This document shows, piece after piece, positions 1-64,000 of a stretch of 64,000 nucleotides of DNA. Source of the DNA: Porphyromonas catoniae ATCC 51270 (GTDB lineage: Bacteria > Bacteroidota > Bacteroidia > Bacteroidales > Porphyromonadaceae); contig NZ_JDFF01000018.1 of NCBI RefSeq assembly GCF_000565015.1, forward strand, positions 1 to 64,000, written 5' to 3'. Below the pieces are notes generated by a model, which saw only the letters and a program-made list of their open reading frames with translations, was not told the origin of the DNA and did not search any database. The first letter of the stretch is position 1; each line of letters begins with the position of its first letter. The position numbers and the translations under genes are program-made.

Positions 1-4
1 GTTG

Positions 5-37
5 CAAAGGTAATGCTTTTTATTCTTCAATTCCAAA
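5..37 (-). promoter_or_regulatory. Bacteroidota promoter reading out of the left edge
   Basis: On the minus strand a -7 box TAccTTTG (5-12) lies 21 bp downstream of a TTTG -33 box (34-37), close to the Bacteroidota sigma consensus. It would drive a gene to the left of the window. Confidence 0.5.
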
Positions 38-363
38 TATAATTCCAAATTTATTGATCAGATTAAAGCTACACACGATATCATCAGACTTAAATTCAAT
101 AACTTAGGATGAGGAAAATTCGTAAGAAAATTTGGATCCACCCATACAACCCAAGATGCACTCCCCATAACCCAAGGCCGACAAGGGGGCATTTTTCAGA
201 CGTAGAGTGACTACCTCGTAGCTGAATCTCCGATATCTTACACCTCAATTGCCCTAGATAAGTATTTATATATGCTACACTATATTATATGTAGGGAGCA
301 ATTATAATCCAGACCAAGTTCGGTGACAACATCCTTTTTAGGGAGTTTGTGGAGAGGGACAAC

Positions 364-470
364 GAGTTGCCATAAGTCGCTTCAGAGACTTACCATAACT
401 CTCTACAACGACTTACCATAACTCGTTTGAGCGAGTTACCATAACTTGTTGCGACGAGTTATGGTAACTC
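364..470. repeat. Five-unit 23-bp palindromic repeat array, family A (copy A1)
   Basis: Five units start at 364, 387, 410, 433 and 456, an exact 23-bp period. Each unit has a 15-bp quasi-palindromic core close to GAGTTACCATAACTC followed by an 8-bp variable linker. Units 1-4 read CCA at the core centre and unit 5 reads TGG, so the last unit is inverted. Function unknown. Confidence 0.85.
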
Positions 471-673
471 ATTGGCAATGCTTCCAAGAATGAAAATAAC
501 ATTTTGGTTTTCAGTGCATTGCAAAAAACACCAGATAAGGCAAAAAGTGGTCATCAAATAGCCTCTCCCACACAAGAAGATGCACAAAGGGGGCATGAGG
601 AATCATAAGACGACATCTGTTGTATGGTTGCACTCTACAGAATGAGATGAAGGAGCACAAGGGATATACATAA

Positions 674-719
674 AAGCGCAAGGGTAGGGCTACTGGGATT
701 TGTAGCCCTACCCTTACGC
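674..719 (-). terminator. Rho-independent terminator of the parAB-nucleotidyltransferase cluster
   Basis: A perfect 14-bp stem (680-693 with 702-715), extended by GCG/CGC, is followed on the minus strand by TTTTATG. It lies 27 bp past the stop of the gene ending at 746. Confidence 0.75.
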
Positions 720-745
720 AGTAAGTTTGAGGTTAGATGGAGATA

Positions 746-1654
746 CTAGAAAAGTTTGCTTGGGTACTCGCCTGCGTCGACAAGAGATTGAATCTTAGCA
801 ACCACATCTGGGCGATCGGCAGCATAAGTAACACCAAACCACTGGTCTGGAGTATCCAACACTTCAACTGTCACCTTCTTCTCTGCGACAAGGAGATTAA
901 CTGGAAGCGGGATATAGTATTCAAACTTGGGGTTTGTATCCAGAGCCTTCAGGAAATGGCAGAAGAGTTCATTCGAGTAGTCAAAGTAATCTGGAGTAAA
1001 GCCCCACATATTCATTGACACAGGAGTGTTATCATCGAGATACTGCACCTCTCCATTCTCATCGGTGAAAGAGATGCGCCCATCCTCTCCTCGAGCAATA
1101 GCCGTTCGCTCAACTACCTCTGTTAGGAAGCCTCGCTCATCCACCTGACAGACACCGCGAGCGACTGTTCCGCTTTCGCTTAACGTATTACCGACACGAT
1201 ACCCAATCATGCAGTATTTATCCCTTGTGTCAGAGAAGCTACGTAGCTTATCCGCTAATGTGGCAAAACCATGGCGACCATAGAAGTCATCAGCGTTAAT
1301 TACAGCAAAAGGCTCCTTGACAACAGCTTCGGCCATCATCACAGCATGGTTTGTTCCCCAGGGTTTCTCACGGCCCTCGGGGACAGTATAGCCAGCAGGG
1401 AGCTTATCCAGGTCTTGGAAAACCACTTCAACAGGGATTTTGTGTTCATACTTTGAGATAATCTTCTCACGGAACTCCTGCTCAAAAGTGTGACGAATGA
1501 CAAATACGACCTTACCAAAGCCAGCACGGATGGCATCATAGATTGAATAGTCCATGATTGTTTCCCCCGAAGGACCAAGTCCATCCAGCTGCTTAAGACC
1601 TCCGTAGCGACTGCCCATACCAGCAGCGAGTACGACAAGAGTTGGCTGTTTCAT
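746..1654 (-). CDS. Nucleotidyltransferase (sugar-nucleotide pyrophosphorylase type)
   Basis: This 302-aa protein belongs to the NTP-transferase family that joins a sugar phosphate or similar substrate to a nucleotide. The N-terminus carries the nucleotide-binding signature AAGMGSRYGGLKQ (residues 10-22), and NADDFYG at 120-126 supplies the metal-binding aspartates expected in this fold. The C-terminal third has no motif that fixes the substrate, so the activated sugar is unknown. It is the last gene of the minus-strand parA-parB-DUF5683-transglycosylase cluster, 27 bp after its neighbour, and a strong terminator follows it. Family assignment is firm; substrate is not. Confidence 0.85.
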   Translation of the reverse strand: MKQPTLVVLAAGMGSRYGGLKQLDGLGPSGETIMDYSIYDAIRAGFGKVVFVIRHTFEQEFREKIISKYEHKIPVEVVFQDLDKLPAGYTVPEGREKPWGTNHAVMMAEAVVKEPFAVINADDFYGRHGFATLADKLRSFSDTRDKYCMIGYRVGNTLSESGTVARGVCQVDERGFLTEVVERTAIARGEDGRISFTDENGEVQYLDDNTPVSMNMWGFTPDYFDYSNELFCHFLKALDTNPKFEYYIPLPVNLLVAEKKVTVEVLDTPDQWFGVTYAADRPDVVAKIQSLVDAGEYPSKLF

Positions 1655-1681
1655 TGTTTTATAGCTTGTTATTATTGATGA

Positions 1682-3076
1682 TTACTTCTTATGTACCGAG
1701 ATACTCTGCCCGACACTGAGGCGATCAGACTTCAGACCATTAGCTCTCTTGAGCTCAGATACAGAAACCCCGTACTTGTGAGCAATGGAATAAAGGGTTT
1801 CACCAGAGCGAACCTTATGCGTTGAGTGGCTATTTGCTTTGGCCTTTCTAGATTGCCTATCACGTTTAGATGCCCTATCCCTCTTCTTTGTCTTCGTGGT
1901 CGAGGTAGCCTCTTCTACTCCTTCTGTAGATTCTTTTTGACTTTTCTTGCCTACCGTACTACTACTTGGACCTTCAAGGTTGACTCGAAGCTCTGGAGAA
2001 GAGACCTCTTCACTCAAGCTATCTAACTTAATAATTGCAGAGAGAGGGAGGCGCACAGGATAAGGTTGGTTATTGCCAGGTATAATCCCACGACGGAACT
2101 GAGGGTTGAAGGCTGAGATGGTCTCAGTATCTACCCCAGTAAGCTCAGAGATACGATCAAAGGTCACACGATGAGAGGCTGTATAGTACTCAGTCGCTAA
2201 AGGACGCCCCAGTTCTCGTGGCACGATGCCGTACTCCCGATGGTAGTGCATCGCAAAGTAAGCACCTATAAAAAGTGGTATATAGCGACGCGTTTCGTTA
2301 GGTAGATAGCGATAGATTTCCCAGAAGTTAGGTTTCTCTATGCCAGTCCTTCGTAGGGCACGATTAACATTCCCCGGGCCACAGTTGTAAGCAGCTAGGA
2401 CAAGCCACCAGTCGCCATAGATACGGTAAAGATCCTTCAGAAAGCGGCAAGCAGCCTCGGTGCTCTTCACTGGATCCATACGTTCATCTACAAGACTATT
2501 CACTGACAGACCATAGATCTTACCAGTAGGGAGCATCAGCTGCCAGAGACCAGCAGCACCAGCTGGAGAGATTGCTTTTGGATTAAGTGCCGACTCTACA
2601 ATAACTAGGTAACGAAGCTCCATGGGGAGAGCGTTCTTATCTAGAGTAACTTCGATCTCTGGGAAGTAGAGATCTGCCAAGGAAAGCATAGAGCTCAGCA
2701 ACCCTCTTCGGCGGAAAAGGTAGAGCTCAATGGCCTCTCTCACGAGAGGGTTGTAGCTAAATCGCATTGCTGAAGGCATCTTATTCAGCATGCGTATGTA
2801 CACGCTATCAGGAGTATAAGGGATGGAAACAGATGAGGGAGTATAACGCGTACTCCCTCGCACACCCTTGTGCTGGCCATACCCACTATACCAGCGCTCA
2901 AGTAATCGCTCTACATCCTGATCAAGGGAAGCAGGTAGTGTAATAGGGTCTAGGAGCGCAGAGGCTAGTGTTAAGCTAGAAGTAGTACGTCCTCGTACAC
3001 TATCCGTTTGCGCACGGAGCGAGAGTGTAGAGAGAAAGAGTAGAATGGTGGTGATTACCTTGATATAGGATTTCAT
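1682..3076 (-). CDS. Membrane-bound lytic murein transglycosylase with LysM domain (MltD-like)
   Basis: This 464-aa enzyme should cleave peptidoglycan glycan strands in the periplasm. An N-terminal signal sequence (about residues 1-22) is followed by a family 1 SLT domain: the catalytic glutamate is E161 in IVESALNP, and AGAAGLWQLM and AAYNCGPGN are the other SLT motifs. A basic, serine-rich linker (about 375-418) leads to one C-terminal LysM peptidoglycan-binding domain (420-464). It starts 11 bp after the DUF5683 gene and shares its operon with parAB, linking chromosome segregation and wall remodelling in position at least. Only one LysM is present, where many MltD proteins have two or more. 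Confidence 0.9.
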   Translation of the reverse strand: MKSYIKVITTILLFLSTLSLRAQTDSVRGRTTSSLTLASALLDPITLPASLDQDVERLLERWYSGYGQHKGVRGSTRYTPSSVSIPYTPDSVYIRMLNKMPSAMRFSYNPLVREAIELYLFRRRGLLSSMLSLADLYFPEIEVTLDKNALPMELRYLVIVESALNPKAISPAGAAGLWQLMLPTGKIYGLSVNSLVDERMDPVKSTEAACRFLKDLYRIYGDWWLVLAAYNCGPGNVNRALRRTGIEKPNFWEIYRYLPNETRRYIPLFIGAYFAMHYHREYGIVPRELGRPLATEYYTASHRVTFDRISELTGVDTETISAFNPQFRRGIIPGNNQPYPVRLPLSAIIKLDSLSEEVSSPELRVNLEGPSSSTVGKKSQKESTEGVEEATSTTKTKKRDRASKRDRQSRKAKANSHSTHKVRSGETLYSIAHKYGVSVSELKRANGLKSDRLSVGQSISVHKK

Positions 3077-3087
3077 ATAAGATCCAT

Positions 3088-3885
3088 TTAGAAGGTGAGG
3101 CTGCAGTTTACCCCCAGCTGAAACGAAGGGTTACCGAGCTTAGGCATTCCAACCTCGGGGACTACCTTGAGAGACAAATCAGGACTAATATCAAAGGTAT
3201 ATAGCTCAGCATCTACATACGCATCAAGGATAGACAGACCATATACAAGGACACTCACCACGATACTCAGGTCACGGTAGCGCCGATAGAAGTCATTTCC
3301 TCTTTTAAGCGTCTGTTTGAGTGAGGAGTATTGGGCATAATCCTCTGCCTTCGCCCCAGCTGGAGCAAAGACAAGCCAAGCAGTATTCTGTGCTGGATTC
3401 TCACTCATGATATCCCGATAGGCGGCATGATAATCTTGGTACTGCCGACTATTCCAAGATACGGAGTAGAAACAAGCCATGAATGCCCCCCATACAATTG
3501 GGAGCTTCCAATACTTACGATTATAGATCTGACCACCGCCTGGGAGTAGAGCCCATAGCATAGCCTTTCCCGAATGAGGCTTCCAGAGACTCGCCTCAAT
3601 CGAGCGAGAGAGAGCTTTTGTTGTAAGGGTATCTTGTGAATAAGCCTGCGTCTGAATGCTATCTACATGTCTACTCAAACTATCACTCCACAAGTCTCTT
3701 AGATAAGGAGACGAGGTCTTCTGCTTCGATGCATACATTCGTCCATCAACCTGCTTTACAAGTGCGGGATAATCTCCCTCGCTCATAAAAATAGAATCTA
3801 CAGGCGATGCCACAGCCCAACACCTACAGGTAAGAGCAAGTAGCACTACGAGAAGAAATGAATCAATCCGCACAAGCAAAACCAA
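3088..3885 (-). CDS. DUF5683 domain membrane protein
   Basis: This 265-aa protein has an N-terminal hydrophobic signal or anchor and a central motif, LLPGGGQIYNRKYWKLP, followed by a hydrophobic segment, which is typical of DUF5683. The family is common in Bacteroidota and often lies between parB and an mltD-like gene, as here; its biochemical role is not known. A second hydrophobic stretch near residues 205-220 suggests at least two membrane spans. It begins 20 bp after parB and is followed 11 bp later by the transglycosylase gene, so co-transcription is likely. Confidence 0.75.
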   Translation of the reverse strand: MVLLVRIDSFLLVVLLALTCRCWAVASPVDSIFMSEGDYPALVKQVDGRMYASKQKTSSPYLRDLWSDSLSRHVDSIQTQAYSQDTLTTKALSRSIEASLWKPHSGKAMLWALLPGGGQIYNRKYWKLPIVWGAFMACFYSVSWNSRQYQDYHAAYRDIMSENPAQNTAWLVFAPAGAKAEDYAQYSSLKQTLKRGNDFYRRYRDLSIVVSVLVYGLSILDAYVDAELYTFDISPDLSLKVVPEVGMPKLGNPSFQLGVNCSLTF

Positions 3886-3905
3886 TGAATCGTCTAAGTA
3901 AGCCC

Positions 3906-4808
3906 TCAGTGCTGTATTCGCTCAAAGAGCTGCATGATTCGCTCTAGCTCCTCATCATTATCAAAGGGTATGGTGAGCTTCCCCTTACCCTGCGCATTGC
4001 ACTTCAGGGAGACCTTGGAGGAGAGGACTTGATTTAAATGCTGCTCTAGCAGACGGTAATCTTCTCGCTTAGTAGCTTTAGGCTTCTTGGTCTGTGGTGC
4101 AGTTGGATACTCTTCCTTGGCACCCTCCTCTTTAATGGCACGAGCCAGCTCTTCTACGGCTCGCACACTGAGATGCTCCTGTAGGATGAGATTATAGAGC
4201 TCTATCTGACGCTCTGTGTCCTCTACCTGTAGGAGGGCACGGGCATGCCCCATATCAATGAGGCGCTGCGTTAAGCCTAGTTGAAGTTCGGCTGGGAGGC
4301 GGAGGAGACGGAGGTAATTGGTGACAGTCGCACGCTTCTTTCCTACGCGCTCTGCTAGCTCTTCGTGTTTGAGATGATGTGTCTCAATAATCTGCTGATA
4401 GGCCAGAGCAATTTCTATTGCATTCAGATCTTCCCGTTGGATGTTCTCTACAAGTGCCAGCTCCATCACCTCCTCTGGACGAGTAGGACGCACATATGCA
4501 GGTAGCGTTGCCAGCCCAGCCATCTGTGCCGCTCTCCAGCGTCGCTCCCCTGATATAATCATGTATTGGTCAGAGTCGATCTGCTGCACCGTGATAGGCT
4601 GCACGAGCCCTATGGAACGCAGGGATGCAGCTAACTCTGCAAGCTTCTCCTCATCAAACTCTCGACGAGGCTGATTACTGTTGGGTAGAATCTTCCCTAT
4701 TAAGAGCTCTTGAATTGATGAGGCTCCTGCTATTGGCTCAGGCTCTCCGCCACCAAGCAGATCACCCAGCCCACGACCAAGGACACTCTTATGCTTTGCT
4801 TTTGTCAT
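3906..4808 (-). CDS. parB: Chromosome-partitioning protein ParB
   Basis: This 300-aa protein is the centromere-binding CTPase of the ParABS system. The N-terminus has the conserved GRGLGDLLGG, then ILPNSNQPRREF and the nucleotide-binding ISGERRWRAAQ motif, and a helix-turn-helix region around LAERVGKKRATVTNYLRLLRLP. The basic C-terminal part should dimerise. It follows parA with a 3-bp gap, so the two are translated from one message. I did not notice a parS-like palindrome in the window. Confidence 0.95.
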   Translation of the reverse strand: MTKAKHKSVLGRGLGDLLGGGEPEPIAGASSIQELLIGKILPNSNQPRREFDEEKLAELAASLRSIGLVQPITVQQIDSDQYMIISGERRWRAAQMAGLATLPAYVRPTRPEEVMELALVENIQREDLNAIEIALAYQQIIETHHLKHEELAERVGKKRATVTNYLRLLRLPAELQLGLTQRLIDMGHARALLQVEDTERQIELYNLILQEHLSVRAVEELARAIKEEGAKEEYPTAPQTKKPKATKREDYRLLEQHLNQVLSSKVSLKCNAQGKGKLTIPFDNDEELERIMQLFERIQH

Positions 4809-4811
4809 CTA

Positions 4812-5576
4812 CTACTTATTCTTATTAATTAGCTCTGTGGCTAACTGCAAGTGGTTTACCGCCCCACGGCTATCGGCATCATAGAGTAGCGCAGGCAGGC
4901 CATGGCTAGGCGCCTCTCCCAGCTTGACATTACGCTGAATCACCGTCTCGAAAACAAGAGTCTTAAAGTGGCTCTTGACCTCCTCATAGATCTGATTATT
5001 TAGTCTCGTACGGCTATCATACATCGTCATAAGGAAGCCCTCTATCTCTAGCCTAGGGTTCAGGCGCTGGCGTACGATACGCACTGTATTTAGGAGCTTA
5101 GAGATACCCTCTAGGGCAAAATACTCACATTGCACAGGGATTAGTACCGAGTCTGAGGCAACAAGGGCATTAACCGTAATGATTCCCAGCGATGGAGAGC
5201 AATCGATCAGGATATAGTCGTACTGATCCACGATGGGTGCCAGTACCTCCTTGAGGACAAATTCTCTTCGATCTCGCTCCAATAGCTCTAAATCAGCCCC
5301 TGCAAGATCTATGTGTGAGGGGAGAATATCTAGCCCTTCAACCATCGAAGGGATGATGACCTCTTTTGCTGGAAGGCCAGAGCACAGACATTCATAGATG
5401 GTCTTGCCAATCTCACTACCCTCAACGCCAAGTCCAGAGGAGGCATTGGCCTGAGGATCCACATCGACCAAGAGTACACGCTTCTCCAGCGAAGCCAAAG
5501 AGGCTGCGAGATTTATCGCTGTTGTTGTTTTACCCACGCCTCCCTTTTGGTTGGCCAAGGCAATAATCTTACCCAT
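4812..5576 (-). CDS. parA: Chromosome-partitioning ATPase ParA (Soj family)
   Basis: This 254-aa protein is a Walker-type partition ATPase that moves ParB-bound origins. The deviant Walker A motif KGGVGKTT is at residues 11-18, preceded by IIALANQ, and the Walker B region is YILIDCSPSLG. Length matches chromosomal Soj proteins rather than larger plasmid ParA proteins, and no N-terminal helix-turn-helix is present. It is the first gene of the minus-strand cluster; a -7 box is seen about 90 bp upstream. Confidence 0.95.
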   Translation of the reverse strand: MGKIIALANQKGGVGKTTTAINLAASLASLEKRVLLVDVDPQANASSGLGVEGSEIGKTIYECLCSGLPAKEVIIPSMVEGLDILPSHIDLAGADLELLERDRREFVLKEVLAPIVDQYDYILIDCSPSLGIITVNALVASDSVLIPVQCEYFALEGISKLLNTVRIVRQRLNPRLEIEGFLMTMYDSRTRLNNQIYEEVKSHFKTLVFETVIQRNVKLGEAPSHGLPALLYDADSRGAVNHLQLATELINKNK

Positions 5577-5663
5577 TATATATAATAGCTCGTATCATCA
5601 AAACGCATCTTCCCTCAGCTGTAGTTCATTTATGGGGATCATACAGCCAAGTCAATCGGTTTC

Positions 5664-5671
5664 CAAAGCTA
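5664..5671 (-). promoter_or_regulatory. -7 box for the parA cluster
   Basis: TAgcTTTG on the minus strand, about 90 bp before parA. No clear -33 box is visible, so the call rests on one element. Confidence 0.35.
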
Positions 5672-5933
5672 CTATTTCTTACTGATATATTTATCCTTGA
5701 TTGGCTATTCATCACTGGTAAAGCCCTCTAACCCCAAAGAGAAACTTCCGCTCCAGACTTCAAGAACCATACCCAGAAACGAAAAAACATAACAGCTCTA
5801 GCCTAGCAACGGCAGAACGCACAAACTCACAGATACACTTAGAGGGGATCTAGAAGTTTCTCCCCATAGCCCCGAATGCAAACTATGTCTATCTCTTAGG
5901 CTAAATGAACCTCAGGCTTAGAGTATGACCTAG

Positions 5934-6146
5934 CAGTATCTCAATCATGGAATTCCTCTCGATGGTGCACTCGTGGACTTTAGAGGGCTTATCATCTCTA
6001 AACTATGCAACGACCCACACTTTGAGCACAAAGTCGCAAAGATTGAAGGGGAATTTCATGAGGATGAGTCCGACAAACCTTGGTGGCCTTACCTTGATCG
6101 ACTCAGAGAAATCCTCCCGACAATAGAGCCAAAGTACAATATCTAG
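5934..6146 (+). pseudogene. Possible protein-coding remnant
   Basis: An open frame runs from just after a TAG near 5933 to a TAG at 6144-6146 and reads like real protein, including HGIPLDGALVDFRGLI near its start and DKPWWPYLDRLREILP near its end. It has no ATG; a GTG at 5973 would give 57 aa. The GIPLDG..DF pattern resembles the start of a small-protein family common in Bacteroidota, but this is recollection rather than a match. The lack of an N-terminus suggests a decayed gene fragment. It could also be chance. Confidence 0.25.
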
Positions 6147-6200
6147 CTCTCTGACCTTTCTTAGCCTCACCCTAAAGTAGCCCCAGCAACCACCCTCTAG

Positions 6201-6315
6201 GAGTACCAAGGAAACCTCATCGGAGGTATCCCCGATACCTCTAGAGAGGTTACGGGGAAAGCTATGGGGAGGTTACGGGGATACCTCTCCCAAGGTATCC
6301 CTTCGTCTTATTAGC
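6201..6315. repeat. Five-unit 23-bp palindromic repeat array, family B (copy B1)
   Basis: Units begin at about 6201, 6224, 6247, 6270 and 6293, exactly 23 bp apart. The core is close to AGGTATCCCCGATACCT or its relative AGGTTACGGGGATACCT. The array lies about 80 bp upstream of the -7 box of the acyl-CoA synthetase gene. Confidence 0.8.
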
Positions 6316-6396
6316 AAGGTGTGAAAAGAGGGTCAAGAGGGTCGTAGTTTCCCCCAGAGGAAGGGGTGCAAGACTACGAGGTAAGGGGAAAAGGAG

Positions 6397-6404
6397 TATA
6401 TTTG
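6397..6404 (+). promoter_or_regulatory. -7 box upstream of the acyl-CoA synthetase gene
   Basis: TATATTTG, a perfect TAnnTTTG box, lies 108 bp before the start codon. No convincing -33 box is seen. Confidence 0.45.
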
Positions 6405-6511
6405 CACAGATTTTGAATTGTGTGCAGGATTAGTCTCCTTCGTGGCGCAATAAGCACAAAGCACACAGGTTTACTCAGCTTGACAAGACAGCATAACTTA
6501 GCTTTATAAGG

Positions 6512-8197
6512 ATGATTGATAAGAACCTCATCTCACTCATAGAGGATAGCTTCAAGAAACATTGGCAGCAACCTGCGATGTCTAACTACGAGGGGCGATC
6601 CTATACCTACGCTCAGATGGCCGAGGAAATAGAGAAATGGCATCTCTTCTTCGCTCACCATGGTCTACAGCGAGGTGACAAGGTCGCCTTGATGGGAAAG
6701 GATTCGGCTGAATGGGCGACATTCTTCCTCGCCGTCATCACCTTCGGGGGTGTGATTGTACCCATCCTTCAGGACTTTCCCCCTCGTGATGCGATGCAGA
6801 TCATCAGCCATTCGGAGGCCAAGCTACTCGGTATCAATGAGAGCCTTTGGAGTGCAATGAGTCCTGAGGAAGTACCTGCGATATCTGCCGTCTTGGACTT
6901 CCAAGAGGGAGGGCGCGTCCTCTGGGCTGTAGATCAAGCTGCGGTAGAGCAAGAGCAGAAGAAAGCGAAGGAAGACTTCGCAGGTCGCTATCCTAACGGA
7001 ATGAAGCCCGAGGATATACATTATTACCACACCCCAAATAGCGAGCTCGTTGTACTGAACTATACCTCTGGGACGACTGGCTTTAGCAAGGGGGTGATGC
7101 TCTCAGGAAACAACTTCGCTGGGAACCTCGTCTTCTGTATGGAGCGAGATATCATTCGCTCCGAGGAGGTACTCTTATGCTTCCTCCCGATGGCCCACGT
7201 CTACAGCTGTATGATTAACTTATTCCTTGCCATCGCCTCTGGTACACACGTGGTCATCCTCGGCAAGGTACCCTCACCCAAGATCCTCGGGGTAGCATTT
7301 AAGAAGGTTCGACCCACCATCGTCATCTCTGTACCGCTGGTGCTGGAGAAGATCTACCAAAACACGCTGCAGCCTGTGCTTAAGAGTCGGAAGGTACGCT
7401 TCATGCTTTCCCTGCCCATCTTGCGGGGGATCGTTTACAGCAAGATCAGGAAGCAGCTCACCGAGGGACTAGGTGGAGCCTTTCGACAGGTGATTGTAGG
7501 GGGTGCAGCGTTAAATCCCGAGGTAGGAGAGTTCCTCAAGCGGATAGGCTTCCCCATCACAGTCGGCTATGGCATGACGGAGTGTGCCCCCCTAATCTCC
7601 TATGTGGATGCTCGACAGTGGCGTCTACGCTCCTGCGGTCAGGTGCTACACCCCTACATGGAGGCTCGTATCGCCCCCCTCGAGGAGAGTGAACACACGA
7701 GCAACGGACAGGACAAAGATGCCATAGGCGAAATCCAAGTACGAGGAGAGAATGTATGTATGGGCTACTACAAGAATCCCGAGCAGACCGCCGCCCTCTT
7801 CACCGAAGATGGATGGCTACGTACAGGTGACCTAGGGACGATGGACAGCGATCACTTCCTTTATATCCGTGGTCGCTCGAAGGCAATGCTCCTAGGGGGA
7901 AATGGACAGAACATTTACCCAGAGGAGATAGAGGCGAAGATTGGGCTTATTCCCTACGTACAAGAGAGCCTCGTACTCATGCGAGAGGGGAAGCTAGAGG
8001 CGGTAATTGTCCCTAATCAGCAACTGCTCGAGGAGCATGGGCTTAGCCTCGAGGAGGGATGGAAGCTCATCCAAGCACAGCGAGCAAGCCTCAACGAGCA
8101 AGTCGGGAGCTACGAGAAGGTACAGCGCTTCGAGCTACGCACGGAGCCTTTCGAGAAGACCCCCAAGCAGAGCATCCGTCGCTATCTATATAAGTAG
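6512..8197 (+). CDS. Long-chain fatty acid-CoA ligase (AMP-forming)
   Basis: This 561-aa protein should activate fatty acids to acyl-CoA through an acyl-adenylate. The P-loop LNYTSGTTGFSKG is at residues 182-194, the adenine-binding VGYGMTECAP at 351-360 and the GWLRTGDLG hinge near 435. The catalytic lysine of the C-terminal domain is K552 in TPKQSIRR. Length is at the short end for long-chain ligases, as usual in Bacteroidota. It is a single-gene unit with its own promoter box and terminator. Chain-length preference cannot be read from the sequence. Confidence 0.9.
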   Translation: MIDKNLISLIEDSFKKHWQQPAMSNYEGRSYTYAQMAEEIEKWHLFFAHHGLQRGDKVALMGKDSAEWATFFLAVITFGGVIVPILQDFPPRDAMQIISHSEAKLLGINESLWSAMSPEEVPAISAVLDFQEGGRVLWAVDQAAVEQEQKKAKEDFAGRYPNGMKPEDIHYYHTPNSELVVLNYTSGTTGFSKGVMLSGNNFAGNLVFCMERDIIRSEEVLLCFLPMAHVYSCMINLFLAIASGTHVVILGKVPSPKILGVAFKKVRPTIVISVPLVLEKIYQNTLQPVLKSRKVRFMLSLPILRGIVYSKIRKQLTEGLGGAFRQVIVGGAALNPEVGEFLKRIGFPITVGYGMTECAPLISYVDARQWRLRSCGQVLHPYMEARIAPLEESEHTSNGQDKDAIGEIQVRGENVCMGYYKNPEQTAALFTEDGWLRTGDLGTMDSDHFLYIRGRSKAMLLGGNGQNIYPEEIEAKIGLIPYVQESLVLMREGKLEAVIVPNQQLLEEHGLSLEEGWKLIQAQRASLNEQVGSYEKVQRFELRTEPFEKTPKQSIRRYLYK

Positions 8198-8226
8198 TAT
8201 TTAGGAGCTCCTCGAGAGCGACTATG

Positions 8227-8284
8227 AGGGCTTCGTTTCCTTGGGTCAGCGTGCTAAGCTGCTGGGGAAACGAAGCCCTTTTCA
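8227..8284 (+). terminator. Terminator after the acyl-CoA synthetase gene
   Basis: A 14-bp perfect stem (8227-8240 with 8266-8279) is followed by TTTT, 30 bp past the stop codon. Confidence 0.7.
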
Positions 8285-8324
8285 TGTCATTCCTCTTTGC
8301 CTTCCTCCTACATACACCCTGTCG

Positions 8325-8358
8325 TTGCTGTGTAATTCGTTTTCTCTTGGTACTTTTG
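8325..8358 (+). promoter_or_regulatory. fumC promoter
   Basis: TTG at 8325-8327 and TActTTTG at 8351-8358 are 23 bp apart and sit about 45 bp upstream of the fumC start, matching the Bacteroidota promoter layout. Confidence 0.5.
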
Positions 8359-8402
8359 CGGTACATAAGTAAGCCTTACGTACAATTTTAAGATATATAG
8401 TA

Positions 8403-9800
8403 ATGGACTACAGAATCGAAAAGGATACCCTTGGAGAAGTCAAGGTGCCTGCCGACAAGCTCTGGGGAGCTCAGACCGAACGCTCCCGCAACAACTTCAA
8501 GATTGGTCAGCCTGCCTCGATGCCCTTGGATATAATCCGAGGCTTCGCTTACCTCAAGAAGGGTGCAGCCTTTGCTAACCATGAGCTCGGAGTACTTCCC
8601 CTAGAGAAGCGTGATCTCATCGCAGCAGTCTGTGATGAAATACTCGCAGGGAAGCTCGACGATCAATTCCCGCTCGTCATCTGGCAGACAGGCTCGGGGA
8701 CGCAGAGCAATATGAACGTAAACGAAGTCATTGCTAACCGCGCACATCAGCTCGCAGGGAAGACAATCGGAGAAGGAGAGAAGACCCTGCTCCCTAATGA
8801 CGACGTCAATAAATCCCAGTCCTCCAACGACACGTTCCCCACGGGCATGCACATCGCCTGCTACAAGAAGGTCGTCGAAGTAACCCTCCCAGGTCTTCGC
8901 CAGCTACAGAAGGCACTTGACCGTAAGGCCAAGGAGATGGCTGACGTGGTGAAGATCGGACGTACACACCTGATGGATGCCACCCCACTTACCTTAGGCC
9001 AGGAGTTCAGTGGCTATGCTGCTCAACTAGAGCATGGCATTAAGGCCATAGAGAACACCCTCCCCCACCTAGCAGAACTTGCCCTCGGCGGTACAGCCGT
9101 AGGTACGGGGCTCAACACACCTAAGGGCTACGATGTCGTGGTTGCACGTCACATCGCAGAGTTTACGGGACTACCCTTTGTCACAGCACAAAACAAGTTT
9201 GAGGCACTCGCTGCCCATGACGCCATTGTCGAGAGCCATGGCGCACTGAAGCAGGTCGCTGTTTCCCTCAACAAGATCGCTAACGACATCCGTCTTCTTG
9301 CCTCCGGCCCTCGTAGCGGTATCGGTGAAATTATAATCCCAGCCAATGAGCCAGGATCCTCAATCATGCCAGGCAAAGTAAACCCCACGCAGTGCGAAGC
9401 TATGACCATGGTCTGCGCTCAAGTAGCGGGGAACGATACCACGATCTCTGTGGCAGGGATGCAAGGACACTTTGAGCTGAATGTCTTCAAGCCCGTGATG
9501 GCAGCAAACTTCCTGCAGAGCGCACAGCTCCTCGGTGATGCAGCTGTCTCCTTCGACATCCATTGTGTGTCAGGCATCGAGCCAAACCACCCACGCATCA
9601 AGGAGCTCCTAAACAACTCCCTCATGCTCGTCACGGCACTCAATACCCACATTGGCTATTACAAGGCTGCTGAAATCGCTAATGCCGCTCACCGCAACGG
9701 CACGACGCTCAAGGAGGAGGCTCTTCGCCTAGGCTACGTCAGCGCAGAAGATTTCGACAAGTGGGTACGTCCCGAAGATATGGTTCATCCTCTGGACTAA
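8403..9800 (+). CDS. fumC: Class II fumarate hydratase
   Basis: This 465-aa iron-independent fumarase interconverts fumarate and malate in the cytoplasm, here probably in the reductive branch leading to succinate. The family signature [15 protein letters not shown] holds the catalytic loop serine, and the active-site regions [12 protein letters not shown] and [16 protein letters not shown] are intact. Length and start match the E. coli FumC class. Aspartase and argininosuccinate lyase share this fold, but [13 protein letters not shown] and the overall pattern favour fumarase. It has its own promoter and terminator. Confidence 0.93.
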
Positions 9801-9870
9801 AGACTATAGTGCTCTTCTTAGGGGGGAGTAGGTGAAATAGCACTTCACCCTCCTACCCACCAACAGCAAG

Positions 9871-9916
9871 AGAGACGCTGAGGAAGCATTGGCTCCTCGG
9901 CGTCTCTGTCTTTTCT
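9871..9916 (+). terminator. fumC terminator
   Basis: A 14-bp stem (9871-9884 with 9894-9907, one G-T pair allowed) is followed by GTCTTTTCT. A weaker hairpin lies just upstream at about 9825-9860. Confidence 0.75.
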
Positions 9917-10328
9917 ATTGGTTCAGCTAGTTCCTCATCCAACTGGGGAGGGCAAGCTGGATATACTGGAGCAACCTCACCCCAAGTCAGATATAAAGTC
10001 ACATCAGTCATCTGCCCAACGAAGCAATCTTTCCCTCCTCAAGAGGATACACACAGCCAAGCAAAATCAACAAGCAAGACAGCCCCGAGAGTGCCACATA
10101 CTGGTATCAAGGATATAACTCGATGCTCGCTACTCTATTCACTGATATATGCTGATACACTAGAGAGGGCCATAATCTAAGTTTAGACTAGTTTTCTTTA
10201 TTTGATTTCTTTACCTCCTTCTTGATCTCTTCTCTTTCTTCCTTTTCCCAGTCACTTTCTTGATTTCCGTAGTTGATCCAACGTTTCTTTCTGACATCCT
10301 TCACTCTTCCATATTCCTTAGAATGCGT

Positions 10329-10336
10329 ACCTTTGG
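10329..10336 (+). promoter_or_regulatory. -7 box for pta-ackA
   Basis: TACCTTTG lies 39 bp before the chosen pta start and therefore excludes the longer upstream in-frame start. Confidence 0.45.
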
Positions 10337-10374
10337 GCATAAAGAAATCATTAAATATCAACTTTATCGTCGCT

Positions 10375-11396
<1,022 letters not shown>

Positions 11397-11428
11397 TCCT
11401 CACCAATCTCTGCATAGATACTTATATT

Positions 11429-12682
11429 ATGAAGATACTAGTCCTAAACTGCGGTAGCTCCTCTCTGAAGTTTGCCCTCATTGAGCTCCCCACCTACAAG
11501 GTACTCACCTCGGGCAACGAAGAGCGTGTGGGCATCGCCGACCCCTTCATCACCTTCCGTAAGCCAGACGGCAAGAAGGAGGAGCGTCACCTCGACATCC
11601 CCAATCACACCCGTGGCGTAGAGATCATCCTTGACATCCTCAAGGAGGAGAAATTCGTCCACTCTTTTGATGAGATTGATGCCATTGGGCACCGCCTGGT
11701 ACATGGTGCTGAGCGCTTCGCCGAGAGCGTACGTATCACCCCCGAGGTCATCGCTAAGCTCCACGAGTGTGCCCAGCTAGCTCCGCTGCACAACCCTGCG
11801 AACATCCTGGGTATCGAGGCTGTGACGAAGGTGCTCCCCAATACTCCTCAGGTAGGGATCTTCGATACGGCCTTCCACCAGACGATGCCCGAGCATGCCT
11901 ATATGTATGCACTCCCCTATGCTTTCTATGAGAAGTACCGCATCCGGCGCTATGGCTTCCATGGTACAAGCCACGACTTCGTCAGCCACCGTGGAGCAGA
12001 GATCGCAGGTATCGACCTAGGGAACAGCCGTATCGTCACGGCACATATTGGCAGTGGAGCTTCCATGGCAGCGATCCTCAATGGTAAGAGCATCGATACC
12101 TCGATGGGCCTTACCCCGAGCGAAGGCCTCATCATGGGGACTCGTGCTGGGGATATAGATAGTGGTGTGCTGGACTTCCTGCTTACCAAGAATGACTTCG
12201 ACCCTGAGTTCATCGCTCCCTACCTCAAGAAGGCTGAGCCAGGCAAGACGCACCTCGATCAAGCCGACCTAACCCACCTCCTGACCAAGAAGAGCGGTAT
12301 CTCCGGTATCGGTACACAGGGCTCTGACATGCGTGACATCGCTAAGGCGGCAGGTGAGGGTAGCCATCGTGATGCACTCGCCATCGCTATGCATGCCTAT
12401 AGGATCAAGAAGTATGTCGGTGCCTATGCCGCTGCCCTTGGGGGGATTGACCTCCTCGTCTTCACGGCGGGTGTAGGGGAGAACCGCCCTCCTATGCGTA
12501 CGGATGTATGTAGTGGGCTGGAGTTCCTAGGCATCAAGCTCGATGAGACGCTTAACGCTCAGGCTGTCGGTGGCAAGAGCATGGTCATCAGTGCTACAGA
12601 TAGCAGGGTCAAGGTAGTCGTCGTCGCTACAGACGAAGAGTACATGATTGCCAAAGACACATACGAAATCCTCACAAAGTAG
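11429..12682 (+). CDS. ackA: Acetate kinase
   Basis: This 417-aa enzyme transfers phosphate between acetyl phosphate and ADP, giving ATP and acetate. The N-terminal MKILVLNCGSSSLKFAL and the signature RRYGFHGTSHDFVS, with the catalytic histidine, are intact, as are GSGASMAA and the C-terminal FTAGVGENRP ATP-binding motif. It starts 32 bp after pta, so both were one transcription unit; the frameshift in pta would leave this kinase without its usual acetyl phosphate supply. A strong hairpin follows the gene. Confidence 0.95.
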   Translation: MKILVLNCGSSSLKFALIELPTYKVLTSGNEERVGIADPFITFRKPDGKKEERHLDIPNHTRGVEIILDILKEEKFVHSFDEIDAIGHRLVHGAERFAESVRITPEVIAKLHECAQLAPLHNPANILGIEAVTKVLPNTPQVGIFDTAFHQTMPEHAYMYALPYAFYEKYRIRRYGFHGTSHDFVSHRGAEIAGIDLGNSRIVTAHIGSGASMAAILNGKSIDTSMGLTPSEGLIMGTRAGDIDSGVLDFLLTKNDFDPEFIAPYLKKAEPGKTHLDQADLTHLLTKKSGISGIGTQGSDMRDIAKAAGEGSHRDALAIAMHAYRIKKYVGAYAAALGGIDLLVFTAGVGENRPPMRTDVCSGLEFLGIKLDETLNAQAVGGKSMVISATDSRVKVVVVATDEEYMIAKDTYEILTK

Positions 12683-12710
12683 TTGTCACGCACAATATCA
12701 AACCACAAGT

Positions 12711-12747
12711 CAAAGGGCTATACTCTATATCGGAGTATAGCCCTTTG
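12711..12747 (+). terminator. Hairpin after ackA
   Basis: A perfect 15-bp stem (12711-12725 with 12733-12747) lies 28 bp past the stop. There is no proper T-run, so it may act as an mRNA end-stabilising hairpin. Confidence 0.55.
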
Positions 12748-12913
12748 AGCTATATAATGACGACTTCTTCTTCATGTTTTTCATCTGTGATATAAACTTC
12801 CTCCAGTGATTCTATCCAGCTCCCAATCCTAAGTTAGTTTCATTCTCTACTTCCCCCTAACCTCTATCCATGCTCCTGTATCCCTCGTCTCGGGGCATTC
12901 CTCATTTAATTTG

Positions 12914-12921
12914 TATCTTTG
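12914..12921 (+). promoter_or_regulatory. -7 box for the GH73/LysM gene
   Basis: TATCTTTG lies inside the longest possible reading frame of the next gene, so translation must start after it, at 12966 or 12978. Confidence 0.5.
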
Positions 12922-12965
12922 CGCCCGTGCATAGCTATGTGAGTTTAAGTACGTTTGGTAGATTG

Positions 12966-13946
12966 ATGTGTAGATTAATGGGAATAAATCATCGGTATAG
13001 TCGAGGTCATTTAGGTTTCACCTGGGGACTTCTCGTGTCTCTACTCCTATTACATATAGGAGCTTTGTCTGCCCAGACCACCCGCAAAGCAGGGCATATG
13101 GACTATATCCGCACCTATAGCTCTGAGGCTAAGAGGCAGATGGATCGATATGCAATACCCGCCAGCATTACTTTGGCTCAAGGGATTATCGAGACTGGAG
13201 CTGGGACTAGTACTCTCGCCCAAGTACACAACAATCACTTCGGCATCAAGTGTCACTCCACTTGGCAAGGTAAGCGTACTTATAAGAGGGATGATAACCC
13301 CAATGATTGCTTCCGAAGCTACCCTTCAGCACGAGATTCATACGAAGATCATTCACTATTCCTCAAGGGGAAACGCTACCAGCGACTTTTTGCCCTTCGC
13401 TATGACGATTACCGAGGTTGGGCAAAGGGGCTTCAGCTCTCTGGATACGCTACAAATAAGGGCTATGCCAACATGCTGATTAAGACTATCGAAGACTACG
13501 AACTCTACACCTTCGATCATGGTGAATATCCATCTTGGTATAAGGGAGACCGCTCCTTTACCCCCACTCACTCAAAGCCTACACATGCAACCAAGTATGA
13601 TCGTCCCATGCGCCCATCCTATATCAGCTACGGACTCCTGTACGTGCTAGCTGATCAGAACGATACCTACGAGCGGATAGCTGAGGACATGGGTATCCCA
13701 GCCAAGAAACTAGCTAAGTACAACGATACACCTGAAGACTACCCTCTGAGTGAAGGTGACATCGTGTACCTAGAGCCTAAAAATAAGGAAGCATCCCTCC
13801 GCTACTCCACCTACACGGTGCGTATTGGAGATTCCATGCACGAGATTTCTCAGCGCTATGGCATACGCCTAGAGCGTCTTTATAAACTCAATAATAAGGA
13901 CGGAGATTACGTCCCCGAGGAAGGTGATGTCCTTCGTCTTAGGTAG
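12966..13946 (+). CDS. Peptidoglycan glucosaminidase (GH73) with two LysM domains
   Basis: From the chosen start this is a 326-aa exported protein. The N-terminal hydrophobic segment GLLVSLLLLHIGALSAQ is a signal peptide. The glucosaminidase domain has the catalytic glutamate in LAQGIIETGAGTSTLA, followed by the family pattern NHFGIKCH, DCFRSYPSARDSY and LSGYATNKGYANML. Two LysM-type repeats follow; the second is YTVRIGDSMHEISQRYG. It should hydrolyse N-acetylglucosaminyl bonds in peptidoglycan, as FlgJ-like autolysins do. The frame opens at 12870, but the -7 box at 12914-12921 makes that start unlikely; 12978 is the other option. Confidence 0.85.
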   Translation: MCRLMGINHRYSRGHLGFTWGLLVSLLLLHIGALSAQTTRKAGHMDYIRTYSSEAKRQMDRYAIPASITLAQGIIETGAGTSTLAQVHNNHFGIKCHSTWQGKRTYKRDDNPNDCFRSYPSARDSYEDHSLFLKGKRYQRLFALRYDDYRGWAKGLQLSGYATNKGYANMLIKTIEDYELYTFDHGEYPSWYKGDRSFTPTHSKPTHATKYDRPMRPSYISYGLLYVLADQNDTYERIAEDMGIPAKKLAKYNDTPEDYPLSEGDIVYLEPKNKEASLRYSTYTVRIGDSMHEISQRYGIRLERLYKLNNKDGDYVPEEGDVLRLR

Positions 13947-13961
13947 CAGCATATATAAGGT

Positions 13962-15128
13962 ATGAACGAGCGTTATATGCAACGAGGGGTCTCAGCCTCC
14001 AAGGAAGACGTCCACAATGCCATTCGCAACGTAGACAAGGGACTTTATCCAAAGGCCTTTTGCAAGATTATCCCCGACATCCTTGGCCGTGATGAGGCAT
14101 ACTGCAACATTATGCATGCCGATGGCGCAGGGACCAAGTCCTCCTTAGCCTACCTTTATTGGCGAGAAACTGGGGATTTATCTGTATGGAAAGGGATTGC
14201 CCAGGATGCACTAATCATGAATATTGATGACCTTCTCTGTGTAGGAGCTGTCGATGGCATCCTCGTCTCCTCCACGATTGGTCGAAATAAACACCTAATC
14301 CCAGGAGAAGTAATAGCCGCAATCATCAATGGCACCGAGGAGCTTCTCTCCGAGCTACGAGAGCAGGGCATCGGCGTATATGCTACAGGTGGTGAGACAG
14401 CTGATGTCGGAGACTTGGTACGAACCATCATCGTCGATAGCACAGTCACATGCCGAATGAAGCGCAGTGACGTGATTGACAACGCACATATCCAAGCTGG
14501 AGACGTCATCGTAGGACTATCTTCTTTCGGAAAAGCAACCTACGAGAAGGAATATAATGGTGGTATGGGTAGCAACGGCCTTACATCAGCCCGCCATGAC
14601 GTGCTAGAGCATAGGCTGGCACAGCGTTACCCCGAGAGCTATGATGCTGCTACACCTGAGGAACTAGTATATAGTGGTACGTGTAGCCTCACGACCCCAA
14701 TCGAAGGGACACCGCTAGACGCTGGTAAACTCATTCTATCCCCCACACGTACTTATGCCCCAATCATCAAGCAAGTACTAGACGAACTTCGTCCAAAAAT
14801 CCATGGCATGGTACACTGCTCTGGTGGGGCACAGACGAAGGTGCTTCACTTCGTTGAAGGAAAGCATGTAATTAAGGATAACATGTTCCCCATACCTCCA
14901 CTCTTTGACCTTATCCAGAGAGAAAGTAAGACACCCTGGCAGGAGATGTACAAGGTCTTTAATATGGGGCATCGCATGGAGCTATATGTTGCTGCAGAGG
15001 ATGCAGCACGCATTATTGAAATATCAGAGAGCTTCGGTGTCCAGGCTCGCATTATTGGGCGCGTTGAGGATGCACCCAAGAACAAGCTTACAATTTATAG
15101 TCCACATGGCACACTGACCTATGAATAG
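13962..15128 (+). CDS. purM: Phosphoribosylformylglycinamidine cyclo-ligase
   Basis: This 388-aa enzyme closes the imidazole ring in purine synthesis (FGAM to AIR, using ATP). HADGAGTKSSLAYLYWRETG and the glycine-rich ATGGETADVGDLVRT are the expected ATP and substrate elements, and the C-terminal half has HCSGGAQTKVL and FNMGHRMELYV. The length, longer than the 345 aa of E. coli PurM, is usual in Bacteroidota. It starts 15 bp after the GH73 gene and is followed by prfA, all on the same strand. Confidence 0.92.
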   Translation: MNERYMQRGVSASKEDVHNAIRNVDKGLYPKAFCKIIPDILGRDEAYCNIMHADGAGTKSSLAYLYWRETGDLSVWKGIAQDALIMNIDDLLCVGAVDGILVSSTIGRNKHLIPGEVIAAIINGTEELLSELREQGIGVYATGGETADVGDLVRTIIVDSTVTCRMKRSDVIDNAHIQAGDVIVGLSSFGKATYEKEYNGGMGSNGLTSARHDVLEHRLAQRYPESYDAATPEELVYSGTCSLTTPIEGTPLDAGKLILSPTRTYAPIIKQVLDELRPKIHGMVHCSGGAQTKVLHFVEGKHVIKDNMFPIPPLFDLIQRESKTPWQEMYKVFNMGHRMELYVAAEDAARIIEISESFGVQARIIGRVEDAPKNKLTIYSPHGTLTYE

Positions 15129-15180
15129 TCGGTAGGTGTCCTTTACTCATTGATTTTTTCCTTTACCCCACATCCCATTC

Positions 15181-16269
15181 ATGGCCATAGAGAACGACCT
15201 GCTTAGTCGTATAGAGAGCTTGGAGGTACGCTTCCAAGAGATCACCACCCTCATCACTGCACCCGATGTTATCGCTGACCAAAGGCGATTTATGAAACTC
15301 AGCAAGGAGTATCGAGATCTAGAGCGCATATTGGATAAGGGGAAGGAGTACCGAAACCTTCTTGGGAATATCCAAGAGGGGAAGGATACACTAGAGACAG
15401 AGAGTGACCCAGAGCTGCGTACTATGGCTCGTGAGATGGTGCAGGAGGCCGAGGATCGTATCCCTTCACTAGAGGAGGAGATCAAGCTCCTACTCATCCC
15501 TGCAGATCCTGAGGATGCAAAGAATGTCGTCATGGAGATCCGTGGCGGCACAGGTGGGGATGAGGCAGCACTCTTTGCTGGAGATCTCTACCGCATGTAC
15601 GTACGCTATTGTGAAGGGCGAGGATGGACAACAGAAGTCACAAGCGTTAGCGAGGGTACTGCTGGTGGCTATAAGGAAATTGTCTTCACCGTCTCTGGGG
15701 ATGGTGTCTATGGGGTACTCAAGTATGAGAGTGGTGTCCACCGAGTGCAGCGAGTACCTGAGACAGAGACCCAAGGTCGTGTCCATACATCAGCTGCCTC
15801 TGTCGCCGTGCTCCCAGAGGCAGAGGAGGTAGACGTTGTCCTAAACCCTGCCGATATAGAGATGCAGACCGCACGCTCTGGCGGGGCTGGTGGACAGAAT
15901 GTAAACAAAGTAGAAACAAAGGTCCAGCTCACCCACAAGCCTACAGGCATCGTGGTCGTCTGCCAACAGGCTCGTACCCAGTTGGCAAACCGTGAGCTCG
16001 CCATGCAGATGCTCCGCACGAAGCTCTACGATATCGAGCTCACCAAGCACAATGAAGAGATTGCCGCACGCCGTAAGACTATGGTTTCCACAGGAGACCG
16101 CTCGGCTAAGATACGCACCTACAACTATCCCCAGGGGCGCGTAACTGATCACCGTATCAACCTCACGTTGTATAATCTGTCTGCGATTATGTCTGGTGAG
16201 ATACAGCCCATCATTGACGAACTAATCATCGCAGAGAATATTGAACGAATGAAGGAAGCTGCTCTCTAG
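15181..16269 (+). CDS. prfA: Peptide chain release factor 1
   Basis: This 362-aa protein ends translation at UAA and UAG. The peptidyl-hydrolysis motif GGQ lies in [17 protein letters not shown], and the stop-codon-reading PxT tripeptide is seen as PET in [14 protein letters not shown], which marks RF1 rather than RF2. Length is normal and there is no sign of programmed frameshifting, consistent with RF1. A degenerate 22-bp repeat array separates it from pyrF. Confidence 0.95.
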
Positions 16270-16274
16270 TATCA

Positions 16275-16384
16275 CATACTCGCTTCAGAAAAAGGAATCC
16301 TATATTTTTCCCAAAGCTCTAGAGATTGTTCCGAAAGGGACTAGACATCTTTTCAAAAAACACTAGAGATTCTTTCTAGAAGGT
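16275..16384. repeat. Five-unit 22-bp degenerate repeat array, family D
   Basis: Units start at 16275, 16297, 16319, 16341 and 16363, a 22-bp period. The last three share CTAGAnAT and a TTC-rich centre; the first two are diverged and support only the spacing and the AAA-rich tail. The array fills most of the prfA-pyrF gap. Confidence 0.5.
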
Positions 16385-16430
16385 ATGATATACATCTGGT
16401 CAGTCACCCTCTTTAGTAGCATAGCAATCC

Positions 16431-17267
16431 ATGACAAAAGAAGAACTATTTGATAATATACGGAGGAAGAAGTCCTTCCTTTGCATTGGGTTAGATACCG
16501 ATGTACGCAAGATTCCGCAATTCCTATTGAGTGAGGATGACCCCATCTTTGCGTTCAACAAGCGAATCATTGATGCCACAGCCCACCTCTGTGTGGCGTA
16601 TAAGCCCAACCTCGCCTTCTATGAGAGCATGGGGTCCTTTGGCATCCTAGCTTTCGAGAAGACTATAGAGTACCTGCGTCAGCAGTACCCAGATCAGTTC
16701 ATCATCGCTGATGCCAAGCGAGGTGACATCGGGAATACGAGTGATATGTATGCCCGTAGCTTCTTTGAGCACCTCAAGGTGGATGCACTCACCGTAGCCC
16801 CCTATATGGGAAGCGACAGCGTACTTCCCTTCCTAAAGTATACCCACCATTGGGTTGTCTTACTCGCCCTTACCTCCAACGAGGGGGCAGAGGACTTCCA
16901 ACTCACCAAGACTGAGGATGGGGATGCACTCTTCGAGCTTGTACTCAAGAAGAGCCTAGCTTGGGGTGGTAGTGACCAGCTCATGTATGTCGTGGGGGCA
17001 ACGAAGGCCTCAATGCTAGAGCGAGTACGTGCGATTGTCCCCGAGTCCTTCCTCCTCGTTCCAGGCGTTGGGAGCCAAAATGGCAGTCTGGAGGAAGTTG
17101 CCTTACATGGGCTAAATAGCCAGTGTGGGCTACTCGTCAATGCCTCTCGAAGCATCATCTATGCAGACAACACTGAGGCTTTCGCCAGCGGTGCTGCAGC
17201 CGAAGCTGAGAAGCTACGTCACCAGATGGCAGATATCCTTATTAAGAATAAACTCGTAGAGGCCTAG
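16431..17267 (+). CDS. pyrF: Orotidine 5'-phosphate decarboxylase
   Basis: This 278-aa enzyme makes UMP from OMP in pyrimidine synthesis. The catalytic Lys-Asp network is in [18 protein letters not shown], and CIGLDTD near the N-terminus holds the substrate-binding aspartate. Length and motif spacing match the longer subfamily 2 found in Bacteroidota and mycobacteria rather than E. coli PyrF. lpxD follows 31 bp later on the same strand. Confidence 0.93.
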
Positions 17268-17298
17268 AGAGTCTCACCAATTGATATACACTAGATAG

Positions 17299-18342
17299 AT
17301 GCAGTTTAGTGCCGCACAGATAGCACCTCTTATCGATGGACGGATCGAAGGTAATGCCTCGGTCTCAGTATCTGGGTTCGGTAAGATTGAGACAGCCAAA
17401 GAGGGTGATTTAGCCTTCCTTGCGAACCCCAAATACGAGTCCTACGCTTACTCTACGGAGGCTTCTATACTCCTCGTCAGCGATGAATTTACTCCTCGTC
17501 AGCCCCTCTCCCCCACTCTCATTCGTGTCAAAGACCCTTATGCAGCACTTGCCCAGCTTATGCAGCTGGTTGAGCAGCAGCAGGCTTCACACCCCGAGGG
17601 CATCTCACCTACAGCTCTGATAGCAGAGGATGTAGAGCTAGGTGAGGATGTATATGTGGGAGCCTATGCCGTCCTAGAGCAAGGTGTGAAGGTAGGTCGT
17701 GGGGTCCGTATCTATCCTCATGCCTATGTGGGTAAAGGAGTAACCATAGGCGAAGGGGCAACAATCTACCCACATGTCACCCTCTACCATGATGTCAAGA
17801 TTGGGGCAAGGTGCATTATCCACGCAGGAGCAGTCATAGGGGCCGATGGCTTTGGCTTTGCACCGCAGTCAGATGGCTATCACAAGATACCTCAGCTAGG
17901 GAACGTTATCCTTGAGGAGGATGTAGAGATAGGGGCAAATACATGTATTGACCGTGCGGTGATGGGTAGTACCATCATCCGTCGAGGCGTGAAGCTAGAT
18001 AACCTGGTACAGATTGCCCATAATTGTAGCGTGGACGAACATACGGTGATGGCTTCTCAAGTAGGTCTAGCTGGTTCGTCTCAAATTGGTAAATGGTGTA
18101 AGTTCGGCGGACAGGTGGGTATCGGCGGACATATAACCATCGGTGACCGAGTAGAGATGGGGGGGCAGACGGGCGTCATCAGTAATATCCCAGAGGGAAG
18201 CGTCCTAATGGGTTCACCAGGTATGCCTCTAAGGGAAGCAATGCGCAACTTTGTCATCCAGCCAAAGCTCCCCGATATGTATCGCCGCCTACAGGCTCTA
18301 GAGAAAGAGCTTGCAGAACTAAAGCAACAACAATCAAAGTAG
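17299..18342 (+). CDS. lpxD: UDP-3-O-(hydroxyacyl)glucosamine N-acyltransferase
   Basis: This 347-aa acyltransferase adds the amide-linked fatty acid in lipid A synthesis. An N-terminal uridine-binding domain (about residues 1-100) is followed by a left-handed beta-helix of hexapeptide repeats such as [11 protein letters not shown] and [10 protein letters not shown]. The histidine of [15 protein letters not shown] is near the expected catalytic site. The C-terminus is a short helical, glutamine-rich tail. It is followed by lpxC/fabZ (18-bp gap) and lpxA, forming a lipid A block. Confidence 0.93.
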
Positions 18343-18360
18343 ATATACACCAACGTAGAT

Positions 18361-19746
18361 ATGGATAAGCAAAAGACGCTTCAGACGAGCTTTACCCTTC
18401 ACGGCAAGGGTCTGCATACAGGTCTGGACATTGATATTACTTTCCTCCCCGCTCCTGCTGGTACGGGGCGCATTATTCGCCGTGTAGACCTCGAGGGATC
18501 ACCCGAGATACCTGCCCTCTCTGAGTATGTCAAGGGTACAGAGCGAGGCACCGTACTCATCAAGGGGGCTGCTTCTGTAAGCACGATTGAGCATGCCATG
18601 GCAGCACTCTACGCAAAGGGGATAGAGAACTGCATCATTGAGGTAAATGCGCCTGAGTTCCCCATCCTAGATGGTAGCGCAAAAGCCTATATAGATGCGA
18701 TCAACGAAGTGGGTATCGTAGAGCAGGAGCAGGCTGCAGAGCCCTACATCGTCAAGCAGCGTCATGAGGTAATCTCGGAGGATGGCAAGTCTCGCATCAT
18801 TCTCCTCCCAGATAGTCACTTCGGCATTGACGTGCATGTCTCATTCGACTCTCCCGTGCTGGATAACCAGTTCGCTTCACTAGAGCGCCTGCAAGACTTT
18901 GATACAGAGATTGCCTCTAGCCGTACCTTCGTCTTCGTAAGGGAGGTAGAGATGCTCCTCCAGCACAACTTGATTAAGGGTGGAGACCTAGATAACGCTT
19001 TGGTCATTTATGACGAACCGATGTCTCAGGAGAAGCTTGATAGCATCTGTGACCTCGTGGGTGTACCTCACAAGAAGGATCTATCCTTGGGCTATATCAA
19101 TAACGCTCCTATCCTCTTCCCCAATGAGCCTGCTCGTCACAAGCTACTCGATGTACTAGGTGACCTCGCTCTCATTGGACGTCCTATCCGTGGGCGCATC
19201 ATAGCCTTCTGCCCAGGTCATAAGATCAACAACGAGATGGGGGCCAAGATTCGTAAAGACATTAAGCTAAACGAAGCCCAGGCACCTCTCTATGATCCGA
19301 ATCAAACGCCACTGCTAGATGTCAATCGCATCCGTGAGCTCCTGCCCCACCGCTATCCTTTCCTCATGGTCGATAAGATCATTGAGATTGGCTCTGACTA
19401 CATCGTAGGGGTGAAGAGCGTTTCGGGTAATGAGCCCTTCTTCCAGGGGCATTTCCCTACTGAGCCTGTGATGCCTGGTGTGCTTCAGATTGAGGCCATG
19501 GCACAGGTCGGCGGACTACTTGTACTCAATACCATTGATGACCCAGAGAACTACTCGACGTACTTCATGAAGATTGACAACGTGAAGTTCCGCCAGAAGG
19601 TCGTCCCAGGTGATACACTTGTCTTCAAGCTACGTCTACTGACAGAGGTACGCCGAGGTGTGGCCAACATGCGTGGGCTAGCATTCGTAGGTGAGAAGCT
19701 TGTGTGTGAAGCCGAATTCATGGCACAAGTGGTCAAGAATAAGTAG
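18361..19746 (+). CDS. lpxC/fabZ: Bifunctional UDP-3-O-acyl-GlcNAc deacetylase / 3-hydroxyacyl-ACP dehydratase
   Basis: This 461-aa fusion joins two enzymes that compete for or act near the same hydroxyacyl-ACP pool. Residues 1 to about 305 are LpxC, the zinc deacetylase that commits to lipid A: HGKGLHTG, the zinc site in STIEHAMAALYA and HKLLDVLGDLALIG are present. Residues from about 320 are FabZ, the dehydratase of fatty acid synthesis, with LPHRYPFLMVDKI and the active-site segment GHFPTEPVMPGVLQIEAMAQ. This fusion is known in Bacteroidota and is not an assembly artefact. lpxA follows 20 bp downstream. Confidence 0.95.
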   Translation: MDKQKTLQTSFTLHGKGLHTGLDIDITFLPAPAGTGRIIRRVDLEGSPEIPALSEYVKGTERGTVLIKGAASVSTIEHAMAALYAKGIENCIIEVNAPEFPILDGSAKAYIDAINEVGIVEQEQAAEPYIVKQRHEVISEDGKSRIILLPDSHFGIDVHVSFDSPVLDNQFASLERLQDFDTEIASSRTFVFVREVEMLLQHNLIKGGDLDNALVIYDEPMSQEKLDSICDLVGVPHKKDLSLGYINNAPILFPNEPARHKLLDVLGDLALIGRPIRGRIIAFCPGHKINNEMGAKIRKDIKLNEAQAPLYDPNQTPLLDVNRIRELLPHRYPFLMVDKIIEIGSDYIVGVKSVSGNEPFFQGHFPTEPVMPGVLQIEAMAQVGGLLVLNTIDDPENYSTYFMKIDNVKFRQKVVPGDTLVFKLRLLTEVRRGVANMRGLAFVGEKLVCEAEFMAQVVKNK

Positions 19747-19766
19747 TATCCATCAAGCTATTTGCA

Positions 19767-20558
19767 ATGTCGCATACAAATATTAGCCCACTGGCCTCCG
19801 TACACCCAGAGGCTAAGATTGCTGAGGGTGTCGTAGTACACCCCTTTGCCCTCATCGAGGAGAATACCGAAATCGGTGAAGGCTGTATCATCGAGAGCCA
19901 CGCTGTAATTAAGAGCGGGGCACGACTAGGGAAGTACTGTCATATCCACTCAGGAGCTGTGATAGCTGGCATCCCACAGGACCTAAAGTTCGCCGGAGAA
20001 GAGAGTATCGCCATCGTAGGGGACCACACGATGGTTCGTGAATGTGCTACTATTAACCGTGGGACAGCCTCCCGTGGGCGCACGATCGTTGGTAGCCATT
20101 GTCTCTTGATGGCCTACTCACACGTGGCGCACGACTGCGTCCTTGGGGACCACGTCATCCTAGGGAATGCTACCCAGGTAGCTGGAGAGGTAGAGATTGA
20201 CGACTACGCTATCCTCAGTGGTGGGTCGCTCATTCATCAGTTCGTCCGCATCTCACAGCATGTCATGCTACAGGGTGGATCTAGGGTGAATAAGGACATT
20301 CCTCCCTACACGCTCATCGGGCGAGACCCGATTGTCTATTGCGGGATTAACATCGTTGGGCTTCGTCGCCGAGGCTTTACGAACGAGCAGATCTTCCGCA
20401 TCAACGATATTTACCGTACCCTCTATCAGCGTGGGCTGAACAATACGGAGGCATTCAAGGCCATCGAAGAGGAGATCCCCGAGAGCTATGAGCGACAGCT
20501 CATCCTTGACTTCATTCGCTCCTCAGAGCGAGGGATCGTCCGAGGGACCATGGACTAA
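19767..20558 (+). CDS. lpxA: UDP-N-acetylglucosamine acyltransferase
   Basis: This 263-aa hexapeptide-repeat enzyme catalyses the first acylation of lipid A synthesis. Repeats such as IGEGCIIESHAVIKSGA run through the first two thirds, and the catalytic histidine lies in LLMAYSHVAHDC. The C-terminal helical part contains NIVGLRRRGFT, typical of LpxA. It closes the lpxD-lpxC/fabZ-lpxA block, and a terminator candidate follows within 20 bp. Confidence 0.95.
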   Translation: MSHTNISPLASVHPEAKIAEGVVVHPFALIEENTEIGEGCIIESHAVIKSGARLGKYCHIHSGAVIAGIPQDLKFAGEESIAIVGDHTMVRECATINRGTASRGRTIVGSHCLLMAYSHVAHDCVLGDHVILGNATQVAGEVEIDDYAILSGGSLIHQFVRISQHVMLQGGSRVNKDIPPYTLIGRDPIVYCGINIVGLRRRGFTNEQIFRINDIYRTLYQRGLNNTEAFKAIEEEIPESYERQLILDFIRSSERGIVRGTMD

Positions 20559-20573
20559 CCTCTATCCATAAGA

Positions 20574-20627
20574 GAAGAGACCTATCACGGGTGCAAGGAT
20601 GCTCCTACGATGAGTCTCTTTTCTTTT
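20574..20627 (+). terminator. Terminator candidate after lpxA
   Basis: AAGAGAC (20575-20581) pairs with GTCTCTT (20614-20620), followed by TTCTTTT. The 32-nt loop is long and only weakly paired. Confidence 0.5.
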
Positions 20628-20674
20628 CCTTTATAGCTTGTGACTTCCCTGCTCCAAAGGGAGTCATTCTATCC

Positions 20675-20790
20675 CTCTAACAAGCCTCTTTCCTACCCTT
20701 GCATGGGGTATTTTGAGACCCATGCAAGGGTTTCCCTCGAAGTCCTTGCATGGCTCTGCCACAAACCCCTATAAGGATTTCCCTACCGCC
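20675..20790. repeat. Five-unit 23-bp repeat array, family C
   Basis: Units start at 20675, 20698, 20721, 20745 and 20768 (period 23, once 24). Units 2 and 4 carry CTTGCATGG, while unit 3 carries the reverse form CATGCAAGG and units 1, 3 and 5 share a TTTCCCT-like second half. Units 2 and 3 form a 12-bp perfect hairpin (20697-20708 with 20719-20730). Confidence 0.7.
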
Positions 20791-20872
20791 GCATAAAGGC
20801 ATTCACGAACCAAGGTAGGTATGTGTGGCGTAGAGCGCCCCTTCCTTCACCCAGCACGACCACTTAGTATTT

Positions 20873-22381
20873 ATGCAAAAGATCTATACGGGTAAGCAAC
20901 GAGATGACCTATACCGACTTGCCCAGCAGCATGATCACCTTTCACCCGAGGATCGTATAGAGCGAGCAGCCCGATCCTTCGAGCAGGAGTTTCGTCGTCT
21001 CTATCCCCCTACAGGGCATACCATATATGTCTTCGCAGGGGCAGGACGCTCTGGAGCCTATGCCCTAGGTATAGCCCGCTATCTCGCACAGCGTGGATAC
21101 ACCGTATGTTCGTACCTATTCTATCGTGAAGGGAAGCTCTCTGAGGAATGCGAGGCTGTACGAAAGAGCATTGCCGAGGAAGACCTTCGGCTGGAGGAGA
21201 TTTACACCGACTTCACTCCACCCCGTATCCAAACAGCAGATGTGCTGATAGATGGTCTCTTTGGGGCAGAGCTCTCCACTCCTCTCTTCGGTGGATACCT
21301 AGGCTTGGTAGACTTCCTCAACGCCTCTGGTGCCTCCATCGTGAGCATTGAGCTCCCTAGTGGACTCTTTGCAGAGGACAACTCTGGCAATGACCTCGAG
21401 CATGTCATCAAAGCCAAGTACACCATCGCCTTCGACAGCCCATACCTCGCCTTCTACTTCGAGGAGAATGAACCTTACGTAGGTGAATGGATCTACCTCC
21501 CTCAGGGTATTAGCCCTCGCACACAGGATAGCCTAGAGGTAAGCCATTACCAAGTAACGGATACCGCTCTAGAGGGTGTACTCAAGAGGCACACACGCTT
21601 TAGCCTCAACCACGAGCCAGGCAAGGTACTTTTCCTCACCAACCAGACAGGCAGTGCCGGTAAGACCCTCCTTGCTACCAAGGCTGCCCTCCACACGGGT
21701 TGCTCCGAGGTACATGCACTAGTACCCAGCGAAGAGGCTCTAGCACTGCAACTCGCTCTGCCCGAACTGACACTTCCCTCTGCACCAAAGGCCTCCGTAC
21801 TAGCCAATCTCAATACATACCAGACAATCGTCATAGGAGCAGGTTTTGGCCGTAGTGAGGAAGCAGCTGCTACCCTCAGAGAGCTACTCATTACCTCATC
21901 ACGCCCTTTGCTCCTCTCAGGCGATGGACTCCAGATACTGAGCAGGGAGCGGTCTCTCCTAGAGCGTATTCCCGTAGATAGTATACTCCTCTTGAGCCCC
22001 AGCGAATTTGACTCACTCACCACGGCACACCGTAGTGATGCCGAGCGGCTAGATCGTGCGCTAGAGCTGGCTGAGCGACTCGATATATACATCGTACTCA
22101 GGGGTGCATACACAGCGATCTGCCTCCCTAGTGGAGTGACCTTCTTCGACGTGGCAGGCAATAGTGGACTACGCTCTACGGGCTGTACAGAAGTCCTCCT
22201 TGGGGTCATCGCTGGACTCTTGGGTGATGGCTATAAGTCTGTTACAGCGGCCACACTTGGGGTGCATCTCTGTGCGCTGGCGGCAGAGCTCTACGCTGGG
22301 CGTTACTCAGAGCGTAGCCTCACGGCCACAGAGCTCATTGATCAGCTGAGCAGTGCCTACCGCCAGCTCGAGGCCCATTAG
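20873..22381 (+). CDS. Nnr-like NAD(P)HX epimerase/dehydratase homologue with degenerate active sites
   Basis: This 502-aa protein has the two-domain layout of Nnr, which repairs damaged NAD(P)H: a YjeF_N epimerase domain (about 1-215) and an ADP-dependent dehydratase domain (about 235-502). The fold-level sequence is recognisable (DGLFGAELSTPL, ELPSGLFAEDN, LRGAYTA), but key motifs are changed. The epimerase NNGGD motif is RSGAY, and its DxPSG aspartate is Glu. In the dehydratase, DADAL is SGDGL, the TPHPxE histidine is absent and GSGDVL is GCTEVL. It is probably no longer a normal Nnr enzyme; it might bind nucleotide only. A shared terminator separates it from convergent tadA. Confidence 0.75.
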   Translation: MQKIYTGKQRDDLYRLAQQHDHLSPEDRIERAARSFEQEFRRLYPPTGHTIYVFAGAGRSGAYALGIARYLAQRGYTVCSYLFYREGKLSEECEAVRKSIAEEDLRLEEIYTDFTPPRIQTADVLIDGLFGAELSTPLFGGYLGLVDFLNASGASIVSIELPSGLFAEDNSGNDLEHVIKAKYTIAFDSPYLAFYFEENEPYVGEWIYLPQGISPRTQDSLEVSHYQVTDTALEGVLKRHTRFSLNHEPGKVLFLTNQTGSAGKTLLATKAALHTGCSEVHALVPSEEALALQLALPELTLPSAPKASVLANLNTYQTIVIGAGFGRSEEAAATLRELLITSSRPLLLSGDGLQILSRERSLLERIPVDSILLLSPSEFDSLTTAHRSDAERLDRALELAERLDIYIVLRGAYTAICLPSGVTFFDVAGNSGLRSTGCTEVLLGVIAGLLGDGYKSVTAATLGVHLCALAAELYAGRYSERSLTATELIDQLSSAYRQLEAH

Positions 22382-22430
22382 CCTCACCCTCATTCGACAC
22401 TCCATCTACATCCCCTACGAGGGAAATATA

Positions 22431-22463
22431 AAGAGAGGCATTACCTTGGGTAATGCCTCTCTT
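22431..22463. terminator. Bidirectional terminator between the Nnr-like gene and tadA
   Basis: A perfect 15-bp stem (22431-22445 with 22449-22463) with a 3-nt loop lies between two convergent genes. Neither side has a long T-run. Confidence 0.65.
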
Positions 22464-22567
22464 AGCTTCTCCTTACAGAAGATATCCATAAGCCTAATAC
22501 ACATATTTATCCTCTGCTCCAGAGACTCTGCCCTTAAAGTGTATTTCACCTTTGAGCCATGCCCCTC

Positions 22568-23029
22568 TTACCGTCGGGATGCAAAAAAGCTCTGCATCAG
22601 CTCACGAGCCTCTACCTCGAGTAGTCCACCCTCTACACGGATGGCTTTAGGGAAGAGTGAAGGAGCATGACATGAGTAGCCAAACTTCTCCTCCTTCGCT
22701 CCATAGACGATCCGCCCAACACGAGACCAAAAGAGAGCCCCAGCACACATCGTACAGGGCTCTACCGTGACATAGAGCGTACAGCCACTAGAGAGAAACT
22801 TCCCTCCGAGGGACTGTGTGGCAGATGTGATGGCTAGGACTTCAGCATGTGCTGTCGGATCAAGTAGTCGCTCTACCTCGTTATGCGCTCGGGCGATGAT
22901 ACGACCTTCGCATACAATCACCGCTCCGATAGGTATCTCTCCTTCATCGAAGGCTACACGGGCCTCCGCCAAAGCAGCTCGCATGAAGTACTCATCATCT
23001 CGTGTGAAAACTCCACTCATAGGGACCAA
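22568..23029 (-). CDS. tadA: tRNA-specific adenosine deaminase
   Basis: This 153-aa zinc deaminase converts adenosine 34 of tRNA-Arg(ACG) to inosine. The zinc ligands and catalytic glutamate are in TAHAEVLAI and VEPCTMCAGAL, the order expected for the CDA fold. Length is normal for TadA; guanine deaminase is an alternative in this fold, but the PCTMCAGA pattern favours TadA. It is the last gene of the minus-strand proS cluster, separated from the preceding small gene by 174 bp. Confidence 0.9.
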   Translation of the reverse strand: MVPMSGVFTRDDEYFMRAALAEARVAFDEGEIPIGAVIVCEGRIIARAHNEVERLLDPTAHAEVLAITSATQSLGGKFLSSGCTLYVTVEPCTMCAGALFWSRVGRIVYGAKEEKFGYSCHAPSLFPKAIRVEGGLLEVEARELMQSFFASRR

Positions 23030-23203
23030 AGGATGGGGATTAGTTATTAAATTGGCTTGGCTTTAAGCATCAGTAGGGATAGGCATGCATGCTCCTTGGA
23101 TTTGGGCTAGCTCCCCCAGCAGTGTGATGGCATGACCTTTATGGAGAGTATTCCTACTTTGGTATAGAGCGTGTTTTTACTTATCTACAATGGGTATTGC
23201 CTC

Positions 23204-23431
23204 TTAGCGCATCTCGTCTTCCTCAAAGAGCATGGGGCTATTGCGCTCATTCTCACGTAGCACCTCGGCCATGATTACCGAGCGTATCCAACTGGAGCGA
23301 TTATGGATGTGTTGCCCTTCGCAGTGATCAAGGATCGCCTTATACTCACGATCGTTGAGCAAGATGTTTAGGCTATGTGTCCGCTTATTTGTGGTGGAGA
23401 CGGAGCGTAAGGAGGGTAGCTTCTTAGCCAT
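23204..23431 (-). CDS. Small RHH-like protein of unknown function
   Basis: This 75-aa protein begins MAKKLPSLRS and has a basic N-terminus followed by SLNILLNDREYKAILDHC and NRSSWIRSVIMAEVLRENE, a strand-helix-helix arrangement like ribbon-helix-helix DNA-binding proteins and MobC-type relaxosome accessory proteins. I choose the start at 23431 because upstream codons in the same frame overlap the preceding kinase gene and do not look conserved. It lies 22 bp after that gene and is probably co-transcribed. The regulatory role is a structural guess only. Confidence 0.55.
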   Translation of the reverse strand: MAKKLPSLRSVSTTNKRTHSLNILLNDREYKAILDHCEGQHIHNRSSWIRSVIMAEVLRENERNSPMLFEEDEMR

Positions 23432-23453
23432 AAACGTATGAAGCGAAGAGCGA

Positions 23454-24338
23454 TTAGGCTGGGACAATAACCTGCAGAGACTTGGGCAGAAGACGGACAT
23501 GCACCTTGGTGCCAAGATCCAAAGGCTCACCATCAATGTGCACAGGACCTGAATGTCCTCGCTCAATAATTATCTCCGTGGCTTGCAGCGTCTCGTAGTA
23601 TTTATTTCCACCAAGACGCTTACGCATCAAGTCTCCAAGTACAAGGGGGGCATCCAGCGTACCGAATGGGCGGATAAGCGCAAGATCCAATAAGCCATCG
23701 GAGAGGTCGGCCTCAGGAGCAATGTAGGCATTATTCCCATACTGCGAGGCATTAGCCACAACGATGACGAAAGCCTCCGTATCAAAGGGCTCCAAATCTG
23801 ACTCTCCAAAGGATACGTGGTAGGTATTAGGCTGAAAGACTCGGTACTGCTCGATCATCGTCTTCAGATAGGTCATAGGGCCTCGCGTACCAGCCTCTGC
23901 AAAGTGCTTGCTTACCGCTGCATCAAACCCCATCCCACAGGTACAGAAGAAGGGGATATCATTCACCTCACAACTGTCGATCGAGATACGACGCCCCGTG
24001 GCAAGAGCCTTGATCGCCTTCTCGGTAGACACGGGCATACCCACAGCACGAGCAAGTCCATTGCCTGAGCCCTTCGGTATAATAGCTAGTGCTGTCTGAG
24101 TACAGCGCAACGCACGTGCGACCTCGTTCACTGTACCATCACCACCTACGGCTATGACGTGATCATAGCCCTCGCTAGCTGCTCGACGAGCGAGCTCGTA
24201 GCCATGTCCAGCCTCCTTGGTGTAGGTGAGGAAGAGCTCATAGGGGAGGTCGGAGTAGGCACGTCCGAGGAGCTCGGGCAGGCTCTTCTTGGAGCCTGTG
24301 CCCGAGATAGGGTTGATGATGGCCAGTGCCTTCTTCAT
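23454..24338 (-). CDS. Diacylglycerol kinase-family lipid kinase (YegS/DagK type)
   Basis: This 294-aa cytosolic or peripheral membrane kinase should phosphorylate a lipid such as diacylglycerol. The N-terminal [11 protein letters not shown], the nucleotide-binding [14 protein letters not shown] and [11 protein letters not shown] are the conserved motifs, and the C-terminal half has the substrate-pocket pattern around [12 protein letters not shown]. The substrate cannot be read; sphingolipid bases are also possible since many Bacteroidota make sphingolipids. Its start overlaps the queF stop by 4 bp, indicating translational coupling. Confidence 0.85.
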
Positions 24339-24805
24339 CGTACGGGGTAGGAGGCTAGGCGTTGGCTTGCGAGCTCCTCGTACTTAGTGCCGGGGCGACC
24401 ATAGTTGCAGAAGGGAAGGATGCTGATGCCTCCTCGTGGGGTGAAGTCCCCAAGGACCTCGATGTAGCGAGGGTTCATCAGCTCGATGAGGTCCTTCATG
24501 ATGATATTCACACAGTCCTCGTGGAAGGCACCGTGATTGCGGAAGCTGAAGAGGTAGAGCTTGAGGCTCTTGCTCTCGACCATCTTCACATCGGGGATGT
24601 AGCTGATGTGTATGGTCGCATAGTCGGGCTGTCCGGTGATGGGGCAGAGGCTGGTGAACTCAGGGCAGTGGAAGCGCACCCAGTAGTCATTGCCCTGATG
24701 CTTGTTGGTGAAGGCCTCGAGCACCTCGGGGGCATAGTCCTGTCGGTACTCGGTCTTGCGCCCGAGGATGGAGAGTTCGTTCTCGCCGTCTCTGATACTT
24801 GCCAT
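24335..24805 (-). CDS. queF: NADPH-dependent 7-cyano-7-deazaguanine reductase
   Basis: This 156-aa enzyme reduces preQ0 to preQ1 in queuosine synthesis, forming a thioimide with the catalytic cysteine, here C54 in [12 protein letters not shown]. The NADPH-binding QueF motif [16 protein letters not shown] is at residues 78-92. Length matches the short unimodular QueF class. It is placed between proS (28-bp gap) and the lipid kinase (4-bp overlap). queE of the same pathway lies far away at 49963-50556. Confidence 0.95.
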
Positions 24806-24833
24806 AGTGATCTAAATAGGTCTAGGGAGGTGA

Positions 24834-26312
24834 TTAGTAAGCACGGGCGAAGAGGACACGCTGGGCAGAGGGACGTCCAGTGACCATACACTTGCCTGGG
24901 GTCTTGTCGCCGAGGAGAGGGATACAGCGGATGGTGGCCTTGGTCTCTGCCTTGATCTTCTCCTCCGTCTCGGGCGTACCATCCCAATGGGCGAGGATGA
25001 AGCCACCCTCCTCGATCTTCTCCTTGAACTCCTCGTAGCTGTCTACCGTGATCGTATGCTGCTCTCTATAGTCGAGCGCCTTCTGGTAGATATTGGCTTG
25101 GATGTCCTCTAGGAGCTGAGCGACATGGTCTGCAATCCCTTCGTAGGGAAGGGTCTCCTTGGTGAGGGTATCACGGCGGGCGACCTCGATCGTACCCTGC
25201 TCCATGTCACGTCCACCGAGGGCGAGACGTACGGGTACCCCCTTGAGTTCATATTCGGAGAACTTCCAGCCGGGCTTCTTATTATCGGCATCGTCGTAGC
25301 GCACGCTGATACCACGGCTCTTGAGCTCACTGAGCAGAGGCTGGATATAGCGGGTGATCTCATCACGCTGCTCTAGGCTCTTGTAGATGGGGATAATGAC
25401 GACCTGATAGGGAGCGAGCTTAGGAGGTAGGACTAGACCGTTGTCATCCGAGTGGCTCATGATGAGCGCACCCATGAGGCGGGTAGATACCCCCCAGGAG
25501 GTAGCCCAGACGAGTTCCTGCTGTCCCTCCTTGTTGGTGAAGGTGACATCAAAGGCCTTGGCGAAGTTCTGCCCGAGGAAGTGTGACGTCCCACTCTGTA
25601 GTGCCTTGCCATCCTGCATCAGGGCCTCGATGGTATAGGTCTCTACGGCTCCGGCGAAGCGTTCGTTGGCGCTCTTTACCCCGACGTGCACGGGTACCGC
25701 CATATAGTTGCGAGCGAAGTCCGCATAGACATTCACCATACGCATCGCTTCCTCCTCAGCCTCGGCCTGGGTAGCATGTGCCGTATGCCCCTCCTGCCAG
25801 AGGAACTCTGCTGTGCGTAGGAAGAGACGGGTACGCATCTCCCAGCGTACGACGTTCGCCCACTGATTACATAGGATAGGGAGGTCACGCCAGGACTGGA
25901 TCCAGCCCTTGTAGGTATTCCAGATGATGGTCTCCGAGGTAGGACGCACGATGAGCTCCTCCTCTAGTCGAGCCTCGGGATCGACGACGACACCCCCATC
26001 GGGGCTGGTCTTCAGGCGGTAGTGGGTCACGACAGCGCACTCCTTGGCGAAGCCCTCGACGTGGTCGGCTTCACGGCTTAGGAAGCTCTTAGGGATAAAG
26101 AGCGGGAAGTAAGCGTTAGAGTGTCCCGTCTCCTTAAACATATCATCCAGCTGACGCTGCATCTTCTCCCATATAGCATAGCCATAGGGCTTGATGACCA
26201 TACAGCCACGCACCGCTGAGCTCTCGGCTAGATCAGCCTTAATCACTAGGTCTTGATACCACTGCGAGTAGTCCACACTGCGAGGTGTAAGCTCCTTGAG
26301 TTCCTTTGCCAT
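24834..26312 (-). CDS. proS: Prolyl-tRNA synthetase
   Basis: This 492-aa class II synthetase attaches proline to tRNA-Pro. Class II motif 2 is seen around [23 protein letters not shown] and motif 3 near the middle of the chain; the C-terminal anticodon-binding domain ends in a tyrosine (ARAY), as in the short eukaryote/archaeon-like ProS type. That type lacks the editing insertion of E. coli ProS. The reading frame stays open to 26411, but a promoter -7 box at 26351-26358 and the family start [11 protein letters not shown] place translation at 26312. Confidence 0.93.
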
Positions 26313-26350
26313 TATTGTTTTAGGTGTCTTATCTATGTTACTTTGAGGCA

Positions 26351-26358
26351 CAAAGGTA
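26351..26358 (-). promoter_or_regulatory. -7 box for the proS-queF cluster
   Basis: TACCTTTG on the minus strand, 39 bp before the chosen proS start. Confidence 0.5.
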
Positions 26359-26487
26359 CAAAAAGAAAAGGGGATAAAGGGAGGAGAGAAGCGATTAACT
26401 TCTCTGGCCATATGGTGCCACTTCCCGAAAAAGAAAAGACGTCAGTCACACGATGGTAACTGACGTCTCTAAATAAGTGAATGATTG

Positions 26488-26562
26488 TGGGCCCAATAGG
26501 ATTCGAACCTATGACCCCCTGCTTGTAAGGCAGGTGCTCTAAACCAGCTGAGCTATAGGCCC
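26488..26562 (-). tRNA. tRNA-Val (anticodon UAC)
   Basis: The 75-nt cloverleaf has a 7-bp acceptor stem GGGCCTA/TGGGCCC with one G-U pair, D-arm GCTC..GAGC, anticodon stem CCTGC/GCAGG enclosing the loop CTTACAA (anticodon TAC), and the T-arm ATAGGTTCGAATCCTAT. The discriminator base is A and CCA is not encoded. A promoter with both boxes lies about 45 bp upstream. Confidence 0.97.
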
Positions 26563-26604
26563 TGAGATTGGCTTTACAAACACTCCTTTTTGTGATTTGC
26601 TCGG

Positions 26605-26636
26605 CAAAGGTACAAAGAAAATCCTTTCACTCCAAA
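26605..26636 (-). promoter_or_regulatory. tRNA-Val promoter
   Basis: TTTG (26633-26636) and TAccTTTG (26605-26612) on the minus strand are 20 bp apart, a near-consensus Bacteroidota promoter 43 bp before the tRNA. Confidence 0.7.
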
Positions 26637-26806
26637 CGCTGATTTGGCTTGTTCGCTTTGCCTATTCCTTCATCCTAGAGGTACCCCCATCCAAAGATTC
26701 CAAGGCTCTACCCTCCCATGCGTGAGCAAATAACGAGGCTCGCACAACCAAACGCAACACCCTTAAAACAAGCTATTTACAACGACGAAAACAAGTGGCA
26801 TCAACT

Positions 26807-26913
26807 AGTTATAGTAACTCGTTGCAACGAGTTGTGGTAAGTCGCTTCGAAGAGTTATAGTAAGTCGTCGTAACGAGTTACCACAACTCGTCATAGCGAC
26901 TTATGGTAACTCA
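26807..26913. repeat. Five-unit 23-bp palindromic repeat array, family A (copy A2)
   Basis: Units start at 26807, 26830, 26853, 26876 and 26899 at exactly 23 bp. Cores vary (TAGTTATAGTAACTC, GAGTTGTGGTAAGTC, GAGTTACCACAACTC) but keep the dyad symmetry and the 8-bp linkers. This copy is the most diverged of the four. Confidence 0.85.
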
Positions 26914-26998
26914 TTAATGCCCTTCGCAAATCCCTTTAGATAGGTTCTTTCTAGAGCATAAAAAGGGATATTAAAACTAGAGAAGGTAAGTATCCAAT

Positions 26999-28435
26999 CT
27001 AATCAATGAGGGTATCTGGGTAGTTAAGGAGGTAGACCCGTTTAGTCGCTCGGGTAAGAGACGTGTAAAGCCAGCGGGCCATATTACGATCCAATGGTAG
27101 ATAACCTATCAGCCCGAGGTCAATGAAGACACATGACCATTGTCCGCCTTGTGCCTTATGCGCCGTTGTGGCATAGCCATACTTCACCTCCAGTGCCCCC
27201 CAAAACCGGTCTCGGCGGATGGCCTTGCGACGCTCTTGGACAGAGGTAATGTCTGCATAGCTCTCAGCAATAGCATTGAAGAGCTCCTGCCGCTTCTCTC
27301 CGCTACGCTGTGTCTCAGGCTCTGTGAGCGAACTAAGGAGAAGACACACCTCAAGCTCATCATCTCGATCAGGCAGGTAAATCGTGGCATCAACGAAGTC
27401 AAGCCCATACTCATGATAATAACTATGCAGGCGGACAACCTCTATGAGTTCTCCATTAGCTATGAAGTCTGAGTGGTCAGTGCGCTTGGTATAGTGGTAG
27501 TTGTTTCGAGCGACAATCAGCCGTTCACCTCGTACAATGACGTCTTCATAGTAGAAGATATTGCTTCGTACAGCCTGATTCAGCTCTAGGGCCCGCTTGT
27601 TAGATGGACAGATAAGGAGACATTCCTCCTCGCCGTACTTTCGATAGGCCTCTTCAATGGTCTCCATGAGTAGACCTGATTCGACACAAAATATACCTCG
27701 CCAGTCCTCAACCTCGAGGTGTATTGGGAGCTCTTCGTCACTATCCTCCTCATCGGTTTCATCGATGAGTTCGCGTAGAGCCGTAGCGTTGTGCAAGATA
27801 CCCCCCTTCCTCTGTCGTACAATCTGTTTTAGGGTAGTCTCATAAATGGTCATACCGTAGCTAGAGGAGAGGACTTCGGGATTGAGCGCATCACTTAGGG
27901 GCGAGCCCACAGGGGGGAGCTGAGCTGTATCCCCTACGAGGATGAGTTTTGGCTCCTCAGTAGACCAGACATAGGCTAGGAGGTCATCGAGGAGATTCCC
28001 CGACCCAAACGGAGTCATCTCACCACTCTCCCCCGTAATCATAGAGGCTTCATCCACGATAAAGAGTGTGGGGGATTTAGAGGACGATGTAGCCAGCTGG
28101 AAGTTCCCTCCCTCCTCTTGCATTGCACGCGTTGCACGATAGATTGTTCGGTGGATCGTCGTAGCTTGATAGCCTACCGTTGCCGTCAGTACCTTGGCCG
28201 CCCTTCCCGTAGAGGCCATCAGCTCTACCCGAAGCCCTGTACGAAGAGCTGCCTCGGTAATGGAACGAAGGAGATAGGTCTTCCCCGTCCCCGCATAGCC
28301 ACGAAGCAAAAAAAGAGCATAGGGAGAGGGCTCCTCAAGATAGTCGACAAGGGTATGTATAGCTAAGGTTTGATCTTCTGTAAGCGTCTCTGACCGAGTC
28401 TCAAGGAGAACACGAGTAAGCTCGTTGTACGGCAT
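26999..28435 (-). CDS. RecD-like superfamily 1 DNA helicase
   Basis: This 478-aa protein is a stand-alone SF1B-type helicase without RecB or RecC partners nearby. Walker A is RGYAGTGKTYLLRSI near residue 45 and the DEAD-type Walker B is FIVDEASMI; SF1 motif III is near LILVGDTAQLPPVGSP, and the C-terminal UvrD-like part has TTAHKAQGGQW and LYTSLTRATKRVYLL. It may act in DNA repair or replication-fork processing, as RecD2 or Pif1-like proteins do, but it is shorter than RecD2. It is transcribed alone. Confidence 0.85.
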   Translation of the reverse strand: MPYNELTRVLLETRSETLTEDQTLAIHTLVDYLEEPSPYALFLLRGYAGTGKTYLLRSITEAALRTGLRVELMASTGRAAKVLTATVGYQATTIHRTIYRATRAMQEEGGNFQLATSSSKSPTLFIVDEASMITGESGEMTPFGSGNLLDDLLAYVWSTEEPKLILVGDTAQLPPVGSPLSDALNPEVLSSSYGMTIYETTLKQIVRQRKGGILHNATALRELIDETDEEDSDEELPIHLEVEDWRGIFCVESGLLMETIEEAYRKYGEEECLLICPSNKRALELNQAVRSNIFYYEDVIVRGERLIVARNNYHYTKRTDHSDFIANGELIEVVRLHSYYHEYGLDFVDATIYLPDRDDELEVCLLLSSLTEPETQRSGEKRQELFNAIAESYADITSVQERRKAIRRDRFWGALEVKYGYATTAHKAQGGQWSCVFIDLGLIGYLPLDRNMARWLYTSLTRATKRVYLLNYPDTLID

Positions 28436-28457
28436 GTAATAATAATTTCTATCTTTG
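28426..28457 (+). promoter_or_regulatory. Promoter of the 28552-30615 gene cluster
   Basis: TTG (28426-28428) and TATCTTTG (28450-28457) are 21 bp apart on the plus strand, about 95 bp before the first gene. The -33 box overlaps the start of the divergent helicase gene. Confidence 0.65.
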
Positions 28458-28551
28458 TTGCTGTGAAGTTAGTGTTTTCGTGGCATATATGTCTCACGGG
28501 AGGGCTGGCGGACTTAATGAAGACGACTAATTAAAATACTACATAATAGCA

Positions 28552-29190
28552 ATGAAGAAAGTTATTCTCCTCGTGGTAGCGCTCGCTGTGGTTGCACTAG
28601 CCTATGTCACGATACAAAGCGTGCTGGCACCTGTTAGCTTCGACAAGAAGCAAAAAGAGATCGAGGCAGTGCTACAGAAGCAACTTAAGAAGATCGCTAC
28701 CTACGAAGATGCTTACAAGAGTGTCTATAACAAGTATGCAAACAAGGAAGAGCTCACCGCTTTCCTTACCAATGGTCGCATCTTCTACATCCGAGCAGAA
28801 GGGGACTACACCAGCGACATGCGAGACAAGGGACTAAGCGAAGAGGATGCAGCTCGCCAAGGACTCATCCGTCGTGATACCATCTGGGTGTCTGCTAAAG
28901 ATTCACTCCTGAAGGATGGCACGGACATCGCAAAGCTCTTCACCATCCCCAACAACCCAGACTCATCCATCCAGGTCGTAGCTAGCTTCATCAAGCAAGA
29001 GGTAGGAGATACAGAGATTGAAGTCCCTGTTTTCCAAGCTTCCGCTTCTTACTACAGCTACCTCCTTCCTCTAGGCAACGAACGCCGCATCAAGGAGAAG
29101 GTAGAAGCCGCTAATGCAAAGACCAATGCCTTCGCTGGTCTACGTGTTGGCTCCCTCTCTGAGGTGAAGACAAATGGGAACTGGGAGTAA
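28552..29190 (+). CDS. Membrane-anchored or exported protein of unknown function
   Basis: This 212-aa protein is not one I can name. It begins with a single hydrophobic segment (residues 3-25) with no lipobox, which looks like an uncleaved anchor or signal. The rest is charged and lysine-rich, with a mixed helix-strand profile and the segment GRIFYIRAEGDYTSDMRDKG. Its stop codon overlaps the start of the DUF3822 gene by one base (TAATG), so it is translationally coupled to the DUF3822-rsmD pair and probably shares their promoter. Confidence 0.7.
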   Translation: MKKVILLVVALAVVALAYVTIQSVLAPVSFDKKQKEIEAVLQKQLKKIATYEDAYKSVYNKYANKEELTAFLTNGRIFYIRAEGDYTSDMRDKGLSEEDAARQGLIRRDTIWVSAKDSLLKDGTDIAKLFTIPNNPDSSIQVVASFIKQEVGDTEIEVPVFQASASYYSYLLPLGNERRIKEKVEAANAKTNAFAGLRVGSLSEVKTNGNWE

Positions 29191-30047
29191 TGGCTGATCA
29201 GGCACTACGCCCTACCCTCACGGCTGAGGAAGCCGCTTCATATAGTCTGTCCATCCGACCTACGTCGGGTGGACTTGCTTTTTGTATCTGTCCCATCACA
29301 CGGGATGGGGAGAACTTCTCTACGTTCCTACCCTACTCTTCGTCTGAAGCTCCACTATACAAAATGATTGAGGAGCTCTATTATCAAGACGAACTCCTTA
29401 GTCTGCCCTACGCAGCGACCTACCTTTACTATGAGCCTAGTCAGGCCACACTCGTCCCCGAAGAATTACTAGTCTCAGGACAAGAAGCCCTTTGGCTCAC
29501 TCCTCAGAGAGAAACAGAGGAAGCGGAGAGCGTACAACGAAAAACTACATCCACTCTTGCACTAAGCTACCGCCTCCCAGATGAGACGAAAAGCTTCGTC
29601 CTTGCATGGGATCAAGAGGCTTATCATTTCCTTAGGCGTACACTCCTCCTACTCGAGCCTCGCCCTTATTTTGCTCCTACACTAGAGACTCGTAGAGCCT
29701 ATACGCGACGGACACGAGGCTACGAACTCCTTGTCCAGCTGAGAGAGAAGCACGTAGATTGCTTTCTCCTTCGTGAGGGAGAGCTCGTTGCCTTCAATAC
29801 CTACGCTATTGTACGGAGCCTAGAGGCTAGGGAGATTGCAGGCGAGGTAATGTACTATATCGTAGCACTCTGGCGGCACTTCTCTTTATCACCCGACACG
29901 GATCATATCCATGTAAGTTATCCATGCGAGGGGGCAGAGCAAGTTACCTCACTACTTAAAGCCAGTGCCGAATGCTTACATGATCTACTTGAGGAGCATG
30001 TCATCTCCGTCCAAGTCGAGCCATACCAAACTCTAACGCACCAGTAG
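29190..30047 (+). CDS. DUF3822 family protein
   Basis: This 285-aa soluble protein matches the DUF3822 pattern: a first half with SIRPTSGGLAFCIC and a second half with YELLVQLREKHVDCFLLREGELVAFNTY. The fold is thought to be actin-like/ASKHA by resemblance, but the function is unknown. In Bacteroidota this gene commonly sits directly before rsmD, as here (4-bp gap), which hints at a link to rRNA modification or simply conserved co-expression. Confidence 0.7.
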   Translation: MADQALRPTLTAEEAASYSLSIRPTSGGLAFCICPITRDGENFSTFLPYSSSEAPLYKMIEELYYQDELLSLPYAATYLYYEPSQATLVPEELLVSGQEALWLTPQRETEEAESVQRKTTSTLALSYRLPDETKSFVLAWDQEAYHFLRRTLLLLEPRPYFAPTLETRRAYTRRTRGYELLVQLREKHVDCFLLREGELVAFNTYAIVRSLEAREIAGEVMYYIVALWRHFSLSPDTDHIHVSYPCEGAEQVTSLLKASAECLHDLLEEHVISVQVEPYQTLTHQ

Positions 30048-30051
30048 CCCT

Positions 30052-30615
30052 ATGCGCATCATCGGAGGGAAGTATAAGCGTCGTCGCTTCGATGTCCCCA
30101 AGAGCTTCAACGCTCGCCCAACGACAGACTTTGCCAAGGAAAATCTCTTCAACGTACTCCAGCACTACATCGATCTTGAGGGCATCACGGCTCTCGATCT
30201 CTTCAGTGGCACAGGAAGCATTTCCGTAGAGCTTCTCTCTCGTGGTGCCTCTCGTGTGGTAGCCTTAGAGCAGAGAAGGGAGCATGCTACATTTATTCAC
30301 TCTGTTGCCAAGGAATTAGGAGAAGAGAAGCACCTCCAAGTACTACAAGCTGATGTCTTCCGCTTCATTCGTGGGGCGAAGTCTCAGTCATCGCTTTATG
30401 ACTTTATCTTCGCTGATCCACCATACAAGCTCAGTGAAATAGCTGTACTCCCAGAGCTAATCCTCAGTTCAGGCCTACTGAAGCCTGATGGGTTACTTGT
30501 TGTAGAGCATCCACAGCAGTATGACTTCTCTTCGCTCCCTCACTTTGCTGAGCGTCGTGTATATGGCTCTGTGAACTTCTCGCTCTTCTTCCTAGGCGAG
30601 GAATCATCTGAATAG
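30052..30615 (+). CDS. rsmD: 16S rRNA (guanine-N2)-methyltransferase RsmD
   Basis: This 187-aa SAM-dependent enzyme methylates G966 (E. coli numbering) of 16S rRNA. The SAM-binding motif LDLFSGTGSISVELLSRGA and the catalytic N6/N2-type motif FADPPY are intact, and the N-terminus MRIIGGKYKRRR is typical. It ends the cluster that starts at 28552. Confidence 0.92.
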   Translation: MRIIGGKYKRRRFDVPKSFNARPTTDFAKENLFNVLQHYIDLEGITALDLFSGTGSISVELLSRGASRVVALEQRREHATFIHSVAKELGEEKHLQVLQADVFRFIRGAKSQSSLYDFIFADPPYKLSEIAVLPELILSSGLLKPDGLLVVEHPQQYDFSSLPHFAERRVYGSVNFSLFFLGEESSE

Positions 30616-30673
30616 ATAACCATTCTTCCCCTCAGAGCCTCGTACTGATAAACCTAAACATATTTGTAAGCTG

Positions 30674-31198
30674 ATGAAAGCTCTCGTAATTTACTCTCAC
30701 ACCTACCCCGAGACAAGCAAAGCAGGTAATGCCATCCTCGAAGTGCTTAAGGCTACACCAAACTTCGAAGTCCGCAACATCGATGCACTCTACCCCGACC
30801 TAAACAAAATCGATGTTGCAGCCGAGCAGAAGGCACTCATAGAGGCCGATGTCATTATCTTCCAGCACCCCATCTTCTGGTTCAATGTCCCTCACAGCCT
30901 CAAGCGATGGATGGATGAGGTCCTTCAGTATGGATTTGCCTACGGGGGTGCTGAAGGGAATAAGCTTCGTGGCAAGAAGTTCATTCATTCCTTTACCACA
31001 GGCTTTGAGGAAGACACTTATGCAGGCGAATTAGGTCAGGTTCTCTCTGCTCCTATACTTGCCACTGCTAATTGCTGTGGCATGGAGTATGTCAAGACCT
31101 TCCCTCTCTACGGACAGCTTGCCTTGACAAAACCCAATGTAGCACAGGAAGCTAAGGCACACGCTGAGAAACTCGTTGCCTTCGTTCAGTCCCTGTAG
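30674..31198 (+). CDS. NAD(P)H-dependent flavodoxin-fold oxidoreductase
   Basis: This 174-aa protein belongs to the flavodoxin-like NAD(P)H oxidoreductase family (KefF, MdaB, NQO-type). The FMN-binding start is LVIYSHTYPETSKAGNAIL, and the family core IIFQHPIFWFNVPHSLKRWMDEVLQYGFAYG is complete. It probably reduces quinones or other electrophiles by two electrons, protecting against oxidative stress. It lies 58 bp after rsmD and is followed by a good terminator. Confidence 0.85.
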   Translation: MKALVIYSHTYPETSKAGNAILEVLKATPNFEVRNIDALYPDLNKIDVAAEQKALIEADVIIFQHPIFWFNVPHSLKRWMDEVLQYGFAYGGAEGNKLRGKKFIHSFTTGFEEDTYAGELGQVLSAPILATANCCGMEYVKTFPLYGQLALTKPNVAQEAKAHAEKLVAFVQSL

Positions 31199-31218
31199 TT
31201 TCATTCTCTGGTACAACA

Positions 31219-31266
31219 AAAGGCGTTGCGCTGAGTCACAACTCAGCATAACGCCTTTGTTATTTA
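31219..31266 (+). terminator. Terminator after the oxidoreductase gene
   Basis: A 9-bp outer stem (31219-31227 with 31250-31258) encloses a 7-bp inner stem (31230-31236 with 31241-31247), followed by TGTTATTT. Confidence 0.75.
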
Positions 31267-31299
31267 TCAATAATACAGGGCTTGTGAAAGGGTCACAAA

Positions 31300-31407
31300 G
31301 ACTTACCATAACTCCTTATAAAGAGTTACTATAACTCTCTTCAACGACTTACCATAACTCGTAGGAACGAGTTACCACAACTCTTGGATAACGACTTATG
31401 GCAACTC
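31300..31407. repeat. Five-unit 23-bp palindromic repeat array, family A (copy A3)
   Basis: Units start at 31300, 31323, 31346, 31369 and 31393 (23-bp period, last step 24). Cores follow GACTTACCATAACTC or GAGTTACCACAACTC, and unit 5 is inverted (centre TGG), as in A1 and A4. Confidence 0.85.
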
Positions 31408-31700
31408 GTCACCCCTTGTTGTATCCCTCGTTGTTTTATTCAGCGTAAACTTGGTAGTAAGCTCCCTCTAAATAAGCATGGGAGTTTGTGCCCCAGCATA
31501 CGGTGCTTGTATATCCTAAGTGCTCATTATCCGTAGGGGAATTTAAGCACATGGAGAATGATATATCAGAAGCATCCTTTCTCCACTCTACAGAGAGGAG
31601 CATCCTGCTATCCCTACGGACTAGGCCCACAACCGCAAGGATGATCTACACAGCCAAGGCATCAGTATAGACCTAATCTAGATAATTGTACAATACGCTA

Positions 31701-31769
31701 AAAACTATTCCAGCATTAGATCAAGGAACTATCAAGCCCTAAGGCCACCCTTGATCTAATGCTGGAATA
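31701..31769 (-). terminator. Long-stem terminator of the hexosaminidase gene
   Basis: A perfect 21-bp inverted repeat (31706-31726 with 31749-31769) encloses a 22-nt loop and is followed on the minus strand by GTTTTTAG. It lies 55 bp beyond the gene end. Confidence 0.7.
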
Positions 31770-31823
31770 ATTTGATACCATTATCCCCCTCTGCTGTTAG
31801 GGGACGAGCTTGGTCTCTTTCGT

Positions 31824-34175
31824 TTAGTGAGCTAGCATCTCTGCGGTCACTTCAGTAAACTTACCATCCTTGAGATTGCGGTATTCGACCTTGGCATCAT
31901 CCCAGTAGGTAGGGAATCCACCACGCACAGCACCGATGAAGATGAACTTCACCTTGTGCCAGCCTGCACTGAGAGCACGGCTCTTGTCATGACGGCTAAA
32001 CTTCGGCACCTCATCTGTATTGTCGATGAAGAGCTCGCCATCAAGGTACATCTGATCTAGATTAGTAGAGAAGACGTAGCATCCATCTTCGGGGATCTTA
32101 ATGTAGCCTTCACCAATGACCGCCTTGCGCTTAATCTCATCCATGTGGTTTGTCACACGATCGGGGCGCAACTCTTGCGTAGTCTTAGCGACACCCTCTA
32201 CCCAATTGGTCACAGCAGAGAGCTCTGATGCTCGGTAGTAGTCACCGATAGAGGTCTGCGTACACAGCCCTGGAGTAGGACTAGAGAGTGAAACAGCTGG
32301 GCTATAACTCTGCTTGTCGAAGGTAATGGCACGTACACGGCTGAGGCGACCAGAGGGAAGCACAGACGCCACCTTAATGACCTGACTTTCGCTCACCTTG
32401 ATAGGCGCAGTGTAGCGACTAGACTCTGCCGTTGGTTCACTCCCATCGGTTGTATAGACAATTGTGATGGGGCGTGAGGTCTGCAGAGTAAGCGATGTAG
32501 TGTCAGTGAAGGCCACGAAGTTCAGTGAGGCACTCGCCTTGCTCCCTGGTAGAGGCTGCTCTGGTAGCGGGATGTGGTAATTTACCTTATGCTGATCCAG
32601 ACGGATATAAGCACCGTTCAGACGACGCTCAAAGCTCTTGTAGTCCTTACGATCCTGTGGTGTCCAAGTTGCCTCCGCAAGCGCAATCACTCGGGGGAAG
32701 GCACGATACTGCATGATGTCCGTCGTATAGAGATACTCAGCCCACAGGTTAGCTTGAGCTCCCTTGATATGATGACGCTTGTCTGGAGCGATAGCAGCTG
32801 GAATTGGGTTATAGGAATACACCTTCTCTAGGGAGGCATAACAGCAAATAGCCACAGGCTCTATCTTCGAGTCTCCTTGATAATGATCAATATAGAGACC
32901 TCCACTACCTGGGGTCATAATAACATCATGTCCCATGTTAGCCGCCTTGATTCCTCCATCTTCACCTCGCCAGCTCATGACGGTTGCAGAAGGAGCAAGT
33001 CCACCCTCTAGGATTTCGTCCCAACCGATGAGTTTCTTACCATGCTTGGCGAGCATCTTCTGCGCACGGCGAATGGTGTAGCTCTGTAGCTCTTCCTCGT
33101 TCTTTAGTCCCTCTTCCTTGATACGACGCTGGCAATCTGGGCATTCTTTCCATCGTATCTTGGGGCATTCATCACCACCGATGTGCACATATTCGCTGGG
33201 GAAGAGCGGAAGGACTTCGTCTAGGACGTCTTGGATGAACTTGAAGGTTGTTTCCTTCCCCGGGCAATAAACATCTTGTTCTATCCCCCACAGGTTACGT
33301 ACCTCATACACACGTCGTTGGGGGAAGCATGTGAGTTCGGGATAGGAAGCTATTGCCCCCATTGCGTGACCCGGTAGCTCGATCTCAGGGATAACAGTGA
33401 CGAAGCGATCAGAGGCATATTTCACAATGTCTCGTACTTGCTCCTGAGTGTAGAAGCCACCATAGACCGAGCCATCACCTTCGATACGCTTCGAGCCTAC
33501 GATCGTTAGCCGTGGGTACTTCTTTATCTCTATACGCCAACCTTGATCCTCAGTGAGGTGCCAGTGCATGCGATTGATCTTGAACATGGAGAGCAGGTCA
33601 ATGTGCTTCTTAACCTCATCTACAGTGAGGAAGTGACGGCATACATCGACTAGAGCCCCTCTATATTCAAAGGTGGGCTCATCCTTAATGCTCACCGCAG
33701 GGATACGCCACGTCACCCCTGATATCTTAGTCGAAGACTCAATCGTAGGAGGGAGGAGCTGCAGGAGCGTCTGCATCCCATAGTACAATCCTTGCCCCGT
33801 ACGACCTGTGACAGTGATCCCCTGAGAACTTGCACTCAGCGTATAGCCTTCTACACCCAGAGGGAGCTTAGGGTCTATTCGTAGGGTGATTGCACCACGA
33901 CGAGGAGCCTTACTAGCTATTGCCCGCAGATTAAAGCCCGTAGAAGCGTTGAGCTTATCGGCGAAGAAGCGAGCAATCGTAAGGGCTGAATCCCCTTGTG
34001 CGAGCAGTGGGGTGCGAGCTGTAAGGGTAAAACTTCCCTGCCCCTCTACTAGCTCCTTAGGCTGGGGAATAATAGAGATGGATGAGGTCGGGCGTATAGT
34101 TAAAGCAAGGGCAGATGCCATTGAGCTACAAGCCAACCCCATGAGGCACATCAGACGAAATAAGGACTTTCTCAT
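31824..34175 (-). CDS. Beta-N-acetylhexosaminidase (glycoside hydrolase family 20)
   Basis: This 783-aa exported enzyme removes terminal GlcNAc or GalNAc from host glycans or recycled wall material. A signal peptide (LMCLMGLACSSMASALA) is followed by the GH20b N-terminal domain and the catalytic barrel; the Asp-Glu pair lies in YVHIGGDECPKIRW, preceded by MHWHLTEDQGWRIE. After about residue 540 come a chitobiase/beta-hexosaminidase C-terminal segment and a PA14-like domain (GYIKIPEDGCYVFST, YLDGELFIDN). I place the start at 34175 (MRKSLFRLMCL), giving a normal signal peptide, rather than 48 bp upstream. No T9SS sorting domain is seen, so it is probably periplasmic. Confidence 0.92.
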   Translation of the reverse strand: MRKSLFRLMCLMGLACSSMASALALTIRPTSSISIIPQPKELVEGQGSFTLTARTPLLAQGDSALTIARFFADKLNASTGFNLRAIASKAPRRGAITLRIDPKLPLGVEGYTLSASSQGITVTGRTGQGLYYGMQTLLQLLPPTIESSTKISGVTWRIPAVSIKDEPTFEYRGALVDVCRHFLTVDEVKKHIDLLSMFKINRMHWHLTEDQGWRIEIKKYPRLTIVGSKRIEGDGSVYGGFYTQEQVRDIVKYASDRFVTVIPEIELPGHAMGAIASYPELTCFPQRRVYEVRNLWGIEQDVYCPGKETTFKFIQDVLDEVLPLFPSEYVHIGGDECPKIRWKECPDCQRRIKEEGLKNEEELQSYTIRRAQKMLAKHGKKLIGWDEILEGGLAPSATVMSWRGEDGGIKAANMGHDVIMTPGSGGLYIDHYQGDSKIEPVAICCYASLEKVYSYNPIPAAIAPDKRHHIKGAQANLWAEYLYTTDIMQYRAFPRVIALAEATWTPQDRKDYKSFERRLNGAYIRLDQHKVNYHIPLPEQPLPGSKASASLNFVAFTDTTSLTLQTSRPITIVYTTDGSEPTAESSRYTAPIKVSESQVIKVASVLPSGRLSRVRAITFDKQSYSPAVSLSSPTPGLCTQTSIGDYYRASELSAVTNWVEGVAKTTQELRPDRVTNHMDEIKRKAVIGEGYIKIPEDGCYVFSTNLDQMYLDGELFIDNTDEVPKFSRHDKSRALSAGWHKVKFIFIGAVRGGFPTYWDDAKVEYRNLKDGKFTEVTAEMLAH

Positions 34176-34201
34176 GCTGTTCGTTGGGATAAATCTATAT
34201 G

Positions 34202-34247
34202 AAAAAGTCCGAAGCATCCTCACGTTGAGCGATCGGACGCTTCGGAC
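34202..34247 (-). terminator. glyA terminator
   Basis: GTCCGAAGC/GCTTCGGAC (34207-34215 with 34239-34247) is followed by TTTTTC on the minus strand. It ends only about 25 bp before the hexosaminidase start. Confidence 0.65.
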
Positions 34248-34319
34248 AGATTATTACTAGGTATTGTCTGAGTAGGTCAGTAGATGAAGACTGGCAATCT
34301 CAGGAATAGCCATTAGGAT

Positions 34320-35597
34320 CTAGTAGGCGAAGATAGGGTACTGAAGCATCAGCTCGTTGACCTCCTTACGCACAGCTGCTATCACAGCCTCGTCTTCAGG
34401 CGCAGAGAGCACACGATCGATGAGCGAGACGATGTACTCCATCTTATCTTCCTTCACACCACGAGTAGTGATGGCAGGTGTACCCACACGGATCCCCGAG
34501 GTCTGGAAGGCAGAGCGACTATCGAAAGGTACCATATTCTTATTGACCGTGATATCGGCAGAGACGAGTGCCTTCTCTGCTACCTTCCCTGTTAGCTCTG
34601 GGAACTTACTTCTCAGGTCAATGAGCATACAGTGGTTGTCTGTCCCACCGGAAACGACACCATAGCCCCTGCGTAAGAAAGCCTCAGCCATTGCTTGAGC
34701 GTTCTGCTTGACCTGCTTCCCATATTCCTTAAAGGAAGGCTGAAGGGCTTCGTAGAAAGCTACAGCCTTTGCTGCGATGACATGCTCTAGTGGACCACCC
34801 TGCACCCCTGGGAATACAGCAGAGTCAAGGAGGGCTGACATCTTCTTGATTTCACCCTTTGGAGTTGTCTTCCCCCATGGGTTATCGAAGTCTTTCCCCA
34901 TGAGGATGATTCCTCCACGTGGGCCACGGAGTGTCTTGTGTGTCGTTGAGGTAACGATGTGGGCGTATTTCACGGGGTTCTCTAGCAGCCCAGCAGCGAT
35001 AAGCCCAGCAGGGTGTGCCATATCCACGAGGAAGATTGCCCCAATTTTATCGGCAATCGCACGGATACGTGCATAGTCCCATTCACGAGAGTATGCTGAT
35101 CCCCCAGCGATGATGAGCTTGGGCTTGTGCTCGAGCGCACGCTGCTCCATCTGATCGTAGTCTACACGACCGTTGTCCTCACGTACATTGTACTCCACGG
35201 GGTGGTATAGCAGGCCAGAGCTGTTGACGGGCGACCCATGGGAGAGGTGACCTCCGTGGGCAAGGTTTAGCCCCATGAAGGTATCACCTGGATTAAGGCA
35301 TGCTAGGAGCACAGCCATGTTTGCCTGTGCACCTGAGTGTGGCTGTACGTTAGCCCATTCAGCGCCGAATAGCTGCTTGATACGGTCGATTGCCAGTTGC
35401 TCGGACTGATCGACGACCTCGCAACCGCCGTAGTATCTCTTACCCGGATAGCCTTCGGCGTACTTGTTGGTCATACAGCTACCCATAGCCTTCATGACCT
35501 CTTCGCTAACGAAGTTCTCAGAGGCGATGAGTTCGATGCCCTTGAGCTGACGTTGGCGTTCTTCCTCGATGAGGTTAAAGATCGCGGAATCGTTCAT
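34320..35597 (-). CDS. glyA: Serine hydroxymethyltransferase
   Basis: This 425-aa PLP enzyme interconverts serine and glycine and charges tetrahydrofolate with one-carbon units. The PLP-binding lysine is in [13 protein letters not shown], and N-terminal [14 protein letters not shown] and [14 protein letters not shown] are typical. The frame is open to 35705, but a -7 promoter box at 35662-35669 falls inside that extension and the family start [13 protein letters not shown] is at 35597, so the shorter protein is real. It has its own promoter and terminator. Confidence 0.95.
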
Positions 35598-35661
35598 AGT
35601 TTGTGTGATGTTATTTGTTTGTTGTGGGGTAGCTCCGCTTGCTTTGCTGAGACCACCAAGG

Positions 35662-35669
35662 CAAAGATA
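35662..35669 (-). promoter_or_regulatory. -7 box for glyA
   Basis: TATCTTTG on the minus strand, 64 bp before the chosen glyA start; it decides that start. A clear -33 box is not seen. Confidence 0.5.
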
Positions 35670-35821
35670 GTAATAGTATCGTGAATTTACTAGCAGTCTA
35701 AGCAAGAGGATACTCTAGAGGTATGGTAAGGAACATCACCATCGCCATGAGCGTACAAAAAGGGAGGGCAAGAACAAGGCAAAAGAGGGGAGAAGGTGTA
35801 GAAGAAGCCATCGATGAGACG

Positions 35822-36013
35822 AAGATAAAATAAAGGAAGCCTGATCGGTGTATTGCTACATATCCGATCAGGCCTCTACCGTTTAAGAGCTTGCTTGGCA
35901 TCCCGAAGATTGTGCCGTGTTACACACTTAGGGCATAACGATCTGCACGAGGGACAGGAGCAAGAGATTTGTGTCTCTCCTTCCCTAATCTCTAGGGTTG
36001 GAGGTATTGTTTC
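35822..36013 (-). ncRNA. Candidate 6S-like small RNA
   Basis: A minus-strand transcript of about 190 nt is predicted between the -7 box at 36020-36027 and a strong terminator at 35825-35873, in a stretch with no coding character. Its two halves pair in nested order: 35959-35964 with 35890-35895, 35951-35954 with 35901-35904, and 35945-35948 with 35912-35915, closed at the tip by a GTTA/TAAC hairpin and at the base by CCTC/GAGG. Unpaired stretches in between form a central bubble. Length and rod shape fit 6S RNA, which sequesters the housekeeping RNA polymerase. It could be another structured RNA; no SRP RNA signature is seen. Confidence 0.45.
35824..35873 (-). terminator. Terminator of the candidate small RNA
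   Basis: A perfect 10-bp stem GCCTGATCGG/CCGATCAGGC (35839-35848 with 35864-35873) is followed on the minus strand by TTCCTTTATTTTATC. Confidence 0.75.
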
Positions 36014-36019
36014 GTAGTG

Positions 36020-36027
36020 CAAAGGTA
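36020..36027 (-). promoter_or_regulatory. -7 box of the candidate small RNA
   Basis: TACCTTTG on the minus strand with no gene start for more than 400 bp downstream; the next coding start on this strand has its own box. Confidence 0.5.
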
Positions 36028-36128
36028 CACCAAATCCCCCACTCTACCTAATAATGGGTAGGCTCAAGCTTACATAGGAAGCAATGAGCCTCCCCTAGGC
36101 AAGGCACAAAGACTAAGTGGTGGGAGAT

Positions 36129-36701
36129 CTACGAACCAGATAGGAAGGAGCTGACGAGCTGATACAAATCCTGATAGCAGGTCTCGAGGTCATCGTTGAT
36201 GAGGACACGATCGAAGCGATCTGCATGGAGGAGTTCCTCTGCTGCCTTAGCCACGCGCTCCTCGATTACCTCTGGGCTATCGGTCGATCGTCCGAGTAGG
36301 CGGCGACGAAGCTCCTCTATACTCGGGGGCTTGATGAAGATGCTGAGGGCGGAAGGGCCATAGGCACGCTTGATATTCTGCGCCCCGACATAGTCCACAT
36401 CAAAGATGACGTTATCCCCAGCCTGGAAGCATCGCTCCACCTCTGAGCGTAGTGTACCATAGTATCTACCGCTATACACTTCTTCGTACTCGAGGAACTC
36501 GCCCTGCTTGATCTTAGCCTCAAAGTCTGCTTGAGAGAAGAAGTAGTACTCCACCCCATCACGCTCCTCCCCACGAGGGGGGCGACTTGTCGCCGACACC
36601 GAGAAGCGTAGACGCAGGTCGGGATGCTCCGCTCTTAGGCGATTGATGAGGGTACTTTTCCCCGTGCCCGAAGGGGCAGAGATGATGACAAGTTTCCCCA
36701 T
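36129..36701 (-). CDS. gmk: Guanylate kinase
   Basis: This 190-aa enzyme phosphorylates GMP to GDP. The P-loop ISAPSGTGKSTLINRL is at residues 7-22 and the GMP-binding SVSATSRPPRGEERDGVEYYF is complete. Length and motifs are standard. It follows recA by 22 bp on the same strand and ends the bcp-recA-gmk group. Confidence 0.95.
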   Translation of the reverse strand: MGKLVIISAPSGTGKSTLINRLRAEHPDLRLRFSVSATSRPPRGEERDGVEYYFFSQADFEAKIKQGEFLEYEEVYSGRYYGTLRSEVERCFQAGDNVIFDVDYVGAQNIKRAYGPSALSIFIKPPSIEELRRRLLGRSTDSPEVIEERVAKAAEELLHADRFDRVLINDDLETCYQDLYQLVSSFLSGS

Positions 36702-36723
36702 ATATCAGTGAAGATTTAGAGGA

Positions 36724-37836
36724 CTATTCATCATCTTCATCCTCATCTTTACCTAGCTTCTTGCGCTTCTTATCCTTGGTAATCGGCCCCTCCTTCATCA
36801 GGGCGAAGAGACGTTGGGTTAGCTCCTCCATCAGCTCAGGGTTATCCTCGATGGTCTTCTTGGCGTTTTCCTTTCCTTGCCCAAGTTTCGTATCACCGTA
36901 GCTAAACCAGGAGCCGCTCTTCTTGATGATATCTGCAGCCTCAGCCAGATCAATGATTTCGCCTGTACGTGAGATACCTTCCCCGTAGAGGATGTCGAAA
37001 AGTGCCATACGGAAGGGAGGAGCGACCTTGTTCTTCACCACCTTAACCCTCGTAGCATTCCCAAAGACTTCATCCCCGTCCTTGAGCTGACCGATACGAC
37101 GTATGTCTAGTCGGACAGACGAGTAATACTTCAGAGCGTTTCCCCCAGTCGTAGTCTCAGATGGCCCGTAGGAGTTCCCCCCGATCTTCTCGCGAAGCTG
37201 GTTAATGAAGATGCAGGTCGTGTTGGACTTACTGATAGCACCCGTGATCTTACGCAGAGCTTGAGACATCAGACGTGCCTGAAGACCGACCTTGGCCTCT
37301 CCCATATCACCCTCGATCTCACTCTTCGGTACGAGTGCGGCGACAGAGTCGATAATGACTAGATCCATAGCCCCAGAGCGGATAAGTTGCTCCGCTATAT
37401 CCAGCGCCTGCTCCCCATTGTCAGGCTGGGAGATGTAGAGGTGAGACATATCTACCCCTAGCGCCTCTGCATACACAGGGTCAAAGGCATGCTCGGCGTC
37501 GATGATGGCGGCGAAACCATCCTGCTTCTGCACCTCAGCTATGGCATGGATAGCTAGTGTCGTCTTACCCGAAGACTCTGGTCCGTAGATCTCGACGATA
37601 CGGCCACGTGGATACCCTCCCACTCCGAGAGCAGCATCAAGGCCTATCGATCCCGTGGGGATGGCAGCCACATCGATGGTAGGGCGCTCTGCCATGTTGA
37701 GCACCGAGCCCTTGCCGTGTACCTTCTCGATGTTTGCCAGTGCGATGCTCAGCGACTTACGCCTAGCCTCGTCTACGACTGATGCTTTATCCTTGTCCTT
37801 AGCCTTGAGGGCCTTTTCCTTTACTTCTTCGCTCAT
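36724..37836 (-). CDS. recA: Recombinase A
   Basis: This 370-aa ATPase drives homologous strand exchange and LexA-type responses. The P-loop [16 protein letters not shown] and the Walker B strand [15 protein letters not shown] are intact, as is the loop [32 protein letters not shown] region. The C-terminus is strongly acidic (DEDEDDE), usual for RecA. It lies 20 bp after bcp and 22 bp before gmk. No intein or split is present. Confidence 0.97.
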
Positions 37837-37856
37837 TCTTCTTATTGTATATGGTG

Positions 37857-38315
37857 TTATTGCTCCAATATTTGGCGGGCATGCTCCTTGGTATTGACCT
37901 CCTTGCCACGGATGATGTGCTCAATCTTCCCCGAGGCACTAATCACGAAGGTCGTACGCTCCGTACCCATGTACTTCCGTCCGTACATACTCTTCTCGAT
38001 CCAGGTACCAAACAGTTCGTTTAGACGAACATCCGTATCTGCAATCAGGCGGAAGGGCAACTGATACTTCTCCCGAAATCCCTGATGACTCTTAGCCGAA
38101 TCTCTGCTAACGCCGATAATCTCGTAGCCTGCCTTCCTGAGCTCAGCATACCCATCTCTGAGGCTACAAGCCTCAGCAGTGCAACCTGACGTATTGTCCT
38201 TGGGATAAAAATAAAGCACTACCCGACGCTCGGGATAATCACTGAGGCGCACCTCCCGACCATCTTGGTCAAGCCCCAGAAGGTCGGGTACGCTATCTCC
38301 TATTTGCAATGCCAT
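37857..38315 (-). CDS. bcp: Thioredoxin-dependent thiol peroxidase (Bcp/PrxQ)
   Basis: This 152-aa peroxiredoxin reduces hydroperoxides with electrons from thioredoxin. The peroxidatic cysteine lies in [18 protein letters not shown], and the second cysteine five residues on is the resolving one of the PrxQ class. Length is normal. It is first in the bcp-recA-gmk group and has a -7 box 36 bp upstream. Confidence 0.93.
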
Positions 38316-38350
38316 GTATCTCTTGTTTACTTACAGTCTCTAGTTATCTA

Positions 38351-38358
38351 CAAATATA
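38351..38358 (-). promoter_or_regulatory. -7 box for bcp-recA-gmk
   Basis: TATATTTG on the minus strand, 36 bp before bcp. Confidence 0.45.
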
Positions 38359-38443
38359 ATCAATAAGACAAGGACTACACTCTGCCCTGCCCCTGCACGC
38401 TCTCCGATCTACCACCTCTCCCCCTTCCCCATCCCCGCCATGA

Positions 38444-38558
38444 AGGCTCTTTCAGCAAGGCCCTAGGGTTTCCCTCGTAACCTCAAAATAGTTATCCCCG
38501 TAACCTCAGAGGAGGTTACGGGGATAACTATTTTGAGGTTACGAGGGTACCTCCTCAA
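38444..38558. repeat. 23-bp palindromic repeat array, family B (copy B2) with a 36-bp hairpin
   Basis: Units start at 38467, 38490, 38513 and 38536, exactly 23 bp apart; a diverged fifth fits at 38444. Units 1-2 and 3-4 are exact inverses, producing a perfect 36-bp inverted repeat (38472-38507 with 38512-38547) around a 4-nt loop. The core is close to AGGTTACGGGGATAACT. Confidence 0.85.
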
Positions 38559-38777
38559 CGATAACCCTATTAGCTTTATCCTCCCTACACCGAGGGATGC
38601 CCCACCCTACCCATAAATATAATCATCCCCTCTACCCTGTTGATTTCCTCTTCCTCTCGGCATCTCCGCCCCTTCTTTCGATAGAAAATTGACTACCCCA
38701 TATACAAGACTCGGACCAGAGGCCGTTATTTTGAGTGAAAGGACTCACACCAAGTCTAATTTAACACGAATAAGAAC

Positions 38778-39293
38778 ATGAAGAAATTCCTTCCCATGCT
38801 ACTCATTGCAGGGCTAACCCTCGGAGTAGCATCATGCAAGAAAGACAAGAATGAACCTAAGCCCAGGCCTAACCCACAGAAGCCTGACCCTAAGAAGCCA
38901 GGCAAGCCAGACCCAAAGACCTTCACCCTCGAAGGTACGAGCTGGACAGCAGAGACCCTACCCACATCAGCTAAGGAACTGAAATACTCCGCCGCTGCAA
39001 CTTTCGCCAAGGACGGTACCGTGACGTTCATCATCACCCAGACCTCTACGAAAGATGCTAAGAAGGTAGGCACCATGCCCTATACCCTCAAGTATAGCTA
39101 CAAGAAGCCTGTCCTCACTCTCACCGACCTGAAGTATCAGAATGGACAAGGGGAGGCTTTCCCAGCAGATCAGATTAAAGAAATCGAAGCATTGCTGAAA
39201 AAGCCAGCCGAGGTAGATGAAACGAAGAACACCATCACCATCAACAAGGCTAGCAACGCACCTCTAATCTTCACCATGAAGAAGGGCAAATAG
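38778..39293 (+). CDS. Lipoprotein of unknown function
   Basis: This 171-aa protein has a lipoprotein signal peptide with the lipobox LGVASC, so C20 or thereabouts becomes the lipidated N-terminus. A lysine- and proline-rich linker (KPRPNPQKPDPKKPGKPDP) follows and probably spans from membrane to the globular part. The remainder, from TFTLEGTSWTAETL on, is a small beta-rich domain resembling lipocalin-like or META-like lipoproteins of Bacteroidota, but I cannot name a family with confidence. It has a bidirectional terminator downstream and is a single-gene unit. Confidence 0.75.
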   Translation: MKKFLPMLLIAGLTLGVASCKKDKNEPKPRPNPQKPDPKKPGKPDPKTFTLEGTSWTAETLPTSAKELKYSAAATFAKDGTVTFIITQTSTKDAKKVGTMPYTLKYSYKKPVLTLTDLKYQNGQGEAFPADQIKEIEALLKKPAEVDETKNTITINKASNAPLIFTMKKGK

Positions 39294-39322
39294 CCCCTCC
39301 CCCACCAACAAGTCTAAACAAT

Positions 39323-39364
39323 AAAGAGAGCATCGGGTCGAGTCCACCCGATGCTCTCTTTTTA
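39323..39364. terminator. Bidirectional terminator between lipoprotein gene and rluA-family gene
   Basis: A 15-bp perfect stem (39324-39338 with 39346-39360) is followed by TTTTT on the plus strand and preceded by an A-rich run that gives T residues on the minus strand. Confidence 0.8.
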
Positions 39365-39386
39365 TCTCACCCTTGAGGCTAGTTAT

Positions 39387-40088
39387 TTATGCCTCGACCT
39401 GTGCTGCGAGCTCCTGCCAGAGACGATCGCTGGGCAGTGGGGCAATAAGGGATACTGGTAGCTTGCTCACCGGATGAGTGAAGGCGATGCTTCGTGAGAG
39501 CAGGCTGATACTGCCATCGGGATTACTTCTCGGTGCTCCGTACTTCAGATCACCACGGATAGGACAGCCGAGATGCGCCAACTGACAGCGTATCTGGTGG
39601 TGGCGTCCCGTATGGAGCTCTACCTCCACTAGGTGGTAACGCTCTCCCGAGGCAAGTAGCCGATAGGAGAGGCGTGCGAGCTTGGCACCCTCCCTCATCG
39701 GGTCTCGGGTGACATAGCTCTTATTTTGTTGCTCGTTGCGGATGAGGTAGTCCTCTAATGTCCCGGCAGGTTGAGGTGGGGCAGCAGTGACGATTGCCCA
39801 ATACTTCTTCTGCACCTCTCCGTGACGAAAGAGGTCATTCATCCTCGTCAGTGCCTTGCTGGTCTTGGCGAAGACCACCAGCCCCCCGACAGGACGATCT
39901 AGGCGATGGATCACACCGAGGAAGACGTTACCGGGCTTCTGGTACTTCTCCTTCAGCCATAGCTTCAGCGTCTCACTCATAGGTATGTCTCCCGTCTTAT
40001 CACCCTGGACGATCTCCCCAGGCCGCTTAGCGACACAGAGCAGATGGTTGTCCTCGTAGATGATATTAGGCGTATATGGATGAGCCAT
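39387..40088 (-). CDS. RluA-family pseudouridine synthase
   Basis: This 233-aa enzyme isomerises uridine to pseudouridine in rRNA or tRNA. The catalytic aspartate is D64 in the signature GVIHRLDRPVGGLVVFAKT (residues 58-76), and LHTGRHHQIRCQLAHLGCPI is the second conserved motif. There is no N-terminal S4 domain, so it resembles the short RluA/TruC type. The target site cannot be told from sequence. It is the last gene of the sppA-to-rluA minus-strand run, 9 bp after the alkylation-repair gene. Confidence 0.88.
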   Translation of the reverse strand: MAHPYTPNIIYEDNHLLCVAKRPGEIVQGDKTGDIPMSETLKLWLKEKYQKPGNVFLGVIHRLDRPVGGLVVFAKTSKALTRMNDLFRHGEVQKKYWAIVTAAPPQPAGTLEDYLIRNEQQNKSYVTRDPMREGAKLARLSYRLLASGERYHLVEVELHTGRHHQIRCQLAHLGCPIRGDLKYGAPRSNPDGSISLLSRSIAFTHPVSKLPVSLIAPLPSDRLWQELAAQVEA

Positions 40089-40097
40089 AGGAGTGAG

Positions 40098-40892
40098 TTA
40101 TTTATTTAGGCTACGTAGGGCACGCTTGGTGATGTATCTTGTCTCAGGGCAGTCATGCTCCCTAAGCCAAGTCTCGCATAGCGTCTTGACAAACTTCGGC
40201 TGGGTCTTGGAGGCATCGTTGAGCCAGTTCCCCACACTATTCTGTACGTATCGTGAGGTGTCTCTACTGAGGGGAGTCAGGATAGGTAACCCCAGCTCTG
40301 GGGTATCCTTGAGCCGAGTGATATGCTCACACCATACCCCACAGGGGCGGGTAGCTTCGCAGGCAAAGCGACGAATATATTCGTTCTGATCCATAGCCCA
40401 ATGTGCTAGAGACTGCAGCGCCTCATCTAGCTCATCTATGATATGCTGACGAAGGGAAAACCAAGCAACCTCCCGTACGCCGAAGTGTGCGTCTTGAGCG
40501 AAAGGGTATATGTACCTCAGCTCATCCTCTAGGCTAGTATAGGGATGAGCATAGGCAGCCCAGCACCGGAGCATATCAGACCTATGTGAGCCCAACTGCT
40601 GGAGCAGAGCTTCGTCATCATGCTGGAGGATGAGTTGTCCGAGGGTACGACCTATCACTCTACACGTGCTGTTGGTAGAGGGTTTCTTTTGGTCACGTAT
40701 CTGAGCTAAGAGCGTAGGAAGATACTCGTCACGTCCTAGGAGGTGGAACTGATGCTGTAGTAGTGCTACTTGGTCTACTGCTAGCCACTCTGTGAGGTTT
40801 GCTGTTTCGAGCTCCCCTCGGTTAATTCGCTCAAGAACCTCGGGTGGGATCTGGGATATAGAACGTGCGCCTACACGCTTTTCTTGGGTCAT
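40098..40892 (-). CDS. DNA alkylation repair protein (AlkD/AlkC-like HEAT repeats)
   Basis: This 264-aa helical protein has the pattern of the DNA alkylation repair family: repeated helical pairs such as VREVAWFSLRQHI and YIRRFACEATRPCGVW, and the closing DTSRYVQNSVGNWLNDASK and TRYITKRALRSL. Members remove bulky or methylated bases through a HEAT-repeat scaffold. I take the ATG at 40892; a GTG at 40916 is possible but touches the stop of the ClC gene. Enzymatic activity is family inference; I did not locate the catalytic aspartate with certainty. Confidence 0.75.
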   Translation of the reverse strand: MTQEKRVGARSISQIPPEVLERINRGELETANLTEWLAVDQVALLQHQFHLLGRDEYLPTLLAQIRDQKKPSTNSTCRVIGRTLGQLILQHDDEALLQQLGSHRSDMLRCWAAYAHPYTSLEDELRYIYPFAQDAHFGVREVAWFSLRQHIIDELDEALQSLAHWAMDQNEYIRRFACEATRPCGVWCEHITRLKDTPELGLPILTPLSRDTSRYVQNSVGNWLNDASKTQPKFVKTLCETWLREHDCPETRYITKRALRSLNK

Positions 40893-40916
40893 ATATCTTA
40901 CTTGGATAATGGGCAC

Positions 40917-42716
40917 TTAGTCCCCGATGAAGGTAGCATTGAGTACCTCTCGGTAGTTGTTGAAGATGGCACTCTTGCTGATAAACCCTAGGTAACGTCC
41001 CTCGTCATCTACGACGGGCATCTTCCACTCCTTCGTCTCATCAAACAGGCGCATCACCTCCGTCATGGGCATTGAAGACTGAATCTTCACTTCGGGGGCA
41101 ACCATAATCCGGCGCACCTGATAGCGCTCATAGAGCTCTGGGCGGAACATGATGTTGCGTACGTTGTCAAGCTCTACGATGCCCACTAGGATCCCCGAGG
41201 CATTTACCACAGGGAAGGAGTTGCGGTGGCTCACGGAGATTACCTTGACCATCTCCCCAAGCGTCATCTCAGGATGAACTACTTCGAAGTCATGCTCTAG
41301 GACATTCTCCAGATTCATTAGCGTCAGTACGGCAGTATCCTTTTTGTGGGTCAGTAGCTTGCCCTGCTCCGCTAGACGTAGCGAATATATGCTGTGAGGC
41401 ATGAAGATACGTATGGTAGCAAAGGAGGTGAGGGAGACCAGCATCAGCGGGAGGAAGAGATTGTATCCTCCGGAGAGCTCTGCTATGAGGAATACTCCTG
41501 TTAGCGGGGCATGCATCACACCAGCCATGAGGCCAGCCATCCCGAGGAGGATATAGTTCTTCGGGGAGATGAAGACGCGCATTGAGGAGAAGTAATTGAC
41601 GAGATAGGAGAAGAGGAAACCCGTTAGCCCCCCGACAAAGAGCGTAGGAGCGAAGAGACCACCACACCCACCACCTGAGTTGGTGGCTACGGAGGCAAAG
41701 ACCTTAAATAGTACCGTTAATAGGAAGAAGGCAAAGACGACCCAATAAGAGGAGGAGAAGGCCTCAAAGATACTACCATCCAGTAGCTGCGTGTACTGCC
41801 CATCAAGGAGGATATTGACCGAGTCGTACCCTTCCCCATAGAGTGGTGGGAAGAGGAAGATCAGTAGGGATAGGATAGCTGCTGAGATGAGGTAGCGGGT
41901 GCGCTGGCTCTTGAGCTTCCTAAATTCCCCCTCGATACGAAACATAGTCTTAGAGAAATAGAGCGAGATAAGCCCACACACAATCCCAAGTAGGATCATC
42001 AGTGGGATACGCTCGATATAGTAGGGATCTGTCTGTATGAAGAGGAAGAGGTTTTCCTTGCCTGAGAGCACATAGGCTACGGCAGCAGCCGAGACGGAGC
42101 TCACCAGCAGGGGCAGGACAGAAGCCATCGTAAGATCCAGTAGGAGTACCTCGATAACAAAGACTAGGCCTGTGATAGGAGCCTTGAAGATTCCCCCTAG
42201 AGCCCCCGCCACACCACAACCGATGAGGAGCATGAGGTTACGCTGCTCGAGGCGGAAGAGACGCCCAAAGTTCGACCCAATGGCAGCCCCAGTAAGTACA
42301 ATAGGTGACTCCGCTCCCACCGATCCACCAAAGCTAATAGTCAGCGCGCTGGCAAGCAGGGAAGACCAAGTATTGTGGGGCTTGATCCTGCTCTTACGTT
42401 GCGAGATCGAGCTCAAGACCTTAGTGACACCATGGCTGATATCGTCACGCACGATGTAGCGCACAAAGAGCAGGGAGAGCAAGATCCCCAGTGCAGGGAA
42501 GACTAGGTAGAGGTAGCTTCGCTGCTCAATATGCATGAGCACGAAGCCCTCTATGTGGTGTATGATGAACTTCAGCAGAGCTGCCAAGAGAGCCATCGTC
42601 ACCCCTATAGAGAGACTGAGCAGGAGGATAAAGTAACGCTCGCTGATATGTTTCTCTCGCCAGAGGATCACCTGATCCTGTAGCTTCCGCCTATCGAAGA
42701 GCCGTGCATTCATCAT
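40917..42716 (-). CDS. ClC-family chloride channel or H+/Cl- exchanger with CBS domains
   Basis: This 599-aa membrane protein has about 10-12 hydrophobic segments in residues 20-440 followed by a cytosolic pair of CBS domains (about 465-599, with FEVVHPEMTLGEMVKV and VDDEGRYLGFIS). The selectivity filter region GGSVGAESPIVLTGAAIGS contains the gating glutamate of the family. CBS pairs often bind nucleotides and regulate gating. It could exchange protons for chloride to support acid resistance. It lies between tsaC and the alkylation-repair gene with short gaps. Confidence 0.9.
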   Translation of the reverse strand: MMNARLFDRRKLQDQVILWREKHISERYFILLLSLSIGVTMALLAALLKFIIHHIEGFVLMHIEQRSYLYLVFPALGILLSLLFVRYIVRDDISHGVTKVLSSISQRKSRIKPHNTWSSLLASALTISFGGSVGAESPIVLTGAAIGSNFGRLFRLEQRNLMLLIGCGVAGALGGIFKAPITGLVFVIEVLLLDLTMASVLPLLVSSVSAAAVAYVLSGKENLFLFIQTDPYYIERIPLMILLGIVCGLISLYFSKTMFRIEGEFRKLKSQRTRYLISAAILSLLIFLFPPLYGEGYDSVNILLDGQYTQLLDGSIFEAFSSSYWVVFAFFLLTVLFKVFASVATNSGGGCGGLFAPTLFVGGLTGFLFSYLVNYFSSMRVFISPKNYILLGMAGLMAGVMHAPLTGVFLIAELSGGYNLFLPLMLVSLTSFATIRIFMPHSIYSLRLAEQGKLLTHKKDTAVLTLMNLENVLEHDFEVVHPEMTLGEMVKVISVSHRNSFPVVNASGILVGIVELDNVRNIMFRPELYERYQVRRIMVAPEVKIQSSMPMTEVMRLFDETKEWKMPVVDDEGRYLGFISKSAIFNNYREVLNATFIGD

Positions 42717-42741
42717 CTATATGTTGTAGCGGTGTCGGTGA

Positions 42742-43341
42742 CTAAGGACGTAAAACCTTCACTTCGCCCCCCGTACCCAGCTGGATAATCTGCGAAGGCT
42801 CCCTCGGGGTATTATCCTCCTGAAGATAGCGGACGATATAGTCTACCCCCGAGCGGATCTCCTCGCTAATGCCGGAGAAGAAGAGCGGGGTAGGCTCGCC
42901 ACTGATGTTGGCAGAGGTGGAGACGATCGGACGGCGAAGCTGTCGGCACAGAGCGGAGGAGAAGGCCTCCTGTGTCTGACGTATCCCTAGGCTACCTCCT
43001 TCGCCTATTAGGCTAGGGGCAACCCCCGAAGCTCCCGAGGTGTAGACGATGGTGATCGGTCGCACTGCTAGCTCCATGAGGTCATAGGCTATCTCGGGGA
43101 CGTCACTGATGAGACGCTCTACCTCATGGGTCTCTGCGACGAGTACGAGCATGCTCTTGCTGTCCTGCCTACGCTTGAGTGCATAGATACGTTGTACGGC
43201 CTCTTCGTTGGTAGCGTCACAGCCTATCCCCCAGACCGTATCTGTAGGATAGAGGATGATCCCCCCTTGACGTAGCGTAGCGACGGCCTCATCGAGGTCG
43301 GCCTTATCGTAGGAGGGCTGTATGGTCTCTTTTATCTTCAT
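42742..43341 (-). CDS. L-threonylcarbamoyladenylate synthase (TsaC/Sua5/YciO family)
   Basis: This 199-aa enzyme makes threonylcarbamoyl-AMP for the t6A37 modification of ANN-decoding tRNAs. The N-terminal TDTVWGIGCDATNEEAVQRI and KRRQDSKSMLVLV motifs and STSANISGEPTP are typical of the YrdC fold. It has no C-terminal Sua5 domain, so it is the short form; YciO-like paralogues share the fold and are a weaker alternative. A family B repeat array fills the gap to thiL upstream. Confidence 0.85.
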   Translation of the reverse strand: MKIKETIQPSYDKADLDEAVATLRQGGIILYPTDTVWGIGCDATNEEAVQRIYALKRRQDSKSMLVLVAETHEVERLISDVPEIAYDLMELAVRPITIVYTSGASGVAPSLIGEGGSLGIRQTQEAFSSALCRQLRRPIVSTSANISGEPTPLFFSGISEEIRSGVDYIVRYLQEDNTPREPSQIIQLGTGGEVKVLRP

Positions 43342-43382
43342 TCTTTCGTTCCTTAGGTGGAGGTTTCTTTATGCCCTCCATA

Positions 43383-43497
43383 GCAGTATGCTTGTGACCC
43401 CTCGTGAGGTAGCCTCGTAACCTCTCAGGAGGTATGCCCGTAACCTCTCGTGAGGTTCCCTCGTAACCTCCGAAGGGGTTATGGGGATACCTATTTT
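43383..43497. repeat. Five-unit 23-bp palindromic repeat array, family B (copy B3)
   Basis: Units start at 43383, 43406, 43429, 43452 and 43475, exactly 23 bp apart. Cores vary around GAGGTATGCCCGTAACCTC; the last unit is in the inverted form (GGTTATGGGGATACC). It lies inside a run of co-directional genes between thiL and tsaC. Confidence 0.85.
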
Positions 43498-43550
43498 GAG
43501 GATGGCGGGAGAGGGGTAATGGCTCTTTGGGGAAGGGGATCCTTAGGAGG

Positions 43551-44594
43551 CTAGGCTTGCTCTGCCTGCTCTTGGGGCCAACCCTGGGCGATGAGCCGTA
43601 GTTCAGTACCATCAGGTGCGACTAGGAAGCAGCCCGCACTAGCCTCGGTGATATGCCCGATGATGCGAATACCCTCGAGCGTACGTAGCTCGTCTAGCTG
43701 TGCTAGGGGGACGGTGAAAATAAGTTCGAAGTCCTCCCCTCCATTCAGTGCCACTGTCGTCGTAGACATGTGAAGCTCTTCGGCCATAAGTGCCGTCTCG
43801 TGGTCTATGGGAAGGCGATCCTCATATATGCGTACCCCTACACCACTCTCCGTAGCGATGTGTAAGAGCTCTGAGGCAAGCCCGTCCGAACTATCTATCA
43901 TTGAGGTCGGGCGGATGCCTGCGCCGCGTAGTGCGAGGAGGATGTCCTGCCTAGCCTCGGGCTTGAGTTGTCGCTCTAGGATGTATTCACGCTCGGCGAA
44001 GTCGGGGTTGAACCCCTCCTTCTCCCCAGCGAACACGCGCTTCTCCCTCTCGAGTAGCTGGAGACCCATATAGGCCGCCCCTAGGCTCCCACTAACACAA
44101 ATCAGGTCTGTCGGCTTAGCACCACTGCGTAGGATGGCTTGACCCTTCTCCACCATCCCTAGGCAGGTGATGCTGATGCACAGCCCCGTTAGGCTCGCAG
44201 AGGTATCGCCACCTACGAGGTCTACTCCGTAGCGGTCGCAGGCGAGTCTGAGACCAGCATACAGCTCCTCCAGATCCTCGAGAGCGAAGCGAGCAGAGAC
44301 ACCGATAGAGGCGGTCAGCTGCTGAGGATGCCCGCCCATAGCATAGATGTCAGAGAAACTGCCTATGGCAGCCTTGTAGCCCAAGTGCTTGAGGGGAGTA
44401 TAGGTTAGGTCAAAGTGAATCCCCTCGAGAAGCAAGTCTGTGGTGAGGAGGGTCTGCATCTCGGGTGGATAGGCTACCACGGCGGCATCATCACCGACGC
44501 CGAGGATGGTTGTATCGTTGTGCTTGGGCAGCGCCTGCGTAAGATGTTTAATTAGGGCAAACTCGCCGAGTTCTGCTAGTTCTGTTCGTTGCAT
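43551..44594 (-). CDS. thiL: Thiamine-monophosphate kinase
   Basis: This 347-aa enzyme phosphorylates thiamine monophosphate to the active diphosphate. It has the PurM/AIRS-like fold signatures GVGDDAAVV and TDLLLEGIHFDLTYTPLKHLGYKA, the aspartate-rich GGDTSAS and the later IDSSDGLASELLHIA and LNGGEDFELIFT. It follows lpxK by 28 bp on the same strand. No TPP riboswitch is seen upstream, so its expression is not controlled by one here. Confidence 0.93.
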   Translation of the reverse strand: MQRTELAELGEFALIKHLTQALPKHNDTTILGVGDDAAVVAYPPEMQTLLTTDLLLEGIHFDLTYTPLKHLGYKAAIGSFSDIYAMGGHPQQLTASIGVSARFALEDLEELYAGLRLACDRYGVDLVGGDTSASLTGLCISITCLGMVEKGQAILRSGAKPTDLICVSGSLGAAYMGLQLLEREKRVFAGEKEGFNPDFAEREYILERQLKPEARQDILLALRGAGIRPTSMIDSSDGLASELLHIATESGVGVRIYEDRLPIDHETALMAEELHMSTTTVALNGGEDFELIFTVPLAQLDELRTLEGIRIIGHITEASAGCFLVAPDGTELRLIAQGWPQEQAEQA

Positions 44595-44622
44595 ATATCA
44601 AATGGAAGAGCCTCCCTCTGTA

Positions 44623-45756
44623 CTATAAATGAGGGCGAAGGCCAGAAGGTAGCGCCTTAGCTGCTTGGAAGATCATCTTCTTAAAGTCCTCGGGGTTATA
44701 AAGGATCTCCGTCGCAATCGGCAGGTAGAAAATACGTGTTATAAGCTCGTCTCCTAGCTGCTGCTTGAGGTCAAAAAGCCGTACCGCATCCTTCTCTGTC
44801 GAGATGATGTAGACAGGCTCATCTACCCCCACAATAGCCTGCTCCCGCTGCCACACAGAGCGGATGTGCTCCAAATCCTTGGTACGGAAGTTATGGTGAT
44901 CCTGAAAGGTAATCCTAGAGACCACCTTATAGTGTCGCTCGAGGTAGTCATAGAAGGGATTCGGAGAAGCAATCCCAGCTAATGCGATGACAGATGTCCC
45001 AGAGGGTAGCGTCTGGTGCTGGGGGTCATGTGCCGTATGCTTCGAGTCTCTCACAAGGGACGCAAGAGGGGCAGGATCTCGGTAGATAACCCGAGAGAAG
45101 AAGATACGTTGATGGGGATACAGCGCTAGGTTACGCTGCATGATACGCAGGTTGATGGGCTGTAGGTTTGAGGGACATTTAGTTAAGACAATACAATCTG
45201 CACGGTAGCGAGCCGATGCAGGCTCCCTCAGTGTCCCGACTGGGAGGAGCGTGTCTTCATGAAGCTCCCTCTGAGCATCCACCAGAAGGATAGAGAAGGA
45301 GGGATGCACGTAGCGATGCTGGAACCCATCATCAAGTAGCACGACATCTGGACGCTCTCCCTCAGGCAAACTCATCAAATGTCTCATCGCACGTCTCCTA
45401 TCGCCATCGACGATAATACGTACATGGGGGTACTTCAGCCCCAGTTGCCTTGGCTCGTCTCCCACCTCAGAGACGGTAGAGGTGCGGGTGACGACTCTCT
45501 GCCCATGGCTCTTGCGCTTATACCCTCGTGAGATGATAGCGATCCTATAGCTAGGGCTTAGCAGGCTTACGATGAGCTCTATGTGAGGCGTCTTGCCCGT
45601 TCCCCCCACGGTGATATTACCTACACAAATGAGGGGCACGGGGTAGGTCTCCCCCTTCAGCACGCCTTGGTTGAAAAGGAAGTTTCGGAAGCCTACCCCA
45701 CAGCCATACAGCCACGAGAGGAGATGAAGCAGGGGATTGTTTGTTCGCTTCTGCAT
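44623..45756 (-). CDS. lpxK: Tetraacyldisaccharide 4'-kinase
   Basis: This 377-aa inner-membrane kinase adds the 4'-phosphate to lipid A. The P-loop VGGTGKTPHIELIVSLL lies at about residues 50-66, after the N-terminal hydrophobic part, and LLDDGFQHRYVHPSFSILLVDA is the family's second motif. Length is normal. It is separated from the lpxD-lpxC/fabZ-lpxA block by 25 kb and instead follows sppA. Confidence 0.93.
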   Translation of the reverse strand: MQKRTNNPLLHLLSWLYGCGVGFRNFLFNQGVLKGETYPVPLICVGNITVGGTGKTPHIELIVSLLSPSYRIAIISRGYKRKSHGQRVVTRTSTVSEVGDEPRQLGLKYPHVRIIVDGDRRRAMRHLMSLPEGERPDVVLLDDGFQHRYVHPSFSILLVDAQRELHEDTLLPVGTLREPASARYRADCIVLTKCPSNLQPINLRIMQRNLALYPHQRIFFSRVIYRDPAPLASLVRDSKHTAHDPQHQTLPSGTSVIALAGIASPNPFYDYLERHYKVVSRITFQDHHNFRTKDLEHIRSVWQREQAIVGVDEPVYIISTEKDAVRLFDLKQQLGDELITRIFYLPIATEILYNPEDFKKMIFQAAKALPSGLRPHL

Positions 45757-45791
45757 CGTGCTGTGTTTCGTTTTCTTGGGAAGACTAGGCT

Positions 45792-47618
45792 CTAGTAAGC
45801 AGTGAGGCCGTAGGGCAGGCGTGCTTGAATGCCCGTGTAGGTAAAGCTCTGACGTAGGAACTGCTGGAGCTTACGCTCCTGATCTGTCATCAGGCGATCC
45901 TTCATGCGGGCTACGAAGCCTCCTGAGCTAGAGGAGCTCAATAGCTGCTGCCAGAAGCTATGCGAAGTCTCACCATAGCTTACGTAGTAATTGTTTGACA
46001 CTCCTGCCAGTTTAGCTGCGAGCCTCACAGCAGTCTCTAGACCACCTAGCTCGTCTACTAGCCCAAGCTCTTTAGCCTTAGCTCCGAGCCAGACACGTCC
46101 CTGCCCGATGTGATCTACCGAGTCTACTGAGAGCTTACGTCCCTCTGCGACACGAGAGAGGAAGGTACGGTAGCCTCGCTCAACCATCCCCTGGATGACC
46201 GCCTTCTCCTCTGGGGAAAGTCCGTTGATGCCTATCCCTAAAATGCCCCCAAGCTCTAGGTCTGCATAGGGAGAGGTCTTGACGACATCCATACTGAGGC
46301 CTAGTCGCTTAGCCAGAGCGGAAGCCTCGGGAACAATCCCAAAGATCCCAATCGACCCCGTCAGCGTCACGGGGCTAGCCACGATTGCATCTGCGGCAGA
46401 AGCAATATAATATCCTCCCGAAGCTGCGAGATCACCCATGGAGACAACGACAGGGACCTTTGCCTTCAGCTGTCGTACCTGATGCCATATTTGCTCTGAG
46501 AGGAAAGCACTACCCCCAGGCGAATTGATACGTAGCACTACGGCCTTGGTATCCTCATCCTCACCGATCTGCTTCAGTTCACGTGCCAGAGCACTCTGTA
46601 TCCCCTCCTGCGCATAGGGACTATCCATGATCTCGCCCTCTGCATAGAGTACTGTGATCTTATTCTCCCCTTGTGGCTCAGCTGTATCATCGGGGACATC
46701 TACGAGGTCTGCTAGCGTCACTTGTCGAATATCTCGAGCAGAACTTAGCCCCATCTTCCGAGCAATCACTTCCTCCATATCCAGGCGATAGGCCAGGGTA
46801 TCTACGAGGCCACTAGCGAGGAAGACCTTAGCCTCTCCGAAAGCACGCCCCTCAGAGGCGAACTGGCGGAGACTATCCACAGACACCTTACGTGCGCCTG
46901 CTATCCCCTCGAGAATATACTGCCAAGTCCCATCAAGGTAAGCCTGTATCTGCTCCCTATTCGGCTCACTAAGTCGGTCGAGGATGTACGGCTCCACAGC
47001 CCCCTTGTAGGTACCGACCTTAAAGACCTCTGCCTTAATCCCGAGCTTCTCCAGCGCCTCATGCATCATGAGACTTCCACTGGCAAGCCCTACAAGGGGT
47101 ATCGTACCCTCGGGGTTAAGTACCACGCGATCGGCCACGGAGGCTAGGTAATACGCCTTTTGTGAATAGCTGTCGGCATAGGCAATGATGAACTTACCAC
47201 TTTTCTTGAAATCCCTCAGTGCATCCCGTAGCTCCTCCGTCGAAGCCAGCCCTGCGGAGAGCCCTTCGACATTGAGGTAGATTCCTTTGATATTGGGATT
47301 CACCTTCGCCTTACGTATACCCTGCAGTGCTTGGGTCAGCGAAACAGGACGATCAGACTGATTACCAAAGGAGAAGAGACTCTGCCAGTCATCCGTTGTC
47401 ACGATCTCCTGAAGGCTCGTCACATCGATACGCAGGATGGTATTGTCCCGGATAGTCGTCGCACGATTAGAGGAGAAGACCGCCGATATAACGAGGCTAA
47501 TGAAGAAGAAGATACTGATTAAGAAGAAAAAGATATGCGCACCAAGGAAACCAAGGAAAGAAGCAAGAACCGTCTTCCAAAAGCCTAGAGGCTGCTTAGG
47601 GGGTAAATTATTCTCCAT
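45792..47618 (-). CDS. sppA: Signal peptide peptidase SppA, long (67-kDa) type
   Basis: This 608-aa membrane protease degrades cleaved signal peptides. One N-terminal transmembrane segment (about residues 15-45) is followed by two tandem S49 domains. The general-base lysine is expected in SYSQKAYYLASVADRVVLNP in the first domain and the nucleophile serine in GDLAASGGYYIASAADAIVA in the second, matching the E. coli SppA arrangement. I start at 47618 (MENNLPPKQP) because the 13 codons before it look non-conserved. A -7 box is about 85 bp upstream and the B4 array lies between it and porE. Confidence 0.9.
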   Translation of the reverse strand: MENNLPPKQPLGFWKTVLASFLGFLGAHIFFFLISIFFFISLVISAVFSSNRATTIRDNTILRIDVTSLQEIVTTDDWQSLFSFGNQSDRPVSLTQALQGIRKAKVNPNIKGIYLNVEGLSAGLASTEELRDALRDFKKSGKFIIAYADSYSQKAYYLASVADRVVLNPEGTIPLVGLASGSLMMHEALEKLGIKAEVFKVGTYKGAVEPYILDRLSEPNREQIQAYLDGTWQYILEGIAGARKVSVDSLRQFASEGRAFGEAKVFLASGLVDTLAYRLDMEEVIARKMGLSSARDIRQVTLADLVDVPDDTAEPQGENKITVLYAEGEIMDSPYAQEGIQSALARELKQIGEDEDTKAVVLRINSPGGSAFLSEQIWHQVRQLKAKVPVVVSMGDLAASGGYYIASAADAIVASPVTLTGSIGIFGIVPEASALAKRLGLSMDVVKTSPYADLELGGILGIGINGLSPEEKAVIQGMVERGYRTFLSRVAEGRKLSVDSVDHIGQGRVWLGAKAKELGLVDELGGLETAVRLAAKLAGVSNNYYVSYGETSHSFWQQLLSSSSSGGFVARMKDRLMTDQERKLQQFLRQSFTYTGIQARLPYGLTAY

Positions 47619-47701
47619 GAGGATGATGTACTGAAAGTTGTGCTGTAGCTTCGACAATTAGTGGGTAGACAGCCTCGGGCTTCCTTGCCTGAGGCTATCC
47701 A

Positions 47702-47709
47702 CAAATATA
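47702..47709 (-). promoter_or_regulatory. -7 box for the sppA cluster
   Basis: TATATTTG on the minus strand, 84 bp before the chosen sppA start. Confidence 0.45.
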
Positions 47710-47761
47710 CTAAATAGTTTATACTACCTAACCAGCTGGAGTACACCGCAGAGGGTAAAAT

Positions 47762-47876
47762 AGGTATTGAGGAAAACCCTCTGAAGGTATCCCCGTAAAC
47801 CCAAGAGGGGTATCCCCGTAACCTCCGTACAGTTATCCCCGATACCTGCGGAGAGCTATCGGGGAGAACCTTTTTA
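47762..47876. repeat. Five-unit 23-bp palindromic repeat array, family B (copy B4)
   Basis: Units start at 47762, 47785, 47808, 47831 and 47854, exactly 23 bp apart. The middle units carry AGGTATCCCCGTAA-like cores and the last is inverted (AGCTATCGGGGAGAACCT). It lies upstream of the sppA promoter and downstream of porE. Confidence 0.85.
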
Positions 47877-47937
47877 TAGGGATGACGATAGGTATGAGGT
47901 GGGGCTTATTTAGCCTGCTATATAGCGAGCCTATGTA

Positions 47938-49956
47938 TTACCACGAGGAGACAGCACGAAACTCCGTGCGTCTATTCAAAGCATCGCATTGCCTTTGCTG
48001 GTCTTCGGTTAGTGTGGCAATAAAGGCTTCATCCAACACCTGCCCCTCTGTGAGGAAGGGATGTTCCTCTGCCACTCGACGGGTTACTACGAAGGGACGA
48101 GCCTTACCGTAGCCCTCAGAGCGCAGACGACTCTCTGCGACACCTCGGGAGACAAGCCACTGCAGGAGGGCATGTGCACGCCTCTGTGATAGAGCTACAT
48201 TATACGCATCTGTACCATGGCGGTCTGCGTGAGCCAAGAGCGTAAGCTGCACCTGAGGGTTGTCCCTCATGAGCTGGAGCAGGCTGTCAAGACTCGGAGT
48301 ACTCTCAGGTAGGATTTCTGCTGAGTCAAAGGCATAATACACCTCGCGAAGAGGCTCAAGCCTTCCCTCCTGAGCTAGATAAAAGTCCACCGTATAGACC
48401 TCGGAGCTATCTGAGGGATCGGTATGTAGGCGTACATACTGATTGAGGTAACCCTGCGCCGAGGCCAGCATCACATAGTCGGTATCAGCGGAGGCTGGGA
48501 GGCGGTAGCTCCCTTGTTGGTCTGTTGTCACTACTTGCATCTGCCCCTCACGGCGATTGCCTACGAGGCTTAGGGTTACCCCTGAGAGAGGGTACCCCTC
48601 TCGGTCAGAGACAATTCCCTCAATAATGGTCTCGACCTTCTCCAACTCAAAGCGATAGAGATGCGGTACCCCCCTTAGGTCATCACGGGAGGAGGCTAGG
48701 AAACCTACCTCTCGGAGGCTCTTCCCTCCAGACAGCTCGTCCACGATGGGAGCTGGGGCAAAGCCATAGTCGTCCGCATGGGTGTTGATGGGATAAGGTA
48801 GATGGTGGAGTTCATAGCCTCCATCAGGCAGGAGCGTAGCACGGTAGACATCTAGCCCCCCATAGCCCATCCAGCCCTCTGAAGCGAAGTAGACCACGCT
48901 ATCGGAGATAGCATAAGGGAAAAGCTCATCCCGTGGACTATTCACTTGCTCACCGAGGTTATAGACGGCCCCTTTCTCTCCATGCTCTAGGCTCATGCGG
49001 TAGAGATCCTTGCCTCCCCTACCCCCCGCTACATCAGAGACAAAAAAAAGGATCTTCCCTGAGGGGCTCAACGAAGGATGGGCAACCAGTACCGTACTAT
49101 CCTCAAAGATGGGAAAAGGTTTTCCTTCGCTCCAAGCCCCATCTTCCCCCTGTGATGCCATATAAATCTGAGCAGTGTGCATCCCCTCTTTCCCCTGCTC
49201 CGAGCGTGTATAGTACATCGTTCGCCCATCGGGGGTAAAGGTAGGGGTGCCTATGTCACTCTGGGGCGAAGTCAGCCCTACCAGTGTATCTACCTTACCC
49301 GACCAAGAGGCATTCGCTCCCTGATGCAGGGCATAGATACGTCCTAGACCTTCACCCGTGATCGGACTCTGGGTACTAGCCCCTGCCGAGGGGCGCCTAT
49401 GACTAGTGAAATAAATCGTTTTCCCCTTAGGCGAATAGGCTACACCATAGTCACTTCGGGAGGAGGACAGGTGGTCCGATCGTGTGACCTTATAGCGTAA
49501 TGCAGACGGGGAACTGGGATGAGCCATACGGAGGGCAAAGTCAGCACTCTCCTCTAGCAAACGAGCCTCTCGGCTCGCAGAATCATAGCTAAGATAACGC
49601 CGAGCGAAGGTCAAAGCCTCCTGATATGCCCCCGTAGCCAAAGCGACCTCCGCAAGACGAATGAGGAGCAGGCTATCGGGATATTGATACTTTAGAGCTG
49701 AGTGATAGCTCGTGCGGGCAGAGGCAAAAGCCCTGAGACACCGAGCATTCTCCCCCGAGCGAAACGCTAGGCGTGCCTTCTCTGCCCTTTGCTCCCTAGG
49801 TGTACGCTGGTAGAGCTGTTTATACAGCCCCATAGCTTGGTGATATTCCCCACGAGCCTCCGCAGTCTCTGCCTCCCTCAAGAGACGAGACGTACAGGCA
49901 GGGAGAAGGAAAGACAGGGTAAGGATAGCAAGGTAAAGGGACAGGGGGAAGCGCAT
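47938..49956 (-). CDS. porE: PorE-like type IX secretion lipoprotein (TPR, PD40 propeller, CRD, OmpA domains)
   Basis: This 672-aa protein has a lipoprotein signal (SFLLPAC, lipidated C21) and four regions in the order known for PorE of the type IX secretion system: a TPR-like helical part (about 25-130), a WD40/PD40 beta-propeller (about 145-445, with repeats such as TPDGRTMYYT and SPSGKILFFVSD), a carboxypeptidase-regulatory-like beta domain (about 450-530, GIVSDREGYPLSGVTLSLVG) and a C-terminal OmpA peptidoglycan-binding domain (about 545-672). PorE is thought to tie the secretion machine to the cell wall. The PorE name rests on architecture and recalled length; an OmpA-family paralogue is the alternative. 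It follows queE with a 6-bp gap. Confidence 0.8.
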   Translation of the reverse strand: MRFPLSLYLAILTLSFLLPACTSRLLREAETAEARGEYHQAMGLYKQLYQRTPREQRAEKARLAFRSGENARCLRAFASARTSYHSALKYQYPDSLLLIRLAEVALATGAYQEALTFARRYLSYDSASREARLLEESADFALRMAHPSSPSALRYKVTRSDHLSSSRSDYGVAYSPKGKTIYFTSHRRPSAGASTQSPITGEGLGRIYALHQGANASWSGKVDTLVGLTSPQSDIGTPTFTPDGRTMYYTRSEQGKEGMHTAQIYMASQGEDGAWSEGKPFPIFEDSTVLVAHPSLSPSGKILFFVSDVAGGRGGKDLYRMSLEHGEKGAVYNLGEQVNSPRDELFPYAISDSVVYFASEGWMGYGGLDVYRATLLPDGGYELHHLPYPINTHADDYGFAPAPIVDELSGGKSLREVGFLASSRDDLRGVPHLYRFELEKVETIIEGIVSDREGYPLSGVTLSLVGNRREGQMQVVTTDQQGSYRLPASADTDYVMLASAQGYLNQYVRLHTDPSDSSEVYTVDFYLAQEGRLEPLREVYYAFDSAEILPESTPSLDSLLQLMRDNPQVQLTLLAHADRHGTDAYNVALSQRRAHALLQWLVSRGVAESRLRSEGYGKARPFVVTRRVAEEHPFLTEGQVLDEAFIATLTEDQQRQCDALNRRTEFRAVSSW

Positions 49957-49962
49957 GAGGTC

Positions 49963-50556
49963 CTAGGGGATATGAATGAGTTTGTGCATCTGGATGCTGA
50001 GCCTCCATTCGGGATGCTTGAGGATATAATCCACACAGAGCTCTACGGCAGAGCTATCTACATCTCCCTGAGTCTCCCCTACGAAGATGGGGCTAAGCAG
50101 ATAGGCCTCCGCAGGCGGAAGGTCACTAATGTTTGGGGGTAAGTCAATATCCTTCCCTATAGGAAAGCGGAACTCATTCACACCATCAGGGAAATTATGG
50201 GAGAGCAGGCGCATCGCTTCCCTCTTCGGGCTACACGTGATATAGTCTAGCCCACGAGGGGGACGACGTGTGCCATTGGTCTCAATGGACTGATGGTAGC
50301 CAAGAGCCTTGAAGTAAGCCACAATCTCCTCCGTCAGCTGCAGGGTAGGCTCTCCCCCCGTCCAGATAATGCGCTTACCGGGCCACTGGGCTATCCGATC
50401 CCTCACCTCCTCCAGCGTCATCTCTACGCCGCTCTCAAACTCTGTATCGCAGAAGCTACAGCTCAAGTTGCATTTACTCAGGCGAATGAATATCGAGGCT
50501 CGCCCCATATTCAGTCCCTCTCCCTGTAGACTATAGAATATCTCATTTACTAGCAT
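49963..50556 (-). CDS. queE: 7-carboxy-7-deazaguanine synthase (radical SAM)
   Basis: This 197-aa enzyme makes 7-carboxy-7-deazaguanine in queuosine synthesis. The iron-sulfur cluster motif is CNLSCSFCDTEFESG, following the family start YSLQGEGLNMGRASIFIRL, and WTGGEPTLQ binds SAM. The start is put at 50556 (MLVNEIFYSLQGEG) because a -7 promoter box at 50579-50586 lies inside the longer frame. It precedes porE directly, a coupling of tRNA modification and secretion genes that need not be functional. Confidence 0.92.
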   Translation of the reverse strand: MLVNEIFYSLQGEGLNMGRASIFIRLSKCNLSCSFCDTEFESGVEMTLEEVRDRIAQWPGKRIIWTGGEPTLQLTEEIVAYFKALGYHQSIETNGTRRPPRGLDYITCSPKREAMRLLSHNFPDGVNEFRFPIGKDIDLPPNISDLPPAEAYLLSPIFVGETQGDVDSSAVELCVDYILKHPEWRLSIQMHKLIHIP

Positions 50557-50578
50557 CTCTTTCCGCTTTATATGGCTA

Positions 50579-50586
50579 CAAAGATA
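50579..50586 (-). promoter_or_regulatory. -7 box for queE-porE
   Basis: TATCTTTG on the minus strand, 23 bp before the chosen queE start; it decides that start. Confidence 0.5.
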
Positions 50587-50685
50587 CAGCAGAGCGTAGA
50601 AGGACAGACGGAGAAGCCCCCACACCTCCCCCTAGACTCGCTAGGGAAGGATGCAGGGGCTACGCACAAATAGCTGAACAGTCTC

Positions 50686-51618
50686 TTACTTTGCCCCACG
50701 CACAAGTGGCATAGTAGAGCAGCGTAGGAGTCCCCCCATCTTTGAGATTTCTTGATAGGGAGCTTCCTCGACGGTCATTCCCCAGGCTGAGCGCAGGAAC
50801 TGGTTCAGACGGATGAAGTGTTGGTCACTAATAATCGCATCAGGGCCTAGAGAGAAGATATTCGTATTCATGTAATAGGCCTCCTCTGGGGTAACAGCAA
50901 AGAGGTTATCACGCCCAAAGACTTCCTCCAAGAGACCTACATCCTTCTTGTGTAAGAATCCCTCCTTATAGATAAGAGCCCTTCCCTTCGATATAGGCTG
51001 GAAGGCACAATCAAGATGCAAGACCGACTTACGAGGATCTTGGTCATGTTTCCTCAGCTCTAGTGGGACAATATGCTTACGGGGGAACCGCTCACGCAGG
51101 TAGTCAATAGCATAGCGATTGGTGCGGGCAGTCTTGAAGTCAGGATAATCCGGCCCCAAATAGGTCCCCACGAAGAGCACATCATCATAGAGTAGGATAT
51201 CCCCACCCTCAGTATGCACCTCTTCGGGCAAACGCTCTATATGGTCTTGTGCTATGCGAGGCAAGATCGAAGTAGCAAAGGCATCCGTCTCTAAGGCTCG
51301 GTCGGGAATGAGGTTAGAGATGAAGAAGGTATTATCAATCGTGAAGCCCACATCACGGGCAAAAATCTGGTTATAGTTCTCTAGGGGTGCAGGGCGAAGC
51401 ACCTCTACCCCATAGCGCTGGAGAATAGCAAGCACCTCATTCATCTCATGTATGACGTCGCTCTCTCTCGGATAAAAACCTTTATTAACTGCCTCGTAGC
51501 TCTTGGCGTCGTAGGTCTCGGTGAGCTTGGGCACTCCTCCGAGGCTGTGAGGCAGACCGAGTACCACGACCTTCAGAGGGTCGGTCTCGTTGGTGACGTG
51601 TGGGATGATCGGTTCCAT
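50686..51618 (-). CDS. Guanidino-group modifying enzyme (arginine deiminase/DDAH-like)
   Basis: This 310-aa protein has the five-bladed pentein motifs: IFARDVGFTIDN (substrate-binding Asp), EVHTEGGDILLYDD, LHLDCAFQPI with the catalytic histidine, and the nucleophilic cysteine in GGLLRCSTMPLVR near the C-terminus. Members hydrolyse arginine, methylated arginine or agmatine, or transfer amidino groups. Length is closest to the DDAH and glycine-amidinotransferase-like groups, shorter than arginine deiminase of the ADI pathway; no argF or arcC neighbours support an ADI operon. The exact substrate is open. Confidence 0.8.
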   Translation of the reverse strand: MEPIIPHVTNETDPLKVVVLGLPHSLGGVPKLTETYDAKSYEAVNKGFYPRESDVIHEMNEVLAILQRYGVEVLRPAPLENYNQIFARDVGFTIDNTFFISNLIPDRALETDAFATSILPRIAQDHIERLPEEVHTEGGDILLYDDVLFVGTYLGPDYPDFKTARTNRYAIDYLRERFPRKHIVPLELRKHDQDPRKSVLHLDCAFQPISKGRALIYKEGFLHKKDVGLLEEVFGRDNLFAVTPEEAYYMNTNIFSLGPDAIISDQHFIRLNQFLRSAWGMTVEEAPYQEISKMGGLLRCSTMPLVRGAK

Positions 51619-51670
51619 AATGTCTGTTGTTTTGCTTATCCCCTCGGTAGGTCAAGGGAACAGTGTACGA

Positions 51671-51678
51671 CAAATATA
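51671..51678 (-). promoter_or_regulatory. -7 box for the guanidino-modifying enzyme gene
   Basis: TATATTTG on the minus strand, 53 bp before the gene. A CAAA at 51704-51707 could be the -33 box, though the spacing of 25 bp is long. Confidence 0.4.
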
Positions 51679-51744
51679 CGTAAAGTTCTTTGTAGCCTAC
51701 TATCAAACAGCGAGATAGTGCACCTAGTACATATCCATAAGAGA

Positions 51745-51796
51745 CGAAAAAGAGTCTAGTCCATCCGCCACATCACCTGTGGCGGATGGACTAGAC
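51745..51796 (-). terminator. Terminator of the S9 peptidase gene
   Basis: A perfect 19-bp stem (51754-51772 with 51778-51796) with a 5-nt loop is followed by TCTTTTTC on the minus strand. Confidence 0.8.
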
Positions 51797-51833
51797 ATCT
51801 TATCACCGCTTATTTAGGGGAACGAGTGACTAT

Positions 51834-54371
51834 TTACTGCTCGTACACCGTCTTGGGATACAGGGCATCCCACCACTGGGGCTTATCCTGAAGGTACTTA
51901 GCGAACCACGCAAACATGGTCTTCATCCAAATGTCTTTCCGCTCAGGCTCTAGGATATGGTGGTCTTCACCTGTAAACTCGACCAGCTCTACGGTACGAC
52001 CGAGGATCTTCAGCGAGTTATAGAGCGCCGTACTCTCACTAGGCGGTACATTCACATCGGAGGTACCATGCAAGAGCAGGAGAGGTGTGTGGATCTTATC
52101 TGCATTGAAAAGCGGGCTATGCTTCGTATAGAGCTCTGGGTTATTCCACGGATAGCTCCCAGCAGATGCTACCGAGCTGTATGCAATACCCCAGTAGCCT
52201 CCTGCCCAGTAGCTCGAGATGGAACTAATGCCAGCGTGACTGATGGCTGCAGCAAAAATATCGGTCTTCGTCTGCAGATACTGCGTCATGAAGCCCCCGT
52301 AGCTTGCGCCACAGCACCCGATTTTCTTTTCATCAACGAAGCCATGCTCCTCAGTGAAGGCTTTCACAGCTCCAATGATATCATCTGCAGTCTTTGTGCC
52401 CCAGGCATTCAGGTGGTCAGCGGCGAATGCCTGCCCATAGCCAGTACAGCCTCTTGGGTTCAGAGAGAGTGCCACATAGCCCTGAGAGGCAAACATCGCT
52501 AAATCGTAGGTTGTCTCCAGCTCACGAGTCAGAGGAATCGTACCGCCATAGTAATAGACAATCATGGGATACTTCTTCTTCGGATCAAAGTTCGGGGGGA
52601 GGTAGTACCAGCCATCGATACTAACTTCGTCGGGAGTACGGTAGACAAAGCTCTTAGCTGGAGTAAAACGTACATCACGGAGCTTCTCGCTAGAGAGATC
52701 CCAGACAAGGCGACTCTTACCAGGAGCCTCTAGTCGATAGAGACGATCGGCATTGTTGAGGCTCTGCCCTACATACCAGAGTGCATTCCCAGTACTCGAG
52801 AGGCTAAAGCTTCGCACAACCTCTTCGCTAGCATTGAGCGGAGTAATCTTATTCGTAGCGATATCTAATCGATAAAGGGATTTACGACTCCCATTATCCG
52901 CAGAGAAGTAGAACGCCTTCTGCTTGGCGACATATCCCTTCACATCTGCAATGCTAGGGGCGAAGTCCTTGGTCAGAGGTACTACTTGCTTGGTCTCCAT
53001 GTTGAAGCGGAGAAGCTCTCGCTCATATCCATTTCCCCACTCCCCTTCTGGCAAGGTACTACCTGCGGAATTAAAGCTATTGGGTGAAGCAGTGATGAGT
53101 AACTCCTTCGTCCCCGGGATAAAGGAAACGTCAGCTATCTCTATTTCATCCTTAATCAGCGTGTCTACCCGAGACGTAGCAGGGTTATAGAGTAGGATGG
53201 TGGTGTGTCCATAGGGCGTCTTGGTCCAGTCCATCCCGTGTACACCGAGTAGGAGCTTCGAACCATCCTCAGAAATATCATAGATATTATTGCTTCGTAC
53301 ACCATAGGTCAAAGGCGTATATATCCCCGAGGCAATGTCATACTGATAAATCTCTGTGCGATCACGCCAGCCGGGCTGCCTATCATCAGGAGAAATACGG
53401 CGTATAGCAAGTGGATTTTTCCCAGGACCCTTACCTTGCTCATAGAAGTAAATCATCTTCTCATCAGGGCTAATCGTATAGCTAGAGCCAGGCAGATTAT
53501 CGACCCACACACTCTGCTCTCCCGTCACGGGATGGATCTTTAAAAGCTGACGCTTGTTCCCATTCCCTCGCTCTAGGATGAGATAATCCTGCTTTGGCAT
53601 CCAGCGAGCACCATATAGCCCTTGTGTCGAGCGAAGTACCTTGCCTGATGCATCACGAATATCCACATAGGTCGCACCCTTCTTCGGCACACGATCTGCC
53701 CATACCACGAACGCATACTTACCAGAGGGAGATACCGATACTGAGTAAATACGCTTGCCATGTGTAATATACTTCCAGTCGATGAAGTGAGTACCATTCA
53801 TCGAGGCAACTGAGTCTAGCGAAGCAAACTTCTCCTCTGGCACAAAAACAAGTTTGAAGTCCGCCTGCACGCTATCCTTGGGCATACGAAGCACCTTTAC
53901 AACCAGCTCCTTATACGTAGCCTCTAGCGTAAGAGGTGCTGTAACAGCCGGAACAGTATCGCTAGACACAGGTGCCTTCTCATTCGAGCTAAGGAGTGCA
54001 CCATCGGCATAGATCGCATAGCGACCTCGTCCATAGAGACGCAGATTTCCCTTTGTGTATGTAGGAGAAACAGCACTAAATGAGTACACCGAGAGTGAAG
54101 CTACACCGGGGTTAGCTCCCTGAGGTACGGCAAATATCCCCTTTGACGAAGCAGCAATGGAGGTAGAGCGCCTTCCTTCAATCTCATAAGGACGTTTGAT
54201 GAAGCTCGTCAGGTCAAAGCTCGTCTTACTTAGATTGACGGAATCAATGAGGACTGGAGTAGTAAGCGGGTGCGTTCCATAGCTTTTACCTCGGGTCAGT
54301 ACTTGTGCTTGGGTACACAAGCTCCCCATAAACAAGGCTGCGAGAGTGAAGCAGATAGTAGTTCTTTTCAT
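51834..54371 (-). CDS. Secreted S9-family serine peptidase (acylpeptidyl/prolyl oligopeptidase type)
   Basis: This 845-aa exported peptidase has a signal peptide (about 1-22), an N-terminal beta-rich part of some 200 residues, a beta-propeller (about 210-560) and a C-terminal alpha/beta hydrolase domain. The catalytic serine is in GCCGASYGGFMTQYL, the aspartate in LLLHGTSDVNVPPSE and the histidine in FTGEDHHILEP. Such enzymes release short peptides from the N-terminus of oligopeptides, which suits an amino-acid-fermenting organism; acylpeptidyl oligopeptidase of Porphyromonas is one close candidate by size. Dipeptidyl peptidase is the alternative. No T9SS sorting domain is visible. Confidence 0.85.
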   Translation of the reverse strand: MKRTTICFTLAALFMGSLCTQAQVLTRGKSYGTHPLTTPVLIDSVNLSKTSFDLTSFIKRPYEIEGRRSTSIAASSKGIFAVPQGANPGVASLSVYSFSAVSPTYTKGNLRLYGRGRYAIYADGALLSSNEKAPVSSDTVPAVTAPLTLEATYKELVVKVLRMPKDSVQADFKLVFVPEEKFASLDSVASMNGTHFIDWKYITHGKRIYSVSVSPSGKYAFVVWADRVPKKGATYVDIRDASGKVLRSTQGLYGARWMPKQDYLILERGNGNKRQLLKIHPVTGEQSVWVDNLPGSSYTISPDEKMIYFYEQGKGPGKNPLAIRRISPDDRQPGWRDRTEIYQYDIASGIYTPLTYGVRSNNIYDISEDGSKLLLGVHGMDWTKTPYGHTTILLYNPATSRVDTLIKDEIEIADVSFIPGTKELLITASPNSFNSAGSTLPEGEWGNGYERELLRFNMETKQVVPLTKDFAPSIADVKGYVAKQKAFYFSADNGSRKSLYRLDIATNKITPLNASEEVVRSFSLSSTGNALWYVGQSLNNADRLYRLEAPGKSRLVWDLSSEKLRDVRFTPAKSFVYRTPDEVSIDGWYYLPPNFDPKKKYPMIVYYYGGTIPLTRELETTYDLAMFASQGYVALSLNPRGCTGYGQAFAADHLNAWGTKTADDIIGAVKAFTEEHGFVDEKKIGCCGASYGGFMTQYLQTKTDIFAAAISHAGISSISSYWAGGYWGIAYSSVASAGSYPWNNPELYTKHSPLFNADKIHTPLLLLHGTSDVNVPPSESTALYNSLKILGRTVELVEFTGEDHHILEPERKDIWMKTMFAWFAKYLQDKPQWWDALYPKTVYEQ

Positions 54372-54453
54372 CCTGATAATGAAGTGTAATATGTTATCAC
54401 TTTGCCGGGCAGTCTAGAGGGCAAATCACTCTACCCCCAGTGTACCCCCAAGG

Positions 54454-54461
54454 CAAAGGTA
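54454..54461 (-). promoter_or_regulatory. -7 box for the S9 peptidase gene
   Basis: TACCTTTG on the minus strand, 83 bp before the gene; no clear -33 box. Confidence 0.45.
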
Positions 54462-54635
54462 CAAAGACCTACCGTGAAAACCATAGCGTAAGGGACACTT
54501 TATCCCACTACAAAGTAGCATAAGCCTCGCATTGCTATCCACCTCCCAACTGGGATATTCCCTTCTCTCTTACAGACCTTCACCAACCCTACCCCAATCC
54601 ATATTCCCCGCTAGCCCTATTCCCAAGACTAAACA

Positions 54636-55373
54636 TTAATAACTAACCTTCAACTCAGTACCTTCGTAATAGCTAGTACAACTGGCACGTATTACAACGT
54701 TTTGTTCCCCTGTTGTGATTAGCTTTCAATTCAGAACCTTCGTAATAGCTAGTACAACTAAACATCAGCGTGGAGCATATTGTCTCCGTTGTGATTAGCT
54801 TTCAATTCAGTACCTTCGTAATAGCTAGTACAACTAGCAAGGCGTGTGGTGTTACGATACTTGAGTTGTGATTGGCTTTCAATTCAGTACCTTCGTAATA
54901 GCTAGTACAACCTGAAGGCAAGGTAAATAAGCAGCAGCAAGGTTGTGATTGGCTTTCAATTCAGTACCTTCGTAATAGCTAGTACAACGCTGGAGAGTAA
55001 TACGCTTACGCATAGCTGGTTGTGATTGGCTTTCAATTCAGTACCTTCGTAATAGCTAGTACAACAGCGAGACAAGGAGGCAGTGCGCCAAGCACGTTGT
55101 GATTGGCTTTCAATTCAGTACCTTCGTAATAGCTAGTACAACTCTTAGCAATAACGTCATTGATTATAGCTTGTTGTGATTGGCTTTCAATTCAGTACCT
55201 TCGTAATAGCTAGTACAACTGCCTGCGGGTGGTATATGATGGGCGCTGAGTTGTGATTGGCTTTCAATTCAGTACCTTCGTAATAGCTAGTACAACTCCA
55301 CGACGGAGAAACGGGAACGGACTACCGTTGTGATTGGCTTTCAATTCAGTACCTTCGTAATAGCTAGTACAAC
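54636..55373 (+). CRISPR. Type II-C CRISPR array, 10 repeats and 9 spacers
   Basis: The 47-bp repeat begins GTTGTGATTGGCTTTCAATT and ends ATAGCTAGTACAAC. Repeats start at 54636 (degenerate 5' half), 54712, 54788, 54865, 54942, 55019, 55096, 55173, 55250 and 55327. Spacers are 29-30 nt. The second repeat has A for G at position 10 and A for T at position 24; the third has only the position-10 change; the other seven are identical. In II-C systems the crRNA reads spacer then repeat, and complementarity to the tracrRNA found at 60355-60380 fixes transcription on the plus strand, convergent with cas2. The degenerate repeat is at the end away from the cas genes. Confidence 0.98.
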
Positions 55374-55426
55374 TGACCATAGATATTCAGCTATGCACTA
55401 GCTCCTTACGAGGATTTATAGAAAAG

Positions 55427-55457
55427 AAAAAGCCGATGGTGTTCCATCGGCTTTTTG
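55427..55457. terminator. Bidirectional terminator between CRISPR array and cas2
   Basis: A 9-bp perfect stem AGCCGATGG/CCATCGGCT (55431-55439 with 55444-55452) has A-runs on the left and T-runs on the right, fit to stop both array and cas transcription. Confidence 0.85.
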
Positions 55458-55480
55458 TATATATCAGAGAAAAGAATTAC

Positions 55481-55825
55481 TTAAAATCCGAATAGATCAA
55501 GAGGGGGAGGAGCTACTGGCGGCTTAGTTGGAATATGCGAAGAGAAGTGCTCCATCATCCCAAACTGCTTGTCCGTGATTGTCATAATCACTACATCTCC
55601 CTCTTCGGGGAGCATATTCTTCACTCGTCGTACATGCACAGCTGCATTCTCCGCACTCGCACAATGGCGCATGTAGATAGAGTATTGAAACATCGAAAAG
55701 CCATCCTTGAGAAGACTTTGGCGAAAGCCTGAGGCAGCTTTACGCTCTAGTGCAGTATAAGTAGGAAGATCAAAGAAGACGAAGACCCACATAACACGAT
55801 ATTCACTTAGTCGACTTGCTTTCAT
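55481..55825 (-). CDS. cas2: CRISPR-associated endonuclease Cas2
   Basis: This 114-aa protein is the structural dimer of the Cas1-Cas2 spacer integrase. The N-terminal strand VMWVFVFFDLPTYTALERK has the conserved aspartate, and SMFQYSIYMRHCASAENA with VVIMTITDKQFGMM fits the ferredoxin-like fold. The C-terminal tail is proline-rich (PTKPPVAPPPLDLFGF), slightly longer than minimal Cas2. It overlaps the cas1 stop by 4 bp, so the two are co-translated. The array begins 107 bp downstream. Confidence 0.95.
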   Translation of the reverse strand: MKASRLSEYRVMWVFVFFDLPTYTALERKAASGFRQSLLKDGFSMFQYSIYMRHCASAENAAVHVRRVKNMLPEEGDVVIMTITDKQFGMMEHFSSHIPTKPPVAPPPLDLFGF

Positions 55826-56730
55826 CGAAGTAGGGGATAAGATATCTTACGAATTTCTCCTTGGAAGCAGCGGAGCAAAGAGCTAGCAGTCAGAGAAACA
55901 GCTACCATCAAAGGATGGCGCTGTCCATCTATCTCGACATCTAGGGTAGGGATGGAGAGGAGCTGTACCTTCAGCTCCTTTGTAAGTGCCATGGGAATCT
56001 CCTCCTCACAGATCTCGACGACCAACTGATCCACATAGGGGCGGTAGGGCTCCATGATATCATCCGCTAGGCAGTAGGCATTGTACTTGTTATGATGGTG
56101 GATACCCAGCGTCGGGAGTAGACCGCAGCTGACGAGTGCACGGGCGACGATGGCCCTCAGGATTGCGTAGCCGTAGTTGAGAAGGGCATTGGGAGCCGCC
56201 TCCTCACGCTCTCGGACGAAGCCAGGCAGAGAGATGAAGAGGTTGCGCCAATAGAAGGCCGCCGCTCGAGCCTCTAGGTTCTCCGAGTCGCCACTCTTCA
56301 CCTGCTTGGCCCAGGCAAGTAGGTTCTTCGCAGGTTCCCCAAGGACTTGCCCGAGGAGCGTGGCTTGATTGAGGATCTTAGCCTGCACGGTTTGTTGCCA
56401 GAGTTGCTTCCGTAGGGGAAGGGAGGCCTCCAGCTGCGTACGGAAGCGCTCATTCTGGAGCGTGTGCCCATCGAGGGGAAGTAGAAGTCCTGCAGGCAGG
56501 TGACTAGGAGAACACGTTACTACGGCGCAGTTATTCTCTAAGAGTGCATGCAGGAGCCCATGGGTGATGGTGATCTGCTGATGGTCGAGTAGGACGACCC
56601 CAATATCTTCTATTGGGATCGTCCGTACAAGACGCTTAGCTTCCCCCTCACAGGGCTGACGCACCTCTATCTGCTTATTCCTAAGGGCGAGGTAGGCAGG
56701 GCTCCCGAAGTAAAGGGTATGCTTCATCAT
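55822..56730 (-). CDS. cas1: CRISPR-associated integrase Cas1 (type II)
   Basis: This 302-aa metal-dependent nuclease integrates new spacers. The catalytic residues can be read as E153 (NLEARAAAFYWRNLF), histidine in LGIHHHNKYNAYC (about 211-213) and D/E in LADDIMEPYRPYVD (about 223-227). A second methionine follows the first, so the start is 56730 or 56727. It follows cas9 by 17 bp. Neither csn2 nor cas4 is present, which defines subtype II-C. Confidence 0.96.
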   Translation of the reverse strand: MMKHTLYFGSPAYLALRNKQIEVRQPCEGEAKRLVRTIPIEDIGVVLLDHQQITITHGLLHALLENNCAVVTCSPSHLPAGLLLPLDGHTLQNERFRTQLEASLPLRKQLWQQTVQAKILNQATLLGQVLGEPAKNLLAWAKQVKSGDSENLEARAAAFYWRNLFISLPGFVREREEAAPNALLNYGYAILRAIVARALVSCGLLPTLGIHHHNKYNAYCLADDIMEPYRPYVDQLVVEICEEEIPMALTKELKVQLLSIPTLDVEIDGQRHPLMVAVSLTASSLLRCFQGEIRKISYPLLR

Positions 56731-56747
56731 GATACTAGCCTATTGAC

Positions 56748-59700
56748 TCAGACAAGTGATATTCTCCCTAGGAGGTCTATCTTCACCTTGCGAGGGTTAA
56801 GCTTCACATATGCTTTCAAGCTTTGAGCCCTATAAGATTTTGGGATTTCCCCCACGTTATCTTTACCATCAAGTGTTGTCTCCAAGTGATACCTAAATAC
56901 GTAGTCATGTGTCGCTAGTTTCTGTACCCGATACAGGTGGCGACTCAGCGTAGGATAGTCCTCTCCTTCTATCGCAGCTTGGATTTCCCCATCCTTCATC
57001 CCGATCAGGAACATATCATTCATACGTAGCACCTCCATCAGACGTAGATTAGAGGCTGGGAGAGCCCTAAGAACCGATTCTGGGAGCTCTGGGATGGCAA
57101 GAGCTTTCTCCATCACCTCTCGTGGATTGACAACTACAATAGGTAGGCCGTAACGGGCTCGCTCGACTGCCTGCCAGAAGGTAACAATCGACTCAACCAC
57201 ATTTCCATCATCATCCTTATATAGGGCTAGGTGATGATTGTTCCCTGGCGCAACAAAGCCCACGGCTTCACCCTCAATATTGTATCTAAGTGGTACGAGC
57301 TTAGACTGATCCTTACCCGTAAAACACCGAACACTGCGTACCTCTTGCGTCTTTGCCTCATCTAGATAAAGAGGCTCTGCAAAGGCTTGCTTCTCTCCAT
57401 ATTGTGAGATACGCTCTCTGACCTTTTCGCGTAGTACTTCGTCTACAATGTAGCCAACGTCCTTTGGCTTCAGGCTCTGGAGTGGATATTTGCATACGAC
57501 CTTATCTACCCCATCGACACTGATTACCCCATAGATAGTCTCCTCGGAGAGTGCACCTCGTGGGATAAGTACCCCCCTCTGCACATCGGTCTTACCCGAA
57601 CGCTTGTAGATATTACGACCTCGGGATATGGTACGCTTACCTGGGCGGAGTGAGACAAGGATACCTTCAACGTGCTTCGTCACCTCTCCGGTCGTGAAGT
57701 GAGGCTGTCTAATGAGCCAATGCTCCAACAGGGAGAGTTTCTCTTTCTTGGAGGGTTTCTGCTCTTGTTGCTCCTTGATGAACGCATCCATCTCCTGACG
57801 ATCAGCCTCTGCATTCACCCTATTGAGTCGCTGTATGTAGCTCTGCCGAGTACAAGCGACGATAAGGGCATCAACAGCATGGTGGCGATGATCCTTTCGC
57901 TTGGACCAATCCTTAATACGCTCATCCGTACGCTCTCCATCCCGATGCTCTACCGTAACGACTTCTGTCTCACCCATAGATCTATATCGCTCTAGGTTGA
58001 GGTCTCGCAGGATATTGTCATACCCCCACAGCTGACGAAGCTTAGCAGTGACACCACCCTCGGAGGCACTCACCAGTCGTATCCCCTTACGGAGGATGCC
58101 CTGTGCCTCACGAGAGATATACTGAGTGAGACGTAGATGACGCTCAATGAAGTCTTCGGGCAGATTCTCAGGTAGCATCAAGAGGCGCTGACGCTTAGAG
58201 TCGGATATCTTCTTACCTTTGAAGAGGGTTTCTATCCGACTGATGTAGTCCTGTTCCCACCCCTTGGTCTGGATGTACACCATTGCAAAGCGATTACCTT
58301 TCTCTTGGTTACACGAGCGACAGGCACAGACCTTATTCGACATAGAGTCATCGAAGAGGATTGACCTCGGGATGATATGCTCTACCTCAATCTCCTCACC
58401 TCTGAGAAATTGCACAACACCCACAGGATTACCACAATAGATACACCTCCCTCCAGACTCCTCCCACAGACTATACTTTTGGATACGAGCCTTCGTAGGA
58501 GTAATGTCTTCCGCTGCTATACGCTTGGCTATAGTCTCGTTTTTTCCCTTTCGTTTACGATTGTTACTTAAGACCTGCTCTCGTTCCTCACGGCTCATCT
58601 TTAGTTCACGAGCCAGTTCGACACGCACCTCATCAATCTCGCCATGTTCCCTCTTGAGCGCATTGACGAGGTTGATCATCTGGTTTAGGATCTTCTCGAC
58701 CACAGGCTGACGTAGGGCATTCTTTTGCAGGAGAGGGATTTCCTCTAGCAGGCTACGCTCATCTCGCTCCTGGGCAGTCATACTATCGGAGTGTCGTACT
58801 CCTGCAGCCTCGGCAGCCTCGCTATACATCTTACCCTCCTGGAGGTGAGGAAGGAGCTTACAGATGAACTTGGCTGACTTGTTTCCATAGCCCTGCTTGA
58901 CAAAGTCGATTTTATAGAGGGCATCCATCAGCCCACTATCTAAGTCCTCGGCCTTAATGCCTAGTTGCCCAATCAAGGCACTGCGCATCTCTTCCCTATC
59001 CTCGATGGAATAAAGGATGTGCCAGAGCTTATAGAGAGGTTCGTTCTGATAAGACTCATCAATGATTGGACGAATAACTCCATCCTCATCGACTTCGTGA
59101 GAATCCCTTGTCGTTAGATTAAACCTGAGTAGACCCTCATACTGCTCATATCCTTTCAGCACCTTGCGCAAGATAGCAGCAGTTGTATTCCCTGCTATCC
59201 CATTCACTAGCAGCTTATCACACCAGAGCTTATCCTTCGGCTTAATTTTAAGCTCCTTGCGAAGCACAGTAAGGCTGAGCTTATCGTTCTCCTGGAGGTA
59301 GTCAAAGAGCTTTTGCTTCTCCTCCTGCTCCAGCACTCGCTCTGTGCCATCAGGATGGTAAAGGCGGATGTTATGAATGGATTCCCAGACCTTGCAGACC
59401 TGGAAGATTGGGGAAGATTTCGGGGCTACCTTGGGACCAATGGTTATGGTCTTCTCAACAAGCTCCTCGACACCCTCCTTGTTGGTATGCTTTACTCGTA
59501 TGACCTTCTCCTTCTTCTCAAACTCACAGAAGGAGACCAACTGCTTGCATGACTTCAGAGGACGCTGATAGAAGATGATGCGGTCTCGTATCCTACCGAT
59601 CAGTGCGTCTGTAAGGAGCTCGGGATAGAACACCCTCTGCGCTGCCATGATGCGGTCATACTCCTCGATGTAGGCCTCACGGGGATAGACCTGCTTCTTG

Positions 59701-60308
59701 ATGCGGTAGGTATAGTAGGTGCCTCTGGGGGCAGTTTGTTGATTAGCTCTTAGCTCCCCAGCGAAGTGTTGACCGATGGTCTGCCCCTTCTCTTTTAGGG
59801 CCTGGTAACGTCCTTTGACTTGAGCTACATAGCTCTCCTTTTCCTTCTTGGCCTTGCTCTCGGTCTCAGCCTCGGCAGCTTCATCGGCCTTTGCGTGCTT
59901 GTAGCCTCGCTTCTGATTGATGTGGAGTAGCACCCGTCCTAGTTCAGTTAGGCTCAGCTGCTCTCCTGGCGTAGCAGCTCGAGCCCGTAGCTCCCAGAGC
60001 TCCAGTAGAGGGAGCTTAATCAGAGCTTCATCGGGGAGCATCCCATGCTCACGGAGCACCTTCTTTAGAGCTTCTCGTCGTAGCTGATAGCGATCCATGC
60101 CCTTGCGGATGGTGCGTGCCACCGTGCGCATCTTGTTCTTGGTGATCGCCTTACCCTGGGTGAATTCTGTAGCATCATCCGCAGAGAGGGGCACGATACG
60201 GCTCCCCATTCCTAGGATACTCTGTGGTTTCTCATCTTTGTCTAGGGTGATTAGGCACCACCCGATAGACCCGACACCGAGGTCGAGACCAAGTACTTTC
60301 TTTCCCAT
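56748..60308 (-). CDS. cas9: CRISPR-associated endonuclease Cas9 (type II-C)
   Basis: This 1186-aa RNA-guided nuclease has all expected parts: RuvC-I with D9 in LGLDLGVGSIGW, an arginine-rich bridge helix (about 60-85), a REC lobe shorter than in Streptococcus Cas9, RuvC-II with E564 in VRVELARELK, the HNH domain with H644 in EVEHIIPRS and N667, and RuvC-III with HHAVDALIVAC (809-819). The HNH domain is flanked by two CxxC pairs (C622/C625 and C663/C666), a likely zinc site. The C-terminal 300 residues should read the PAM, which cannot be predicted here. No catalytic residue is missing, so the nuclease looks active. cas1 and cas2 follow; the tracrRNA is divergent upstream. Confidence 0.97.
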   Translation of the reverse strand: MGKKVLGLDLGVGSIGWCLITLDKDEKPQSILGMGSRIVPLSADDATEFTQGKAITKNKMRTVARTIRKGMDRYQLRREALKKVLREHGMLPDEALIKLPLLELWELRARAATPGEQLSLTELGRVLLHINQKRGYKHAKADEAAEAETESKAKKEKESYVAQVKGRYQALKEKGQTIGQHFAGELRANQQTAPRGTYYTYRIKKQVYPREAYIEEYDRIMAAQRVFYPELLTDALIGRIRDRIIFYQRPLKSCKQLVSFCEFEKKEKVIRVKHTNKEGVEELVEKTITIGPKVAPKSSPIFQVCKVWESIHNIRLYHPDGTERVLEQEEKQKLFDYLQENDKLSLTVLRKELKIKPKDKLWCDKLLVNGIAGNTTAAILRKVLKGYEQYEGLLRFNLTTRDSHEVDEDGVIRPIIDESYQNEPLYKLWHILYSIEDREEMRSALIGQLGIKAEDLDSGLMDALYKIDFVKQGYGNKSAKFICKLLPHLQEGKMYSEAAEAAGVRHSDSMTAQERDERSLLEEIPLLQKNALRQPVVEKILNQMINLVNALKREHGEIDEVRVELARELKMSREEREQVLSNNRKRKGKNETIAKRIAAEDITPTKARIQKYSLWEESGGRCIYCGNPVGVVQFLRGEEIEVEHIIPRSILFDDSMSNKVCACRSCNQEKGNRFAMVYIQTKGWEQDYISRIETLFKGKKISDSKRQRLLMLPENLPEDFIERHLRLTQYISREAQGILRKGIRLVSASEGGVTAKLRQLWGYDNILRDLNLERYRSMGETEVVTVEHRDGERTDERIKDWSKRKDHRHHAVDALIVACTRQSYIQRLNRVNAEADRQEMDAFIKEQQEQKPSKKEKLSLLEHWLIRQPHFTTGEVTKHVEGILVSLRPGKRTISRGRNIYKRSGKTDVQRGVLIPRGALSEETIYGVISVDGVDKVVCKYPLQSLKPKDVGYIVDEVLREKVRERISQYGEKQAFAEPLYLDEAKTQEVRSVRCFTGKDQSKLVPLRYNIEGEAVGFVAPGNNHHLALYKDDDGNVVESIVTFWQAVERARYGLPIVVVNPREVMEKALAIPELPESVLRALPASNLRLMEVLRMNDMFLIGMKDGEIQAAIEGEDYPTLSRHLYRVQKLATHDYVFRYHLETTLDGKDNVGEIPKSYRAQSLKAYVKLNPRKVKIDLLGRISLV

Positions 60309-60322
60309 AGTACTCTTATATT

Positions 60323-60353
60323 TCGTTAGTTAATCATTATTTGGCTACCTTCG
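60323..60353 (+). promoter_or_regulatory. tracrRNA promoter with TACCTTCG box
   Basis: TACCTTCG (60346-60353) lies 20 bp after TTCG (60322-60325) and about 7 bp before the anti-repeat body. It differs by one base (C for T) from the usual TAnnTTTG and is identical to the box inside the CRISPR repeats. Confidence 0.55.
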
Positions 60354-60357
60354 TGGT

Positions 60358-60454
60358 ACTGATTTGAAGCTAAGCACAATAAGGATTTCGTTCCGTTGTG
60401 AAAACATCCAAGGCGGGGGGCGGAGGTAATAACTCCAAGCCTCGCCTTTCTTTT
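60358..60454 (+). ncRNA. tracrRNA of the type II-C system
   Basis: Positions 60355-60380 pair with the first 27 nt of the CRISPR repeat with one bulge and two mismatches. The transcript, about 97 nt, then has a small GGA/TCC hairpin (GGATTTCGTTCC), the single-stranded GTTGTGAAAACATCC region and a terminator: 60412-60418 with 60440-60446 around an inner GGAG/CTCC stem, followed by TTTCTTTT. The start is inferred from the promoter box and could be a few bases off. It is read divergently from cas9 and supplies the RNA needed to process crRNA and load Cas9. Confidence 0.9.
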
Positions 60455-60667
60455 GTGTTTACATGCCAGCCCATGAGGTACCCTTGTTATGCAGGCTAAG
60501 TTACTGACTTTTCGAACAAATAGCAAATAAAAAACACAAGAGAGCAAGGGCAGTATACACACCACAAAGTATAAGGCCACCCAACAGCCAAACAAACGGT
60601 ATATACACAAGTGAAAATCAACACTTTACAAGAACATAAAACACGATTCCCTTGACCTCCCCTCCAT

Positions 60668-60774
60668 GAGTTACCATAACTCCTTTTTGCGACTTACCAT
60701 AACTCGCTCTGACGAGTTACCATAACTCTCTAAAACGAGTTACCACAACTCGTTACTAAGACTTATGGTAACTC
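60668..60774. repeat. Five-unit 23-bp palindromic repeat array, family A (copy A4)
   Basis: Units start at 60668, 60691, 60714, 60737 and 60760, exactly 23 bp apart, with cores GAGTTACCATAACTC, GACTTACCATAACTC and GAGTTACCACAACTC. Unit 5 is the inverted form. It is the most regular copy and lies just beyond the CRISPR locus. Confidence 0.88.
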
Positions 60775-60863
60775 GTCACACCCCTCCAACTTATAGTAGG
60801 TCAACAGGGCTTCTCAAGCATAAAAGTAGACTGAGGCAGAGAGCGATTTAATTAGAAGCTAAG

Positions 60864-60871
60864 TATCTTTG
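60864..60871 (+). promoter_or_regulatory. -7 box for the nitroreductase gene
   Basis: TATCTTTG, 35 bp before the gene start; no clear -33 box. Confidence 0.5.
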
Positions 60872-60905
60872 CAAACGAACTAAACGACAGAACAAGCAAC
60901 GCTAT

Positions 60906-61550
60906 ATGACAGACGCGAGTAATAAGGACAGCTGGATGAATGAAGTCCGTGAACTCGGGCAGGAACTTATTGAGCAGGGTGAAGTCTCCCATACACACGA
61001 GGTACTTCCTGCCATCTGTAGTCGCCGATCCATAAGGCAATTTACCGACGCCCCCCTCTCCGGTGAAGATGTCCAGATACTGCTAGAGGCTGGACTGCGG
61101 GCTCCCTCATCGCGAGGAGCACATACCACACAGTTTATACTCGTTGAGAGCCGAGAAACCTTGACAGAGCTAAGCTACATGCGCCCCGATGGAGCTGACT
61201 TCCTCAGGCAAGTGCCACTCGGCATCGTCATCCTTGGCTCTCCGATGGAGTGCGAGCGTTGGATAGCAGATGCCTCTCTAGCCGCAGGCTATATCCAGCT
61301 ACAAGCAGAAGCCCTTGGTCTCGGCTCCTGCTGGGCAGATGTCTTCGGGCAAAATACGTCCAATGGGCAAGAGGCTAGTGAGTACGTTCGCAATGTATTA
61401 GGCATTCCCTATCAGCTTGAGATCCTATGTATCGTTGCCGTTGGGCATAAAGCTTCCAGCCTTGCTCCACATGCGGTGGAGGAACTGAGGTGGGAGCAGA
61501 TCCATATCGGGCGCTATCCAGCCCTAGAGGAGGAAGCCTCCCAGAGCTAA
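60906..61550 (+). CDS. Nitroreductase-family FMN enzyme
   Basis: This 214-aa flavoprotein should reduce nitro compounds, quinones or other electron acceptors with NAD(P)H. The FMN-phosphate-binding motif SRRSIRQFTDAPLSGEDV and the later LEAGLRAPSSRGAHTTQF and GLGSCWADVFG are typical of the nitroreductase fold. A short N-terminal helical stretch (about 35 residues) precedes the domain. The DUF2520 gene starts 10 bp after it, so they are likely co-transcribed. Substrate is unknown. Confidence 0.85.
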   Translation: MTDASNKDSWMNEVRELGQELIEQGEVSHTHEVLPAICSRRSIRQFTDAPLSGEDVQILLEAGLRAPSSRGAHTTQFILVESRETLTELSYMRPDGADFLRQVPLGIVILGSPMECERWIADASLAAGYIQLQAEALGLGSCWADVFGQNTSNGQEASEYVRNVLGIPYQLEILCIVAVGHKASSLAPHAVEELRWEQIHIGRYPALEEEASQS

Positions 61551-61560
61551 ACCAATCCCT

Positions 61561-62367
61561 GTGAAGAAACAAGAGCGAATCGTCCTCCTCGGTGCAGGCA
61601 ACGTAGCCTGGCACTTAGCTCGCGCCCTCCATCTACTTAATGTAGGGGAGACGGAGTATATCGTCACCGATATATACAGCCCGAGTGGCGTGACAGCATG
61701 CGACTTAGCCTCTACCCTTGGCGAAGGAGTTCATAGCACCAACGACCTCAGCTCTCTACCACAAGACGCAGACTGGTACGTCTTCGCCGTCCGAGATGAC
61801 GCTCTACCCGAGCTTTGGACACAGCTTGCTCACCACACATCAGGCACTTGGCTACACACATCAGGCAGTACCGACCTCTGCTCAATGACGAAATACCATA
61901 GCAGTACAGGGGTGCTTTATCCTCTACAAACCTTCAGCAAGGGGAAGGTATTAGACTTCTCCTCCATTCCTCTCTATATCGAGGCCAACAATGAGTCCAC
62001 ACAGGCTCGGATCGAGACCTTAGCACACAGCCTAAGCAACGAGGTACATCATGCCAGCTCTGAGGCACGCATGGCTCTGCATGTAGCCGCAGTCCTCTCA
62101 TGTAACTTCTCGAATTATCTCATCACGCTCGCTGAGGAACTTCTCTCCGCCCATCAGCTCCCATCTAAGGCTCTCCTCCCACTCTTAGATGAAATGATTG
62201 AGAAGCTCCACCACCTCCCTGCCCAAGAGGCACAGACGGGTCCAGCACGAAGGCGCGATCAGATGGTTATTGAGCGGCACCTCAAGCTCCTACACAACAC
62301 ACCCGAGCTGGAGCAGTTATACCGACTACTCTCCGAAGGCATCCGTAAACGGTTTGACTTGGGATAA
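61561..62367 (+). CDS. Rossmann-like and DUF2520 domain protein (GTG start)
   Basis: This 268-aa protein has an NAD(P)-binding Rossmann domain at the N-terminus (VLLGAGNVAWHLARALHLL) and the DUF2520 helical domain at the C-terminus (MALHVAAVLSCNFSNYLITLAEELL, TGPARRRDQMVIERHLKLL). It resembles F420-dependent and 3-hydroxyisobutyrate-type dehydrogenases, but the substrate is not known. The start is GTG at 61561; no nearby ATG fits the conserved beginning. It follows the nitroreductase by 10 bp. Confidence 0.8.
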   Translation: MKKQERIVLLGAGNVAWHLARALHLLNVGETEYIVTDIYSPSGVTACDLASTLGEGVHSTNDLSSLPQDADWYVFAVRDDALPELWTQLAHHTSGTWLHTSGSTDLCSMTKYHSSTGVLYPLQTFSKGKVLDFSSIPLYIEANNESTQARIETLAHSLSNEVHHASSEARMALHVAAVLSCNFSNYLITLAEELLSAHQLPSKALLPLLDEMIEKLHHLPAQEAQTGPARRRDQMVIERHLKLLHNTPELEQLYRLLSEGIRKRFDLG

Positions 62368-62690
62368 TCAGTGACACAAAGGAGGCATTGTCTTCCCTCC
62401 CAAACCTTTTCTCCTCACATTCTTCATCAATCGGCTCAGCAATAAAGCTACTCGTATAAAGGGGGCAAACCATTGGATAGAAGAGATGAGGCACGATACA
62501 ACAAATCACTCGACCAATCCCAAAGGATTAGCCGAGTGATTACGTTTATTCTACCAGAAAACTTCTTAGACCAGCTCTATTGTCTTATTGTACAGACGAG
62601 GAGCTTTTTGCTCCTTCCCTCCCTTTGTGAAGCACCAACTTCTTTCTCAAAGTAATTCTAAGGAGGGGGGATTAAGTCCAATACTTCTTG
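62368..62690. other. Convergent intergenic region before the PorV/PorQ-family gene
   Basis: It contains the hairpin at 62504-62541 and another short hairpin near 62599-62615. No gene or repeat array is seen. Confidence 0.55.
62504..62541 (+). terminator. Hairpin, probable terminator
   Basis: AATCACTCG/CGAGTGATT (62504-62512 with 62533-62541) encloses AATCC/GGATT (62516-62520 with 62525-62529) and is followed by ACGTTTATT. It may serve the + gene ending at 62367. Confidence 0.5.
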
Positions 62691-63656
62691 CTAGAATACA
62701 CCAAGATTAACCCCAATGGTTAGCTGGAAGGCTGCCTTCAACCCTTCAGCCGAAGGAGCAAGATAAGCGAGGTCGATATTCATGGGCTTGAAACGCAGTC
62801 CAGCACCTGCAGAGAAGTGCTTTGCTCCATTACTGTCATAGAAATATCCGAGGCGCAAAGCGTAGGCTTGGCGGAATAGATATTCACCACCAACGTGTAG
62901 GGCGGTAGACCGAGTGTTCGATGGATAAAAGAAGTAATCTGCACCGAGAGCAAGGGCAAGATGATGCTCTGCACTGATGCCATAGCCCAACTCACCACCT
63001 AAACCAAAGAAAGCTGGAGGGTACGCATCTGACCCTTTACTCGTATAGCGATAACTCCCACCAAGGTTCTGAGCCTTTGCTCCAATGGTGTAGCTAAGTC
63101 CCAGATGATCTTCAGCAGGCTGACTTCGGTAGAATGCTCCAACCCCCACCACGAACGTAGAGGCTGACCGCTTGAGGCTTGTCGAGATATAGCTCCCCGT
63201 GACATACGCAGACAAAGATGATAACCGAAGGGCATAACCAACATCAATCGTATAGTCCTCGATAGCGTATGTCTTCTTAACCCGCTCAGCTTGGTCAACC
63301 TCTTGGAACTTGAGTCCACCTAGGTAGCGTCCACCCAAGAAGAACCCATGATCTCCGAGTCGAGCCCCTAGAGCGAGATTAAACAGGTTACGGGATCCAT
63401 CAAAGCCCTCAATCTTACCTAAGAAGCGTGCGCTCGCAGAGGCAGAGAGATTGCCTTCATCACTATAGAGTAGCGACGTAGGGTTAGCGTATAGGTACGA
63501 TGTATGGGATTCACCATAGTGATTCCCCCCTAGTGCGGCTGAGCGTGTATCAACTGCCATCTCGAGGATGGGTAGTGAGCGAGCCTTCGTCGTCTGAGCG
63601 GAGAGAGAGGCTACGCTACAAAGAGTCCCAAGTAGCAGGATGGATAACTTGTTCAT
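62691..63656 (-). CDS. PorV/PorQ-family outer membrane protein
   Basis: This 321-aa protein has a signal peptide (MNKLSILLLGTLCSVASLSAQ) and the family start SLPILEMAVDTRSAALGGNHYGESHTSYLYANPTSL motif elements (SAALGG and ANP). The rest is a series of amphipathic strands rich in G, Y and L, consistent with a FadL-like barrel, ending in a C-terminal aromatic residue (GVNLGVF). Family members include PorV and PorQ of the type IX secretion and attachment machinery; which one this is cannot be decided. It is adjacent to a T9SS-type cargo protein at the right edge. Confidence 0.75.
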   Translation of the reverse strand: MNKLSILLLGTLCSVASLSAQTTKARSLPILEMAVDTRSAALGGNHYGESHTSYLYANPTSLLYSDEGNLSASASARFLGKIEGFDGSRNLFNLALGARLGDHGFFLGGRYLGGLKFQEVDQAERVKKTYAIEDYTIDVGYALRLSSLSAYVTGSYISTSLKRSASTFVVGVGAFYRSQPAEDHLGLSYTIGAKAQNLGGSYRYTSKGSDAYPPAFFGLGGELGYGISAEHHLALALGADYFFYPSNTRSTALHVGGEYLFRQAYALRLGYFYDSNGAKHFSAGAGLRFKPMNIDLAYLAPSAEGLKAAFQLTIGVNLGVF

Positions 63657-63672
63657 GGTCTATTCAGAATAC

Positions 63673-64000
63673 TTATTGTTTGACAAACCCCTTCGTATAT
63701 GTACCCTTAGCAGATTTTACCCTGAGGACATAAGCCCCTGGAGCAATCGTCTTCACAGGCACCTTGATTGAGCCAATACCCTTGACCGTATAGGTCTTAT
63801 CAAATACCCGTGTACCGAGCGTACTAACAATCTCAACCTGCACCCTATCAAGAGATGGATCCATGACCAGGTTTAGTACTGTAGTAGCAGGGATGGGATA
63901 AACCGAATAGACTGCATCAGCTGTACTCGTCACGACACGTACGGGTATGGTCGTCTGTACAGAGGAACTAATACCATCTGAGACCTCCACCTGTACCTGA
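63673..64000 (-). CDS. C-terminal part of a secreted protein with T9SS sorting domain (partial)
   Basis: This open frame runs off the right end, so only the last 108 or so codons are present. The visible part begins with a beta-rich VxVEVSDG segment, as at the end of Ig- or cadherin-like domains, and continues into a type A T9SS C-terminal sorting domain: VYPIPATTVLNL, VEIVSTLGTRVF, APGAYVLRVKSAKGTYTKGFVKQ ending within two residues of the stop. Such domains send proteins across the outer membrane for anchoring or release. It lies 16 bp beyond the PorV/PorQ-family gene, which may be coexpressed. Confidence 0.85.
   Translation of the reverse strand, partial: QVQVEVSDGISSSVQTTIPVRVVTSTADAVYSVYPIPATTVLNLVMDPSLDRVQVEIVSTLGTRVFDKTYTVKGIGSIKVPVKTIAPGAYVLRVKSAKGTYTKGFVKQ

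Follow-up and report, generated by a model that had tools for sequence, protein, structure and literature searches.

Arrays in a 64-kb window

The window, a 64,000-nucleotide stretch of the Porphyromonas catoniae ATCC 51270 genome, contains periodic repeats at all ten positions named in an earlier note, which had described ten arrays of five 22-23-bp units each, in four sequence families (A to D). At score 40, Tandem Repeats Finder detects eight of the ten, missing those at 6201 and 20675. Delimited by PWM or by eye, the arrays are as follows (strand and unit order are given for family A):

364..470, plus strand: family A array; five units (364, 387, 410, 433, 456), order ++++-
6200..6310: family B array; the PWM finds four units (6200, 6223, 6246, 6269), and inspection adds half a fifth, to 6310
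16289..16380: C array; by eye, about four units of 22 bp whose core is close to AAAGnnnCTAGAnATTCTTT; 2.6 copies by Tandem Repeats Finder
20693..20798: family D array; the PWM finds four units (20693, 20716, 20740, 20763), spacing 23-24; a weak fifth by eye
26806..26912, minus strand: family A array; five units, order ---+-
31300..31407, plus strand: family A array; five units, final spacing 24, order ++++-
38466..38553: family B array; the PWM finds four units (38466, 38489, 38512, 38535); by eye a weak fifth from 38444
43383..43493: family B array; the PWM finds four units (43406-43475), and by eye a degenerate one precedes them
47761..47871: family B array; the PWM finds five units
60668..60774, plus strand: family A array; five units, order ++++-, followed 28 bp on by a degenerate sixth

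The C array lies between prfA (15181-16269) and pyrF (16431-17267), and the D array between an lpxA-like gene (19767-20558) and the gene at 20873-22381. The four family A arrays all have five units, spaced by 23 bp with a single exception of 24. By PWM, the family B arrays at 6201, 38444, 43383 and 47762 have four, four, four and five units, with a degenerate fifth visible by eye. In the B array at 38466..38553, residues 38472-38507 are perfectly complementary to 38512-38547. Known RNA families were rejected for the window, where Rfam at the gathering score matched only a tRNA.

Families and geometry across the genome

The family A unit is the 23-bp sequence GAGTTACCATAACTC, with 443 sites in the genome against none for a reversed-pattern control; these form an estimated 125-133 arrays. 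Unit numbers were examined in a 464-kb sample (the window plus C9:1-180000 and C11:1-220000). Here 27 of 28 family A arrays have five units at 23 or 24 bp, and the other has six; one of the five-unit arrays (C9:61012) is followed by an extra exact unit 28 bp past its end. Among 13 family B arrays scored by PWM, nine have four units, three have five, and one has six (three single hits were also found); the corresponding PWM numbers for family D are six, four, and two. Families B, C, and D range from four to six units, with periods of 22-24 bp. Overall, the genome carries well over a hundred palindrome arrays, usually of four to six units, between genes.

The periodicity exceeds chance, as the earlier note had proposed. 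A search for four equally spaced dyads (score at least 24) found 32 arrays at a period of 23.0 bp, five at 24, two each at 22 and 21, and zero to one at each remaining period from 18 to 29.5 bp; shuffled sequence gave zero to one at each period. None of 53 listed arrays has its midpoint inside a predicted gene, in a sample that is 83% coding (families A and B were scanned regardless of genes, and the others were chosen by eye).

Arms and spacers of family A were compared in 26 of the 28 arrays, excluding the six-unit array and the one with 24-bp spacing. Pairwise, the arms are 89% identical, whereas spacers are 49% identical against 48% expected from composition. Spacers are no more alike within an array (45%) than between arrays (47%), and the best of 325 pairs reaches 75%. 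The cores are held while the spacers look random, which suggests selection on the cores; random-level spacer identity likewise rules out recent slippage or copying of family A, at least among these 26 arrays. The flanks on both sides of the 28 arrays share a weak, mutually inverted consensus.

Arrays in other Porphyromonas species

Thirteen stretches of relatives' genomes were scanned. The array geometry is kept, but the cores differ: the family A core is absent from all 25 other genomes of the genus. In P. pasteri, all 14 arrays of GACCAGTACTGGTC (fixed core, at most 3 mismatches, at least 3 units) have five units, with spacings of 22,23,22,22 in 11 arrays and the mirror of this in three. Of 44 other P. 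pasteri arrays, counted with a profile that mixes families, 22 have five units. Five is therefore near-exact for family A (27 of 28), and exact for the main P. pasteri family, but does not hold for every family (B and D have mostly four), so the number given in the earlier note cannot be generalized. Its idea of one architecture carried by different sequences stands, and extends to other species.

Orthologous gaps were comparable in 10 cases with P. pasteri (G010) and in one with G012. The P. pasteri gaps orthologous to the C array at 16289..16380 and the D array at 20693..20798 are 69 and 49 bp long, respectively, and contain no array. The positions of these two arrays thus are not conserved.

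A tie to HU-related genes

Repeats of the same kind precede genes for HU-related proteins of the Bacteroidales (HU_rel, TIGR01201; HU-HIG, PF18291). All three HU_rel proteins scanned with TIGR01201 pass its cut-off of 68.6 (78.9-95.4 bits), and all 17 P. catoniae matches pass that of PF18291, including two short canonical HU genes. Upstream regions were compared for 104 genes: 89 of the 178 PF18291 matches in 25 relatives, and 15 of the 17 from P. catoniae. Self-identity of at least 33/55 occurs at lag 22 in 37 regions, lag 21 in 11, and lag 23 in 12, with just one to three at each other lag from 12 to 40; these counts include L200 (a masked run, with repeats also beside it) and two broken reading frames (L135 and L201). 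Among the relatives, a repeat at any lag from 21 to 23 lies upstream of 46 of 89 HU_rel/HU-HIG genes, leaving 43 with none at this threshold; among control genes the figure is 8 of 181 (p=4e-19). The controls come from 20-kb stretches of 13 of these genomes, and their eight matches include two G023 genes adjoining a run that scores whatever the lag. The nearest HU_rel of another genome (below 85% identity) has the identical array period in 45 of 52 cases (shuffled mean 21.4, maximum 35), an agreement that may be plain co-inheritance of a gene with its upstream DNA.

In 42 such arrays, the last unit ends a median 76.5 bp before the start codon. Seven have three units, 16 have four, seven have five, six have six, and six have more (range 3 to 13). 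Their consensus units show palindromic quality at p<=0.05 in only 23 of the 42.

Cores shared between dispersed arrays and the array preceding an HU_rel gene were identified, mostly by eye, in four species. A motif scan in P. catoniae matched the cores of dispersed families C, D, and F to the upstream arrays L136, L138, and L139; D units also precede a short canonical HU gene (L145). No P. catoniae HU_rel gene has a full A array (isolated A units lie near two, C12:51971 and C4:22821), and for family B no HU_rel partner was found. In G012, the scan located the dispersed CGACCTACnGTAGGTCG core upstream of the HU_rel gene at L211. In P. pasteri, GACCAGTACTGGTC occurs upstream of L233 as an exact unit plus variants, and further cores of dispersed arrays that recur, by eye, upstream of HU_rel genes are GAAAGTAATATAACATTC (L227), AAACGTATACGTTT (L234), ACTATATAGCTTT (L235), and ATACGTATTAAT (L232). 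In P. gingivalis, the published BrickBuilt repeat is found at 961378-961442, preceding the HU_rel gene G005:C1:961562; this is taken to be BrickBuilt_14 beside PGN_0872 (PMC4596501, Table 1).

One HU_rel protein was used to search PDB sequences (no match at 0.01) and viral contigs (none). A search of the literature on HU_rel and HU-HIG found no paper connecting these proteins with repeat arrays.

Gene context and chromosomal spacing

Array-containing gaps are co-directional in 28 cases, divergent in 19, and convergent in four, against 31.2, 16.0, and 3.8 expected from the available room. A promoter or terminator role for the dispersed arrays was rejected, since gene contexts follow room. Sixty arrays pooled over families in 464 kb have a mean gap of 7.4 kb and a minimum of 3.1 kb; gaps below 3 kb, of which 12.7 were expected, are missing. 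The coefficient of variation is 0.43 versus 0.77 expected, with none of 10,000 simulations as extreme. (The list combines 49 automatic detections with 13 places from profile lists, giving 60 after places less than 600 bp apart were merged; the simulations followed the identical rule. By eye, two places were dropped, a hairpin at 12754 in the window and C11 36430, and two added, 16340 in the window and C9 8470; the outcome is unchanged without these edits.)

A non-random chromosomal distribution, one mark of a site set for a nucleoid protein, is thus present in P. catoniae. It is weaker in P. pasteri, where gaps below 3 kb are again missing (3.8 expected; 59 of 5,000 simulations) and gap variation is no lower than expected (1,829 of 5,000 simulations). 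The arrays of G012 are not evenly spaced (coefficient of variation 1.0).

A model and its alternatives

The arrays probably are rows of putative binding sites for HU_rel/HU-HIG proteins. The earlier note had offered protein-binding or nucleoid sites in general terms; a concrete protein family is now tied to the arrays genomically, and the binding itself is predicted. We infer that one HU_rel dimer would occupy each palindrome, and that neighboring dimers, 21-24 bp apart (some two turns of the helix), would stack while bending or wrapping the DNA. With four or five sites, the resulting nucleoprotein particle would have a fixed size of about 88-115 bp. Each HU_rel paralogue would have its own core sequence; the array upstream of its gene would mediate autoregulation, and array kinds dispersed between genes would form a sparse chromosomal ladder for nucleoid organization. 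This suggests an undescribed chromosome-organizing system. Counting against it, HU itself is a non-specific DNA binder, according to the available part of PMC5683647. The lack of HU_rel partners for families A (isolated units aside) and B, the D units before a canonical HU gene, the 43 relatives' genes with no upstream repeat, the variable unit number and palindromic quality of the upstream arrays, the mixed P. pasteri unit counts, the weaker or missing evenness in P. pasteri and G012, and the two unconserved window positions also weigh against the model.

Were the arrays instead transcriptional operators, HU_rel proteins would be local regulators and the dispersed arrays their regulons. The short distance from upstream arrays to HU_rel start codons suits such a role, as does a single A unit at L134 directly before TAnnTTTG, which we take to be a promoter-like motif. 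However, dispersed arrays follow room in every gene context, including the four convergent gaps, and about 130 family A arrays are many for one regulon; we consider this reading rather unlikely.

We likewise doubt that the dispersed arrays are a non-autonomous MITE or minisatellite like BrickBuilt, moved by a host transposase and tied to HU_rel through a captured promoter or accessory factor. The BrickBuilt paper describes a MITE that carries terminal inverted repeats (in the available text of PMC4596501), and the weak inverted consensus flanking the A arrays, the absence of both comparable window arrays from P. pasteri, and the absence of the A core from all 25 other genomes of the genus would fit mobility. 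To that extent the earlier note's mention of a small mobile element retains some force. Against it, family A lacks the closely similar dispersed copies that characterize a MITE, its spacers being only randomly alike. Mobility also leaves unexplained the even spacing across unrelated families in P. catoniae and the tie to a single gene family. The genome encodes no Y1 transposase (no match to PF01797, Y1, TnpA_REP), and REP/REPIN elements with RAYT were rejected on this ground. RNA-level elements, such as terminators or mRNA-stability hairpins, are highly improbable: the palindromes could form hairpins, but several cores are loopless (CCCATGCATGGG, TTCTCCTATAGGAGAA), A cores often retain uncompensated GAC/CTC ends, and divergent gaps contain 19 of 51 arrays.

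Binding by HU-related proteins, if true, would account for BrickBuilt, a published but unexplained repeat, and give a function to the large expansion of HU-related proteins. Bacterial histone-like proteins would have private, fixed-size DNA arrays along the chromosome, and sequence-specific chromosome packing in the Bacteroidales would become directly testable. More speculatively, the Bacteroidales may have a programmable chromatin. Sequence-specific HU paralogues with private palindrome codes would assemble nucleosome-like particles of fixed size, with four or five dimers (about 90-115 bp), at spaced intergenic arrays. The link would be a C-terminal tail, nearly invariant inside a species and different between species; the code would turn over between species while the geometry is kept. 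This bolder version is possible, though it is best held tentatively.

Comparison with known systems

Dispersed, mostly palindromic sites for an architectural or division protein are familiar from the E. coli BIMEs (IHF), Noc, SlmA, and MatP/matS. The P. catoniae arrays are likewise dispersed and palindromic, and would be bound by an architectural protein. Those systems, however, use one site type per protein, mostly as single or paired sites, whereas the arrays form several parallel families whose unit number varies little and whose cores turn over between species.

Among HU homologues, P. gingivalis PG0121 shares a superfamily with HU_rel and was tested on a 77-bp inverted repeat; the available part of that paper describes no array code for PG0121, and notes negative autoregulation of the E. 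coli HU genes (PMC3969353).

Another close likeness is to BrickBuilt of P. gingivalis: a 23-nt tandem repeat, intergenic, in 19 dispersed copies with inverted ends, according to the available text (PMC4596501). The words "histone" and "nucleoid" do not occur in the main text of that paper, the available part of which lists a DNA-binding protein only as a neighbor of copy 14. Period, intergenic position, and dispersal all agree with the arrays described here, and the BrickBuilt repeat is itself an HU_rel-upstream array in P. gingivalis. BrickBuilt copies have 1 to 22.8 direct repeats of AGAYCATARTATCCTCTCRTRTG (PMC4596501, available text); the arrays of P. catoniae have mostly four to six units, cores (A to F) that differ on inspection from the BrickBuilt repeat, and several core families in one genome, with spacers at random identity.

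Array families and their constraint

The genome to which the window (G000:C18:1-64000) belongs measures 2.04 Mb over 25 contigs. About one quarter of it was read; gene calls are simple predictions made for this analysis. The ten window arrays described in the earlier note are real periodic repeats. A dyad scan, which needs no sequence and sums dyad symmetry at four equally spaced centres, was run over 464 kb (the window, C9:1-180000 and C11:1-220000), and peaks at 23.0 bp. At this period 32 regions score at least 24, versus 5 at 24 bp, 2 at 22, 2 at 21 and 0-1 elsewhere; shuffled sequence yields 0-1 regions per period.

Array families (core; period)
A: GAGTTACCATAACTC
B: GAGGTATCCCCGATACCTC
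C: TTCTCCTATAGGAGAA; 22 bp
D: AACCCATGCATGGGTT; 23-24 bp
E: TACCTCGCAAGTGCGAGGTA; 22 bp; seen only at an HU_rel gene of this genome
F: ATCACCTATCATAGGTGAT; 23 bp; followed by B-type units

At 16275, the window array shares its period with family C but differs in core. Family A is the largest: its pattern GASTTAYNRTAASTC matches 443 sites in the genome (reversed-pattern control, 0), and its arrays are estimated at about 133 by scaling up the 464-kb sample or 125 from exact cores. None of 25 other Porphyromonas genomes contains the exact core GASTTACCATAACTC. Within the sample, oriented A arrays show the unit orders ++++- (17/28), +-+++ (4), -+++- (3), +++++ (3) and +++++- (1). Their flanks, for about 50-60 bp on either side, share a weak consensus, mutually inverted and reading outward GTTAnnnCCCCTTTT..., and possibly include a second dyad with arms TTTGCAAA (by eye).

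Between A arrays the core arms are 89% identical and the 8-bp spacers 49%, versus 48% expected from composition (26 of 28 arrays, omitting the six-unit array and one with a 24-bp step). Spacers are no more similar within one array than between arrays. Such spacers, beside such arms, show no trace of recent duplication or copying among these A arrays, and point to constraint on the cores.

Layout along the chromosome

None of 53 arrays lies inside a predicted gene, and placement tracks intergenic room across every gene context (51 of the 53 having both neighbours). Sixty arrays pooled from all families, with places less than 600 bp apart merged, show a mean gap of 7.4 kb and no gap below 3 kb, versus 12.7 expected; 0 of 10,000 simulations were equally extreme. 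Recombinational loss between like arrays is no simple explanation, because the avoidance spans unrelated families. P. pasteri (G010) also lacks gaps below 3 kb (59 of 5,000 simulations), with ordinary gap variation; another relative, G012, showed no such spacing order in simulation. Of 10 orthologous gaps comparable with P. pasteri, two contain an array in this genome (window C and D): both are array-free there, at 69 and 49 bp versus 161 and 314 bp here. The GH20 protein of the window is 68-69% identical to its counterparts in P. pasteri and Porphyromonas oral taxon 278.

Two other window features were noted. A hairpin at 12711-12747, with 15-bp perfect arms CAAAGGGCTATACTC/GAGTATAGCCCTTTG and co-directional genes on either side, is terminator-like. 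A type II CRISPR-Cas locus occupies 54649-60308 on the minus strand:

54649-55374, CRISPR array, repeats about 47 bp, spacers about 30 bp (TRF consensus)
55481-55825, minus, putative cas2 ORF (by size)
55822-56730, minus, Cas1 (Pfam)
56748-60308, minus, Cas9-like (Pfam)

The geometry in other species

By eye, 22- to 23-bp palindromic arrays with different cores occur in 5 of 13 usable stretches from relatives (G004, G010, G011, G012 and G016). In 420 kb of P. pasteri, 13 regions have a period of 22.0 bp, with one each at 20, 24 and 25 bp; shuffled sequence gives none at 22 bp. The earlier claim of five units per array holds for particular families: P. pasteri family GACCAGTACTGGTC (14/14, spaced 22,23,22,22 in 11 and in mirror order in 3) and family A (27/28 in the 464-kb sample, the other having six; one of the 27 has an extra exact unit 28 bp past its end). 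It fails for B and D, with four to six units, and for the main G012 family CGACCTACnGTAGGTCG, where arrays of at least three units comprise 8 with three, 11 with four and 4 with five. A mixed profile over all P. pasteri arrays finds five units in 22 of the 44 having at least three. Few units per array is thus the rule, though five is not constant.

Units of about 21 bp, CACGTG-centred and AAACTTCGGAGGAAT-like, occur in two relatives (L031:12127-12315 and L049:2198-2350), and are possibly another array type. Carboxylicivirga, Bacteroides and Parabacteroides contigs also contain 21- to 23-bp palindromic arrays (stretches L063, L069, L096, L099, L102).

Association with HU_rel genes

The HU-HIG family PF18291 was picked on the guess that Bacteroidetes HU-like proteins may be involved. 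It has 17 matches in this genome, including two short canonical HU, and 195 across the genus, in 26/26 genomes. Elsewhere in the order, 7 of 59 genomes have strong matches (E<1e-15). All three proteins scanned carry the NCBIfam name HU_rel. Several of these genes in P. catoniae have a private array directly upstream.

Upstream regions numbered 104: 15 of the 17 P. catoniae genes (omitting the two short HU) and 89 of 178 relatives' matches, picked largely by score order and otherwise from extra G010 and G016 rows. Repeats occur at lags 21-23, and scarcely at others. Among relatives, 46/89 HU_rel genes have them, versus 8/181 control genes sampled in 13 of these genomes, for which Fisher's test gives p=4e-19; in P. 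catoniae the counts are 8/15 versus 33/324. Almost half of HU_rel genes have no upstream array at the threshold used. Outside the genus, the 22-bp lag appears in 8 of 26 regions from seven genomes (27 minus one masked). Nearest HU_rel pairs have equal periods in 45 of 52 cases, versus 21.4 by shuffling. This supports, and does not prove, that array period tracks protein subfamily, because a gene and its upstream DNA are co-inherited.

One HU_rel gene (L135, G000:C23:1620) has a broken reading frame, yet 22-bp repeats upstream. Three others (L132, L136, L141) lie close to contig ends, downstream of long ORFs that continue beyond the sequence retrieved. Between ORF and gene, both L132 and L136 have a tRNA-arm-like stretch (GGCTCGTGGGTGCAA..TCCCAC).

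Dispersed arrays share cores with those upstream of HU_rel genes. The C, D and F cores are those of the arrays at L136, L138 and L139, and units of D are found before L145, a canonical HU gene, as well. For P. pasteri, scanning upstream of L233 gave one exact GACCAGTACTGGTC unit and one variant, with a third unit recognised by eye; four more dispersed cores match the L227, L232, L234 and L235 arrays (by eye). Three units of the main G012 core precede L211 (scan). Near the P. catoniae HU_rel genes, the core scan gave family A no certain partner, and family B has no partner found yet among HU_rel genes. Single isolated family A units GAGTTATAGTAACTC lie about 230 bp upstream of HU_rel C12:51971 and about 750 bp upstream of HU_rel C4:22821. 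No A-like unit (at most 1 mismatch) occurs outside arrays in the 464 kb, and C4:22064 is the only isolated site among the A-pattern sites listed for C1 to C4. The evidence tying family A to HU_rel genes is thin.

A proposed mechanism

From the genomic evidence, we infer that one HU_rel dimer would bind each palindrome; that adjacent dimers, two helical turns apart, would cooperate; and that four or five dimers would form a particle of defined size. Autoregulation would be the natural role of the array copy upstream of an HU_rel gene. Dispersed arrays may have an architectural role, which fits their spaced, promoter-blind layout.

The extreme C-terminus of HU_rel proteins (L131-L144, L147-L236) is almost uniform within species and different between species: GGGGVGI in P. 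catoniae, HVGI in G010, HVGA in G012, GGGL in G008 and GEGI in G006. Among the 70 of 102 proteins whose final residue is I, L, V, A or M preceded by G, dissimilar paralogues within a genome agree at 75% of the last four positions (145 pairs), versus 43% with genomes shuffled (maximum 49% of 2,000); close homologues from different genomes agree at 50%. Such agreement fits a common partner.

A close known counterpart is BrickBuilt, the 23-nt repeat of P. gingivalis, with 219 matches (at most 2 mismatches) in genome G005. In that genome, an array built of BrickBuilt repeats precedes the HU_rel gene at 961562. The main text of the BrickBuilt paper draws no connection to histone or nucleoid, and places copy 14, the shortest (84 nt), next to PGN_0872, a 'DNA-binding protein' (PMC4596501). 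The array before the HU_rel gene at 961562 is presumably this copy 14 beside PGN_0872.
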